Positions 1 to 64,000 of a stretch of DNA of 64,000 nt are shown in pieces; position 1 is the first letter of the stretch, and every line of letters begins with the position of its first letter. Under the pieces are notes generated by a model, which was not told the origin of the DNA, searched no databases, and saw only the letters and a list, made by a program, of their open reading frames with translations. This DNA comes from Brachycybe producta. Taxonomy: Eukaryota > Arthropoda > Diplopoda > Playtdesmida > Andrognathidae. Both the position numbers and the translations under genes were made by a program. The stretch lies in NCBI GenBank assembly GCA_036925085.1, contig JAUPFP010000127.1, forward strand, positions 149,178 to 213,177, in the 5' to 3' direction.

Positions 1-464
1 AAAAGTTGAAACTTAAAAATACCATCTGATAAATGAGGCTTCCTTTTAAATGTTGCGTTCAAAGGAATCACATTTTTTTTGTTATTTTTGTCAGAGTCGA
101 TTAACTAATTGGTTAAAGTACCATATAATGTACATTATTATTATATATTTCGGTTTCGCTTTTCTCCATTTTTCTCAAATCTCAAGAGTTCTTTCTTTCT
201 CTGAGACTTCTTTTAAGAAAATCAATAAATAACGAACGTGACACTTTCTGCTTTTGCGCCCATTGAGTATTACATCTAATTACTAATTAGTAATTAGTCA
301 CCATAAAATTGGGTGTGTTTGGTTTCAAGGTGTTTTTTCTTCTTCTTCTTAACATAGATGGAACCTCGCTTTGAGAGTATATTGAACTTTTAAACAAGTT
401 TAATAAATGTGGAAAATAAAAGACTAGAAACAACTTATTAGGAAAGAATTTCAAGATTTATTTC

Positions 465-597
465 AAAACTAGAAGAGTAAAAACATAAATGAACTTTTTA
501 TGATAAATAGGAAACTTAACTAAAAAGTACAATAAAACGTTAATTTTGAAAGATAATCATGATTGTTGCCACTTTCGTTTACTCTTCTAGTTTCTTG
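465..597. repeat. Foldback element, copy with both ends
   Basis: The left end reads AAAACTAGAAGAGTAAA and the right end is its near reverse complement TACTCTTCTAGTTTCT. Inside are the family landmarks AACTTTTTATG and TTTTGAAAGATAATC. This is one of roughly thirty copies of a palindromic element in this window. The consensus left arm is (T)TAGAAACTAGAAGRGTA, then TCAATCACTTAA, then CATGTTGATATCTTTC, then AAAATAAACTTTTTAT. The right arm repeats these in reverse complement. Confidence 0.75.
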
Positions 598-1047
598 CTC
601 GTTTACAAAAAGATCTTCATAAATGTTTTGTGATTATCTTTCAAGTGGGGGTTTCGGGTTTTCAGTGAGAAAAACAGGGCAGAATTTTCTTTCATTTTCC
701 TTTCCTTCCTTCCTTCCGGTTTATTGATTTTTTCACTTTGTTCCATTTCAATTTCCACGTTCAATTTCATTTTGTGTTTATCAGCACAAGAAATTGAGGC
801 GATAAAGTCCCTTCAACTTCCATCAGATCATTGATTTGTCACACAAAAAATGCCATTTTCAGGCGTTTTGCGGTTTTTTTTTTCTTCTTCTTCTACTATT
901 TTGTATAATCCTTATATTTATACAATGAAAATCGTTTAACACGAAATTGGCAGGAACCGGAATATTTTTTTCGTGTTAAGGTCTCTTTTTGAACAGCTGA
1001 TCATGTCTTTCGGAAGAGCAAAATTAAGAGAAACTAGAAAGTTTTTT

Positions 1048-1187
1048 AAAAAACTAGAAAAGTAGCTCAATCAAGGTGATTTTAAGTTGATATCTTTCAA
1101 AATAAACTTTTTACATACAAAAAAAGCTCATTTTGAAAGATAACAACACGAAAATACTTTTTAAGTTAATTCTACTTTCTAAAACAC
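1048..1187. repeat. Foldback element copy
   Basis: This copy reads AAACTAGAAAAGTAGCTCAA at the left, has GTTGATATCTTTCAAAATAA inside, and ends TTCTACTTTCTAAAACAC. The central part contains the inverted partner TCATTTTGAAAGATAACA. It is a compact complete copy of about 140 bp. Confidence 0.75.
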
Positions 1188-1617
1188 ATTCAAGTTTCCC
1201 TTAATTTTTATACCTGGAAAGGCATATTAATCAAGAGTTAGAGACGCAGTTACACTTTAAAATGAGCTTAATACGAATTTTGTGTTAAAAGAATTTTGAT
1301 GCTGTTCTGAGGATTACCGAACTGAAAAGGCATTTCGTGTTTTAAACGGGTTTCTCTGCGTAATATTGAAGTCAGGAGAATTTCTTTCCGTCTTATTTAT
1401 GAAATAATTTATAAAGACAGTGAAGAAACTTAATGAGGTTCTTTTTTAATAACATTAATTAGAATTTCATACAAGTTAATTCAGTCTTATAATTTAAAAG
1501 TGACCCTTAGTTTTTTTTACTTAAGTTTCAAGTAGTTTTTAAAAAACAGGAGAAATTGTATCCTCGTACTTTTGAGTTATTTATTTTGTAACGAAATTTG
1601 AAGGTTCAAAGTTCACG

Positions 1618-1723
1618 TTGAACCCTCAGAACAGGGTTCCAACATAGGAAAAAAAACGCCTCTATAGTTAAGTTTATTCAATAATACAGAGGATTATGTT
1701 GGAACCCTGTTGTGAGGGTTTGA
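1618..1723. repeat. Palindrome with GAACCCTC/GAGGGTT arms
   Basis: The left arm (1618-1646) contains TTGAACCCTCAGAACAGGG and the right arm (1695-1723) contains CCCTGTTGTGAGGGTTTGA. About 26 of 29 positions pair. An inner CCTCT...AGAGG pair extends the stem. Related arms occur near 20000-20200, 25860-26000 and 29290-29395, so this is a second foldback family. Confidence 0.65.
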
Positions 1724-2366
1724 AGTTCAGTAAAGAGCAAACTAAAAAATTTCTATATAAACTAAATAAATAAATACATTAATAAAAAAAAAAACTCATT
1801 TTTGACAAGTTTTCTTTCTAAAAATTGGTCTAATAGATTTTTGCTGATAGACATTTTTCTTGAAATGAAATTTCCAATTTCTTTTGACTTTTTTCAGAAA
1901 ACAAGTTGTGATATTCAAGAAAGAATAAGAGAAGAGAAATGTCAATAAAAATATATCAAACAATTGTTAGAAAAAAAGATAATAAAAAAATATTGTCTAT
2001 TTTTGTTTGTTTTTTGAAATATTTTTCATTTTTTGACATTTTTAGATTCTTATAATTTCCTTCGATTCTTTCTTAAGTTTTCTCTCTCAACTTAATCCAT
2101 TATATTTATAGTACTTAACATAATGGACGACGACGTATTTGGAATAGATCTCGATTCGTCATTTTTTTTAGGTCCAAATTCCAGAAGAAAACTTATAACT
2201 TGAAGCCTCCTCCTCCTCTGTGCTCAGGCTTCCAATACACAAATATCCTCTTTTGTTCAGTGGTTTTCTATGTTAGAATTGTTTCTGTTCTCATAGTCAG
2301 GGTTCAAGTTATAGCTCAAGTGTCAAGTGTTCTTATTGAATTTGGACCAAAGAAACTTCGCCACAG

Positions 2367-2437
2367 AGAGAGAGAGAGAGAGAGATAAGGGAGAGAGAGA
2401 GAGAGAACAATGAATGAATGAATGAATGAATGAATGC
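2367..2437. repeat. GA microsatellite followed by GAAT tandem repeat
   Basis: Two interrupted runs of GA dinucleotides (2367-2404) are followed by about seven copies of ATGA/GAAT (2410-2437). No function is indicated. Confidence 0.9.
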
Positions 2438-2979
2438 TTTTACCTTGATTAAACTTTGTAATGAAAACTGCTTTAATTTCCTTTCCAATCTTTTTTCTTG
2501 TCTCTAACCGTAGCAACAATTGACTTTTTTTATAACTCAACTTATTAAAACTTATTAAATTTGTATTAAAAAAAACAAGCGATAAATGTTTGTTAGAAAA
2601 ATAATTATTAATTTTCTTTATCGTTTAATTAACTATTTCGCTTGGAAAAGATTTAAATCATAATTAAAATCGAAACCAAGTAAAGTAAGAAATGAAGTGA
2701 AGGAACACAAAAAAACAATAGGGTATAATTTCGCGCTTATTTAGCTTATATTAGAAGAGAAGAAAAAAACAATTATTTATTTTTCTCTCTTTAAAAAGAA
2801 ACAAAGCAAAAATTGTTCATTTTGAGCAACAACTCATTTTGAAAAAAAAATATACCGAATTAAATAAAGTCGGGCATTAAAAGGGTTGAATTATAATTGT
2901 CGGTCGACAATGGCCGCCAATAACAGAGCTTTATGGAAAAATGGGTAAAAAAAAGTAAACTAGGGATTTCAGTACAGAA

Positions 2980-3165
2980 AAAGTCATAAAATTATGACAG
3001 TCATAGCTTATGATGTTAATGTTTGTGTTTTATGATTGTCATATTATTTTGTACACATGTCGATGGGCAGTCATTTAAATAATATTTGTCATAATAATTT
3101 TGTAATTTGCTTTTGTGACAATTATGAGCTAGATAATGACAACTTAAATGTCATATGACAGTCTT
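2980..3165. repeat. Dispersed repeat rich in TGACAGTCATA / TGTCATATGACAG
   Basis: The segment opens TCATAAAATTATGACAGTCA and closes TGTCATATGACAGTC, giving a dyad-rich element of about 185 bp. A second copy in the same orientation lies at about 52505-52670, directly before the satellite array, with the same opening, closing and middle (GTCATATTATT, ATATTTGTCATAA). Confidence 0.7.
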
Positions 3166-5105
3166 ATTTTCTTTCTCTAATAAAGCCCCCATTTTAACTG
3201 CTTAATTTGATCAATTTGTTTTACTATTTCATGAAAATCATGTAAAACAAAGTGTTAATTTTGTCTTAACAAACTTTGTTTTAATTACTTTTTTAAAATT
3301 AACTTATTACACTGATATTTAAATTTGGTGTATTTTAGGATTTGATATTCGAGCAGATTACAGATTGCTTAAAATGTTTTGGTTTTTACATGAAAATATC
3401 ATGAAATATCAAAGATTAGATATATTTTTTGAAAATCATCTGTTGGTCTAAAAATAAAATGTGTAATCTTTGATATTTCAACAAAGATTTCCATGAAATA
3501 TTATTTAACGTAAATATTGATAAAATTGGCTCTCTTAAAAGTACACAGAAGCCAAAAATTTCATTTCGGTTTTGCCATCTTTTTACTTAGTTGTAGTTGT
3601 AGATGGAGAAATGAGAAATGTGGCCGAAATGTGTGTGTTTTCCATCCGGATTTCTCATTTTATGTTGCCGTGTTTACAGAAGCTACTTTGCTGTTGCTGC
3701 TGATGATGCTGATGTTGTAAAATCCAATATTTACCATTTAATAATAATACATAGGAACAACAAGGGGCGCTTTATGTGTGTCTTTGTATCAGAATTTAGC
3801 TGGATTTATATTTTTCTAACTAATAACTACCCCCCTCCCCCTATAATGTATGTATATAGGTTTAATAATAAAGTTTAAAGGTCAGTGATCCCATCAAAAT
3901 AAAAAACCCACTTTTCATTTAAAATTGAACAAAGTTAAGAAAGAAAAAAAAATTGGGTTCAATGTAAATTATTGAGATTTCTTTAAAAAAAAAATTACAA
4001 GAGAAAATATAGCTTCTTAAGTTGTAAATACACGGTCAATTCTGGCTTGTCCATCTTTGGCTTTTTAATCCAAAATCGTCACAGTTAAATTTGTCTTTTG
4101 AAATTGGACTGGTCGAGAGAAACTCTCATTTTTGTGTCAATGTATTTCTCTGTCTCTTCATCGTTCAAATTTGCTCTTTTTAATACTAGAATTGACCATT
4201 TTTTTCATCAAATAGGTAACGTTACGATTTCTACAAACTTCATTTTCTTCCGCTGTACAAAGATGATCAAGCCCCACCCACCCACCCCACCCTCCTTCAG
4301 GAATTGAAGATAGAAGCAAATTAAAAAAATGGCAATATCTACGCGATTGCTTTGAAAAAGCCAAGATGGACAAGCCATAATTGACAGTGTGTATTGTAAG
4401 CTTTATAAGTGCGACACACACACAGCACTTTTAATAAAGAAAAAAAGTGGCTAAGTGTCCTCTTGAGCGACACAAAAGTAAACAAACAGCTGCAGTGGTT
4501 ATCGTCACAAACAGAAACACCCAAAATGAACACAAGGAAAAGTGACGTACAATCCACACATAAAACATGCTCACATGTGACATGTCACAATGGAAAAAAA
4601 AAACTCAAAAAGCACACGTATCACACATGAACAACCCAAGCACGCATTGAATGAAGCTACAAACGTCACAGAAACATCAAACAAAACACGCACACATGTG
4701 ACATGTTAACACAGACTCATACTGTAGGTAATGGTAGCAATGGAATGGAAAAGTGTCACAAAAATAAATGTGACAGACAAATACAAAGAGGCGGTCTTAC
4801 AAAAAAAAAAGCAAATGACACAACTTGTGATAAGAAATTCGATTATTATTAATTTTTTAAAGTGGGGGAAACTTGTTTGAATTACAAAAAAGAAAGAAAA
4901 TGTATTCAAATTGGGGGGGGGGACTCTTTAAAAAGTTAAATTACATTTAAGTGCAATTTAAATTTACATAATATCCATTAAATTCTATTTAAAAAATAGT
5001 AAATGGACGACGACGGCTCCAATAGAGTTAACTTTATTAGCTGATAATATATGTACTTAAAATAAAAGACCCCCGCCATAAATATTAATGGGAATATCAT
5101 TATTA

Positions 5106-5141
<36 letters not shown>

Positions 5142-5170
5142 TTTGAATAAAAAAAAACTTCGAGAGAAAT

Positions 5171-5303
5171 TTCAAAACTGGAATAATTTTAGTAAATGAA
5201 TCGGATTAAAAGTAGTTTTCATGAATTATCAAAAATTCCAAGTAGAACTGAAACCAAAAAAAAAATTCATTTTGAAAGATAATCAAGTACGATTCTAGTT
5301 TAT
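5171..5303. repeat. Foldback element copy, degraded left end
   Basis: The left part reads TTTCAAAACTGGAATAATTT. The middle has TTCATTTTGAAAGATAATCA, and the right end reads ACGATTCTAGTTTAT. It follows a GA microsatellite at 5109-5139. Confidence 0.55.
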
Positions 5304-5725
5304 AAAAAAAGGTTTTGTGACTTTTTATTTCTTCCTGAAGTTCGAAGTGACCACAGGAATCTCTCTTCTCTCATTCATTCATTTATTTAGAGATTGAGAG
5401 AGAGAGAGGGAGAGAGGATTAGGTTAGGTTGTATTAACTGACCAAAAGTAGATTCTTATGTAAGGTGATGGTCAAGAATGACATAACACGGGGTGGGGTG
5501 GCTGGGGAGTTGTTCCCCTCCCCCCATTTTCCTTTTACCCAAGCTCTTATTAAAGACACAGGGTTAAGACCTACTTGATGTCTTAAGCCACTGTCTTAAT
5601 ACCAAATTTCTAAGTAGGGGATTTGTCATCAAGGATTCAAAATTGCATCTTTTTTTCTTTAAGGGACACATTTCCTTGAAAAGGAGGAGGAGGAGGAGGT
5701 AGGATGGGAGATGGTGATGATGATT

Positions 5726-5741
5726 GGGGGGGGGGGGGGGG
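5726..5741. repeat. Poly-G run of 16
   Basis: An uninterrupted run of 16 G follows a (GAT)n-like stretch. It lies about 40 nt inside the first intron of the transporter gene, as poly-C in the transcript. Confidence 0.9.
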
Positions 5742-5782
5742 TAAAGCCCTTTAAAATTATAAGAGATCGCGGTGTGACTTAC

Positions 5783-6365
5783 CTCCTTCAATGACATACT
5801 GAGATCCATAATGAGTTAGTAATCCGAGTAGAGGACTCCATAGGACAGCTGCATGCCCGTGGTGAGCACGTGGACCATGAAGGCACAGGCACAGACCAAC
5901 CAACCCCATCCACCTTCGGGATAATAATGTTGCCTGATGGTCGAACTCTTGAGGTCGTACTTTCTGAACGGAGTGGTCGGCAGCACGTGTTTGTGGTGGT
6001 GGTGGTGGTGACTCGATTCCTGACCGCTGGATGTGGCGGTCAAACTATTGCTACCTCCACTTTGGCCACTCTCGTTACGAACAAGGACACTATGGATGGG
6101 ACATCGATGGTCTCTCAGTGAAGACGTTGGTAAAGGTGGCGGTGGGTGGAGGCGTCGGTGCCACCGACGATGACAACGACCCACCAAAGTCCTCCACTTC
6201 TTCTTCTTCTCGTTCTTCTGGAATGTGTTCATCTGGAGGTCCACCTTTTCGGACATTTGGATTCTGTTTATTATTCTGATTCTGATGATGATGATGATGA
6301 GTGGATGACAATCGCTTTTCAAAGGTGGACACGGGTGTCCCAGCGGTGGGACTCTCTTCATCCAT
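5783..6365 (-). CDS. SLC16/monocarboxylate-type transporter, first coding exon, frame-disrupted
   Basis: Members of the SLC16 (MCT) major facilitator group move monocarboxylates or related solutes across membranes. The exon encodes the family signature at the start of helix 1: YYPEGGWGWLVCACAFM, then HVLTTGMQLSYGVLY. A His-rich, Ser/Pro-rich cytoplasmic N-terminus comes before it. The frame carrying this signature is open from 6361 and stops at 5816-5818. Another frame starts at ATG 6371/6365 (the second ATG sits in ACCATGG) and reads an acidic N-terminus until a stop near 6090. That same frame reads on sensibly at the 3' end (LGLLTHYGSQYVIEG), where the exon meets the donor GAG|GTAAGT at 5783/5782. 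The exon therefore needs two compensating one-base shifts, from sequence errors or decay. Later exons were not found in the window, so specificity cannot be assigned. Confidence 0.75.
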
Positions 6366-7402
6366 GGTCATCCTTTGACTGCTTTATTAATAATTAATCT
6401 GGAGCCACACATACTGTTGGAACAGAGCGGCCCAGTTCCATTCAGTAGTACTAGGCTAGTCAGTCGTAGTGGTGGTGGTTCTTCGGGTGGTGGTGGTGGT
6501 GGTGGTGGTGGATGAGAGACGACGACGACTTCTTCTTCTTCTTCTGTAGCAACCGCGCTTGTTGAGCGCGGACGCTCGACTGACTTCCCACTGATAATCG
6601 ATGTGTTCGCATTCAGCCCGTACAAAAACTAACCTAACCTATATTCTTCTTCTTCTCCTTCTATTTGCGTTCCGCTCCTGAAGATCTGTCTTTCGGTGTA
6701 TTTCTGTAGCCTCCTCCTCCTCCTCCTTCTCCTTTTTTTCAAACACACAAACAACGAACACAAAACAACGAAAGTCAAGAAAATCAAGAAACACTTTTGA
6801 TCAAAACAACATTCATATTTTGTATATTTAAATCAAGAATATTTTTATTCAAATCGGGAATCGTAATTTCTTGGGTGGGACTTTACTTAAGTTAGTTTAG
6901 TTTATCTTAAGTTAGCTAAGGGGCTATACCTTTTTTAAATTTTAATTAAGACTTTTTAATTTTGGAATAATTTAATTTATTTTTATTTCAATTAAGAAAT
7001 TTTTTACAACAAAATATGAAGTTATTAAAATTTATGAATTAAATATTTCAACGGAATAAAATTTTTAAACTATACAAATGATTCTAATTAATAATGCTAC
7101 TGTTTTCAATTAACAAACTTTAATAATGAAATTTAAAATAAATTTAAAATCTAAATAAAATAAGCATAAAATTCAAAAAGAACTGTGAATTTTTATCTAA
7201 AATCACGATTTAATTAAATTACGATTTGACACAAACATATTTTTTTTAAATCTATAATTAGCCAGATTCATTTTTGTTGTTTTTGTAACTATGAAATTAT
7301 TAATTATTAATTAAACACGGGATCCGTAATTCGTTTTTTTCGCCGCCATTTGTTATTCTAAGAAAAAAACCCTTAAGAAGGTAATTAGAAAATGATGATA
7401 AT

Positions 7403-7470
7403 AAAGAGAGAGAGAGAGAGAGAGAGAGATAGATAGAGAAATAGAAGGGGGGGGGGGGGGGGGGGGGGGG
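7403..7470. repeat. GA microsatellite plus poly-G run of 24
   Basis: GA dinucleotides (7403-7429) are followed by an uninterrupted run of 24 G at 7447-7470. Such a run can form a quadruplex or triplex and is hard to sequence, so its exact length should be treated with caution. Confidence 0.9.
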
Positions 7471-7654
7471 TGGTAATATCAATAATCTTGTTCTAAACAT
7501 AAGACATAATAAGCTATAATAATAATAATAATCTTCATTGATTTTAAAGTCGTTTCTCCTCCATCCATATGTAATTAATTTGTAATTATTGCACGAGTTT
7601 AAGCCAAGAATAATTAAATTTCACTTCTGTGTCTCAGAAATTAATAAGAACGGA

Positions 7655-7658
7655 GGGA

Positions 7659-7722
<64 letters not shown>
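7655..7722. repeat. GA microsatellite
   Basis: About 65 bp of nearly pure GA dinucleotides with one GATA interruption. Confidence 0.9.
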
Positions 7723-7723
<1 letters not shown>

Positions 7724-8027
7724 TAAAAAGGTGTTTCAGTAAATTCAATCAAAGCTCATTTATTATATTATGAAAAATGAAAAATAAAAAAATAGACAGA
7801 GAGAGAAATTTATTCCGCTATTTTCCGAATAATCGATTTTTTTTTTGCTTTTCATTTGTTACAGTAAATATCCGGAATTAGTGAGAAAATAGTTTCATTA
7901 TAATAATTAAAGACTAGAGAAATTCAAACGAAATTTGAAATTATATCAGATTAGAATTAAGGTGGTTTTAAAGGTGTAAGTAAACCTCCTGTTTTTTCGA
8001 TTGCAAATTGGAAAAGAGTTGCATGTG

Positions 8028-8195
8028 TTTTAGAAACTAGAAGGGTAATTTTCAAAGTTAGCTTTTTATGTGATTTGTTTAGAGAATGATCCAACTTTAA
8101 GCAGATCACATTTTTTTTTGGCTATAAAAAAAGCTTATTTTGGATTTATTACTCAAGTGATTAAATTATTCAGTTCTAGTTTCTAATAACAGATT
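8028..8195. repeat. Foldback element copy
   Basis: It opens GTGTTTTAGAAACTAGAAGG and ends with CAGTTCTAGTTTCTAATA. The inverted inner landmark AAAAGCTTATTTTGG is present. Confidence 0.7.
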
Positions 8196-8365
8196 CAAGT
8201 TTCTTTTAATTTAGCACCTGAAAGATGAAATGATCAAGAGTTCGAAAGGCGTTTTTTTGCACCTTAAAACCACCTTGAAATTGCGAAAATCTCTGTTCAA
8301 GTTACTTTAGGTCAGGGACTTAGTTTACGATTTTACAAAACGCCCAAAACTTAAGTTTGGAAAAA

Positions 8366-8381
8366 GGGGGGGGGGGGGGGG
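8366..8381. repeat. Poly-G run of 16
   Basis: Uninterrupted G run in otherwise AT-rich intergenic DNA. Confidence 0.9.
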
Positions 8382-8938
8382 AATGACTAGGTTTTTTTCT
8401 TTTCATTGTAATAAATAATTCACCGATTTCAGATATTTCCTATAAAGATAATAGAAAAGAAAATCCCCCCCCCTTCTCCTCTGATGTTTTATTATTATTA
8501 TTTCATCAGAGATTTCAATTGATAAGAAAACATTATTACAAAATAATGTTTATGATTTTTTTAAAAAAATATCTTAAGCTTAAATAAATAAAAGGAGAGA
8601 ATCTGTTTTAAAGGTTATTCTTCCCGCGCTTATAATTTTCTAAGATGACAACACACCTTTTTCAAAGAGATTTCAAGATTTCTATCAAACAAAAGTTACA
8701 ACTTAAGTTCTAAGTTATAATTTTATATAATATAACATATTATGAAAATGTAAATGATAATTCAGTTTTCTAAAATAAGTAGTGAAAAGTGTTTAATCAT
8801 GTTTACAAAAAAAAAGGGGGGAAGTTCGGTTCGTGGTTAATCGAGGTTTGGGGATCGATCATTTTGGGATATTATATTCTAACATTGAAACGTGGACTTA
8901 AAAGCTGAGTTGGAGGAAAGGAAATAAAGAACGAACTG

Positions 8939-8941
<3 letters not shown>

Positions 8942-8973
<32 letters not shown>
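8942..8973. repeat. Poly-C run of 32
   Basis: This is the longest G/C homopolymer in the window: 32 uninterrupted C flanked by AT-rich DNA. Confidence 0.9.
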
Positions 8974-9344
8974 TTTAACCTTAAAAGTTAGGCCTGACTG
9001 TGGTGGTGGTCATTGGCGTCCTGAGAAATTAAACAAAAAAACTTTGCTGGCTTTTTTTTATATTAAGACTATTTATTATACACATTGTATAATATTAATA
9101 ATAATAATAATAATAACAAACAACGAAGGTAAAATACAATTTTCCTTTGTTATATTATTACATGTGGTTTTCTAGGAGAAAAAATAAACAGGTTCATCAT
9201 CATCATACAGTCACGTAAATACCGTCAAAGTGGAAAAATCAGGCATTTTGCACATTTACTACGAGATAATCTTGCAAAAAATCAACATTTTGCAATTCAG
9301 AAGAGCAACAATTAAGGACGGAGAGAACTAACATTGAAAGTGTG

Positions 9345-9510
9345 TGTTAGAAACTAGAACGGTTAGATGTATTTTATAATTACTTAATTGTATTTTTATG
9401 TTGATATTTTTTAAATGAAATTTTAATAGACGAAAATGAAACAATATTGTCTGCACTTAAAAAGTTAGGTAATTTTCAAACTGCCATAAAAGCTTATTTT
9501 AAAAGATATG
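9345..9510. repeat. Foldback element, right end lost
   Basis: The left end reads GTGTGTTAGAAACTAGAACG. The inner inverted landmark AAAAGCTTATTTTAAAAGAT is present, but there is no clear CTTCTAGTTTCT terminus. Confidence 0.6.
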
Positions 9511-9848
9511 AAGATGAAAATTAGGTTTATTTCTGAAAAAAAAGATAGAATAATGATCGAGTTGGGGGGGGGGGCAATAAAATGTCAAATGGTTGTTTTG
9601 AAGCGTTTTTACACATTGCCTAATTGTACAACAAACATATAATGGTGTTTGAGAACATAGTCTAGTGGTTATATAGAATGACTGGTTTGTTTCTAATATA
9701 TTAATTTAAAGGGGGGAGGGGGGTGATGCCATTGGAGTTGATTCTGGATAATAATTGGTTATTTGATGATGAATCCGATGACTGATGATGATGATGATGA
9801 AGATGATTTAGATGCTGAAAAAAGGCTCAAATTGCAACCCAATCCTAC

Positions 9849-9850
<2 letters not shown>

Positions 9851-9895
<45 letters not shown>

Positions 9896-9911
9896 GTAAT
9901 AATAGTAATAC
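9851..9911. repeat. TAA trinucleotide microsatellite
   Basis: About 55 bp of TAA repeats with a few TAG interruptions at the right edge. Confidence 0.9.
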
Positions 9912-10547
9912 TAGTAGATGTAATAAAACATACGAATAACGACTGGCAGGCTTTTTTTCTTCATGTAATATACTACTTTACATAAATTGATGTCCTAAAC
10001 CTGTGCTAATATAATATATAACCAAAACATTGGGACTTTTTCCCGTATTTCTTCTGAGGTTGCTATTTTTATTTGTGTGGTTTTTCCTTCTGATTAAGTT
10101 ACAACAACAAAAAAGCCATAGAAACAAAAGAGATTGAAATTGAATCAAACTGAGTAATAATTCCTAAAAGGATGAAAGTTACTTTTTTAAAAAAATTGAG
10201 CTTTAAAAATGCAGAAATTTATTAGAAAAATAAAATAGTAACTCGAATTTATGTAAAAATATATTTGAAGAAATAAATAATATTTTTGAAAATAATTGTT
10301 TTGTTTTTTTTTAAATATTATCATCAAAGTACTGAATTTCTAACTAAATTTAGCAACTTTTTAAATTTTTTAGTATTTTTTCTAAAAGTGTAAAAAGAAC
10401 GTTTTGTACTAAAAAACGGCGGCGGCGGAAGGGGGAGGGAGGGGGAGCTGGTTATGGAGGACTCCATACCATCGGCACTTCTTAAAGTAAGGAGTCCCCG
10501 TATAACCAAACATGCAGTCCTAGGGAAAACACACTTGTGCTACCACT

Positions 10548-10583
10548 TACTACTACTATTACTACTACTACTACTACTACTAC
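10548..10583. repeat. CTA trinucleotide microsatellite
   Basis: About eleven CTA/ACT units. They account for the poly-Leu open frame seen here, which is not a gene. Confidence 0.85.
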
Positions 10584-10678
10584 TTCAATGTACTCGAAGT
10601 AATTGTCAAATGCACCCTCTTCTTAAGACTTTAGCTTCTTTTTCTTGTTCCTAAATATCCTCGTAATCGTACGTCAGA

Positions 10679-10679
10679 C

Positions 10680-10755
<76 letters not shown>

Positions 10756-10768
10756 TATATATATATAT
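10679..10768. repeat. TAA then AT microsatellite
   Basis: About 75 bp of nearly perfect TAA repeats run into a short AT tract. Confidence 0.95.
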
Positions 10769-12164
10769 GTATATATACGCGGAATGTTTAATTTAGCACC
10801 GCATTTAGCCTCAAACTCTTAACTTAAGTTACAAAATTAAGACAGAGATATATCATCATCATTTTTCTCTTTTGTGAACTTGTGTTTTCGACACACAATA
10901 TGAGATGGAAATCGTGAATATTGAAAAATACGCCCGACACAACAACTATGAGATGACTCTTGTTGTAGAATTTTGTTAAAATGCAAATGAGAAAGACTAG
11001 ATAATAAATTTCTTTCAATTCATTGTTGGGTCTATTATGTCTACACTAATAATAATAATAATAATAAAATATCCCTTGATGGAAAATACAAAATGTCACA
11101 CATTTGTCTTATTCTAGTCTCTCTCTCTCTCTTTTTTTTTACATTTTCAAAAGACGTTGATTTGTGTGTTTCTTACATTTTCTTCTTTTATTTATTGATT
11201 GCATCTTCTATTTTTGACGTCAATTTTTCTAATAAATCTCTTCTTCCTATCATTAATATTAGTACTCATTTGCATAATTATTATTATTATTATTATTATT
11301 ATTCTCTCTTTTTTTGTGTGTTCTTTCTGTGGCTAACCCAACCAACCGCCTCTAGAAATTAGAAAAAAGTGTGTTTGTGAAATCAATACGAATTAAAAAA
11401 GAACATAAATTATTTCACTTTTTAAAGGTGTTTTCATTAAAAAAAAATATTAAGGGAGAGAAAGAGAGAAAACAAGTTTCATTTTTAGCATAAAATCCGA
11501 ATTCTTGTACTTTGATGGTGGTGGGGATGGGCCTCCTTAAGGCCCTTGGCACACACACACCACTTTAAGGGGGGGGGGGACGTGATTTTAACTGCAAAAT
11601 GTCGTTGCGAGTGGCTCGACTGTGGTTGCAATGAACTTTCTATAGAAAAAGAATTTTTTTGTTTTTTTTTTGCTGAGAGTTGAGTAGATTTTTGGTTCAT
11701 TTGTCTCTCTCTCTTTTGGTCAGCACATTTTTCTTTTGTTTTTAAGAGTACAATAGATAGAAATAGATGAGAGAGAGAGAGATTTTGTCAATTGTCTCCT
11801 CCTCATAAATAAGAATTGTTTCATCCAATTGTGTGTTATTTGAAGATTCTTTCTCTCCTCCTTCTTCAATTTGAGTGAAATAACTCAAAATTGAGGCTGC
11901 ATTTAGTTTGGACCAAAATCTTAAAAGTTTATACTTCGTAGGTTTATAACTTCAGAAAAAAAATGACAATAGAAAAGAATGCTCTTAGAAATAGTTTTAA
12001 AAAAACCTAGAAGCGTACTTTTTTATGGATAAAACATTTTTTGGAATTTTTTTTTTGGTTTAACCTAACTTAACAAGAAATTACAATCTAAGCAATTTAA
12101 TTTAAAAAACGAATTCGGATTCCTTTGGGAATGAGGGGATTTGAAGTTTCATATATATATATTT

Positions 12165-12305
12165 GTGCCTTTGGCATTGCAACTTGGAAAATTCATTGCA
12201 AGTGAACCGGAAGAGTGGGAATGGAAATCTTGGATGCAAATACGTCTTCATTTCCTGTGCGCAATGCGCGCGCCTCAGATTCAGAATTTCAGAGTGGGCG
12301 TGGTT
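12165..12305 (+). repeat. Isolated, diverged monomer of the 183-bp satellite
   Basis: The segment contains AACTTGGAAAATTCATTGCA, then AGTGAACCGGAAGAGTGGGA, then GTCTTCATTTCC and GCGCAATGCGCGC. These match, in the same order, the monomer of the large array at 52.8-61 kb (AACTTGGAAAATTCATAGCA, AGTGAACCAGACGAGCGGGA, GTCTTCATTTCC, GTGCAATGCACGC). Roughly 27 bp around GATGCATTCCCAGAAAAGTC are missing. It lies 40 kb from the array, so the satellite family also exists as single dispersed units. Confidence 0.75.
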
Positions 12306-15300
12306 AAGGATTTCTTGCAAGTTCTTTGTTTGTAACTCATACTCCTTGCCTTCTTGATTTTTTTTTGGGGGGGGGAAGGCCCTAAGGCTGTGAACTTCAG
12401 TAAGTTCAGAAGCGATTTTTGATGCCTCTTGATTGTGTTTTTGCTTATTATTATTGAACCTCCTCCTCCTCCTCCTCCTCCTCCTCCTTCTGCTCATACT
12501 GTGGCTATTTATGCAATTCAATTGTAGTTTTTTATCGTAAATTTTGCAATTTTTATCACTTCTCCCTCTCTTTGATTTTTCTATTTGTGTTAAGAAAGTC
12601 ATTTATAAGCAAATGATCCCTTTGACTATAAATTGTTTAAAATTGTTTCAATCTTTGATGGTTTTTTTTATATAAAGTAGAAATGAAAACAAGATACACC
12701 AAAAGAAGAAGAAGAAAATCCTCCCACATTTTGTAATATTTATGAGACGATTCTCTTTCTCTCTCTCTCTCTCTCAGGAGGTTCAAATTCAAGGAGGGCA
12801 CTTGACACTTGAACTCTCAGGGCAAATTAATAAACATAGACGAAAATACCATGTTCAAAAATAATGAAACCACATCATAGAGGTTTTTTTTTTCTCTTTC
12901 TGTGTGTGTTAGTAGAACTCTGATTAGAGAGAAAGAGAGTTCAAAGTTGAAGTTTGTCAAATTTCCTTAATTAACTTTATGCCATTGTTTTTTCAAAGCT
13001 TCTTCTGTTTTGAAAAAAAAATAACCAAAACTTCTCTTAAATCTTTTAAGTTTTAAGATAGAGAAGAAAAAATAACTGGTTTTTAAACTTTAATCACTCT
13101 TATGATGATAACATTAGTTAATTAGAAAAAGATGCTCAACAAGAAGAAGAAGAAAAAGAATGTACTTTTAAGTAGCTGCTTTTAAAGCCCTTTTTGTAAT
13201 TGAGAATTGGAATGTTTTTTTGTTTTTTTCTTAATTATTACTCTTTTTTTAAGTTCTCTCAGACATTGTTAATTAAGGGAATTATATACAGCATAATTAT
13301 AGTAATTCCAATTATAAGAGTGAAATATTTGAAATATTTAAATGTGTAGCTTCTTTTAAATTACAATTCTGATAAAATTAATCTTCTCTTTTATTTCGAT
13401 AACAAATTTTAATGTGACTTTCAAAATTAATTAAAATTTTATCTGTGTTTTTATGCTTACAAAATCTGAATTAAAATTATAAATTATTGCTGTGACACAC
13501 TTTAATATAATAATTATTAATATGATTTTTTTCTCTCTCTCAAAAAAACAATGTCTTAATTTTTTTATTTTAAAATGTGGTTTTCACAAAATAATATATT
13601 TATGCGAAAAATTTCATAAAGATAATTTTTAACTTGTATTATTATTATTATTAAAAAAAAATCACGAATTAAATTAGTAATTGCAGTTAAACAATATATT
13701 CTTGAATTGACATTGTAATTATTGATAACATAAGATTAATAGGATATTTTCTTTAAAATAAATTTCGATATTTCTTCATAAAAAATTCACAAAATATTTT
13801 CGTCATAAGAAACACATTGAGGAGGAGTGACACTGAGGCTACGACATTGCAAAAGAATAGGCAAAGTGAGAAGTGTCCATCTTCACCATTTAGAAAATAG
13901 GCAGCCATTAAAATAATACCTAAGAAAAAGGGGAGAGAAAAATGGAAATGAATTATGGGAGGGGGATAAAAACGCCATCTTTTTAATAAAAAGCAAAAAA
14001 GGTTATAAAGATAGTGAAAGTGGGGGGGGGGGGAACTTAATGCATCCTTCTTATTCCTGTATCATTCCTTAATCCCAGTCCAAGTTAACAATCGGTTGGC
14101 CAACAATTTCCGAACAGAAAGAAGGGGATTTCTGGGGACAGAAGAAGAAGAAGAAGAAGAAGAAAAAAACCCTTCTTTTACCCTAGTTACATATTAACAA
14201 TAGTAAACATTTCTCTTCATTCGATTTCTGCAACAACTGACTGTTGTGTGTCGGATAGAAATCGATGACACATAAAATTCTGACAAAACATCCTAAATGT
14301 AGAGAAAAAAAAAATCAGTTATTTCGCACAATTACTGGGTAGTTTTTTGTGCAAATTCCATCAAATGTGGAGATAAAAATGTCTGAAACCCCAAACATCT
14401 TAAGTATAATCTAAGATTTTGATTGTTTTGATGTATAAATTCTGCATATTGCCTAGTCAATGTTACAAGAAACGTTTCTCGAATGATGTTTTTTCTTCTC
14501 AAAATGATTAGTGAATTTTCAAAGTGACTTATTTCTAACTTTAAGAATATTTTAAAATAAAATCAACACTTGTTATCATATTTGGTTTTTGGAAAGAAAT
14601 CCTCTTAAATTCAGAACTAAAGAATTTACAGTAGGTCTTAGCTTTAAAAACCGGAAGTTGGGGTTCGTTGTACCAACCACTTAAACGTTCATCTTTTAGG
14701 AGATAGACTGAAAGATGGAGGAGACTAGAAAAAAAGAAATATCTCTTTATCAATATGAAGAGATTTCCTGAAAAGTGACACACAAAAATGTCACAAAGGG
14801 ACTTTAATATAAAAAAAGTCTTGTAAAAATTGTTGATTTTGTTAAGAAGAAACTGTTAGGTTTTTTTTTTTTGGTTATTGATTTTAGTGTAAACTCAGTT
14901 TAGAGAAGAAAAAAAAAAAAGAAGCTAAAATGGATGTCTCTTGAGATTTTTAAGCTCAACAGTTTCAACTCTTTTGTTTTCTTGTTTCCTTTTTAGTGAG
15001 TTTGGAAATTTGCATTTAATTTCCTTTTTATTATGAAAACAAGATTCAGAATTTCAGACAGAGAAGTTGGAGAATAAACAACTTGAACGTTTTTCGTATT
15101 AATTTTAAATTGCAAAATAGACAAATATTGAATAATAAAAGAAAGTTTCGCTTTAAAGGTTAAACTTTTGGCAGCCATTTTAGGTCCATTAGAAAAATTG
15201 AAAAAAAAACACAAATTTAAAGTTTGTTAGAAACAAAATTAATAAAGAAATATATTATCATGTTGATATATTTCAAATTAAACTTTTTCAAAACTAGAGA

Positions 15301-15370
15301 CTAGAAGAATGTTAAACTCTTGATTATTCTGTTTTTCAGGTGCAAAAATGAAGAGAAACATGAATTTGTT

Positions 15371-15591
15371 TAAGAAACTAGAAAGGTAGGACCTAACTTA
15401 ATCGTTTAATTTGTATTTTCATGTTGATGTCTTTCAAAATAAGCTTTTTTTATTGCAGTTTGAAAATGGTCCTACTTTAAGGAGACAATATTTTTTTAAT
15501 TTTTTGTCTACAGAAAGCTTATTTTGAAACATCAAAAAAGCATGAAAATATATTTTAAGTGATTGCGCCACCCCTTCTAGTCTGTAAGACA
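15371..15591. repeat. Foldback element copy, about 220 bp
   Basis: It opens AAGAAACTAGAAAGGTAGG, contains CATGTTGATGTCTTTCAAAA and the inverted AAAGCTTATTTTGAAACATC, and ends CCCCTTCTAGTCTGTAAGAC. A further half copy precedes it at about 15210-15290. Confidence 0.75.
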
Positions 15592-16601
15592 GCGTCTAGT
15601 TTCTCTTAATTTTGTTATTCTGAAAGACAAAATAATCAAAAGTTCGAAACTCAAAATTTTAGTTTCGTTTTTAAGCTGAAATTACTTGTCAAACGGAGAC
15701 GAACGAATGGAACAACGAATGGAGAAATTCTACTTTTTTTTAATGAAATTCAAACACAACTTAAAAATTACAGGTTTATTTTTTTCTAAATATCAAAATG
15801 AAGAAGAAGAAGAAGAAGGAAAAACAAAATAGGGTTTTGGGTGGTTTTTTTTTAATTGATGACGACGGAATGAAGATTTGGAGGGGAATTTATTTTGACA
15901 ACGTTGTTGAATATAAGGGATAATTATAATTAAAATGTGTTTCTTCTTCGTCTTAAGCGGTAAATGAGTGAACATTCTCCAATGGAAACTTCAACTTCTC
16001 CAGATTCCTAGACACAAAAGAGAGAGAAACACACATCAATGTATTAAGAAAATACCTGGTGATAGGATGTTACCTGTGTTGCTTATTATTATTATTATTA
16101 CTATTATTATTATAACATTTTTTTAAAAAAAAATAATGTTTTATCTTTAGGGCAGAAATTAAGTTGAAACCTCGTTTCTTGTCTTTGAAAACCAGAACTT
16201 AAAACTGAGAAGAAGGAGAAATATTTTGAGGGCCATGACCTGAAATTTATTCCATTTTTTTTATAAATATATGAAATTATAATTTTTTTAATGGAGGTCA
16301 CGATAAACATATAAATATATTATTATTATTATTCAGTTTGAAAGTGTAAAAAAAAACTAGAAACAAGTTAGTTTTCATCTAAAATTAATTCTTCTATTTG
16401 TTAAGTTGGTTCTCGTATTAATAAAAGGTTCAACATATCTACAGGGTGAGTGAGTGTGTTTGACATTCGACATTTTTGAAAAAAAAATGATTCAGAACAC
16501 AATAGAAAAGCTAAATATTAAACAATTTAAGGCTGGTTGTTTTTAAAATGTCCTTTTTTCAGGAGTAAAATGACGGAAAAAGACTCGAATTGTCTTTTAG
16601 A

Positions 16602-16926
16602 AGAAACGGATCAGACTAAAACACGGAAAGTGACGGAAACGCGCGGAAAAATATTAGGCTACTATAGGCGATACAAGGCACGGGAGAGCACAGAAAACAC
16701 ATACAGACACACAGAAAAGCGCGGAATACACTTACAAATAAACGGAAAACACTTATAAACACACGCGAAAATGTTTGTGTGTGTGTATTCCGCGCTTTTC
16801 TGTGTGTCTGTATGTGTTTTCTGTGCTTTCCCGTGCCTTGTATCGCCTATAGTAGCCTAATATTTATTTTTCCGCGCGTTTCCGTCACTTTCCATCCGTT
16901 TCCGTGTTTTAGTCTGATCCGAAGAA
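16602..16926. repeat. Long near-perfect palindrome (arms about 125 bp)
   Basis: The left arm (16602-16731) runs from ACGGATCAGACTAAAACACG to AGAAAAGCGCGGAATACAC. The right arm (16783-16926) runs from GTGTATTCCGCGCTTTTCTG to GTTTTAGTCTGATCCG. Intermediate landmarks pair as well, such as GGCTACTATAGGCGATACAA with TTGTATCGCCTATAGTAGCC. The loop is about 50 nt. A transcript would form a hairpin with a stem of over 120 bp. The sequence is unlike the common foldback family and is seen once in the window. Confidence 0.85.
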
Positions 16927-17071
16927 ACACACTAAAACAGAGCTGTGTTTTTTCGTGTTGATATTACAAACTAAACTTTTTTATAGATTAACAAACTTGC
17001 ATAAAAAAGTTTATTTTGAAAGATATTAAACCACTGTTTTACACATTGCAAAAACTTTAAGAAGAAAGTGA

Positions 17072-17175
17072 AAGTTTGTTAGAAACTAGAATAAGTCAAT
17101 GATTATTTTGTTGAAATTTCAACAATTTAGCCATTTTGGAATTTTAATAAAAATGATTTCTTTTGAAAGATTATC
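17072..17175. repeat. Foldback element, partial
   Basis: The left end TGTTAGAAACTAGAATAAG and the inner ATTTCTTTTGAAAGATTATC are present. There is no clear right terminus. Confidence 0.5.
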
Positions 17176-17635
17176 GTTTTTGAATTTCGAAATTTCTTTT
17201 AAAACTTGAAGTTGTGACACTGTGTATCATAAACAATGATAGAATATACAATGATAGATAAGAAAATACACCACCAAAAAAAAGTGATTATAATTGGACA
17301 ATAAATAGTTTTCGTGTCTAAAAAAATTAGAAGATATTTTTCATCCGGTTTTTTTTTCGTGATATCAGTTACAAAATATAGGAGAGATAAAGATGAACTT
17401 GAAATGACCAATAACCACCCTTACTGTTGCCGCCACCGCCACCGCCACCGATGGTCAACCAGAATATTAATTGACCAGTCAGTCATTCAGTCTTCATTAC
17501 GATCACTTCATTCTTCTTTTCAATTTTTTTTATGAATATAATTAATAATTTAATATTTTAAGTAATGATGAATAAATTAAATGAATAGAAATTCGAGAAA
17601 AGAATATCTCTTCCCACTTAAACCCTCTAATTAGG

Positions 17636-18121
<486 letters not shown>

Positions 18122-18195
18122 ATTTTAGAATGTTTAAAGGGTTCAAGTTTAAAGTTATTTTCTTGAATTTGGCCCTTATACCCTTGTCTACACAC

Positions 18196-18458
18196 AGCTG
18201 ATAATTTAAATGCATTTAAATAATAAACGAGTTCTACAGAGCCCCGTAAAGGACAAACAATATGTCGAATTCAATTTATTCAGTTAATAATCTCAAAATA
18301 TTGAGTTAATACTTAAATATAAAATATATAAACTATTGACATTAAAATATTGATTTAGTATTTCAATTTAAAATATTAATATTTGGTGTTCATGTCCTTA
18401 ACTCTGGATTCCGTATAATTCACCTAAACACATTTAATTTGTGTGTACAAAGGTAATT
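18196..18458 (+). repeat. Dispersed AT-rich repeat, copy 1
   Basis: It begins GATAATTTAAATGCATTTAA, passes TTCTACAGAGCCCCGTAAAG and ends GATTCCGTATAATTCAC...ACACATTTAATTTG. A second, same-orientation copy lies at 25092-25375 with the same order of landmarks and several small indels. Confidence 0.8.
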
Positions 18459-19375
18459 AAGTCTCTTTGTTTTCAGAGTAACTTTTTTTTTTAAAAATAA
18501 AGTTCTTACTTTAATTAGTTCTATTCTAAAAAAAGGAATAAGAAGTTACTAATTACTTTTCATTAACTTTTTTTTTAGGTTGATTAAATGCTACATTTTT
18601 TTTAATTTTTATTGATAGAAAGGTTTTTTTTTTGTTATAAATTTCTTTCTTGTTGAGAAAAGTGAAGGTTGTATCATTTTTTAATTATGTATGCAAATTG
18701 ATAGTTTCTTATAATAATTATCATTAGAAGGGACCCCCCTTCCCTCCCCTTAACTAACCCTGAAGTCATCACTATTTTTTTTTACTTTTGAAAGAGGGTG
18801 TTTTTTTTGAAGGACAGGAATCTTTTGTTCATCATTATCATAATTAATATTCATAATAATAATTCTTAACATGAAAATTATAATTGAAAAGATGATTTGT
18901 TTTCTAATTTAACAAGAAGAAGAAAAAAAAGATGATTACAAATTTCATTGTCAAATTTAAATGAAAGATGAATGAAAATAGATTGAAATTATGAATGAAG
19001 ACAATTGTTTCCTATCTCGTTTTGTTCTTATTAATTATTATTATAGTTAATATCTTAACTTTTGTGGTTCATTGACTCCAATTATAATATAAGGTTCATT
19101 AATTAAGGAAATAATTAACTTGATTGGAAATTAGGTTTCAGATTTAGGCTCTCATTTTTCAACTCAAACTGCGCATTTATCTTTATCTCAAGATCTCAAC
19201 TAAGAAGGACAATAATAAACTAGAATAGTAAAAAATAAAATCAATTTTATCGTCATGACGATATCTTTCAAAATTTACCATAAGTTTAAGGTTGTTTTAA
19301 AATGTAAAACACACCCTTCACAAACACACCCTATCTTAGAAGCAACAAAATGATGAGAAATTTGGAATTGTTTTT

Positions 19376-19512
19376 TTTTAGAAACTAGAAGGGTAGCTCC
19401 AATTTCAATATAAGCAGTCCTTAAGCACAGACGATATTTTTTTTTAAATTTTTGTTTTGAAAGATTATCAAAAACATGAAAATATTATATTCGGCTACCC
19501 TTCTAGTTACTA
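19376..19512. repeat. Foldback element copy
   Basis: It opens TTTTAGAAACTAGAAGGGTA and ends TACCCTTCTAGTTACTAAGA. The middle is shortened but keeps TTTTGAAAGATTATC. Confidence 0.7.
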
Positions 19513-20663
19513 AGACACTTTGAATTCGTTCTTCTGAAATCCACTTTACGATAAATTTCAGTTAAAACCGATGGAAAAAACAATGTGATGGTTAAGAGGA
19601 GGAGGTTCAATGATCTTTCATTCTTTTTTCGCCGTTGAGCTTTTTTGCTTTATTTTAGCTTAAGATTTATGAGTGAAGCAAATATTTGTTGCAAATTTCA
19701 CAAATGTCAACTGTTTACAGAATTGTGTTGTGTGTTTGGGGGGGGGGGGTATATACGCACAATATTAGAATATATAGAAAGAGATTGTGGGGGCTTGTTA
19801 GAGGATAGAAGGAGATTCTCGTCTCCCTTTTTAGCTTCCAGGGTAACCCACCACCAAAGAGGTTTTTCCTTGTAATAATAATGTAAGATGTTGGTTACAA
19901 CGACCCTAATTTATAGCCGTGACGAGAGTCATAACATTTCTATTTCTGGGCTTCTTCTTCTTCGTAGAAGAGCAACTATTGGGGCTCCTTTTCTTAACTT
20001 AGGGCCCAAATTCAAGAAGGAAACTTACCACTTGGACATATGAACTACCTCTGAACACAAGAGAAAGAGAATTCCAACTATAGATAGAAACCCTGTTCGA
20101 GGCTACTCGCTAATAAACGGGTGTTTCTGTATTTCTACAGTTAAACCCTGGCTCGACCTCATGAGGAGGCTTCAAAGTTTGAAGTTCAACTGTCAAATTT
20201 GATTTTCGCTTTTTTTTAGAAATTAGAAATTATTCAATTTTATTAAAAGGTTGAGAATCAAAATTTAAATGTTTTTTTTTTACATTCAGAAATATATTTG
20301 CATTTAATTTAAATATTCGCAATTTATACACGATTAATAAAATTAATCTTAATTAGAATCTACTCTTAAGTAGTTTATTTTTTTTACCTATTCTTAATCT
20401 TTAGTAAATTTAAAAAAAAGTTAATTAAAAATTTAAATATATATTTTTAAATGGTGTTTAAATAGGCTTTTTAATGATTTGAAAGAATTTTTATCATTTT
20501 TTTCCATTTTTGCAATTTGCATAAAAATGATAAAATTTCTGAATATAAAAATTATGAATGTATAATAATGAAGAAGAGGGTCGATTTGTATTGGGGCAAT
20601 TGAGACCTTTTCAGTATTATAATTTGGGGCCCCCTTATAAGGCGGGTTTCTTTGTTATCTCTG

Positions 20664-20876
20664 CACGTTTGGTGGAATCATTCATGACAACTATGGTGGG
20701 CCGTTCATGGCCAACTTTGTCCATCCATAAATTCAATGATTGGATATCCACAATTCAGTTATGAATATTTACAATTGAATTGCCAATATTAATATTGGAA
20801 TTATGGCTATCCATAATTTGGACATTTTGACATGAACGGCCCTTCATAGTGGTTGGACCACAAGTGCAGAAAAACA
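20664..20876. repeat. Palindrome, GGGCCGTTCATG arms
   Basis: The left landmarks GCACGTTTGGTGG, CAACTATGGTGGGCCGTTCA and CAATTCAGTTATGAATA pair with the right landmarks CATGAACGGCCCTTCATAGT and TTGGACCACAAGTGC. The inner stem has several mismatches, so this is an older foldback than the one at 16.6 kb. Confidence 0.65.
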
Positions 20877-20991
20877 ACACCACCACCGCCTAAAGGTCGT
20901 ATTAATCATCATCTGTTTTTGGTATTTCTTATTATGAAAGACATTTTTTGACAATAAAATAACATTTTAAGGTTTTTTTTTTCGGAAAGAA

Positions 20992-21009
20992 GGGGGGGGG
21001 GGGGGGGGG
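20992..21009. repeat. Poly-G run of 18
   Basis: Uninterrupted G run in AT-rich DNA. Confidence 0.9.
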
Positions 21010-21668
21010 TTGGAAGATGAATCCTATAAATGGATATATAACATTTTAATGTCTTATGAGAAGTTTGAGGTTTAAGTATCGATTTAGAAAACAAGGAACT
21101 GTGTGTAATGTAATGTGTTTGGATGGTAAACAGCTGTTTCTATGCTTTCTTTCTTGTTTCATTTTGAAATATATTATTATTAGCCTCCAAACTCCCCCTA
21201 AAAATAAAAGGAGCTCAAGATTTACGACTTAGGACAGTCAGTTGATACGGAATTTAGATATGGAATTGAGGAGGGAACTTAACTGAGGTTAACAAGTGTA
21301 ATAACTTAAGACAGTGAAAGAGAGACACATAAAAGTATCATAATTTGAATAGAGATTAGAAAGGGAGAGAGAGAGAGAGAGAGAGAGATCTGATATAAAT
21401 TATCTTTTGCTTCAATTGTCAGATCGATATCTCATCAGATGAGGATTAAGTAACCTTCTTCTTTATTTACCTCCCACCCCTCACCCCCCTTTTTTTTTCT
21501 AATGACAAGAGTGAAGAAATCAGTCATTTTACGTATTCACTAGTCAAATCTTAATCCTACACTTTTGACTTGCGCTTTTAGACAATTTGCACAATGTCTA
21601 TCAACAATGCCTTAAGATATTTTATGAAAGTTTGATTGCTCTGCATTTTTAAAGAAAAAATTGAAAGT

Positions 21669-21848
21669 GTGTTAGAAACTAGAAGGGTAACTAAATCACT
21701 TAATAGGCATTTTTATGTTTGATATCGTTCAAAATGAACTTTTTTAATGACAGAAATTAAAAGTGACAAAAGAGTTTCATTTTAAACAAAGGAAAATATC
21801 AACATGAAAAAATATGCCCTTAAGTGATTGAGCAACACTTTTAGTTGC
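21669..21848. repeat. Foldback element copy
   Basis: It opens GTGTGTTAGAAACTAGAAGG, has ATATCGTTCAAAATGAAC inside and AACATGAAAAAATATGCCCT in the right arm. The right end is degraded to CAACACTTTTAGTTGC. Confidence 0.7.
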
Positions 21849-22499
21849 AGAATGTGAGTAGAGATCCGGGGGTTGGATATGACATTTTGTGCGCATTGAC
21901 TAGTGAATTTGCATAATGACTGCCTTTTCCCACTTTGACGGTATGATATGAATATGAATGTGGAGGAGGAGGAGGAGGCGGAGGATGATTAAATATGATA
22001 ACGGCTCATTAAGAAGACACAAGGAAGGAAGGATGGAGGTTCTCATTCCTTTTTACCACATTGTTATTAAATCTCTCTTTTATGTAATAATGGTAAGAGT
22101 GAGTGAGTGAGTGAGAGAGAGAGAGAGAGAGACAGGGAGAGGGTGGTAAAGTTATCAAATTTTTGATGTTTTCTTATTTTGAATACAGCCTCTTCTAGTT
22201 TTTTACATTTTTTTCATTACAACATTTAAGATAACATTGTTATTATTAGCCTCTTTTTTGTCAAATTGAGGAGAGAATTAAAGGAATGAGATGAGAGATA
22301 ATAAAAGAGAGAGAGAGAGAGAGAGAGTTAATAATAATAATAAATGACCAGAATGATGTTTAAAGAACATTAAAGTTAACGGGGTTTGTTTGTTCAAATC
22401 TTTCATTTTTTGTGTCTTTTGAGTTTTAATAGAAATTAGGGTCCTTTTTTAGTAATTGTAATTGTTTGTTTGTTGTTGAGGTTGAAAAAAGTGCTAATA

Positions 22500-23050
22500 T
22501 TTATTATTAAGCTAAACGGAAATAACAGCTAAAACTGTAAAAGGACTAATCTAAAAAAAGAGCTAAACTACATAAAGAATAGCTGGACTCGGGAGCTTAG
22601 ACTGAAAAATTTTATCAAAACCTTTAAAATGAGCTAAACTAAAACAAAAATTGAAGAAGCTAGCTATTAGCTAAGTTGTACAAAGAAGTAAATATACTAA
22701 GTGCTACAAGATATCAAGAGCTAAGTAATTATGACAAGAGCCAAACTGAAAAAAAAAATACTAAATTTGTGAACAACAGCTAAACAAATCCAAGTTCCAA
22801 ACAAAAAAAGAACTAAACTGAATACATTAATGAATAACTCAGTTTAGCTTTTTGTTCAGAAGAAGTTTAGTTTCTTGTTTGGTTTAGCTCTTTGTTTAGA
22901 CGAATTCTTAATGATTGCTAAGTCAAAGGTAAGTGCTAAACTCGTGAACTTTTTGATAAAAAGTTTTATGCAAAAGTTGATGAGTTTAGCATTAGCTTTG
23001 ACTTCCGCAACCATTAGTTGTTGTTCAGAACTTTTTAGCTCTCAGTGAGA
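22500..23050. repeat. Inverted block of AGCTAAAC-type motifs
   Basis: The left part (about 22510-22820) is peppered with AGCTAAAC/GAGCTAAACTG words, and the right part (about 22835-22900) with the complement GTTTAGCTC. It closes with a tighter inverted pair: AATGATTGCTAAGTCAAAGG near 22910 against AGCTTTGACTTCCGCAACCA near 22995. A related pair lies at 24985-25080. No coding content. Confidence 0.55.
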
Positions 23051-23796
23051 GAGTAGTTTTGAAGAGAAAGAAGAACAACACTTTGGAAAGGAGATTATTA
23101 TTGTTGTCGACATGAATGACAAATAAGGGACTTTGTAGTTTTGTCCTAAATGGCGTTTAACTCCATTGAAATTCCAACGCCAACTTCAATTAAGACTAGA
23201 AAGAAGAAAAAAAAAAAAACTTTTCCAAATCTGGTTTTGAAATATTTTTTTCTCTCAACTTGTTGACAAATAGGAACCTGTATTGCAATGCAATCCGCAA
23301 TCCGCAATGTATTCCAAATACAAAATACCAACATTTTAGCAGAAGAAGAAGAAAAAAAAAACCTGAAACATTACTTTTGTTGCTTTTTTGCATTAATAAT
23401 ATTCTATGACGCATGCGCACAACTCTTGATGACATCTTTTACAAAAAGAAAATCTGAAGAAATTTGCTTTTTGGGTTCTTCGTAGGGGGTCCCCCAAAAG
23501 GGAGGCTATTTTGGGGGGGAGGGGGAGTCCTCATTTTTAGAAAGTATACCTAATAAATATGAGAGACTTAAAGGTTCAAAGACACGCATTCACTAATAAC
23601 TGTCTATAAAAGTAATATTTAGTATTACAAGTTACTTTACTCACCCTCCCTTCCCCCTCCCCACCACAGTTTTGTCATTTTGAACCTCATAAAGTTATGA
23701 CACTTAGAAATATCACAAAGTAAAATAAAAAAGTGGTAAATAAATCAACAGTTTTCATAAAGTGAACAACAACTTAAGAAAAAGTAATATTTGCTA

Positions 23797-23989
23797 AAAA
23801 CTAGAATAGCTAGAATATGTTATCTTTTAAAATAAACGATTTATGACAGTTTTCAGGAAAGAAAAAAAGAGAAAGGGATCAATTTTGTTTTTATATTCTT
23901 TTAAAAAGTAAAAAGTTTTATTTTGAACGATATTAAACATTGAGAATGCAGGTGAAGTGATTCAGAGGCGCCTTCTAGTTTTTAGCACT
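23797..23989. repeat. Foldback element copy
   Basis: It opens GCTAAAAACTAGAATAGC and ends GCCTTCTAGTTTTTAGCAC. It lies immediately downstream of the last located CYB5R4 exon. Confidence 0.65.
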
Positions 23990-24076
23990 GTTTAGTTTGA
24001 AATTGTAGAAAAATAACCAGACAATAAAACATGGCTAATATGGAAATTGTGAGGGCTGATGGAGAAACGCACTTAC

Positions 24077-27000
24077 TTGAGGGCTTGATTTAGAAATGGG
24101 ACCGGACCACAAACACAACATAAAGTGTCTTTGGATGGAGCAGGAGGAGGTAGAAAGTGTTCTAAAAGTCCCGTTCGTAGACGGCCCACTGGTCCTTCCC
24201 ACTTTTCGGACGGTTCCGAAAGGACGTAACACATTTCCAGTCTAAAAACGGAAAAATGAAAATTAGAAAAAATATCTTTAAATGTCTTTTTTTTATTTAA
24301 AGTACAACTAACTTATTTTCAAAGTTGTCAACAAGAACGAGGATTAGAATTTTGTTTCCGAACACCAAAAAAAATCACTCTCTCTCGAGAGTAATTTCAA
24401 ACTTTCTTGAAGTTGTTAAACAGGAAAAAAAGAAAAAGTTGGCAAAAAAAGGGGGAAAAAAGTCGGTTTAAAAAAAAGGTGATTAGCGGTGAATGTGTTT
24501 TTCCCGCCTTCACTAAATGAACTTCAAAGAAAATGAGGTTCACAAAATGCCAATCAATTGTCACAAGAAAACTCAGCCAAAAAAAAAAGTTCCTCTTCTT
24601 CAAAAAGTTTAAATTTGAGAATGTTGAGAAATTCAATTCGTTGCGGTTTTAAAAATTCCTCCCCCCCCCCCAAAAAAACACAATAATAATAATAAAGTTG
24701 TCTTGTTTTTTTTGGAGGAAAATTGGATTCTGTAATTGAAATTTCAAATGGAAAAATAACCAACTCAGGTGTGAAATTGAGACCAATTTTATTTGAATTT
24801 TACCTATTCTAGTTTGGTTCTAGTCTTGGTCATATTCGATTCTGTTTAGCTTTGCTTCTTCTTGTTTAGCTTTTTTTGTTTTCTGAACTTTTTGTTTTTT
24901 AATCTAATTAAATAAAAACTAAAACTTGTTCTGTGTTTTAACTCTTGTCCAGATTAGATAGATTGAGGGTCGTTCGTTATTCTTAATGATTTTCAAGTCA
25001 AAGCTAATGCTAAACTCATCAATGTTTTACATTAAACATTATGATGAGTTTAGCACTGCCATTGACTTAGAAATCATTAATATGTAGTACACACACCTGA
25101 TGATTTAAATGCATTTAAATAATAAACGCGTTCTACAGAGCTCCGTGAAGGACAAACAAACAATATGTCTTCGAATTCAATTTATATTCAGTTAATTAAT
25201 CTGAAAATATTGAGTTAATTAACTTAAATATAATTAGATAAACTATTGATTTAGTATTTTAATTTAAAATATTAATATTTGGTTTGTATGTCCTTAACTG
25301 GATTCCGTATAATTCACATCCTAAACACATTTAATTTGAATTCGTTTAACTCGTGTGTGTGTGTGTGTGTACAAGGAGGTATTACGTCGATTTAGCCCTC
25401 GTTCGCAGTTTAGATTTATTTCGGTTTAGCTCTTGGGTCTATTTAGCTCTGATTCACAATTCCAAATTTCGGGGGGTTTTTTCCCGTCATTTAAGAGGGT
25501 TTTAATTTTGTGGTTTTGGTGTCAATTACTACTTTTAGTTATCTAAATTATATTTGATTTCTGGTCACGATAGACGGTTCCTGTTTTTTTTTTTATTTTT
25601 GGTGGCTGCGTTTCAAAGATAAAACATTTTCTTCTTCTAGTTTTTATTTTGACCTTTTTTTAAAGACAATTTTATCAAAAGTAACAACAACAACAGTCTG
25701 TAAGAAGAATATAATAAATAAAATATTCTCATAAAGATTAAGGTTGGGGGTAAAATAACAATTTATTATTACCAACCCATTGAACCAACTCAAGTGGAAC
25801 TTCCATTTTCTACACTCTAACAAATGGGGGTCCACATTCAAGAATCTTAAAAATCAACTCTTGAACCCTCTAAGAACAAGAAGTTCCAAAACAATCCTTA
25901 ATAAAACATCCCATTCCCAAAATAACCCCCCCCCCCTTTGGAAAAAAGATTTAAACAAAAAAAAACCCTGTTCTTAGAGGGTTCAAGTCGGAAGTTCCAA
26001 GTTTTTCTAGCTTGAATTTCAGTATAACAAACATAATTATCTTTTTTTTCTTCTTATGGTTCTTTTTATTATTATTATTATTATGATTCTTGAGAGAGAC
26101 TATTTTTCACAGTTTTTTGTGTTAGATACTAGAAAAGTAACCAAGTGGAAATTATGCTCAGACGAGATAATTTATTCAGAGGCGCAGAAATATATTTAAT
26201 AGAAAAATAGACAGAAAACAGAAACTTAAGATTATTATTTAAAAAAAAATTTTAAAGGGGAATCTCGAATTATGCTGTCTTTCAGAAGAGTGTTTTAAAA
26301 ACTAGAAAAAGGGTCATTTTAATATTAATATCTAATATTAAAATAAACTTTTTGTCGGTTTGAAAACAATCATGGTGTAATTAAAACAGACGACGATATT
26401 TGTTTTTAAATTTTTGACTAATTAAATAGCTCAATTAGAAAGATATCTAGTTTCTAATTTCGTATAAAACAAGCTAATCATGAAATTACAATTGATATTC
26501 AGCTGCTGCCGTTCTAGTTTTTAACACATTTTAAAATTCTTTTGTAATGATCAGTCTTTCTTTCTTTCTGGCCTAAGTAGACTTTTCTAGTCTTTAATAA
26601 ATTTTGAATCTTCCCCCCCCCCCCTCCCCTTTTTAAAGTTTCTTCTAGTATTTTTAGATATTTTTTTCTTCGTCTTCTAAATTGTTTTTTTGAAACAAAA
26701 AAAGGGAAGAAACCAAAAATGGCGTCGTCTCTTCACTCATTTCAATCCATTATCACCTTTCTACTTTTTAATTTTTTTCCTTCCGCACTTTTAAACGTTT
26801 AATTATTTGTAATGTTTTTTTTTAACTTTCCATCCGAAAATAACTCTTGTTTAAAAAAAATATTAACTTGTTTTTACACTTCTAGTTTTGTAAATTAAGT
26901 TAATAACAAACCCGACAATAAACACATTTTTGTTTCTGAGTTTTTTTTTTTTAAAATACAACAATAAAAAAACAATAAAACCATAATAAAAACATCGTGT

Positions 27001-30000
27001 AAAATAAAATTCATCGTTAAAATTTATAATGGAGAACATTTTTTTTGATGTTTTATTTTCGAAGAAGAGAAAGGAACCAATTATTATTATTGGATCAGGT
27101 TTCCATTTTGAAATGAAATATTTTCATCCTCCGATTTGACGTCTCCTATTGCTAAGTACTATTATATCAAATGGACGCCAAATAACAAAAAAAATGACGT
27201 AAGTGGACAAAATTGAATGAAATTTAGGTGGCTCAATAGATATTTATTTTGTTTTCGTTCTACCAGATGGCGCGCATGCGTCGTCGTTATTCAACAAGTA
27301 AAACTTGAAACTTTATAAATTTCAATGTGTTGGGTTCCAAAAACTATCTCTCAAACGACCACGAGGGTTGGAGGTGGAGGCTATAGCCACTAGAAGGTTG
27401 ATTACAATTACAATTAGAAAAAAAAATTCTCTGCGAGTAGCCGGTTGGCCTATGGCAGTGGGATCTTAAGATCCCAAGTGCTTTAATTGTTCAAAATGAA
27501 GAAAAATGTTGAAAGTGTTTTAGAAACTAGAAGGAGTAGCTCAATCACTTATAGGAGGGTAATTTTTATATTAATTATATTTTAAAATAAGCTTTTCATG
27601 TCAGTTTGACCCAACTTTAATTTAAGTCGATAAAAAGCTTATTTTAAAAGATATCATCAACATGAAAATACCCTCTTTAAAAGTGATTAAGTCACCCTTC
27701 TAGTTTCTAAAACACTTTCTAGTTTTTCGACACATAGCAAAATGTAGTTATTCAAAAAGTGAAGTAAATTAGTAGTTAATTAAAAAAGTTGATTGATTTT
27801 TTATCAAAAAATATTTTTGAAGTTTCAGTAACTTTTTTAAAATTTTGTTTAAATGTGTTTAATTTAGTTTTAACTTTGTGGAATGTTTAATTTTAAACGA
27901 TTTATGTTACATACTTTCTTATTAGGTTGGTGATTCTTGAGAAAATACTGTATGTAATATTTGGAACCCCGCTTAGAGAGTTCAAATTGAAGTTAAAAAG
28001 TGCCAAGTTTTCATCTTTTTTTATTGAATATTTGCCTCCTTTTTTTAGAGAAAAACAGGAAGGAAAAAAAAAGTGTCAAAAGTGATGACCGATGGTCATT
28101 TTCGGTTGACCAATGACGATAATGGTGAAAATGCCTCCCCTCCCCCTAATTTGAGTCTCCCCCCCCCCCCCAATGTAATTTTTTTTTCCTTCTCTCTTTT
28201 CATCACTTTTGTGCAAATAGAAAAAAAAATCCCATTCAAAATAATGGTGTCGTCAACCTCTAATTCTCTCTCTCCCTCCATCTAACTCTCAATTCCCTTC
28301 TCTCTCCATCCTTCTCTCAATCTCTCTTTCTATGTGAATTTGTGAAAACACTTAGGGTTTTTTTTCTGTTTGGATTTCTGAAACCCGGTTTGGTTTTTTT
28401 TTAACATTTTGGGTGTCTGTGTGAGTGTCTTAAGTTATTAACAGACACACACATACTGTAATATAAATATGAACATTATTGGACAAAACCGTAAAAAAAC
28501 AGCAGCAGAACAGTTTTTTCCAATTTAAACTGTGACGAAATTTAAAATAAACACATGGAAAATCGTTTTATTTTTATTTTTTTGGGACATTTTTTTCTAA
28601 AGAAGAAGGAAAACTTCCGAAGCAAAACTTATGAAAGATTTATTTGAAAACTAGAAGAGTAAACAAATAATAATTTTCACACACTGGCTGCTCATTATAT
28701 TCCAAAATAAACTTTTTAATTTGTAGTTTTTTTTTAAATGATTTTTTTTTTCACCATTTTCTATTTTTATTCATCATGAAAATTATTAAATGTATCTTTT
28801 TTGTTGACTATTCTAGTTTCTAAGTTACTTCAAAGACTTTCTCTCGTTTTAAATCTTGTTGAAAAAATGCAATGTAAAAATGATACAGTCGTTTCGCATT
28901 TAACTTGAAGCTTGTGACGTCAGAGAGAAGAAGGGGAGGGGTTGACCAAAAAGTTACCCTTGTGTCTATTTCATCCGAAAATAGCAAAAGTATTCAACAG
29001 TTTAAGAAGAAGAATACTTTTGACCTATCTGACGTCATGAGCTTCACGTTAAGAGTGAGGAGAGTGTACAAGTCTTAAATATACAGAGCTAAACTTCCAT
29101 TTTAAGTGTGTAGATATTTTTAATATTTCGACAATTTATGACTGTGTCAAGACTAGAAAATGTGAAATTTCACTCTTCTTCTTTTTAATAAAAAATACTA
29201 AAAATATTCAAAGAAGAAGAAGAACTGGTTGTGATTATTAAATTCCTTTTCTTAGAAAGTGAATAAAGAAACGAAATGAGGACCAAATTCAAGAAGGCAA
29301 TACTTAAGCACTCGAACTTTGAACCCTCGGAGCCTTCACTGTTTAAACCCCGAGGCCAAGAAGGGGGTTTTCAAGTTGAAAGTTCAAAGTTGCCACGTTT
29401 TGCCTTCTTAGATTCTTGGGGTCTTGTTCTTGTTTCTCCTTTTTTACCTTGGATTTTGTTCTGCAAGTGAATCCAAAGTGGATTTCCATAGAATATCTTT
29501 CTCTTCTTTATTGAAGAACATTAGTTTGACATTCCTGAAAGAAAAAAGGACATTGTTATTTAGAAACTGAAATTGTCGCCTTTATAGCTGAGCATTTTCA
29601 TGAAAATCTCGACTATAAACGCGGAATAAGAGAGGTATTTATTCCTTAACTTGTCTTCTGTTCTAAATAGAACCCAGTGTAATAGTTTGACCATTGGAGT
29701 GAATCCAGTTCCAGCGGCTAATAACACTAGGTGGCGATACGAATCGAGAGTCTCGACTTGAAAATTACCCGTGTCTTCACTGATTTCCACACTTTCACCT
29801 TTTTTTTAAACCAAACATAAAATGATTATTAATGAGAAGAAAAAAAGAAAATGATAATAAAAAGATGGGCCACCTGGTTTCAGTTGATCCAAAAGAGGCG
29901 TCATGGTTCCCTTCTCGTAAACCTTAATCATGAAATAGAGTCCGCCTCCTCCTTCTACTCCATTCTCATTAGTTTCATTGTCTTCTTCATTGGTTTGAGC

Positions 30001-31852
30001 GTTCAGGTGTCTTAAGACTGGAGTGTAACTTCGAACCACTTCCATTCCTGAAAAATTCCTGTTTATTTCACATCATAGTATAACATAGATGTAGTGCGGT
30101 ACAGTTTTAAACGCACATCAAGGGGGAGCTTTTACTTTTAATGGAGTAATTTACAACACAGTAAGCACACAAAGAGTAGAACCAACACGCGTTTATAGTC
30201 GACACTTTGCAAAAAAAAAAAAAACGTCCTCATCGACCTCGTGTGTACAATTTCGGAAAATTGACGGCCGAATTCTCAAAACGTTACTTAAACCAAAATG
30301 AAACTTACACAAAGCTAAACTTTTAAAACTCTTCATAGGCTTCGGGTTGGAATATGCAGACCACTTTTAAACTTCAAAATGAAGTCGAAAGTGGTTGGGC
30401 TGTGGTTGCAATGCATTTTCTCCTGGAAAGAACCTGGAATTTTGCAGTCGAAAAGTGGTCCGTGTGCCAGTGGCTTTCAATTGAGAAAACAAACACAAAA
30501 AACGCCAAAAACACTGGAGAAACACTGACCAAATATGGAACATTTCAAACACGCAGACACAGAAAGAGTGACAAATGTAACAAGACAGTTAGGATGTGTG
30601 TTTTGTACCTTGAATGACCATTTTGAAATGAACGTGATGTCCAATAGGAACATTTCTTTGAAATCCATCTTGAAAATGAAACCGGAAGAGCCTCGTGTTG
30701 TGGTTCACTGGTTCTTTGGAATGTAGAACACAAGGATGATATTTGATTTCATCATTCGACGATTTGGGATCAGGTTCAGGATTGACGACCACTGAAACGC
30801 TCGAATTCCTTCTTCTTAATCCTCCATCTTATTTTTAACGTTTGATCAATGTGGAAATTAAAACCAACCCATTTTCTAAGTAAAGAGAGAGAGAGAGAGA
30901 TGGAGGGAGACGTCCCTCCCCCTTGAGGAGATTATTTACCAGGAACCTTAGTTAGGACATTGGTGGTCGTCAGCATGGTTAGTGGTGACGTATCGAGATG
31001 ACCAACCAAACATTTACTCAACATGGATTCACCATTGACCCACTGATGGACCTAAATGGACACAACTGAATTAAAATGTCGCCGTTCCAACTGACCACTG
31101 TCCACTAGTCAGAAGTACTTGGTTGAAAAGGGCAGTTGCATCCGTTCCGACGCCTTTCATGAGTTCGTCTACGCCTCCGGGATGATATTCCATGTAGTGG
31201 GTCACATTGTACACCCTACCTATACGTACGGTAAACAATGAAATATAACACGAATGACCATCACTGGTCGGTTGTTTCGCAACTCATAATGGACCTTTGA
31301 GGCATATCCACGCGTCGTCCTGTCGGTTGTGAGATCGGAGCTGATCGATCGTAATTTCGGACACTCGTCCTCCGACTCCCGTTAGGTCTTTACCCGAATG
31401 TCCTAATCGGATCCAGTCCATTAAAGAGCGTCCAGGCTTAAGGGCCACTTTGTTCCTAGGATTACCTGGATACCAGTTTGAACACAAAAACAAAACATGT
31501 GTTAAAAACTAGAACGGTGGCTGAACTCTCTTTCAAAATAAACTTTTTAGAGACGTTTTTTTTGTTTAAATTAGCCTTTTATTTTTTAATTAATTATTGT
31601 AATTTTTGAAACTTAAAAAAATCAATTAATTAAATTAAACATGATTTAAAAAAAATGATTTTTTTTTAAAAAATTTTAAAAAAAAAAAATCAAAGGAATT
31701 TAAAAAAAAAATGAAAAGAATTAAAAAAAAGTGAAAATATTTATAATAAAATTAAAATATTTAATTAAAACCCCTGACCAAATAAAATATTTAATATTTA
31801 TAAACTGACCAGTGGCCGAAGCCGTGCTGGTCGACGTTTGCCGCGCGGCCAT
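24077..31852 (-). CDS. CYB5R4: Cytochrome b5 reductase 4 (Ncb5or), nine exons located; no CS domain
   Basis: The family protein is a soluble flavohaem NAD(P)H oxidoreductase. Exons on the minus strand: 31852-31810, 31465-31295, 31219-31119, 31051-30940, 30791-30609, 30047-29874, 29798-29651, 29534-29448 and 24241-24077. All phases agree, giving 394 codons plus two bases. The start is ATGGCC at 31852. Residues 15-50 carry the family hallmark ([19 protein letters not shown]). The cytochrome b5 fold follows with both haem ligands (YHPGG; NQVHQW). Next come the reductase FAD motif RSYTPV, the NADH-site motif [23 protein letters not shown], and CCVCGPVPF near the end. Animal CYB5R4 normally has a CS domain of about 90 residues between haem and flavin domains. 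Here exon 4 (ending LTKVPG) joins exon 5 (VVVNPEPD) across a 148-nt intron with no room for it. The last roughly 20 codons were not found. Confidence 0.92.
24985..25082. repeat. Palindrome, GCTAAACTCATCAA arms
   Basis: The left arm holds AATGATTTTCAAGTCAAAGC and TGCTAAACTCATCAA. The right arm holds TGATGAGTTTAGCACTGCCA and TTGACTTAGAAATCATTAA. The same arm sequences occur near 22910-23015, making a two-copy foldback family. Confidence 0.65.
25092..25375 (+). repeat. Dispersed AT-rich repeat, copy 2
   Basis: It matches 18196-18458 from GATGATTTAAATGCATTTAA to TTCCGTATAATTCAC, with a GT microsatellite added near its right end. Confidence 0.8.
25865..26005. repeat. Palindrome, GAACCCTCTAAGAACA arms
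   Basis: The left arm TTGAACCCTCTAAGAACAAG pairs with the right arm TGTTCTTAGAGGGTTCAAG, and AAGTTCC flanks both. It belongs to the family of 1618-1723. Confidence 0.7.
26289..26526. repeat. Foldback element copy
   Basis: It opens TGTTTTAAAAACTAGAAAAA and ends GCCGTTCTAGTTTTTAACAC. It lies within the large CYB5R4 intron, with a degraded extra left end at 26125. Confidence 0.65.
27511..27720. repeat. Foldback element copy, well preserved
   Basis: It opens GTGTTTTAGAAACTAGAAGG and ends CCCTTCTAGTTTCTAAAACA. The inner AAAGCTTATTTTAAAAGATA and CATCAACATGAAAATACCCT are present. It lies in the large CYB5R4 intron. Confidence 0.8.
28645..28826. repeat. Foldback element copy
   Basis: It opens TGAAAACTAGAAGAGTAAAC and ends CTATTCTAGTTTCTAAGTT. 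The middle is poorly conserved. It lies in the large CYB5R4 intron. Confidence 0.6.
29285..29395. repeat. GAACCCTC-family palindrome, degraded
   Basis: CCAAATTCAAGAAGG, AACTTTGAACCCTCGG and then AGTTGAAAGTTCAAAGTT give weak inverted pairing. It lies about 50 nt into the intron after CYB5R4 exon 8. Confidence 0.45.
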
Positions 31853-32170
31853 TTCCTCCTGCTCCTCTTCCTCTTCTTTTTCAGGTGTGTCGTTGTCGTT
31901 AATTGTCACTTCATGAGGTGTTTTATAGCATTTGTTTACCTGACAGCCCAGCCTCAATACTTTTGCTCCACCCTGTAACACATTAGTTTATATTGCGACC
32001 ACTAGGCGGCGCTACTCTACTGAAGACTCAATGCTACTTTTTACCTTTTAAAAAAGCGTCGATTTCTGGGTTTTCCACTCGAGTTCTTTCAGGTTTTCTT
32101 TGCTGTTTTTTCTGGTGGAATTCACTTTTGATTCTTAATTCATGTGAAATGAAGTCGTAATTGAACCCGG
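31853..32170 (-). other. Possible 5' exon(s) upstream of CYB5R4, frame unresolved
   Basis: Two open minus-strand stretches lie upstream of the chosen CYB5R4 start. One (about 32170-32053) is basic, reads FISHELRIKSEFHQKKQQRK and then ENPEIDAFLK, and ends at a plausible donor AAAG|GTAAAA. The other follows an acceptor TTACAG at about 31974; it joins the CYB5R4 exon in frame through an acidic segment before MAARQTS. Their splice phases do not match in the CYB5R4 frame. They could be untranslated exons, an N-terminal extension with a missed splice, or the end of a small separate gene ending GLSGKQML. I recognise no family. Confidence 0.3.
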
Positions 32171-32404
32171 ATTTCCCCCTCAGGTGTTAATACAAAAGGT
32201 AGAAAAAGCGACTCTTCAAATTTATGAGATCGCTTTTCTTTTGCCTTTATTAACTACCCGTTAGACAGCGCCACCTGGTTGTTGGTGGCGTTACTAACAA
32301 AAGAATAACTCCATTTTTACAATTGGCGCCAATATTCATTTTAAGGCAACTTTTTTATTTATATAAAAACAACAATCTTTTATTTTGAAAAACTAAATTC
32401 AAAG

Positions 32405-32800
32405 TTTACAGAAAGAAACTAGAAAAGTTCATTTTTATGATTTTTTAAAATAAACTTTTTAACAAACTTTGATTTTCTTTTTACTTTTTAAAGCCGCCAT
32501 TTGCAAAATATGCAAATGATACAAAACAATGAATGCGTTTTAATAACTAAATTGAAAACTAGAAGAGTAAATGATAATATCACATATGGGACACACTTGT
32601 CATGTTGATATCGTTTAAAATAAACTTTCTGTGGCAGTTTGAAATTCTCCATTTTCCTTATTTAACTTCCAAGTTTGGCCAAAAGAATTACATTAAGAAG
32701 AAACTGAAGGTGTTTTAAAAACTAGAAGAGTAACTGAATCAGTTTAGATTATTTTCTTGATAAATATAGGAGACATATTATTTGAAATTCGGTCATCGTG
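32405..32800. repeat. Cluster of foldback-element halves
   Basis: Three left ends occur in a row (about 32405, 32555 with ACTAGAAGAGTAAATG, and 32713 with ACTAGAAGAGTAACTG). Two are followed by AAAATAAACTTT, but there are no right termini. They lie just beyond the stop codon of the four-helix membrane protein gene. Confidence 0.55.
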
Positions 32801-32816
32801 AATTTTAAGGGTTCTT

Positions 32817-33781
32817 TTAATGTTTAATTTCCTGTTTGTGTGTAACAATGGCTGAAAGGTCATTTGTTCTTTGAATTATTGACGATGGTCCATCTCTGCT
32901 GATCTCCTCCTCCTCCTCCTCCTCCTCTTCTTCTTCCATGTGGTCACTCAATTCGGACATTGTTTTCTTCTTTTTGCTCAGACATTTCTATAGGAAAACA
33001 AAAAAAAACATATTTGGAATAGATGAAGAAGAGTGGACACTGGTCAGTCAGTCGGTGGTCACCTTGATGTTAAAGTTGTAAGTGAACAGTTGACGGATTT
33101 GTCGACAGGCAACGAAAAACGCACAAATCGTCAAAACAGTTTCCACAAAGAAGATTATGAAAAAATGACGAATTCCTGTGTTGTGGATTTCAAGAAAAAA
33201 TATTAAGTTAGAAACTAGAAGAGTTATTGTTTGTTTTACAGGCAGGGAATTTTAAAGAGTAAACTTTTTATGAAATTGAAAGTGTGTTAGAAACTAGAAC
33301 GGTAGCTGGGAATTACTTAATAGCATTTTATATTTTGATAAATATTTCAAAATAAACTTTTTATAGACAAAACTTGCTTAAAATTGAGTCATTTTCAAAT
33401 AGGATCATAAAACGTTTATTTTGAACGATGACCACATTGAAATACGAATTAGGTGATTGAGTTACCCTTCTAGTTTCTATAAAGAGGCAAAAAAAAAAAA
33501 AAGAAATCCTGTTAGGGGTGGTTGTTGGTACCTGGAGTTCTTGTAACGAAGGCGTAGATGGAGTAGGCTGTGGTGGTCAGTGCCAAAATGGAAGAGGTCA
33601 TCCCATAGATCCACTCGTGAGGTAATTTCCGTGCAATCATAGAATAGGAACCGGTCAACACAAGAAGGGCCCCAGATATATGAAAATGGGGGTCAGAAGG
33701 TCTCAGTATTATAGTCGTCATTGTTAGAGCTGTCCCTAGAATGGTGAGTACGCACTCTAAAAGGGCACCTTGTTCCTTCAT
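32817..33781 (-). CDS. Predicted four-helix membrane protein, three exons, family unknown
   Basis: Exons on the minus strand are 33781-33532, 33175-33063 and 32987-32817: 178 codons including TAA, with all phases consistent (TPG|IRHFF; FNIK|KCLSK). The start AAGATGAAGG is the first ATG of the open frame. Four hydrophobic stretches are visible at about residues 8-27, 33-50, 59-79 and 89-110. They are followed by a basic patch (KKKK), a run of about ten Glu and a hydrophilic C-terminus, presumably cytosolic. I recognise no catalytic motif or named family. The size and topology are like those of small four-pass (MARVEL/claudin-like) proteins, but the claudin W-x-x-W motif is absent. It lies in the same orientation about 1 kb upstream of CYB5R4. 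Intron 1 contains a full foldback element. Confidence 0.8.
33207..33480. repeat. Foldback element copy in intron 1 of the four-helix protein gene
   Basis: A half copy (33207-33280) is followed by a full copy (about 33281-33480), GTGTGTTAGAAACTAGAACG to ACCCTTCTAGTTTCTA. Together they account for most of a 356-nt intron; the gene's other intron is 75 nt. Confidence 0.8.
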
Positions 33782-35336
33782 CTTGACCCCTCGGACACAA
33801 ATATAAAACCTTCTATTGTTTCACTTTTTTTTTTTAAAAAAAAAGTGATCTCTTTCTCTACGTGTGTCCTGTCCTGTCCTGTCTCTCTCTTTCTGTTGTT
33901 AAATTTCGCTAACTAGATCCAATTGACCGCGTCACTAACTTTGAACCCCCAACACCCCCTTTAATCTATGAACGGAAATATATTGGAGGTCCTACAACTG
34001 GAGAGAGAAAGAGCGAGACCCCTCAAGGGTCCCCACTAAATGATCCATGGGTGACATTTTTTTCAAGTTAAAAATGGAAAATGCCTGAAAATGGCCCACC
34101 CACACTTTGTCCCAATTGTTGATCATTTCATTTAAATTCATTGAATCAAATGAGTGACTTTAAAGGGAGGTTTTGTGGGGTTGGAGGGGAATAAAGGGGT
34201 TTGGAGGAGATGGGTCAATTGGTTGTGATCAAAGGGGTAAATTTTTGGTTCTTCTTTTGATGGGACATTTAATTCTTATTGTGTTGCTGCTGCTGCTCTT
34301 CTTCCTTCTTGCAATTTTAATCCATAAATTCGGACACAAAAGCAACTTTTAGAAGAAATTGAAATTGCGTTAGAAACTAGAACAGTAACCGGATGTGATA
34401 AAAGTATTTTCGTGACGATATCTTTTAAAATAAACTTTTTAATTCAAGTTTGAAAATATCAGTTTTTCCCTCGATTTTCAATTTAGTAGAAAAAAATGAC
34501 ACCTTTGTGTTTCGAATTGCATGAAATTTCTTCTTAAGGTAAGGTCACTAGCTAGTGCGCATGTGCAGAATGCAGTCACTTGGTGCGCTTGAAGAGAAAA
34601 AAATGTCCCTTACTTTACCTTATCTTAGATTAAACTTCATGGTGTGAACCGGGCTTTTTAGTGTTATTTACTTTTTTCTAAATAACCCTCATTAAATTCC
34701 CAATTAGTCAATGAAGCCAATTTATCTTCATTAAAGATGATGGTAAACGTATTACAGGTGATTATTAACTACTGAATGTTTTTCATACAGGGGAGGATGA
34801 TCGAGTGTACATATGCCAGGCCCGAGTGTAGCCAATAGATGGCGCCACCTCTACTTTGAGCTAGTTTCATTCTTGTAGTTACATCACGATTTAAAGAGAT
34901 TGAGGATTCTCTTTTTATTTCTCTTTTTAAGAGGAATAATTTATTATTAAGATAATTAAGTAGAAGGTTAATATGCAAAATGAAGAGAACCTTGACTAGA
35001 GGCTACACAATTATAGTTCACTCAGCAAGCGATTAGTTTAGGAACAGCTGATTTTCGAACTTTGACAATTTCTGTCTTTCAGTTTCAGAATTAAAAGAAA
35101 CTTGAAAGTGTTTTAGAAACTAGAAGAAGAGTAACTCAATCACGTAAGAGGGTATTTTCAGGTTGATATCTTTCAAAATAAACGTTTTATAAAAAAAAAT
35201 TAAAAACTATTGTCTGCATTGTCGGCATTGTTGACAATGCATTTCACATGCTTCAGTTGGACTGTTGTCCCTCTGCCACGTGCCTTCTTGGCTGCTTGCA
35301 GAGAGTCATTTTTCAAATTCAATTTTCTCTTCATTT

Positions 35337-35531
35337 TGAACCTAAGGCCTTGTTTCCGCTGGGGTGAAAATTTGAACTTTTGGTAAATTTCAACTGGTGA
35401 AAAATAGAAGAAATGTGGCCCCCCTCCGGTCATTCACTATAATAGGCAAAGGTCACGTGTGTCTTCTATTTTTCACCAGTTGAAATTTTCAAAAAGTTCA
35501 AATTGTCACCCCAATGGAAACAAGGCCTAAA
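35337..35531. repeat. Palindrome, TAGGCCTTGTTTCC arms
   Basis: The left arm (35340-35412) reads TAAGGCCTTGTTTCCGCTGG, then GGTGAAAATTTGAACTTTT, then TTCAACTGGTGAAAAATAGA. The right arm (35460-35529) mirrors it: TCTATTTTTCACCAGTTGAA, then AAAGTTCAAATTGTCACCCC, then TGGAAACAAGGCCTA. The arms are about 70 bp and the loop about 45 bp. Confidence 0.8.
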
Positions 35532-36459
35532 AGACAGAGAGAATAATCGACTTTAAAAGCATTTTTATTAAGATGGAGTTGAGTTACCTCTATGTATATA
35601 TTATGAATAAAACCAATGAAAAAGACAATGCGATTTTCAAGGGTCAATGGAAAAGTTTGAAAAATTCACAACTTGAACTTTTTTCAAGTGACTTTTCAAA
35701 TTACAATAAAAGTGAACAATAGAGAAAAGTTTGTGTTTCTTTTGTTCTATGTTTATTTGACTCTCTTCCTTATAAATGATGTTATCAAAAAAACATTCAT
35801 AAAACTGAAATTCAGTGAAATATAACTAATAAAAATTTTAATAACTAGAGAGGGGGGTTTGAATTGTGACGTAAACTGGGTCGAATTTTGAAGGACATTA
35901 ATTTTAATATCATCATCATCATCATCATCCGTTTTAGTTTGAAAGGATCTCTCTTTCTTTTAACACGGAAAACAGAAAGAGAGAGAAATGGTCCAATCAC
36001 GAATCCTCCTCCCACTTTGCTTCAATGTATTTTAATAGGTGTTTAAGGGGCGGAATGGGGTGGGGGTCTCTATGTGAGCACAGGTGACTTAACTGGTTTT
36101 CACCTGAGTTTTCTTCTTCTTGTTGTTATTTTTCCTCGTCGAAAATTTCAAAGGAAAAAAGAAAACGTTTTGTTGTTTCTTTTTTACTTTGGTTCTTATT
36201 TGAGTTACATTAAGTTCTCGTCATTCAGAAGAAATTTTTAAGTTTTTCCTATTGTTTTTTTTTTTAATTTCTATTGTCTTAAAGTTGAGGAATGAAAATG
36301 ATGGTGAGTTACCTTTTTTTCACTGAAAAATAGTTGATTTCACAAACAATTAATGTGTGTTGCATTCAAACAAATTTATTATTAAGATTCCGATGAATTT
36401 CCGAACTTTTGATTATTCTGCAGTTTCAGAAGAGAAACATATGAAACAGGAAATTGAAA

Positions 36460-36680
36460 GTGTTTTTTTTTTAGAAACAAGGATGGGTAACACAATCACT
36501 TAAAGTTAATTAACATGTTGAAATCTTTCAAAATAAGCTTTTTATAAATTTAAAATAAAAAATATTGTCTGCTTAAAGTTGATGTATTTTCAAAGAGACA
36601 TAAAAAGCTTATTTTAAAATAATAGCAACATGAAATTAAACTTTTAAGCAGGTTCAGCTACCCTTCTAGTTTCTAAAAAA
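36460..36680. repeat. Foldback element copy
   Basis: It opens GTGTTTTTTTTTTAGAAACA and ends ACCCTTCTAGTTTCTAAAA. AAGCTTTTTATAAATTT and AAAAAGCTTATTTTAAAA sit in the arms. It forms a near-tandem pair with the copy at 36773. Confidence 0.75.
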
Positions 36681-36772
36681 AACCGCTTGCAATTATTTTT
36701 TAAGATGGTTTACGAACAGCTGATTTTCGAACTCTTGGTTATTCTGCGTATAGAGTATAAGGAGAAATTGAA

Positions 36773-36966
36773 AGTGTTTTAGAAACTAGAACGGGCAGCT
36801 GTGTGATTTATATCTTCATGTTAATTATCTTTCAAAATAAACGTTTTATAAATTTGAAAATATCGTCTGCTTAAAGTTGAAGCATTTTCAAAGGGAACTA
36901 AAAAGTTTATTTTGAAAGATATATCAACATGAAGATACTAGATGCAGCTACCCTTCTAGTTTTTTA
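36773..36966. repeat. Foldback element copy
   Basis: It opens GTGTTTTAGAAACTAGAACG and ends CTACCCTTCTAGTTTTTTAA. The arms TCATGTTAATTATCTTTC and GAAAGATATATCAACATGA are clear. Confidence 0.8.
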
Positions 36967-37919
36967 AATTTTGCTTCTGAAAAATAGAAACCAGTTTGAA
37001 CATGACGTCACGATGATGATGATTATTAAGAGGCGGAGGATTAGTAGGATGTCAATGTGTAATTTCTAAATATAGGTTATTTCATTTTGTAAGATTGCAC
37101 TCTTTGCATTTATTTCTTAGTCATGCACTGATTATATTATTTTTGCACATTTTGATGGAACTAAGTGCGAGTTTACGGATATGAGGCTAACGATGAGGAG
37201 GAGGAGGAGGAGGATATTTCCCCCACACTCCATGGAATCCAGAAACAAAAACTTAGATTTAAATATATTGTAAACGCCGGTAAAACTTTATATTTTGAAA
37301 GATTTTCACTGAAAACAAAAACTGATTTGAAAGAGAAAGTTCTTTTATTTTTTTTTCTTAAACCTATTAATTAAATTTTTGATATAAAATTGGACCACTC
37401 CCAGTAGATAAAAAAGGAGCATTTAATGGGTTGAGATCAGTGACTCCTCTTGAAGAAAGAAGGGGGGGCGTTGGGTTTAACCCTTTCTTATTGGTTAGAT
37501 TGGACACCGATCGCAGAGAGAACCAGAACCAAAAACCACCATCAAAGTAGGTTCCTTGATCTCTTTTTAAATATTTCTTATTAAAACACTGTCCTCTCAG
37601 GAATTCTTGGGTGGCGGTGGTCGGTCACTTGTCAGCACATCATGGAGCACGTCACACACCACGGGGATCGGGATATCTCTCTCTCTCTCTCTCTCTGAAA
37701 AAAAAAACTTCCTTTCTAAAAATGAATTTTAAGACAGGTATTTGTTGCATATGCAAACTTAAGAACAATTAAATAGAATTCTGTTGTTATTCTACATTTT
37801 GAAAAGAAGACAGGAAAAGGAGAAATATGCTTTAAAAAACAAACTAGAAGAGTAAATGAATCAACTTAAGTCGTTTCATGAACAGCTGATTTTCAAAAGT
37901 TTTCTGAAGTTTTTATGAA

Positions 37920-38092
37920 AGTGTGTTAGAAACTAGAAAGGTAGCTCAAGCATGTTATTTCATTTTGAGATTTTTTTAAATAAGCTTTTATTAGACAAAT
38001 ATTATTAAAAATATATGTTCTGCTTAAAAGTTGGGTCATGAAAATACACTTTTAAGTGTGATTCTGCGACCCCTCCTAGTTTGTAAAACACA
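37920..38092. repeat. Foldback element copy
   Basis: It opens GTGTGTTAGAAACTAGAAAG and ends CCCCTCCTAGTTTGTAAAAC. It lies about 430 bp upstream of the Gly-rich protein gene. Confidence 0.7.
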
Positions 38093-38517
38093 TTTTCTAG
38101 TTTCTCTTCAGTTTTCTCACCTAAAAAACAGAAATAACCAAGATTTCTTGAAATTCCTAAACCATCTTAAAAAAGTTGCTTCTTTCGTCACAAATTTACG
38201 GTTACATTTTACGAAATCACATCTTAAGCACATCTTAAAAATGATGGCTAATAATCGACCCCCCAAAAAAAAGATTTCTCTCACGAATATTTGAACTAAA
38301 TTAAAAATATATGAAACATAAACCATCAAATTTTTATTATCTGAGAAAAAACATTTAGAAAAATTTAGAACAAAGTTCCGGCACTTCGAGAAGGAACTTT
38401 GAGACTGACTTACAACAGTCAGAACCGAAGTCATGGCACTTCGAGAGGGATTTGAAGTTCGAAACGAAGTTTGTTTGTTTGTTTGTTTGCAACACAAATC
38501 GAGTGTTCTGCTACGAG

Positions 38518-39380
38518 ATGAGAATGTTGTTGTCCAACATGAATTGGATGTTTCAGGTGTCCACTTTAAACGTTTTTTTGGGATTATTTCTGGTTCCTAT
38601 GGTCACCGGACTTCCTCTAAATGACGCTCCTTCTACTCAGAGGAACGATCCGGCTTACGATATGTATCGTAACTTTGCAGGAAGTTTTCCACCTTATGCG
38701 AATCCGATGAATTTCCTTCCGCAAGGATTTCCTAATCCGGCTGCTTATTTCCCCGGTGGTCAGTTTCCTTTTGGAGGTGGCGTCGGAGGTGGAGGAGGAG
38801 CTCCATTCATTCCTCAGTATCCCGGCTCCATATATGGTCAGTATCCCGGTCAAATTCCCTTCGGAACACCAGGTGGTGTTGTACCGGGTTATGGTCCACC
38901 AGTTAATTTCGGTCAGTACGGTAACTCCATTTATCCTATTCTGAACGGGATGGGTTATTCCGGACCTTTTTACGGTTCCGAAGTTGGGGTTGCTAATCCT
39001 AGCTATGGAAATACAGGAAGTGGCGGTTTTCCTCCCTCTTCCTCTCCCGGAGCTGGAGCCGGAGCCTTTGCCAGTGGCGGCACTCAACAGACAGGAGGTG
39101 TTCCGATCGTAAACACACGATTCAACAACGGTGCCGGGACGGGACGTCCTGGTGGTTCGTAACTTCGAATTCTCGGACGTCGCCAGTAGGAGTTTTGTTT
39201 TTTAAAAAATCGAAACCTGTTTTAGGTTCTTCTTCGGTCGTTCGGACCAGCGATGGTGGTCAAGTGGCTGTTTCCGTAAAGAGTTCACCCGATGGTAGAC
39301 CCATATTTCGTTCGCAGACCGTTCAAGGGCCGAATTCTTCCGGCACGGCTTTTGCCTTCGCCTCTCAAAGTAAAGCTTAA
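38518..39380 (+). CDS. Secreted Gly/Pro/Tyr-rich protein, two exons
   Basis: Exons are 38518-39154 and 39226-39380; the 71-nt intron is phase 1 and the total is 264 codons including TAA. The exact donor could lie 3 bp earlier. From MRMLLSNMNWMFQ a hydrophobic segment (VFLGLFLVPMVTG) looks like a signal peptide, with cleavage near TG|LPLND. The mature part is low-complexity: FPFGGGVGGGGG, repeats of (Q)YPG and YG, many Pro, Asn and Ser, and almost no charge or Cys. The C-terminal exon differs, reading VRTSDGGQVAVSVKSSPDG and ending AFAFASQSKA. The composition resembles extracellular structural proteins such as arthropod cuticle, egg-shell or silk-type proteins; that role is inference. A possible acceptor (TTTCAG|GTGTCC at about 38557) means the signal-peptide start could be split by an unseen intron. 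Confidence 0.78.
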
Positions 39381-39457
39381 TTAAGGCGAAAATTGGAGGG
39401 TTTTTTAAACTTGACGATAATGGTTATTTTTGTACTAAACTATTCTTTTGTACTGAC

Positions 39458-39463
39458 AATAAA
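39458..39463 (+). terminator. AATAAA polyadenylation signal of the Gly-rich gene
   Basis: AATAAA lies 78 nt after the stop codon, in GACAATAAAACTGATTGG, followed by a T-rich stretch. Cleavage would be expected around 39475-39490. Confidence 0.7.
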
Positions 39464-39627
39464 ACTGATTGGTTTTTTCTAGTATTTATTATTTTTTTCT
39501 AATTGAAAGGATTTTGAAGACATTCGACTTCTTTGGTTCACACTGAATGTTTTATAAGACATCTTATCTTGCAAAATATGCAAATGAACAAGGATTCTTT
39601 GGTTTTTCTTGCATTTCAAATGGATAG

Positions 39628-39893
39628 TGTTTAAGAAACTAGAAGAGTAAATGTGTAAAAAGATTTTCATGTTCATATTCTTTCAAAACACTTCCTCTTG
39701 CAAAAAAAATCTGAAAAACCCTACATTTTAACGTCAGTAACTTTAAAAAATAAACTTTTTGTATGATCGTTTTTGAAATGATTAATTTTGTATTTTTTGA
39801 AATGCAAATTGTAAATAATAGTTTATTTTAAAAAAATCTACTGTAGGTGAAAATGCGAGTTAAGCGATTTACTCTTCTAGTTTCTAAACCACT
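39628..39893. repeat. Foldback element between converging genes
   Basis: It opens TTTAAGAAACTAGAAGAGTA and ends TACTCTTCTAGTTTCTAAAC. It contains AAAAATAAACTTTTTGT and, in the other arm, AATAGTTTATTTTAAAA, that is, AATAAA on both strands. It sits between the 3' ends of the Gly-rich gene (+) and HACE1 (-) and is the first place downstream of the HACE1 stop with an AATAAA. Confidence 0.8.
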
Positions 39894-40068
39894 TTTAATT
39901 TGTCTGCTATTTATATTCTATTCCAATTGGTCCTCTTTCATCTGCATATTTTTCAAATGACCGATTTAAAAACAGTTTTAAGTGGATGTTTTTTTAACTG
40001 TGACTGGACTAGAAGACTCCGACCGTTGTTTCTCTCCCTCTCTCTCTCTCCTTGGGTATCGTCTCTCT

Positions 40069-43000
40069 TCAGGGCATTCCGTACCCTTGACTTCCACAGG
40101 AAATGGCCACCACCAACTTCCTCTTAAGTTCTTCCTTCGAAGCGTAAGTTGGAATCTTTAGTAGATTTATACTAAAAATAAAGGGTGAAGAGGTTAAAAG
40201 GTTAATTTTGAGTACGGTCTCCATTGTATGCTCACCACGTGCTGGCCGTTGGAAGAAGGTGAACATTGTGTTCCACTTGAGTTATGGTGAACCGCTGTGG
40301 TCCATCGGCTCCATTCAGATGAGCAAATCCATTGTGAGGAACACGAGAACTGTTTTGCACAGAAATATAAGACTACAGATAAGAACGTGGTTTTGTTGGT
40401 TTCGTTGCAGCTTTTAACGGGACCTTCCAGTTACGAACTGTAGTAACTGCGCTCTTTCATCCCAGGACAACTCCTCAATCACTTCCCAGAACCACTGTCA
40501 CATTCAAGAGACACAGAATGAGACTTAAGATCGGATTAAAAGTAACGGAGAAAACCCGAGACCTCGATTAGTTTCGAATCCTTAGTACAAAAATTGTATT
40601 CTGTGTTCTGTTTCCAGTCGTCGAGATCCACAACCGGAGATCCGGATAAAAGAATCTCCTGTTAGAAAGAAGAAGAAGAAGAAAAAAACACATATAAATC
40701 GTATGCCACATTTATAGTCGAGTAATTGGCGATCAGTTCCACTTTGATTTGCATATTTAATATTGTGACACAGGTCAGACGGAGGACGTGGTCGAGAAAT
40801 GATCGACATATGAACACGACATGAAATGGTGAAACGAGAATCTTTTGTTTTTTTTAGCAACTTACTGAAATTAGAAGAGTAAACGAAATCGCCTGAATAC
40901 ATTTCTTACGATAATATCTTTCAAAATGAACTTTTTACGATAGATGGAAATCTTTTTTCAACATTTTTTTTGTTGGACAAAATAAATTTCATATTTTCCT
41001 CCCCAAAGAAACTATTATAAAAAGTTTATTTTGAAAGATATCACCGTGAAAATGATCTACACGTATATTACTCTTCTAGTTTTAACACTTCAAACTGAAC
41101 TAAAGAAACGCCACCATTTTGCAAAACTGACCAGTTCAAAGTGGTCAAAAAGTTGGACGAGAGACGGAGGAACAAAAGTGTGAAATCCCTCGAGAAAACT
41201 GTCGATCTGAGGTTGAATCGCTCTCGTCATTCGTAACTCCGTCACTAACTGAACGTATTCGTGCTGTTTGTTATACAAATATATAATATCAAAGGTTAAA
41301 AATGTTGTTTTGTTTTCACGCGAGGACCTTCGAACCTTGTTTTGTTCCGTGACCGTGATCTGACTCCCCGAAGGTTTCAGTTCGACCTCCTGCATCTGTC
41401 CGAAAACGTCGGTCTCGACGCAAAAGGTGAGATCGAGACCAAGATCGGCTATGTTATGATCTAGAATCCATTGTAAGTTCTTTGCATATTCGGGATCGAG
41501 AGAAGCGACGTCTTTGTAGCTGACCGGAATGCCTAGAATGTGTTTGTAGAAGGATCTCGTGAAACTGACGTTCAGAACCTGTTTGTGATAAAGGGCAAGT
41601 CCCATCGCTTCTCCGGCAAACTTAAAGTACGCCAAGTGGTCTGGGTTAATGGCCGAATTACTGTTCGGTTGGAAAGTGCTTCCGTCCGTGCTCTGAGTGA
41701 AGAGAGCGTAATCTGGGTTCAGGACTTCTCTGGACAAAATGTCGAACCACTCGCGGACAACTCCCTGGCCGAGACCGTCCTCTCCTTCGAAAGCAACGTT
41801 CAGACCTTTCTTTAGCTTATCTGGGTTGGCTTTTTGAAGCGCTTTACAGCTGCTGTCGAAGATGTTATCTAGAATATGAGAGACAGAAAAAAAAGACCCA
41901 AACTTGAGAAAACTTATTTTTGCTCGTCTTCCGGTGCCACCGTAACGCAAGGGTAGAATGGATTCATATCACTTTACTTTATCCATTTAAAGTTAACTTG
42001 ACTTAAATCAACAAAAATCGGAATTTTTCTCCACCCTGCGACAGTTTTGAAATTGCAAGTGATACTGTCTAGGCAGCTGACCTCTTCGAACACGAAGAGC
42101 GAGATCGGAAAGAGCGTTATGAACGGTGTCCTGCTCCTGTTCTGAAGGACGAAGATGTTCGTAGAACCACCTTTTACGTATCGGAAACGGTTGCTGGTGT
42201 ACGATGTGTAAGAATCTCGACATGAGTTCCGGACAATCGAGAAGGAATGTGAAGTAATCAAATATCACAGATGGATCTCTAACGAAAAAGACAAAAGTTT
42301 CTCGTTAGTTCGACAGAACCTTTGAGGAAACGCTGGACTCGTTAACCACCTTGCAACTAAGAACTTCAGAACGGTGTTGTGGCGACAGACGAACTCGATG
42401 AACCTAGGTGGAGTCAATCTGAAAGAGAAATCGGAGAAAACTGTATCACTATTGAACTCTGATTATTGGAAATCGTGGAAACGTTGACGTACTTCTCTGG
42501 TGTGCGACAGTCGCAGTACATATAATAAGCTTTGATGACGGCACAGAGACGAAGCGAAGTGACGTTGACGATATCTTCATGTGACGAAAGATCTTTCGGA
42601 CTAGAACAAACGATCGTAATGGGATCGACATCGAAACTAGCTGATGCTTCCACTCCTTCACAGTCTTCGAAGGTGTTTCTGTTCGGTTCGACACGAGTAT
42701 CGTCGGCGATTGTCGTCATCTCTAACGCAGTCGAAGCTAAAGCCGTGTCGTAGTCGTCGCAACAACTACTACCTGCCGTCAGTTCGGTATGGTTCGATAC
42801 AGCGATACAAAACGACGAAGAGTCTTTCGCGTGGTCTGATTTGTGCCATAAGAAAGTGTCTCTTAGAGTTCGAGCTTCGACGTCATCGTAGGAGACTTTG
42901 CTCGTTCCGGACGTTGCGATCTTATCGGCATCGTCTGTTAGCCGACCATCGATGTGGCTGATCTCCGATTTGAGAAGGAGCATCCATTCTTCGAGAGAAT

Positions 43001-46000
43001 CCCACAAGAGTTCGACCGGAACGACGAGAGAATGAGTCTTGGAAGAATTGAAGTTGACACAATGAACCGTGTATGGAACGGGATGAATCAACTGACAAAG
43101 ACGGCAAAAGAATCGAGCACAACGTAGAAAACTATGGACCTTTAATTTTCATTTAAAGAGAAATTGACAAGTTAACTAAAAGCCTTTTTTGTCGTAAAAT
43201 ATACGAGGAGACTTTTACGATTCTACCTGCGATTCGAAGTCACTAGATACACTCAAGAGTTTATGTCCAGTGTGAGAAAACATTTCGGCCAGTCCTTTGA
43301 GGATTCGATTCTGAGGAATTTCACCGAGTTGAACCATGTACGAGAGAACACGAAAAACGGCCGATTCTTTGAGTTCGGTTCTTGGAACGAAAGACAGAAG
43401 ATGTGTATAGAGACGAGGAAAATGTTGAAGAATCACTTCACAAGTCTCTCCGTAGCCACCCTTTAGACAAAAAAAAAAGACCAAAAACACATTAAGTGGT
43501 GGACACTGGTCAAGTAGTAGATAAAGGATTCCCAACCTGAACACAGAGTTCCAAGGGTGAGATGCCGTAGTTGTCGGCTAGGAATTGAGCGTCTCGAGAC
43601 AAGAGAATCTGAGCCGTGTCTCTTTGACCGTGTCTTAATTAAAGAGTTCGAAAAAACTATAAGAGTTGAGTGTCTTTTGAAAAGCTGACACTTAAGTCTC
43701 GGCGAGTATACACTCGATTTTTCTAACTCACTTGCAAGCAAATGCTAGAGGAGTCGCTCCGACAAAGTTCCGAACGTTGATGTTGGCGTTGTTGTCCAAC
43801 AGACACACGACGGTCTTATATTTTAAACGATATTACAAAACGAAACAATAGGAATTAATTATTGTTTATTTTGCTAAAAGGATTTACTTTGTGCCTCTCT
43901 CCTCTCCATTTCTCAACTTAGAACTTGAGTACAAATTTTACTATATTTTAAAGTTTCTTAGAAACTAGAAGAGTAAATAAAAGAATGAAATAATTCATTT
44001 TAATGACGATATCTTACAAAATAAACCTTTTACAAGAGACTTGTTAAACGAAATTCAAAAGTGTATTCGAAAGTAGACTTGACGGTATCTTTGAAAAAAA
44101 AACATTTAATGACAGTTTTCGAAAACCAAATTGGAGAACCTTAACGTTGAAAAAAAAAACCCCACCAGTTGTGCATTTTCGTACCATAAAAAGTTTATTT
44201 TCAAAGATATTGTGATGCAAATAACATTATTGGAAATTGTTATCACTGAAAGGATTCAATTATGTGCAACTTTAAGGGGGGTGAGGGAGGATTAGATCCG
44301 ATTTCAGGTTGTTTGGTCGTGATTTTGACAATAAATTAAAGCTTCTTCTCGAGGCTTTTTGTTGTTTTTTCAAACATCAATTTCCATTATTAATAAATGT
44401 TGTTTCTATTTTCTTGTTCTAATGTAATGGTGTAACCCAAACTTCATTAATCATGTTGATAAATTATTATAAAGATGATGCTGTCACAAAAATATATTAA
44501 GACAAAAATGACACAATTTAACTTCAGGGCTCTTCGTCTTTATTTCGTTATTTTGTTTTAGATCGTCATTATTTCTGGATGGAATTTGCAAACTGAAGAC
44601 GACAACCAAAAGTAAGAGTTTTATCAACAAATCTAATTCGAATAAAAAATGTTTTGAGGCGACTTTAAATAACTTTAAATAAAACGATGCAAAGATTGTG
44701 TTTCCGAAGTGTTTTTTTAAGATGGGTTTATGAACATCTGAATATTACTTTCGGCCTCTTTCTTCATTATATTCTGTCTTTCAAACGAGCAAACAGAACG
44801 TGTTTTAGAAACTGGAACAGTTGCTTTAAAAGGGTATTTTCATGTTGATATCTTTCAAAATAAACTTTTTATAGACAAAAATTAAAAAAATATCATTTTC
44901 AAAATTAACACAAAATACTTATTTTTTTTAAAGATATCAACATGAAATTGAAAATACCTTTAAGTGGTTGAGCTACCCCTTCTAATTTCTCTTCGAAAAG
45001 ACGTTAAATTTTTGAAAAAGTTTCATAAAAAGTTTTATTTTTAATGATGTTGACATGAAACTACCTTCATTTTGTATAATTTAATATCTCGAGTGACGTC
45101 GAGAAGAAAAAAGTCCACCAAATTTAATGTTTTTCGTATAAAAGTTGTACAAAAAAACCTTTAAATTCGAACAACTTTCATAAAAAGTTTATTTCGAAAG
45201 ACACTGTCGATAGAAATTGTCAAAAGTCTCGAGTTCGTAACTTGTAAGGAATTAAAGAGCGACACTCCTCGTCGATTGTTTTCTAGTTTCCTAGAGTAGA
45301 ATAAACATACCGTCTTGTGTCCGTTCTGACAGGCCATGTGCAGCGCCGTTTGACCCTGTCCATCCTCGACATCGACGTCAATGACATACTGCAGCAGATC
45401 GTGCAGTAATTCGGTGCGTCCGTTGACCGCTAGCCAGTGTAGAGTGGTCAGTCCTTCGTTGTTTCGTATGTTCACATCGGCCTTGTATTCTAACAGTTTG
45501 GTCATACATTTCTTTTGTCCGTTTCGTGCTGCCAAATGGAGGGCGGTGCAGCCGGACATGTCTTGATAGTGGACATCAGCTCCACGTTTTAGTAGGAGGC
45601 AAAGACATTCGTAAGAACCGCAACTGAAAACGCACGAGAGACACAAGTTACTCATGGGGATTTGCGGTTCTTCTTCTTCTTCTTTAAATGTTTCTGCCCT
45701 TCCGTTACTTTGCTGCTATTTGAAGGAAGTTCCTTTGAGCTCGTCCCGATGGATAGTTAATGTCCAGAGTGGAACTGGCCAACAGTTCGGCCACTGACCT
45801 ACACTCAAGTTAGCATATAATAAACGATTACGTAACAAACTTCTTATCGTAACTCGTTTCTAAATTTGCTAGAAACTAGAAAAATAGGCGAATGCGCCGT
45901 TCTAATCTAATCTTTCTAAATATAGCAATTAAAAATGATCAGATTTTCTTTGGTAAATGAAAAATGATCATTTTTTTTTCAAAAAAAAAAGCTGCTCTAG

Positions 46001-46418
46001 ACAGTTTATTTTGAAAGATATTGTCACTGTAGGCCTATACATTGTTGTTATTAGGCCATCCTACTACTTTTCTAGTTTCTTTAGAAAACTTTGAATTTTC
46101 TTGTTTAATGTTGGTTTTGAAATGCAATTTTTCTGTATTTGTCTGTGGTAATTAGAAGTAATCTCGTTTCGTAACGTAGATGTGTCTCTTGTGTGCAATT
46201 ATTTACAAGAAAACTCCGAACTTACCGATGTTGGTTGGCGATGATCATTGGCATAAGTACGTAAGCGGCTGAACTGGGATCTGTGGTGGAGAAAGCAATT
46301 TTGTTTCTTAGAAAACTGGTTTCGAACTATCTCTCTCTCTTTCTTTCAATTTACCCGATGGAAGTTCGACAGTTCTGGCATTTCGTAAGGAACGTCTTAT
46401 CTGTTGAACGAACTCCAT
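40069..46418 (-). CDS. HACE1: HACE1, ankyrin-repeat HECT E3 ubiquitin ligase, complete, 16 exons
   Basis: HACE1 ubiquitinates proteins, in vertebrates notably active RAC1. Minus-strand exons: 46418-46355, 46280-46226, 45798-45709, 45623-45311, 43814-43732, 43633-43537, 43460-43227, 43139-42493, 42418-42350, 42278-42082, 41868-41336, 41263-41132, 40658-40563, 40494-40424, 40349-40236, 40171-40069. They sum to 2898 nt: 965 residues plus TGA, all phases agreeing. The N-terminus ([14 protein letters not shown]) matches the family. Ankyrin repeats span about residues 40-265 ([49 protein letters not shown]). Exon 8 adds a Ser/Asp-rich linker that probably makes this protein longer than the 909-residue human one. 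The HECT domain fills about residues 630-965 ([24 protein letters not shown]). The catalytic Cys is residue 932 (PTASTC|INLLKIP), its codon split by the last intron. The C-terminus GSQGYGMP keeps the acidic/hydrophobic tail position. Confidence 0.97.
40869..41083. repeat. Foldback element in HACE1 intron 12
   Basis: It opens GAAATTAGAAGAGTAAACGA and ends TTACTCTTCTAGTTTTAACA. The paired arms ATAATATCTTTCAAAATGAA and AGTTTATTTTGAAAGATATC are present. It makes up nearly half of a 473-nt intron and ends about 50 nt from the upstream exon. Confidence 0.8.
43955..44225. repeat. Foldback element in HACE1 intron 4
   Basis: It opens TTTCTTAGAAACTAGAAGAG. The inner ACGATATCTTACAAAATAAA pairs with AAAGTTTATTTTCAAAGATA. 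The right terminus is lost. It is one of two copies in this 1.5-kb intron. Confidence 0.7.
44800..44993. repeat. Second foldback element in HACE1 intron 4
   Basis: It opens GTGTTTTAGAAACTGGAACA and ends GCTACCCCTTCTAATTTCTC. The arms CATGTTGATATCTTTCAAAA and AAAGATATCAACATGAAATT are well kept. Confidence 0.8.
45868..46083. repeat. Foldback element in HACE1 intron 2
   Basis: It opens GCTAGAAACTAGAAAAATAG and ends ACTTTTCTAGTTTCTTTAG. It accounts for about half of a 427-nt intron flanked by a 55-bp and a 90-bp exon. Confidence 0.7.
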
Positions 46419-49400
46419 CCTGCAATCCACCACGATGTCGTCGTCGTTTTAAGAATGTCGATCCAACTGAACCACAAGAAGAGAACCCTGAATAATTTAA
46501 TTTGGAGTTGGATAAATAAAGAAAGGTGAATGAGCTGCGAAAGAGCTAAACTGACCAAGGGTTAAACACATGGCAACGAGTTAAACTTGACAAGAAAAAC
46601 AGGTCATAAGGGTCAACAGGCCAACTGTCAACAGTTGAACTCATTGTCCGATTTTCATTTTTTCTGGTTTTCAGCTCTTGTCCAGTCTTCAGTGAACCTT
46701 CCAGTTTAGTTCGTGTTGTTTAGTAATTAGCTTTTGACCAGTTTAGTTTCTTAATTTACTCTTTAGTTGTGTGTTTATTCCGCTTTTGCCCAAAATGCAA
46801 ATAATATGGTCTCTTCTTATTTTATATTCATTCTATTTAGTTTGTCGTCTCTTTTCTGATTTAATCTCTGTTCCTTTTTCACAATTACACAAAAGAATCA
46901 GGGTTTAAGAAGTGACAGTTACAACACCAAAAGTCATTCAAAAACCAACAGAGATTTCTAAGAGATCAAGTTTTGCGGGTTTTTGCTTCAACCTCAATGG
47001 AACGCCGCAACACATGAAGAGAGGGTAATTTTGTGGTTCGTTTTTGGGTGGAGGAGGAGAGGCTATGAATATTTAATTGTCATTTTTTTCTCTCTCTCTC
47101 TCTTATTAAATGCAAATATTCTTCATTTCTATGTGTAAATATTGGACTAGAAGGAGCTATTTTAAGTGCCCTCTAGTGTAGTATAACAATTACTTCTTCG
47201 TTTCTCCTCCAATCTCTTCTTCTTCTTCAGTTTTCTCTCTGTCTCTGTCTCACTCTTTCGAGGTATACACTGTAACTACATAAAAGAGATTTCAATGAAA
47301 ATTTCAAACTCGATCAACGAGTCTTGAACAACTTTTAAGAAGGGGGTGGGGGTCCTTTTTTTTTTTCTTAAAAGAAAAGCAGAAAAATCAATAATAATAG
47401 TCATTCATGGGGCAATTATTAAAGTGAAACTGGCTTTTTTTTTCTTCTCGAGACACACTGACTCTCTACTTTTTCCTTACATAGATTTTCTTTCTGTGTT
47501 TTCTTTTTTCTCCACCCGTTTTTCATTTAAGATTGAAGGGGGTTCGGGAACCGTGCTGAGCATACTGAGTGAACCCACCACCCTTACCCCTCCCCCCTCA
47601 AATAATATCATTCATGGGCCTTGGAAAAGGGCCAATTCTACAGCAAACATTGGAAACATTGAATAGGAGGAGATATTTTCTCAATGTGTTGTGTTTATTT
47701 TATTTCTTTTCTCTTTCTTCTGATGTTGCTGTTTTTTCCTCTTTTTTTTTGCTTCTTAAAAAATCTTTTTTTTTGGTGGATTTCACAGTTGAGTTGGAGA
47801 AAGGGAGAGAAACTTCATCAGCCCTTTTGGCCCCACTTTTAGCCCCCCTTTTTTAAAACTCACAATAAAGAAGAAAAAAAGATTAAATTTTATATATTGG
47901 CCAAACAATGTTATGATGCTCTTTATGACTTTTGTCGATTATTTTCGGTGTTTTTAAGTAACTTTTTGCGAGCCAAAGGTTGAGAACGGAACTAGGAAAG
48001 TAACTTAAGGGTCGAAAGGGTTCTCGAAATATACTTTCTTTAATTTTCTTATGAACATTGTGTTGAGTAAAACGATGAGAACGTCGTTTTTTAAAGTAAC
48101 TTATGGAAATATTTCAAAGATTTATTATAAAACTAGAAGAGTAAAACGAATGTCTGAATTAATTTTCAAGATTAATATCTTTGAAACTAAACTTTTCACA
48201 GGAGTTTGAAAGCGTTTTAATAGATATGAATAATTTTAACACTTTCGTCTTTTGGTTTCAAAATTCCAAATTTCAATTAAAATTTTATTTTGAAAAATAT
48301 AATTAGAACAATTGCATCAGAAAAGGCGTTATTTTTTTTTCCTGAATGGATTTCGGTCTTAAAACGTGGATGTTCGGCCCATTTTCTAGCATTTTTGTTC
48401 TGTATTTCGAGGTCTATATTTTTTATGCTAGGAGGGGCTTCAAAAGGGGGCTGATGAAATTATAGGAGGGGCCTCTTGTTGAGCCAAACGTTGAGAAACG
48501 GACATAAAATAATGCATTTGATCGTTTTGGGCGTGTTTCTCTTTTATTATTGCGTAACCATATAAAGTATTTTACTGTTTTATTTGCCAAAAAGTATGTT
48601 TTGTTAACCGTCAGCATTATTTTCTATTATATCTGATGTTAAATATAAATAAACGGACCCAAACAAAATTTTTAAAAAAGTATTTTATTACATTTCGGAT
48701 CAAAAAATGAAACGAATGATCTTCAAACAAATAAAAAATGTGTCCTACAGCTTAAATTTCATAATATCATTGCTATTCAAGTGTAAATAACGTACATATC
48801 TATCAGAAAATACTGTTTTATTTACTTACAAATTGCAATCACATGGAGGCCGCCATTTTATGACGTAAACAATAACCAAACAAATAGCGATGACACAACA
48901 TCATATTATTTAAGCTAAAAATAAGTGCATTAGGTTGTACTATGATGGCATTTTATACGTTACAATATGAAAGATAAAGACGCCATGTTAGGTAACCCAT
49001 GGCGATTTTATGTTATATTCTGTGCTTCACAGTATTACTGTTAAAACACCTTAGCTCTGGCCATACGTCATTTTCGTTCTTTTTACATTTATTTCTATTA
49101 CCATTCAGTATACGATAAACGCAGCGCACCTATCGGCGAGTGCGTGCTATTTCAATAGACTAACATAGCATGTGTTGTTATGCTAGTATATCGTGTATGT
49201 TACGTAATTTTACACTAAGTGACGCTCTGGTTTTTTTCCGGTTCCGGGTTTATCGGAGGCAATGATCAGATTGGCGGAAGTTATGTCTGGTTCGCGGGTA
49301 AGTTTCTTAAGGCGATTATGTGTAATTAATAGGTAATTATTACTAATTTTGCGATTGGTATTGATACAAAATTGGTTAGTTTTATTGATTTTGTCGGAGT

Positions 49401-49600
49401 TATTGCCAATTACAACGAGAAAGATACGGAAAAATGGGTTGAAAAAAGTCACGTGGAGTTTGGTTTGGCGGGAAAAGTTAGCGGCGGAGTAAGACATGTT
49501 TTGTGCAATCCTGGTTCTTTTCGTTTCTTTCTTTTTTTCCGACTGTGAAAATGACAAGTATTTATTATAAACTCGGTTGTTTCTTTGTATATCTTGAAAG
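46419..49600. other. Intergenic region between divergent HACE1 and the MEI4-like gene
   Basis: No exon is supported in these 3.2 kb. HACE1 (-) and the MEI4-like gene (+) point away from each other, so both promoters must lie here. From about 48640 to 49500 the sequence is less repetitive. It includes GAGGCCGCCATTTTATGACG at about 48846, which resembles a YY1-type GCCGCCATTTT site next to a TGACGT half site. That is suggestive only. A degraded foldback (48130-48310) and an inverted pair (CATCAGCCCTTTTGG near 47818, CAAAAGGGGGCTGATG near 48442) are the other structures. Confidence 0.5.
48130..48310. repeat. Foldback element, partial
   Basis: The left end is AAAACTAGAAGAGTAAAACG, with ATTAATATCTTTGAAACTAA and AAAATTTTATTTTGAAAAAT in the arms. 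The right terminus is lost. Confidence 0.55.
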
Positions 49601-51794
49601 ATGGAAACGCTTTACGCTCGTGTGGGTTTGGCTTTTTCAATTTTGAAGGCGAAACCGGCGGATTTTACGGCGAAACAGTTTGCGGAATTGCTCCAGATGA
49701 AGTTTCGCGATCAAAAATGCCGCGAAAACGAGAAAACCGCCAAAGAAAGTGAACAAGTTTTGACAAAAGCCTCTCAGAAGTCGTCTCAATTTAACTTAGG
49801 TAATTATTAAGAGTTGAATTGATTTTTAAAGCAATTTATGGTAGATTTTTAAGATTTCTATTTGTCCAAACTAGAAGAGTATACCTGTGGAACCGGTTTG
49901 AAACTGTCATAATTTCATAAAAAGTTTATTTTGAAACATTGTTTGCCCTTCTAGTTTCTAAATCTTGCAATTGTTTCATTGCTCATGAGTATGTTGAAGA
50001 AAAAAAAGCTTTTTATTATAGTTTTTATTTGAATTTTAAAAGTTTTGATTCCGAATTTTTCGTTTTTTTTTCTTCAGATTTTCCGCCGTTTTCTTCATCG
50101 CTGTATGATTCGTTTAAATCGAATAATAATAAGATGAAAATGGTTCTTCTGGACGCTTTTTTCACTCTTCAGTCGTCCTCGGAATACGGTCAAGATGGAC
50201 CATCGAGTGACCGATTAATCGATTCGATCGATATCGTTTTGCAACACTTGTTAACTGACGATGATGATTTTATTGCGACGGCGACGGAAGACGACGAACC
50301 CGGAGCTGTGATGTCCATCCGTCACGTCCAAAGGGCCCTTATCGGAGGTTTGAATCGAGACGACGATCGGATCGAAGCGATTCTACGATCTTTCTTACAA
50401 TCGTTCATCTTCGTTAGTGACCATCGCAGCAGCAGAACGGTAAGTGGACCCCCTTTTTTCTGTTTCCTTTTTTTGGTTGGGGTTTTATTTTTGTTGCAAA
50501 ATATTGTTGTTTTCACGACGAAATCGATAACAAAACGTTAATTTTCGTAGCGATATTTGAAATTGTTAGGATAACGAAGGTTAAGGGTTCAGTGATTTCG
50601 TGGTTTTCATTTAGTTTTTGCATTTTAAATGAACCCGGTTAACAGCGCGTCTGGAACACACTGATTATTTTTGTCGTTCAACATGAAAATCAACCTTAAG
50701 TTATTGAGAACTTGCCCTTCTAGTTTCTAAAACAAATTCAAGTTCTGAAAGACAAAATAATCAAAAGAAGTTGGAAGATCAGTTGTTCATTAAACCCTTG
50801 TTAAGGTAAGGTAATGAAGGAAACATGACACTGAAAGTGTTTTGAACTGTCTGAGAGTGATAAAAGTCACTCACTTGAGAGTCAAAACAAAGTAACAGCT
50901 GACAGAAAATGGCGTCAATTCATTTGGGGGGGGGGGTTCATTCAGTTACAAGAAAAAGAGACAAATTTATCTTTACAAATGTATCTTATTTACCATTGGG
51001 GCCAATTGCAATTTCTCTTCTGTTTTATTGTATTGTCTCTTTTAGGGGTGGTGCGTGGGCGGAAGTGAAGTTGGGGGCCCCTTAATGGTAGGGGCCCCAC
51101 CATCTCTTTCTCTCTGAGAGTTTTTTTTGTTTTGCTTGATTTATGGCCGTTGCAAAACGCATTTTTTTAACGGGGATGTCCTCGAAGGGAAACGGTTTAA
51201 ATGTTGTGTGTTTGGGTCCTTTTAGCTCCCATAAGTAATTGACTCTTAAATTAACTAGAATTCCCTTTTCTCCACCCCCCTCCAAATTCCCCCAATTCTT
51301 AACCCTGAGATTCCTCCAAGTTCTCTCAATTGGGCCCCCCCCAATTGAGAGAACTTGGAGGAATCTCAACTTTTGAGATTTTCTTTTTGGGGTTTTTTTA
51401 GTATTTACAGAAAGAGCGATGTCTTGGTTTTGTGAGTCAGATTATCACTTTGGACGCGGAACATATTCTTAAACTACGTTTGACCATCGTTCGATTCCTC
51501 CTGGACATTCTGATGAATGTGATCGATGAAATGGTGTTGGTCGGTCGTGGTCAACAAGTGCACCTCTCTCCTACAAAGTGGCACAATGTCGCCTTTCTTT
51601 TAACTGTTCTCGAACGGGTGGTAATGGTCAATTCGTCCGAATCCTCTTCATCGTCTTCGCTGGATGGACAGTGGTCAATGGTCGTCGGACGTTGTCTCGG
51701 TCATTTGACGTCTCGTTTTCCGCTTTTTGTTCGTGTTCTTTGTCGTCTTGTTCCTTCTCATATCTGTCCTTCATTTAAGGTGTCACATCATTAA
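49601..51794 (+). CDS. MEI4: MEI4-like meiotic double-strand-break protein, complete, three exons
   Basis: In vertebrates MEI4 works with REC114 and IHO1 on chromosome axes to allow SPO11-dependent meiotic breaks. Exons are 49601-49799, 50078-50439 and 51402-51794: 954 nt, 317 residues plus TAA, with phases consistent (FNLD|FPPF; SSRT|YLQK). The start is the first ATG of the exon (AAAGATGGAAACG); an unseen 5' exon is possible because CTTGAAAG could be an acceptor. The N-terminus METLYARVGLAFSILKAKPA continues DFTAKQFAELLQMKF and resembles the conserved MEI4 N-terminal motif (a helix, then K-P-A-D, then an E-x-L segment). Exon 2 is acidic in the middle (LTDDDD, TATEDDEPG). Exon 3 is largely helical and hydrophobic (LKLRLTIVRFLLDILMNVID), as in the MEI4 C-terminal helical region. 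It is shorter than vertebrate MEI4 (just under 400). The assignment rests mainly on the N-terminus. Confidence 0.7.
49868..49965. repeat. Short foldback element in MEI4-like intron 1
   Basis: It opens AAACTAGAAGAGTATACC and ends GCCCTTCTAGTTTCTAAATC with AAAAGTTTATTTTGAAACAT between. Only about 100 bp remain. Confidence 0.7.
51307..51367. repeat. Perfect 28-bp inverted repeat before exon 3 of the MEI4-like gene
   Basis: The left arm 51307-51334 (GAGATTCCTCCAAGTTCTCT then CAATTGGG) is exactly complementary to the right arm 51340-51367, with a five-C loop. It lies in intron 2, ending 34 nt before the exon 3 acceptor, so in the pre-mRNA it would be a very stable hairpin over or beside the branch-point region. 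Confidence 0.9.
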
Positions 51795-51817
51795 CACCTA
51801 ACACAACTACAAAGCTT

Positions 51818-51981
51818 GTTAGAAACTAGACTAGTAAAGGGTTGTGTGTATGTTACAAAGGAATTCAATAAAGATATTTTAGAAAAGAAAACGTTTTTAG
51901 GCGGGGTTGGAAAATTGTCAGAAAAAGTTTATTTGTAAAATAATTTTTATAATATTGATCTACCATTCTAGTTTCTAACAG
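51818..51981. repeat. Foldback element in the 3' end of the MEI4-like gene
   Basis: It opens TTGTTAGAAACTAGACTAGT and ends CCATTCTAGTTTCTAACAG. It begins only 24 nt after the stop codon and contains the AATAAA used below. Confidence 0.75.
51867..51872 (+). terminator. Candidate AATAAA polyadenylation signal of the MEI4-like gene
   Basis: AATAAA in GAATTCAATAAAGATATT is the first one after the stop codon and lies inside a foldback element, so the element may supply the gene's 3' end. Confidence 0.5.
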
Positions 51982-52035
51982 ACTTCGAATTATTATTTTG
52001 TTCTTTTTAAAATGTTTGGTCTTCAAGAGTTGGTT

Positions 52036-52180
52036 AGTTAGAAACTAGAAGAGCCTAGTTGTTAAGTTTGAAGAAAAAAAAACAAATAGTGTTTCAGTTT
52101 TTCAAAACGTCATAAAAATTCGTTTAAAAAATATGAAAATGTTTTAAAGCCTTTTCTTTTACTCTTCTACTTTCTAGTTA
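52036..52180. repeat. Foldback element copy
   Basis: It opens TAGTTAGAAACTAGAAGAGC and ends TACTCTTCTACTTTCTAG. It is adjacent to the previous copy, about 55 bp apart. Confidence 0.7.
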
Positions 52181-52254
52181 CATTTTTAATTTCTTGTTAA
52201 AATGACAAAGGAAAAAGACTAGAACATTTTTTTTTAAAAATGCCACCAACCACC

Positions 52255-52380
52255 GAATTTACGTTTCTTAAAATAAAGTTAAACTTAAACCATAATGCAA
52301 GACTGAACTTTCTATAGTAAGTCTATGGAGAGTTTTTAAGTTTAACTTTGGCGTAAGTAACGTTTTAGAATACGGCCTTA
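52255..52380. repeat. Foldback of the AAAATAAAGTTAAACTTAAAC family, copy 1
   Basis: The left arm ACGTTTCTTAAAATAAAGTT then AAACTTAAACCAT pairs with the right arm TTTTTAAGTTTAACTTTGGC then GTAAGTAACGTTTTAGAAT. The centre contains AGTCTATGGAGAG. A second copy is at 63415-63528. Confidence 0.75.
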
Positions 52381-52504
52381 AATGTAAATCCTAAAAAACG
52401 TCTAAATTGATGAAGAAAAACATGAAGTTCAACTTGAACTTTCTGAAATAAAGTTCCAAAAAGTAAAATGAGCGCCAAGAATGAAGAGAGCTTCATTACA
52501 AAAA

Positions 52505-52670
52505 AAAGTCATAAAATTGTGACAGTCATATCTTATGATGCGACATTATTTTATTGTTGTCATATTATTCTGAAGACGAGTCGGTGGCATTTATTTATAT
52601 GACAATATTTGTCATAACGAGGTTATGAGGTAGATAGGAACATTTCCTGTCATATGACAGTCATGTTTTT
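52505..52670. repeat. TGACAGTCATA dispersed repeat, copy 2
   Basis: It opens GTCATAAAATTGTGACAGTC and closes TGTCATATGACAGTCATG. It matches 2980-3165 and ends about 175 bp before the satellite array starts. Confidence 0.7.
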
Positions 52671-52685
52671 TGTGTGTAATGAGGG

Positions 52686-52701
52686 CCCCCCCCCCCCCCC
52701 C
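52686..52701. repeat. Poly-C run of 16
   Basis: Uninterrupted C run about 145 bp before the left edge of the satellite array. Confidence 0.9.
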
Positions 52702-52845
52702 AATGAACAAGTGAAATTTAGAAGTTGGTTTCGTTAATCTTTTTTTAATTTAAGACAAAGAATGAAACAAGAACTTTAGAAAGAAAAAACTGTTGAAGGA
52801 CAATTTTTTTTAATATAATTTAATAGACTTGTCATTTTTGTTTGG

Positions 52846-55800
52846 TTCATAGCAAGTGAACCAGACGAGCGGGAATGGAAATTTTGGATTTGATGCATTC
52901 CCAGAAAAGTCTGGAATGCAGTGATGTCTTCATTTCCAGTGTGCAATGCACGCTTCAAAAGTTACACCAGTTCAATTTGGGTGTCATTGAAGTGTCTATG
53001 CTTGCTCATGGATCTGTAACTTGGAAAATTCATAGCAAGTGAACCAGACGAGCGGGAATGGAAATTTTGGATTTGATGCATTCCCAGAAAAGTCTGGAAT
53101 GCAGTGATGTCTTCATTTCCAGTGTGCAATGCACGCTTCAAAAGTTACACCAGTTCAATTTGGGTGTCATTGAAGTGTCTATGCTTGCTCATGGATCTGT
53201 AACTTGGAAAATTCATAGCAAGTGAACCAGACGAGCGGGAATCGAAATTTTGTATTCGATGCATTCCCAGAAAAGTCTGGAATGCAGAGTTGTCTTCATT
53301 TCCAGTGTGCAATGCACGCTTCAAAAGTTACACCAGTTCAATTTGGGTGTCATTGAAGTGTCTGTGCTTGCTCATGGATCTGTAACTTGGAAAATTCATA
53401 GCAAGTGAACCAGACGAGCGGGAATGGAAATTTTGGATTTGATGCATTCCCAGAAAAGTCTGGAATGCAGTGATGTCTTCATTTCCAGTGTGCAATGCAC
53501 GCTTCAAAAGTTACACCAGTTCAATTTGGGTGTCATTGAAGTGTCTATGCTTGCTCATGGATCTGTAACTTGGAAAATTCATAGCAAGTGAACCAGACGA
53601 GCGGGAATCGAAATTTTGTATTCGATGCATTCCCAGAAAAGTCTGGAATGCAGAGTTGTCTTCATTTCCAGTGTGCAATGCACGCTTCAAAAGTTACACC
53701 AGTTCAATTTGGGTGTCATTGAAGTGTCTGTGCTTGCTCATGGATCTGTAACTTGGAAAATTCATAGCAAGTGAACCAGACGAGCGGGAATGGAAATTTT
53801 GGATTTGATGCATTCCCAGAAAAGTCTGGAATGCAGTGATGTCTTCATTTCCAGTGTGCAATGCACGCTTCAAAAGTTACACCAGTTCAATTTGGGTGTC
53901 ATTGAAGTGTCTATGCTTGCTCATGGATCTGTAACTTGGAAAATTCATAGCAAGTGAACCAGACGAGCGGGAATCGAAATTTTGTATTCGATGCATTCCC
54001 AGAAAAGTCTGGAATGCAGAGTTGTCTTCATTTCCAGTGTGCAATGCACGCTTCAAAAGTTACACCAGTTCAATTTGGGTGTCATTGAAGTGTCTATGCT
54101 TGCTCATGGATCTGTAACTTGGAAAATTCATAGCAAGTGAACCAGACGAGCGGGAATCGAAATTTTGTATTCGATGCATTCCCAGAAAAGTCTGGAATGC
54201 AGAGTTGTCTTCATTTCCAGTGTGCAATGCACGCTTCAAAAGTTACACCAGTTCAATTTGGGTGTCATTGAAGTGTCTGTGCTTGCTCATGGATCTGTAA
54301 CTTGGAAAATTCATAGCAAGTGAACCAGACGAGCGGGAATCGAAATTTTGTATTCGATGCATTCCCAGAAAAGTCTGGAATGCAGAGTTGTCTTCATTTC
54401 CAGTGTGCAATGCACGCTTCAAAAGTTACACCAGTTCAATTTGGGTGTCATTGAAGTGTCTGTGCTTGCTCATGGATCTGTAACTTGGAAAATTCATAGC
54501 AAGTGAACCAGACGAGCGGGAATGGAAATTTTGGATTTGATGCATTCCCAGAAAAGTCTGGAATGCAGTGATGTCTTCATTTCCAGTGTGCAATGCACGC
54601 TTCAAAAGTTACACCAGTTCAATTTGGGTGTCATTGAAGTGTCTATGCTTGCTCATGGATCTGTAACTTGGAAAATTCATAGCAAGTGAACCAGACGAGC
54701 GGGAATCGAAATTTTGTATTCGATGCATTCCCAGAAAAGTCTGGAATGCAGAGTTGTCTTCATTTCCAGTGTGCAATGCACGCTTCAAAAGTTACACCAG
54801 TTCAATTTGGGTGTCATTGAAGTGTCTGTGCTTGCTCATGGATCTGTAACTTGGAAAATTCATAGCAAGTGAACCAGACGAGCGGGAATGGAAATTTTGT
54901 ATTCGATGCATTCCCAGAAAAGTCTGGAATGCAGAGTTGTCTTCATTTCCAGTGTGCAATGCACGCTTCAAAAGTTACACCAGTTCAATTTGGGTGTCAT
55001 TGAAGTGTCTGTGCTTGCTCATGGATCTGTAACTTGGAAAATTCATAGCAAGTGAACCAGACGAGCGGGAATCGAAATTTTGTATTCGATGCATTCCCAG
55101 AAAAGTCTGGAATGCAGAGTTGTCTTCATTTCCAGTGTGCAATGCACGCTTCAAAAGTTACACCAGTTCAATTTGGGTGTCATTGAAGTGTCTGTGCTTG
55201 CTCATGGATCTGTAACTTGGAAAATTCATAGCAAGTGAACCAGACGAGCGGGAATGGAAATTTTGGATTTGATGCATTCCCAGAAAAGTCTGGAATGCAG
55301 TGATGTCTTCATTTCCAGTGTGCAATGCACGCTTCAAAAGTTACACCAGTTCAATTTGGGTGTCATTGAAGTGTCTATGCTTGCTCATGGATCTGTAACT
55401 TGGAAAATTCATAGCAAGTGAACCAGACGAGCGGGAATCGAAATTTTGTATTCGATGCATTCCCAGAAAAGTCTGGAATGCAGAGTTGTCTTCATTTCCA
55501 GTGTGCAATGCACGCTTCAAAAGTTACACCAGTTCAATTTGGGTGTCATTGAAGTGTCTGTGCTTGCTCATGGATCTGTAACTTGGAAAATTCATAGCAA
55601 GTGAACCAGACGAGCGGGAATGGAAATTTTGGATTTGATGCATTCCCAGAAAAGTCTGGAATGCAGTGATGTCTTCATTTCCAGTGTGCAATGCACGCTT
55701 CAAAAGTTACACCAGTTCAATTTGGGTGTCATTGAAGTGTCTATGCTTGCTCATGGATCTGTAACTTGGAAAATTCATAGCAAGTGAACCAGACGAGCGG

Positions 55801-58800
55801 GAATCGAAATTTTGTATTCGATGCATTCCCAGAAAAGTCTGGAATGCAGAGTTGTCTTCATTTCCAGTGTGCAATGCACGCTTCAAAAGTTACACCAGTT
55901 CAATTTGGGTGTCATTGAAGTGTCTGTGCTTGCTCATGGATCTGTAACTTGGAAAATTCATAGCAAGTGAACCAGACGAGCGGGAATGGAAATTTTGGAT
56001 TTGATGCATTCCCAGAAAAGTCTGGAATGCAGTGATGTCTTCATTTCCAGTGTGCAATGCACGCTTCAAAAGTTACACCAGTTCAATTAGGGTGTCATTG
56101 AAGTGTCTATGCTTGCTCATGGATCTGTAACTTGGAAAATTCATAGCAAGTGAACCAGACGAGCGGGAATCGAAATTTTGTATTCGATGCATTCCCAGAA
56201 AAGTCTGGAATGCAGAGTTGTCTTCATTTCCAGTGTGCAATGCACGCTTCAAAAGTTACACCAGTTCAATTTGGGTGTCATTGAAGTGTCTGTGCTTGCT
56301 CATGGATCTGTAACTTGGAAAATTCATAGCAAGTGAACCAGACGAGCGGGAATCGAAATTTTGGATTTGATGCATTCCCAGAAAAGTCTGGAATGCAGAG
56401 TTGTCTTCATTTCCAGTGTGCAATGCACGCTTCAAAAGTTACACCAGTTCAATTTGGGTGTCATTGAAGTGTCTATGCTTGCTCATGGATCTGTAACTTG
56501 GAAAATTCATAGCAAGTGAACCAGACGAGCGGGAATCGAAATTTTGTATTCGATGCATTCCCAGAAAAGTCTGGAATGCAGAGTTGTCTTCATTTCCAGT
56601 GTGCAATGCACGCTTCAAAAGTTACACCAGTTCAATTTGGGTGTCATTGAAGTGTCTGTGCTTGCTCATGGATCTGTAACTTGGAAAATTCATAGCAAGT
56701 GAACCAGACGAGCGGGAATGGAAATTTTGGATTTGATGCATTCCCAGAAAAGTCTGGAATGCAGTGATGTCTTCATTTCCAGTGTGCAATGCACGCTTCA
56801 AAAGTTACACCAGTTCAATTTGGGTGTCATTGAAGTGTCTATGCTTGCTCATGGATCTGTAACTTGGAAAATTCATAGCAAGTGAACCAGACGAGCGGGA
56901 ATCGAAATTTTGTATTCGATGCATTCCCAGAAAAGTCTGGAATGCAGAGTTGTCTTCATTTCCAGTGTGCAATGCACGCTTCAAAAGTTACACCAGTTCA
57001 ATTTGGGTGTCATTGAAGTGTCTGTGCTTGCTCATGGATCTGTAACTTGGAAAATTCATAGCAAGTGAACCAGACGAGCGGGAATGGAAATTTTGGATTT
57101 GATGCATTCCCAGAAAAGTCTGGAATGCAGTGATGTCTTCATTTCCAGTGTGCAATGCACGCTTCAAAAGTTACACCAGTTCAATTTGGGTGTCATTGAA
57201 GTGTCTATGCTTGCTCATGGATCTGTAACTTGGAAAATTCATAGCAAGTGAACCAGACGAGCGGGAATCGAAATTTTGTATTCGATGCATTCCCAGAAAA
57301 GTCTGGAATGCAGAGTTGTCTTCATTTCCAGTGTGCAATGCACGCTTCAAAAGTTACACCAGTTCAATTTGGGTGTCATTGAAGTGTCTGTGCTTGCTCA
57401 TGGATCTGTAACTTGGAAAATTCATAGCAAGTGAACCAGACGAGCGGGAATGGAAATTTTGGATTTGATGCATTCCCAGAAAAGTCTGGAATGCAGTGAT
57501 GTCTTCATTTCCAGTGTGCAATGCACGCTTCAAAAGTTACACCAGTTCAATTTGGGTGTCATTGAAGTGTCTATGCTTGCTCATGGATCTGTAACTTGGA
57601 AAATTCATAGCAAGTGAACCAGACGAGCGGGAATCGAAATTTTGTATTCGATGCATTCCCAGAAAAGTCTGGAATGCAGAGTTGTCTTCATTTCCAGTGT
57701 GCAATGCACGCTTCAAAAGTTACACCAGTTCAATTTGGGTGTCATTGAAGTGTCTATGCTTGCTCATGGATCTGTAACTTGGAAAATTCATAGCAAGTGA
57801 ACCAGACGAGCGGGAATCGAAATTTTGTATTCGATGCATTCCCAGAAAAGTCTGGAATGCAGAGTTGTCTTCATTTCCAGTGTGCAATGCACGCTTCAAA
57901 AGTTACACCAGTTCAATTTGGGTGTCATTGAAGTGTCTGTGCTTGCTCATGGATCTGTAACTTGGAAAATTCATAGCAAGTGAACCAGACGAGCGGGAAT
58001 GGAAATTTTGGATTTGATGCATTCCCAGAAAAGTCTGGAATGCAGTGATGTCTTCATTTCCAGTGTGCAATGCACGCTTCAAAAGTTACACCAGTTCAAT
58101 TTGGGTGTCATTGAAGTGTCTATGCTTGCTCATGGATCTGTAACTTGGAAAATTCATAGCAAGTGAACCAGACGAGCGGGAATCGAAATTTTGTATTCGA
58201 TGCATTCCCAGAAAAGTCTGGAATGCAGAGTTGTCTTCATTTCCAGTGTGCAATGCACGCTTCAAAAGTTACACCAGTTCAATTTGGGTGTCATTGAAGT
58301 GTCTGTGCTTGCTCATGGATCTGTAACTTGGAAAATTCATAGCAAGTGAACCAGACGAGCGGGAATGGAAATTTTGGATTTGATGCATTCCCAGAAAAGT
58401 CTGGAATGCAGTGATGTCTTCATTTCCAGTGTGCAATGCACGCTTCAAAAGTTACACCAGTTCAATTTGGGTGTCATTGAAGTGTCTATGCTTGCTCATG
58501 GATCTGTAACTTGGAAAATTCATAGCAAGTGAACCAGACGAGCGGGAATCGAAATTTTGTATTCGATGCATTCCCAGAAAAGTCTGGAATGCAGAGTTGT
58601 CTTCATTTCCAGTGTGCAATGCACGCTTCAAAAGTTACACCAGTTCAATTTGGGTGTCATTGAAGTGTCTGTGCTTGCTCATGGATCTGTAACTTGGAAA
58701 ATTCATAGCAAGTGAACCAGACGAGCGGGAATCGAAATTTTGTATTCGATGCATTCCCAGAAAAGTCTGGAATGCAGAGTTGTCTTCATTTCCAGTGTGC

Positions 58801-60986
58801 AATGCACGCTTCAAAAGTTACACCAGTTCAATTTGGGTGTCATTGAAGTGTCTGTGCTTGCTCATGGATCTGTAACTTGGAAAATTCATAGCAAGTGAAC
58901 CAGACGAGCGGGAATGGAAATTTTGGATTCGATGCATTCCCAGAAAAGTCTGGAATGCAGTGATGTCTTCATTTCCAGTGTGCAATGCACGCTTCAAAAG
59001 TTACACCAGTTCAATTTGGGTGTCATTGAAGTGTCTATGCTTGCTCATGGATCTGTAACTTGGAAAATTCATAGCAAGTGAACCAGACGAGCGGGAATCG
59101 AAATTTTGTATTCGATGCATTCCCAGAAAAGTCTGGAATGCAGAGTTGTCTTCATTTCCAGTGTGCAATGCACGCTTCAAAAGTTACACCAGTTCAATTT
59201 GGGTGTCATTGAAGTGTCTATGCTTGCTCATGGATCTGTAACTTGGAAAATTCATAGCAAGTGAACCAGACGAGCGGGAATGGAAATTTTGTATTTGATG
59301 CATTCCCAGAAAAGTCTGGAATGCAGAGTTGTCTTCATTTCCAGTGTGCAATGCACGCTTCAAAAGTTACACCAGTTCAATTTGGGTGTCATTGAAGTGT
59401 CTGTGCTTGCTCATGGATCTGTAACTTGGAAAATTCATAGCAAGTGAACCAGACGAGCGGGAATGGAAATTTTGTATTTGATGCATTCCCAGAAAAGTCT
59501 GGAATGCAGTGATGTCTTCATTTCCAGTGTGCAATGCACGCTTCAAAAGTTACACCAGTTCAATTTGGGTGTCATTGAAGTGTCTATGCTTGCTCATGGA
59601 TCTGTAACTTGGAAAATTCATAGCAAGTGAACCAGACGAGCGGGAATCGAAATTTTGTATTCGATGCATTCCCAGAAAAGTCTGGAATGCAGAGTTGTCT
59701 TCATTTCCAGTGTGCAATGCACGCTTCAAAAGTTACACCAGTTCAATTTGGGTGTCATTGAAGTGTCTGTGCTTGCTCATGGATCTGTAACTTGGAAAAT
59801 TCATAGCAAGTGAACCAGACGAGCGGGAATGGAAATTTTGGATTTGATGCATTCCCAGAAAAGTCTGGAATGCAGTGATGTCTTCATTTCCAGTGTGCAA
59901 TGCACGCTTCAAAAGTTACACCAGTTCAATTTGGGTGTCATTGAAGTGTCTATGCTTGCTCATGGATCTGTAACTTGGAAAATTCATAGCAAGTGAACCA
60001 GACGAGCGGGAATCGAAATTTTGTATTCGATGCATTCCCAGAAAAGTCTGGAATGCAGAGTTGTCTTCATTTCCAGTGTGCAATGCACGCTTCAAAAGTT
60101 ACACCAGTTCAATTTGGGTGTCATTGAAGTGTCTGTGCTTGCTCATGGATCTGTAACTTGGAAAATTCATAGCAAGTGAACCAGACGAGCGGGAATGGAA
60201 ATTTTGTATTTGATGCATTCCCAGAAAAGTCTGGAATGCAGTGATGTCTTCATTTCCAGTGTGCAATGCACGCTTCAAAAGTTACACCAGTTCAATTTGG
60301 GTGTCATTGAAGTGTCTGTGCTTGCTCATGGATCTGTAACTTGGAAAATTCATAGCAAGTGAACCAGACGAGCGGGAATGGAAATTTTGGATTTGATGCA
60401 TTCCCAGAAAAGTCTGGAATGCAGTGATGTCTTCATTTCCAGTGTGCAATGCACGCTTCAAAAGTTACACCAGTTCAATTTGGGTGTCATTGAAGTGTCT
60501 ATGCTTGCTCATGGATCTGTAACTTGGAAAATTCATAGCAAGTGAACCAGACGAGCGGGAATCGAAATTTTGTATTCGATGCATTCCCAGAAAAGTCTGG
60601 AATGCAGAGTTGTCTTCATTTCCAGTGTGCAATGCACGCTTCAAAAGTTACACCAGTTCAATTTGGGTGTCATTGAAGTGTCTGTGCTTGCTCATGGATC
60701 TGTAACTTGGAAAATTCATAGCAAGTGAACCAGACGAGCGGGAATGGACATTTTGGATTTGATACATTCCCAGAAAAGTCTGGAATGCAGAGTTGTCTTC
60801 ATTTCCAGTGTGCAACGCACGCTTCAAAAGTTACACCAGTTCAAAGTGGGCATCATTGAAGTGTCTGTGCATGGATCTGTAACTTCGAAAATTTATAGCA
60901 AGTGAACCAGACGAGCGGGAATGGAAATGTTGGATTTGATGCATTCCCAGAAAAGTCTGGAATGCATAGATGTCTTCATTTCCAGT
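52846..60986 (+). repeat. 183-bp satellite array, about 44.5 monomers, mostly dimeric order
   Basis: The word AGCAAGTGAACCAGACGAGC recurs at 52851, 53034, 53217 ... 60720: 43 periods of exactly 183 bp with no net indel. One 177-bp unit and a truncated unit follow. Two variants differ at a few linked sites. A reads GGGAATGGAAATTTTGGATT, GCAGTGATG, TGTCTATG. B reads GGGAATCGAAATTTTGTATT, GCAGAGTTG, TGTCTGTG. Most of the array alternates A-B (a 366-bp dimer), with B-B runs at 53949-54497, 57609-57974 and 58524-58889 and mosaic units at 54864, 56328, 59256 and 60171. Each monomer has a bulged hairpin GCATTCCCAGA/TCTGGAATGC and the dyad GTGCAATGCAC. The period is a multiple of three, but no open frame spans it. 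The left edge is homogeneous up to the junction; the right edge is decayed. Such arrays are typical of heterochromatin or centromeric satellites, but location and function cannot be inferred from this alone. Confidence 0.98.
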
Positions 60987-61203
60987 TGCGGTTTATTTTC
61001 TATTTCAAGTGCGATGCCAACCAGGGGTAAGTAAGGAATTTCAGTGATGAGCCAGTCGCTCGAGTGAGTGAGGTTCACACTTGTGTCACTTTTTGTCACT
61101 TTTCATAATAGAAACATTTTCTGTTCAACAAATTCTAAGTGGATTTTGTGTGAATTTCATTGTCACATAATGAAGAAATCAAGAGCCATTGACAATTTGA
61201 CAC

Positions 61204-61207
<4 letters not shown>

Positions 61208-61265
<58 letters not shown>
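61208..61265. repeat. GA microsatellite
   Basis: About 29 perfect GA dinucleotides, some 220 bp beyond the right edge of the satellite array. Confidence 0.95.
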
Positions 61266-61268
<3 letters not shown>

Positions 61269-62301
61269 TAGAATTACAGGGTGAGTGTGTGTCTATGTTA
61301 TAATCAGTATGCAAATTCCATTCATTCTATTCCTCCATTTGAATCTTATAATGAGAGAGAAACACAATGAAAAACCAAATTTGAAAAGATACAATTGAGA
61401 GACAGAAAGAAAATGAGTGAGAGATAAAACGAATAAGAGAATGAAAGAGAAAGCAAATGAGATAGAACGACTGAGAGAGATACAACGAATTATAAGGAAT
61501 GAAAAAAGAGAGATGACGTCAAATGGCGGCTAGACTTTGAATGAACGGGTTTCGGTGAAATTTTTCTAGTCTTTTATTTTTTGATATATGAGTGCACCAA
61601 TTTTTGACTTCTTTGTCCTTTTAACTGAAATTGGGCGACATTTGCATAAAAAATTCCTTCAATTTTGGCAATCTTCTCATTTGAAACTTGAAATATAAAA
61701 AAAAAACTGAAAATTGTTGCAGAAAATTTTTTCAGAGATTTTCATTTTTATTTGGTGTCTTTTTGGGGTCATAAAAAGATGGAAACAGAGAGAGAGAGAA
61801 AGAATAAAATGGGAAGAAACTATTTATTATACAACATTTTTTTGGTCTTATTTTTTTGGCTGCTGGGATTGTAATATTCGCAATTATGAAAGTTAGTTGT
61901 TTTTTTCTTTCTCCATTTTCTCCAATGGAAAAAAAAGACAATACAATTTTTGCCGCTTTATCACTTAAAACAATGTCATCTTTTGGGGTTTTTCTTTTTG
62001 GAGATTCAATCGGAAAATGCAATTTCAGAAACTTAAAACAAAATAAGGGGAAGAAACTCATAATAAAAACGTCCAAATGGAACTAATTATAGTCGTCGTC
62101 GTTGTTATTATTGGGATCTAACTGGACCATTGGTCTCTCATAATTGTATCGGACCCACAAGAATATTTTACAATTAAACAAACACAAATATACTGAAGAT
62201 GTTTTATTCTCAGTATTCTGCAGTTCAAGAAGGAGAAATTGAAAGTGTCTCTTCAATTATTCTGTCTTTCAGAAGAGCAAAATGAAGAGAAACGTGAATA
62301 T

Positions 62302-62497
62302 GTTTTAGAAACTAGAAAGGTAGCTCAATCACTTGAGGATAATTTCATGTTGATATCTTTCAAAAGGAGCTTTCAGTGCGAGTTGTTTTAGGAAATAACC
62401 CGACTTTAAAAGTAGGCGAGGTTATTTTAAAAGATATCAAACATGAAAACATTCTTAAGTGGGTTGAAGCTGCTATTACCCTTCTAGTTTGTAAAAC
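62302..62497. repeat. Foldback element copy, well preserved
   Basis: It opens TGTTTTAGAAACTAGAAAGG and ends ACCCTTCTAGTTTGTAAAAC. The arms CATGTTGATATCTTTCAAAA and TTTAAAAGATATCAAACATG are clear. Confidence 0.8.
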
Positions 62498-63414
62498 AAA
62501 TTCAAAGTTTCTATTACATTTTGCTTCTCTGAAAAGCAGGAATAATCAAAGGAGTCCAAAAGGGAGTTTTAACAAAATTACATAGAAGATTTGACATTAA
62601 ATTTTCCAAACATACTGGAAAGTTGGCCATAAAAACAAGATGGTTCCCACAAAAACCACAAAAATAACATTTCCATAAAAACACAACAGAAACAGAACCA
62701 TTATGACACGGAGTTATTAAGTTCATTGTTCTGACGTAAAATTAGATGTGTGGATTAAGGGTTAGGGCCCCTGGGTTAATTGTTGCTGCGTGAGGAGGAG
62801 GAGGAGGAAGGAGGATGGGAACTGTGGATGGACCCCGACTCCCCCCCCCCCCCCTCCAACCACTAATACAATTCGATCTCTTTTCAAACTTCATAATGAA
62901 TCGCCATTCTATTTTGATGGGTCTTTTATGATGAAATGTGTCTTGAATTAGGAAAAAGGGGGGGGGGTGGGGTTTGGGGAGTTTTAAAGGGGTTTCTACA
63001 CTGAACATTGAGTTAGAGGTTAGGAGGAGGAGGAGGAGAGTAGGTTCCAAATTGAACTCTTGGTGTGCTTGGAATTGCAATATGGGTTTTTTCAAAGACA
63101 ATTATTTTGAAGGGGGGTTGAAATAGGGGGACGGGGGTTGTGTTTTTACACCTTGAAAAATTCCGTTTGTGTGTCCATGGTGACAACCCCCCCCCCCTTT
63201 TCCACCCTTTTCACATCTCTGCAATTTGAATCCCTTTTCACATTGCCTGTGTTTTTATCAGCAGTAATTGACTCTTGCCTCATTTGCATAGGAATTTTAT
63301 TGTAAAAATTCGTTCATTTTTTTTTTCAAAAAGTAGGAATATTTTATCAGCAAAGAAGAGAAAGTCAACGCAACTCTCAAATTGCACACTTCTTATTTTA
63401 CCTCCTTCGTATTC

Positions 63415-63528
63415 AAAAAACGTCGCTTAAAATAAAGTTAAAACTTAAACCATGATGCTATAGCATGTCTATGGAGAGGTTTTTTTAAGTTTCACTTTGG
63501 CTTAAGTAACGTCTTAGAATATGCTTGT
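63415..63528. repeat. Foldback of the AAAATAAAGTTAAACTTAAAC family, copy 2
   Basis: The left arm CGTCGCTTAAAATAAAGTTA then AAACTTAAACCATGATGC pairs with TTAAGTTTCACTTTGGCTTA then AGTAACGTCTTAGAATATGC. The centre TGTCTATGGAGAG is shared with the copy at 52255-52380. Confidence 0.75.
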
Positions 63529-63574
63529 TATATATTCTGCATTTTGGAAACAACTTGAGATAACTTGAAAATTT

Positions 63575-63784
63575 GTTAAAGACTAGAAGAGCGACTGAAT
63601 CACTTAAAAGGGAATTTCGTGTCGTTTTATGGCAGTTTGAAGTTAGCTCAATGACGTTTTCCAATTTTTAGTCCAACTTTTGAAGTGAAAAAGTAGAACT
63701 TTGAAAAGTTCGCTAAAAAGCTTATTTTAAAAGATAATTAGATTCTTCTTCTCAAATGATTCTTTTTACTCTTCTAGTTAATAA
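63575..63784. repeat. Foldback element copy
   Basis: It opens TGTTAAAGACTAGAAGAGCG and ends TTACTCTTCTAGTTAATAAA. The inner AAAAAGCTTATTTTAAAAGA is present. Confidence 0.7.
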
Positions 63785-63888
63785 AAAAATACCTTCGATT
63801 TGTTGAGTCTCGAGTGTTGTTTCTGAGACGCCAGAATTATTTCATTTCTGTATTTTTGTATTGTACATTTAAAAGAAGAAATTGAAAG

Positions 63889-64000
63889 TGTTTTAGAAAC
63901 TAGAAGAGTAAAAAAAGGAATTACTTAAAGGGAGGATTTTCATGTTGATATTTTTTAAAAATAAAACTTTCTGGCTTGAATGTGATATCGCCACGAAATA
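63889..64000. repeat. Foldback element, cut by the window end
   Basis: The left arm only is visible: GTGTTTTAGAAACTAGAAGA, then TTTTCATGTTGATATTTTTT and AAAATAAAACTTTCT. Confidence 0.7.

Follow-up and report, generated by a model that had tools for sequence, protein, structure and literature searches.

A palindromic, TTAA-flanked family of probable non-autonomous DNA transposons in the millipede Brachycybe producta

Copies of the repeat in the window

The stretch of DNA considered here (the window) comprises 64,000 nucleotides of Brachycybe producta contig JAUPFP010000127.1 (assembly GCA_036925085.1, positions 149,178 to 213,177 of the forward strand), and includes a satellite array, an open frame of HECT type and, outside the satellite, many copies of one palindromic repeat. 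A profile of this family, built from its copies and applied at a threshold of E ≤ 1e-3, gives 41 matches in the window, totalling 7,907 bp or 12% of the sequence, none of them in the satellite. A first-pass annotation, made from the sequence alone, had likewise placed the repeat outside the satellite, and 21 of its 22 coordinates fall inside a profile match or within 40 bp of one (the remaining one, 52036, is 62 bp away); its count of about 30 copies was too low, the figure of 41 including partial ones.

Truncation or mutation has affected the outer ends of many of these copies, and just one, at 7957..8278 (plus strand), is clear at both, starting with TTAA-GGTGGTTTTAAA at 7957 and closing with CCACC-TTGA at 8278. 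One outer end could be recognised in the copies at 19286..19543 (plus; left end TTAA-GGTTGTTT), 21612..21847 (minus; a weak end, TTAAGATATTTT, at 21612), 37916..38170 (minus; TTAAGATGGTTT at 38170) and 44717..45012 (minus; TTAAGATGGGTT at 44717), as well as in the second member of an adjacent pair at 36397..36703 and 36700..36989 (both minus; TTAAGATGGTTT at 36700). A further outer end, suggested by a fuzzy match at 45069, was dropped, as the letters there are those of the inner arm. Other copies lie on the plus strand at 15312..15652, 26259..26549, 27490..27738, 40867..41088 (adjoining the HECT frame), 62239..62569 (near-complete) and 63533..63840, with diverged ones at 28624..28862 and 45862..46126, and on the minus strand at 981..1268, 23764..23989, 33270..33479, 51763..52000 and 49864..49964 (short). 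Partial copies are found at 443..596, 44044..44230 and 48107..48312 (plus) and at 5151..5355 and 9286..9523 (minus), while 52098..52197 (minus) is the profile-matching portion of the copy that the earlier annotation had placed from 52036.

Three half copies adjoin fuller ones, namely 15150..15288 (plus) beside the copy at 15312, 19165..19274 (minus) beside that at 19286 and 63866..63970 (minus) beside that at 63533; the others are at 32530..32646 (plus) and, on the minus strand, at 31484..31557, 32680..32763, 34336..34490, 35043..35219, 43946..44034 and 50678..50790. A left half at 39614..39688 and a right part at 39723..39908 (both plus) probably belong to the same copy. There are also fragments at 16945..17029 and 17047..17114 (both minus) and at 44993..45068 (plus), the last overlapping the copy at 44717..45012, and to the left of the copy at 27490 there is an outer end of a second subfamily (TTTAGGTGGCTCAATAGATATTTA, 27226..27279, plus).

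Abundance and age

That the recurring unit is real is clear from a search of 301,885 bases at the same threshold, which gave 130 profile matches forward and none in the reversed sequence. In the 295-Mb genome there are 14,729 exact occurrences of the motif TTAGAAACTAGAAGRGTA, against none in a backwards-read control; the AT-rich inner motif is by itself a weak marker (87 matches forward, 49 in the reversed control). The family makes up 3.5–3.9% of the DNA sampled from contig C1, and the copy number genome-wide is estimated at roughly 40,000–77,000. Divergence from the consensus in the 101 copies of sufficient length ranges from 7 to 40%, with a median of 17%, and the family is therefore old.

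A scan of the window against Rfam at the gathering threshold gave no matches, and no publication describing this family came up in literature searches; the family is a new member within a known type of mobile DNA. Possible relatives outside this genome, suggested by occurrences of an 18-base motif in 12 viral-contig and two prokaryote-contig stretches, are taken to be chance, because the profile matches there span just 23–37 bp and the best scores 13.8 bits; the collections searched may omit records close to the present genome.

Ends and anatomy of a copy

The arms of the palindrome extend 84–88 bp beyond TTAGAAACTAGAAGRGTA and reach a TTAA beside GGTGGTTTTAAAGTGTAAAC or GATGGTTTATGAACAGCTG, so that TTAGAAACTAGAAGRGTA, originally reported as the terminus, is in fact subterminal. 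Similarly, the original size range of 150–270 bp describes the inner part of the element, the full length being 264–396 bp plus TTAA (13 copies with both ends placed), most of it palindrome. The mirrored inner arms, in contrast, are borne out, 139 of 164 aligned arm positions pairing in the consensus, and two copies fold as single strands far better than their shuffles (z = -10.63, for the copy at 15312, and -13.95). Inverted symmetry and shared ends are thus both present, the ends lying further out than had been described: the terminal inverted repeats are GGTGGTTT and GATGGTTT, and the terminal dinucleotide is purine-purine, GG on the left and (read inward) GA or GG on the right. These ends are given here for annotators, and are required in any hunt for an autonomous partner. 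From its length alone a copy would be expected to have no coding capacity.

Arm pairs that are still alike so far out lose their similarity at TTAA|GGTGG. Two observations count against the transposon reading favoured below, namely that 550 of the 950 scored arm pairs diverge 40–70 bp outside the core motif, well before TTAA is reached, and that two loci (L034 and L040) appear palindromic beyond the TTAA as well. The second subfamily has a different outer sequence with the same GGTGG start beside TTAA-like letters, and a loosely related core.

Target site and nested insertions

The search for target-site duplications that had been recommended for this repeat yields TTAA, which precedes 355 of 563 exact left ends genome-wide, where base composition predicts it at about 1 in 80; 270 exact right ends also carry TTAA. 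Forty loci were picked by an exact left end with TTAA, so that at these the right side alone is independent evidence. A recognisable right end is present in 15 of them, with exact TTAA in ten, TTAA with one change in three and neither in two (i.e. 13 of 15 within one change), which means that both ends are placed beside TTAA or near TTAA in 13 of the 40; in 23 there is no right-end match and in two the match is misplaced. Two members of this sample, L053 and L054, are near-identical duplicates.

At one locus, L045, a copy is inserted within an older copy that acts as the empty site: when the flanks are joined at a single TTAA the family sequence is restored, with an unbroken profile match spanning the junction (58.3 bits, E 5.8e-20). 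A left flank belonging to the same family was seen in 9 of the 40 loci using the profile (E ≤ 0.05) and by eye in one more, L043. Across the genome the nested joint AATCAC-TTAA-GGTGGTTTTA is present in exact form 32 times, and it is absent from the backwards reading.

Nature of the element

The best reading is that the family is a non-autonomous cut-and-paste DNA transposon, more precisely a palindromic, foldback-like MITE that duplicates TTAA, because of its extended inverted repeats, the TTAA at both ends, its very high copy number and the restored nested site; a probability of roughly 85% seems appropriate. Three features by which MITEs are recognised are present: the element is small, with fixed ends and terminal inverted repeats, it has a target site duplication, and its copy number is high. 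The same non-autonomous MITE or foldback reading had been offered initially, without any proposal as to superfamily, and is upheld. A complete copy would run TTAA-[GGTGGTTTTAAAGTGTAAAC ... left arm, asymmetric centre, right arm ... CAGCTGTTCATAAACCATC]-TTAA. Copies would have been moved in trans by the TTAA-specific transposase of an autonomous relative, with new copies landing at TTAA, some of them at TTAA sites within older copies or at their ends (giving rise to nested and adjacent clusters), and decaying after insertion. The family offers a view of a TTAA-specific element building clusters by inserting into itself, and a case in which to study both how long the arms of a palindrome keep their symmetry and how families of this kind change their ends. 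Foldback elements of flies similarly consist for the most part of long inverted arms; their arms contain internal tandem repeats and they make 9-bp duplications, unlike the TTAA seen here.

Superfamily, piggyBac and the autonomous partner

As regards superfamily, Kolobok is, judging from the terminal letters, the most likely assignment, at about even odds. A purine-purine terminal dinucleotide is a Kolobok criterion (PMC6004289), and it is found here beside a TTAA target. The Kolobok superfamily and its T2 MITEs of Xenopus share with the present family the TTAA target, purine-purine terminal letters (here GG/GA) and old, numerous non-autonomous copies (PMC6004289), but T2 ends read AGGRR whereas those of the present family read GGTGG or GATGG, which places it outside the T2 group.

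An unlikely, though not negligible, alternative is that the MITE is mobilised by piggyBac transposases, which also duplicate TTAA and of which intact open frames exist in this genome: a piggyBac transposase profile has 93 matches, several with open frames of 613–624 aa in equal-scoring copies. In addition, coral MITEs linked to piggyBac (the CMITE families of Acropora) resemble the present family (PMC2872659) in duplicating TTAA, in having differing outer ends around a conserved inner region, and in forming tandem arrays; here too there are two subfamilies with a loosely related core and differing outer ends. However, the ends are of a different kind. piggyBac ends start CC[C/T]T (PMC2872659), a motif that the palindromic family lacks, its own ends starting GGTG or GATG. 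Of five piggyBac loci fetched, four have inverted ends beside TTAA, all starting CCC (L083 and L084, which are of one type, L085 and L086), while in the fifth, L087, a script matching inverted ends beside TTAA found none; four exact patterns of the family ends had no matches in any of the five. Since the ends of the family are purine-purine, and those of piggyBac start CCC in four of five loci, Kolobok fits better. The CMITEs also differ in being about 100 bp long, with 13–14 bp CCC ends tied to piggyBac and about 1,600 copies (PMC2872659), as against 264–396 bp, mainly palindrome, GGTGG/GATGG ends, and some 40,000–77,000 copies.

No autonomous element with the family ends, for which a search of the genome had been advised, was found among the piggyBac loci, two THAP loci and two left-end loci examined. 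The piggyBac loci were rejected as partners on account of their CCC ends wherever ends were found. Of 106 THAP matches two were examined, and neither has family ends: L088 contains just a THAP-containing frame, and L089, judged by eye, resembles a P element. Two left ends that do not continue as the MITE (L049 and L059) were followed inward (L061 and L062); L061 enters what by eye reads as kinase exons, and L062 contains other family fragments.

Structural function or dispersed satellite

It is improbable that the repeat is instead a structural or regulatory hairpin whose mirrored modules are retained for some host function (small RNA or chromatin), despite the strong predicted folding of the copies. 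The module TTAGAAACTAGAAGGGTA differs from the consensus by 0.110, against 0.313 in adjacent DNA, and is the lower in 67 of 68 copies from the window and the C1 sample; in end-picked copies the figures are 0.094 and 0.200 (lower in 31 of 35), and the inner module shows the same trend (59 of 65 and 29 of 33 respectively). However, the copies sampled came from a profile favouring that module, and when 39 end-picked loci were compared without alignment the core was better conserved than one of the neighbouring motifs (p 7.5e-6), though not better than the two others (p 0.35 and 0.12), which bears out its stronger conservation only in part. Conserved modules would be explained no less well by constraint acting on the source element, and the copies, diverged and truncated and present in tens of thousands, look like debris. 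In less diverged copies arm-to-arm identity is 0.823, against 0.799 for independent decay (higher in 25 of 32), a slight excess that subfamilies would explain; arm symmetry as proof of selection on an RNA was accordingly rejected.

Still less probable is a dispersed satellite, i.e. palindromic monomers spread by recombination and not by transposition: some units do lie close together (of 40 gaps between neighbouring matches in the window 10 are below 150 bp, as are 7 of 28 in sampled 10-kb pieces, there are several units each in L010, L032, L035, L036 and L038, and some short-spacer joints, in L033 and L036, have no TTAA and might represent local duplications), but in the majority of cases the spacing is wider (30 of 40 and 21 of 28), copies with both ends placed are bounded by TTAA or near TTAA, a single TTAA is common to two ends at three joints (L038, ACCATC-TTAA-GGTGGT; L007, more loosely; L072), and one and the same internal TTAA is found repeatedly as the site of nested joints.

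Change in the two arms of a copy

Returning to the palindromic MITE, a tentative suggestion, rather doubtful as yet, is that its palindromic module lasts longer than its ends, and that both arms within a copy change together, either by conversion of one arm by the other or by template switching within the foldback. If so, new subfamilies would arise with their outer sequence replaced in both arms simultaneously, the inner modules and TTAA-GGTGG being preserved. The copy at L012:4453-4747 has the same outer sequence of the second subfamily on both arms, and in that at L011:4151-4412 the arms are 88% alike and yet 37% and 35% away from the family consensus. Among the 15 copies with a mean arm divergence of at least 0.2, arm-to-arm identity is 0.676 against an expected 0.541, and is higher than expected in 14; matching double changes amount to 3.7% within copies and 1.8% between copies, the former being higher in 38 of 63.

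Identity, abundance and distribution

The repeat is an old TTAA MITE family, self-nesting and with a body that is mostly a palindrome, and it is probably Kolobok-like. Across the whole genome (295.3 Mb in 442 contigs) its exact 18-base core motif has 7,323 forward and 7,406 reverse occurrences, and, as a control, none when read backwards. A profile made from 76 copies gave, at a cut-off of E ≤ 1e-3, 130 matches in 301,885 bases and none in the same bases reversed; used alone, the AT-rich inner motif discriminates poorly, with 87 forward matches vs 49 in reversed sequence. In the window, which spans C127:149178-213177 and where the first-pass annotation had counted about 30 copies, the profile search found 41, totalling 7,907 bp. 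The interpretation offered there, of a MITE or foldback element, stands, while the ends, length and copy count that went with it have all been corrected. Its 22 listed positions were sound, 21 lying inside or no more than 40 bp from a profile match and the remaining one 62 bp off, as was its placing of the copies outside the satellite (window 52846-60986; 44.5 copies of 183-bp units, 97% matches), within which none of the 41 profile matches falls.

A sample of 20 pieces of 10 kb from contig C1 held 37 copies (7,848 bp, 3.9%), present in nine of the pieces; leaving out one piece, L010, that was sited on an already known cluster, the figures become 32 copies, 6,569 bp and 3.5%, in 8 of 19 pieces. 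Scaling the genome's exact motif count by the sampled pieces yields about 39,000 copies (the 20 C1 pieces) or 55,000 (C1 pieces plus window), and without L010 about 67,000 or 77,000 respectively, estimates that are rough because each rests on only 7-21 exact motifs. No copy was detected by the profile in eight sampled C1 pieces spanning 11.5 to 18.5 Mb, or in those at 4.5, 7.5 and 8.5 Mb. Six of these 11 MITE-free pieces have a G+C content of 0.45-0.58, and LTR retrotransposon frames were present in three that were scanned (L017, L020, L021), yet L013, L022 and L023 are MITE-free and AT-rich. It may be added that the pieces sampled along C1 from roughly 7.5 to 18.5 Mb (L016, L017, L020-L027) for the most part contain no MITE, although a few exact ends do occur in this long stretch, one of them at 17.9 Mb.

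Termini and target site

The core motif, originally taken as the end of the element, is in fact subterminal: when 12 strong copies from the best genome matches were aligned, both arms ran on outside it, as ...CTTGATTATTCTGTCTTTCAG...GAAACTTGAAAGTG-TTTTAGAAACTAGAAG.... Similarity is gone 40-70 bp outside the core in 550 of 950 scored arm pairs, most pairs stopping before TTAA; among the matches listed, the numbers of longer-reaching pairs drop sharply beyond 100 bp, the position of the TTAA/GGTGG boundary, and at least about 80 pairs, many from loci with adjacent units, reach beyond 110 bp.

A target-site duplication is borne out by both ends. The left end GGTGGTTTTAAAGTGTAAAC occurs 563 times in the genome, with exact TTAA directly before 355 (63%), and backward controls of the left-end searches gave 0 genome-wide. 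Among 40 loci chosen by an exact left end (L053 and L054 being near-identical duplicates), 15 have a recognisable right end, typically resembling CAGCTGTTCATAAACCATC, which is followed by exact TTAA in ten (L045, L048, L057, L058, L060, L063, L065, L074, L076, L082), by TTAA with one change in three (L064, L068, L073) and by neither in two (L052, L056). Fuzzy right ends at L041 and L051 were discarded as wrongly positioned, and in the other 23 loci no right end was found. In the 13 cases where both ends could be placed, the element measures 264-396 bp excluding TTAA, as against the 150-270 bp first proposed; the exact right end plus TTAA occurs 270 times genome-wide.

Nesting and a restored site

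One of these elements, L045, is located within an older copy of the same family, and when its flanks are joined at a single TTAA the family profile aligns continuously across the joint (58.3 bits, E 5.8e-20). Of 13 such constructs made, it is the sole one counted as a restored site; L073 was rejected, as there the profile reaches just past the joint but the construct joins parts of neighbouring units. The left flank belongs to the same family in 9 of the 40 left-end loci (profile, E ≤ 0.05) and, by eye, in L043 also. Inspected by eye, seven of the ten nested loci share one internal TTAA (AATCAC-TTAA, in direct or mirrored form), a second site near CTC-TTAA accounts for two, and L072 is inserted at another copy's terminus. 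A genome-wide count of the exact joint AATCAC-TTAA-GGTGGTTTTA gives 32. The nested share, about one quarter of loci, exceeds the family's 3.5-12% share of sampled DNA, an excess to which regional clustering may contribute. At L034 (alignment of 534 positions, 84%) and L040 the palindrome symmetry continues outside TTAA into the flanks, which may mean that these elements landed in the centre of another palindrome.

Subfamilies, arm symmetry and age

Among 133 arms selected by core plus inner motif, 29 carry a type A or B outer end (a tally that takes in the first 20 loci picked by left end), 23 carry the TTGATTATTCTG part alone and 81 neither. Within these 81, a cluster of 20 consists mostly of first-family arms in adjacent units, and a cluster of four represents a second subfamily, whose arm start GGTGGCTGAATAGATATTTATTTTG adjoins TTAA or near-TTAA letters and whose core is similar to that of the first; its exact variant TTAAGGTGGCTTAATAGATATTTA occurs 19 times. 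Comparison of the two arm starts therefore shows common first letters followed by a stretch that differs. By eye, a TTGCAAAATATGCAAATGA-like outer stretch, perhaps a third end type, was seen in several copies (window near 32490 and 39560, L006, L010, L048). A separate repeat (GAATTATACGGAATCCAGTTAAGGACATGAACACC) interrupts copies at differing points in L001 (near 1740) and L044, and perhaps also in L004 and L014, again by eye.

Sixty-three copies have both arms; their arm-to-arm identity of 0.767 compares with 0.713 expected under independent decay and with 0.730 for arms drawn from different copies, and own identity exceeds cross identity in 46. For mean arm divergence below 0.15 the observed and expected values are 0.823 and 0.799 (higher in 25 of 32 copies), for 0.15-0.2 they are 0.743 and 0.703 (15 of 16), and above 0.2 they are 0.676 and 0.541 (14 of 15); copies near the consensus thus show little excess and diverged copies a large one, L011:4151-4412 being the extreme case. 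Our reading is that there are distinct subfamilies, each a symmetric palindrome, with arm conversion a candidate cause of the symmetry. In alignment the core and inner modules diverge less than neighbouring DNA; in an alignment-free check of 39 loci the core was compared with three further motifs, neighbouring or outer, and proved better conserved than just one of them.

The family appears to have been inactive for a long time: divergence from the consensus ranges from 7.4% to 40% (median 16.9%; 101 copies, each with 180 or more positions aligned), and the closest pair, among pairs sharing at least 150 positions and with L053/L054 left out as a pair, is 88.8% alike.

Possible source of mobility

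One source (PMC6004289) gives TTAA targets and purine-purine ends as the rule for Kolobok, with which the TTAA and purine-purine ends seen here agree, and attribution to Kolobok stands at about even odds. A THAP search gave 106 genome matches, and MITE ends were absent from both of the two loci inspected. According to another source (PMC2872659), piggyBac ends require CC[C/T]T; a piggyBac transposase profile gave 93 genome matches, open frames of 613-624 aa being present in some, and the ends, recovered at four of five fetched loci, every time begin CCC. The MITE family was not found in the literature searched.

As a separate matter, piggyBac matches are numerous on C1 from 5.5 to 18.5 Mb, and four copies with a 620-aa open frame have the same score (C1:6141124, C1:12714159, C1:13384735, C26:525118). 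Two of them, L083 and L084, show 99.9% identity across 2.5 kb, and that piggyBac has therefore been recently active.

Other features

Open frames on the minus strand at window 41090-45715 encode a HECT domain and ankyrin repeats, in an order suggesting what we take to be a HACE1-like gene. Elsewhere, contig C442 (15.4 kb) carries a nearly full-length COX1 with in-frame TGA that translates via the invertebrate mitochondrial code, which marks the host as an animal; the encoded protein looks like that of an arthropod. Apparent nuclear copies of COX1 lie at C1:12697416-12698753, scoring nearly as high as that on C442, and at C17:4027703-4029047.
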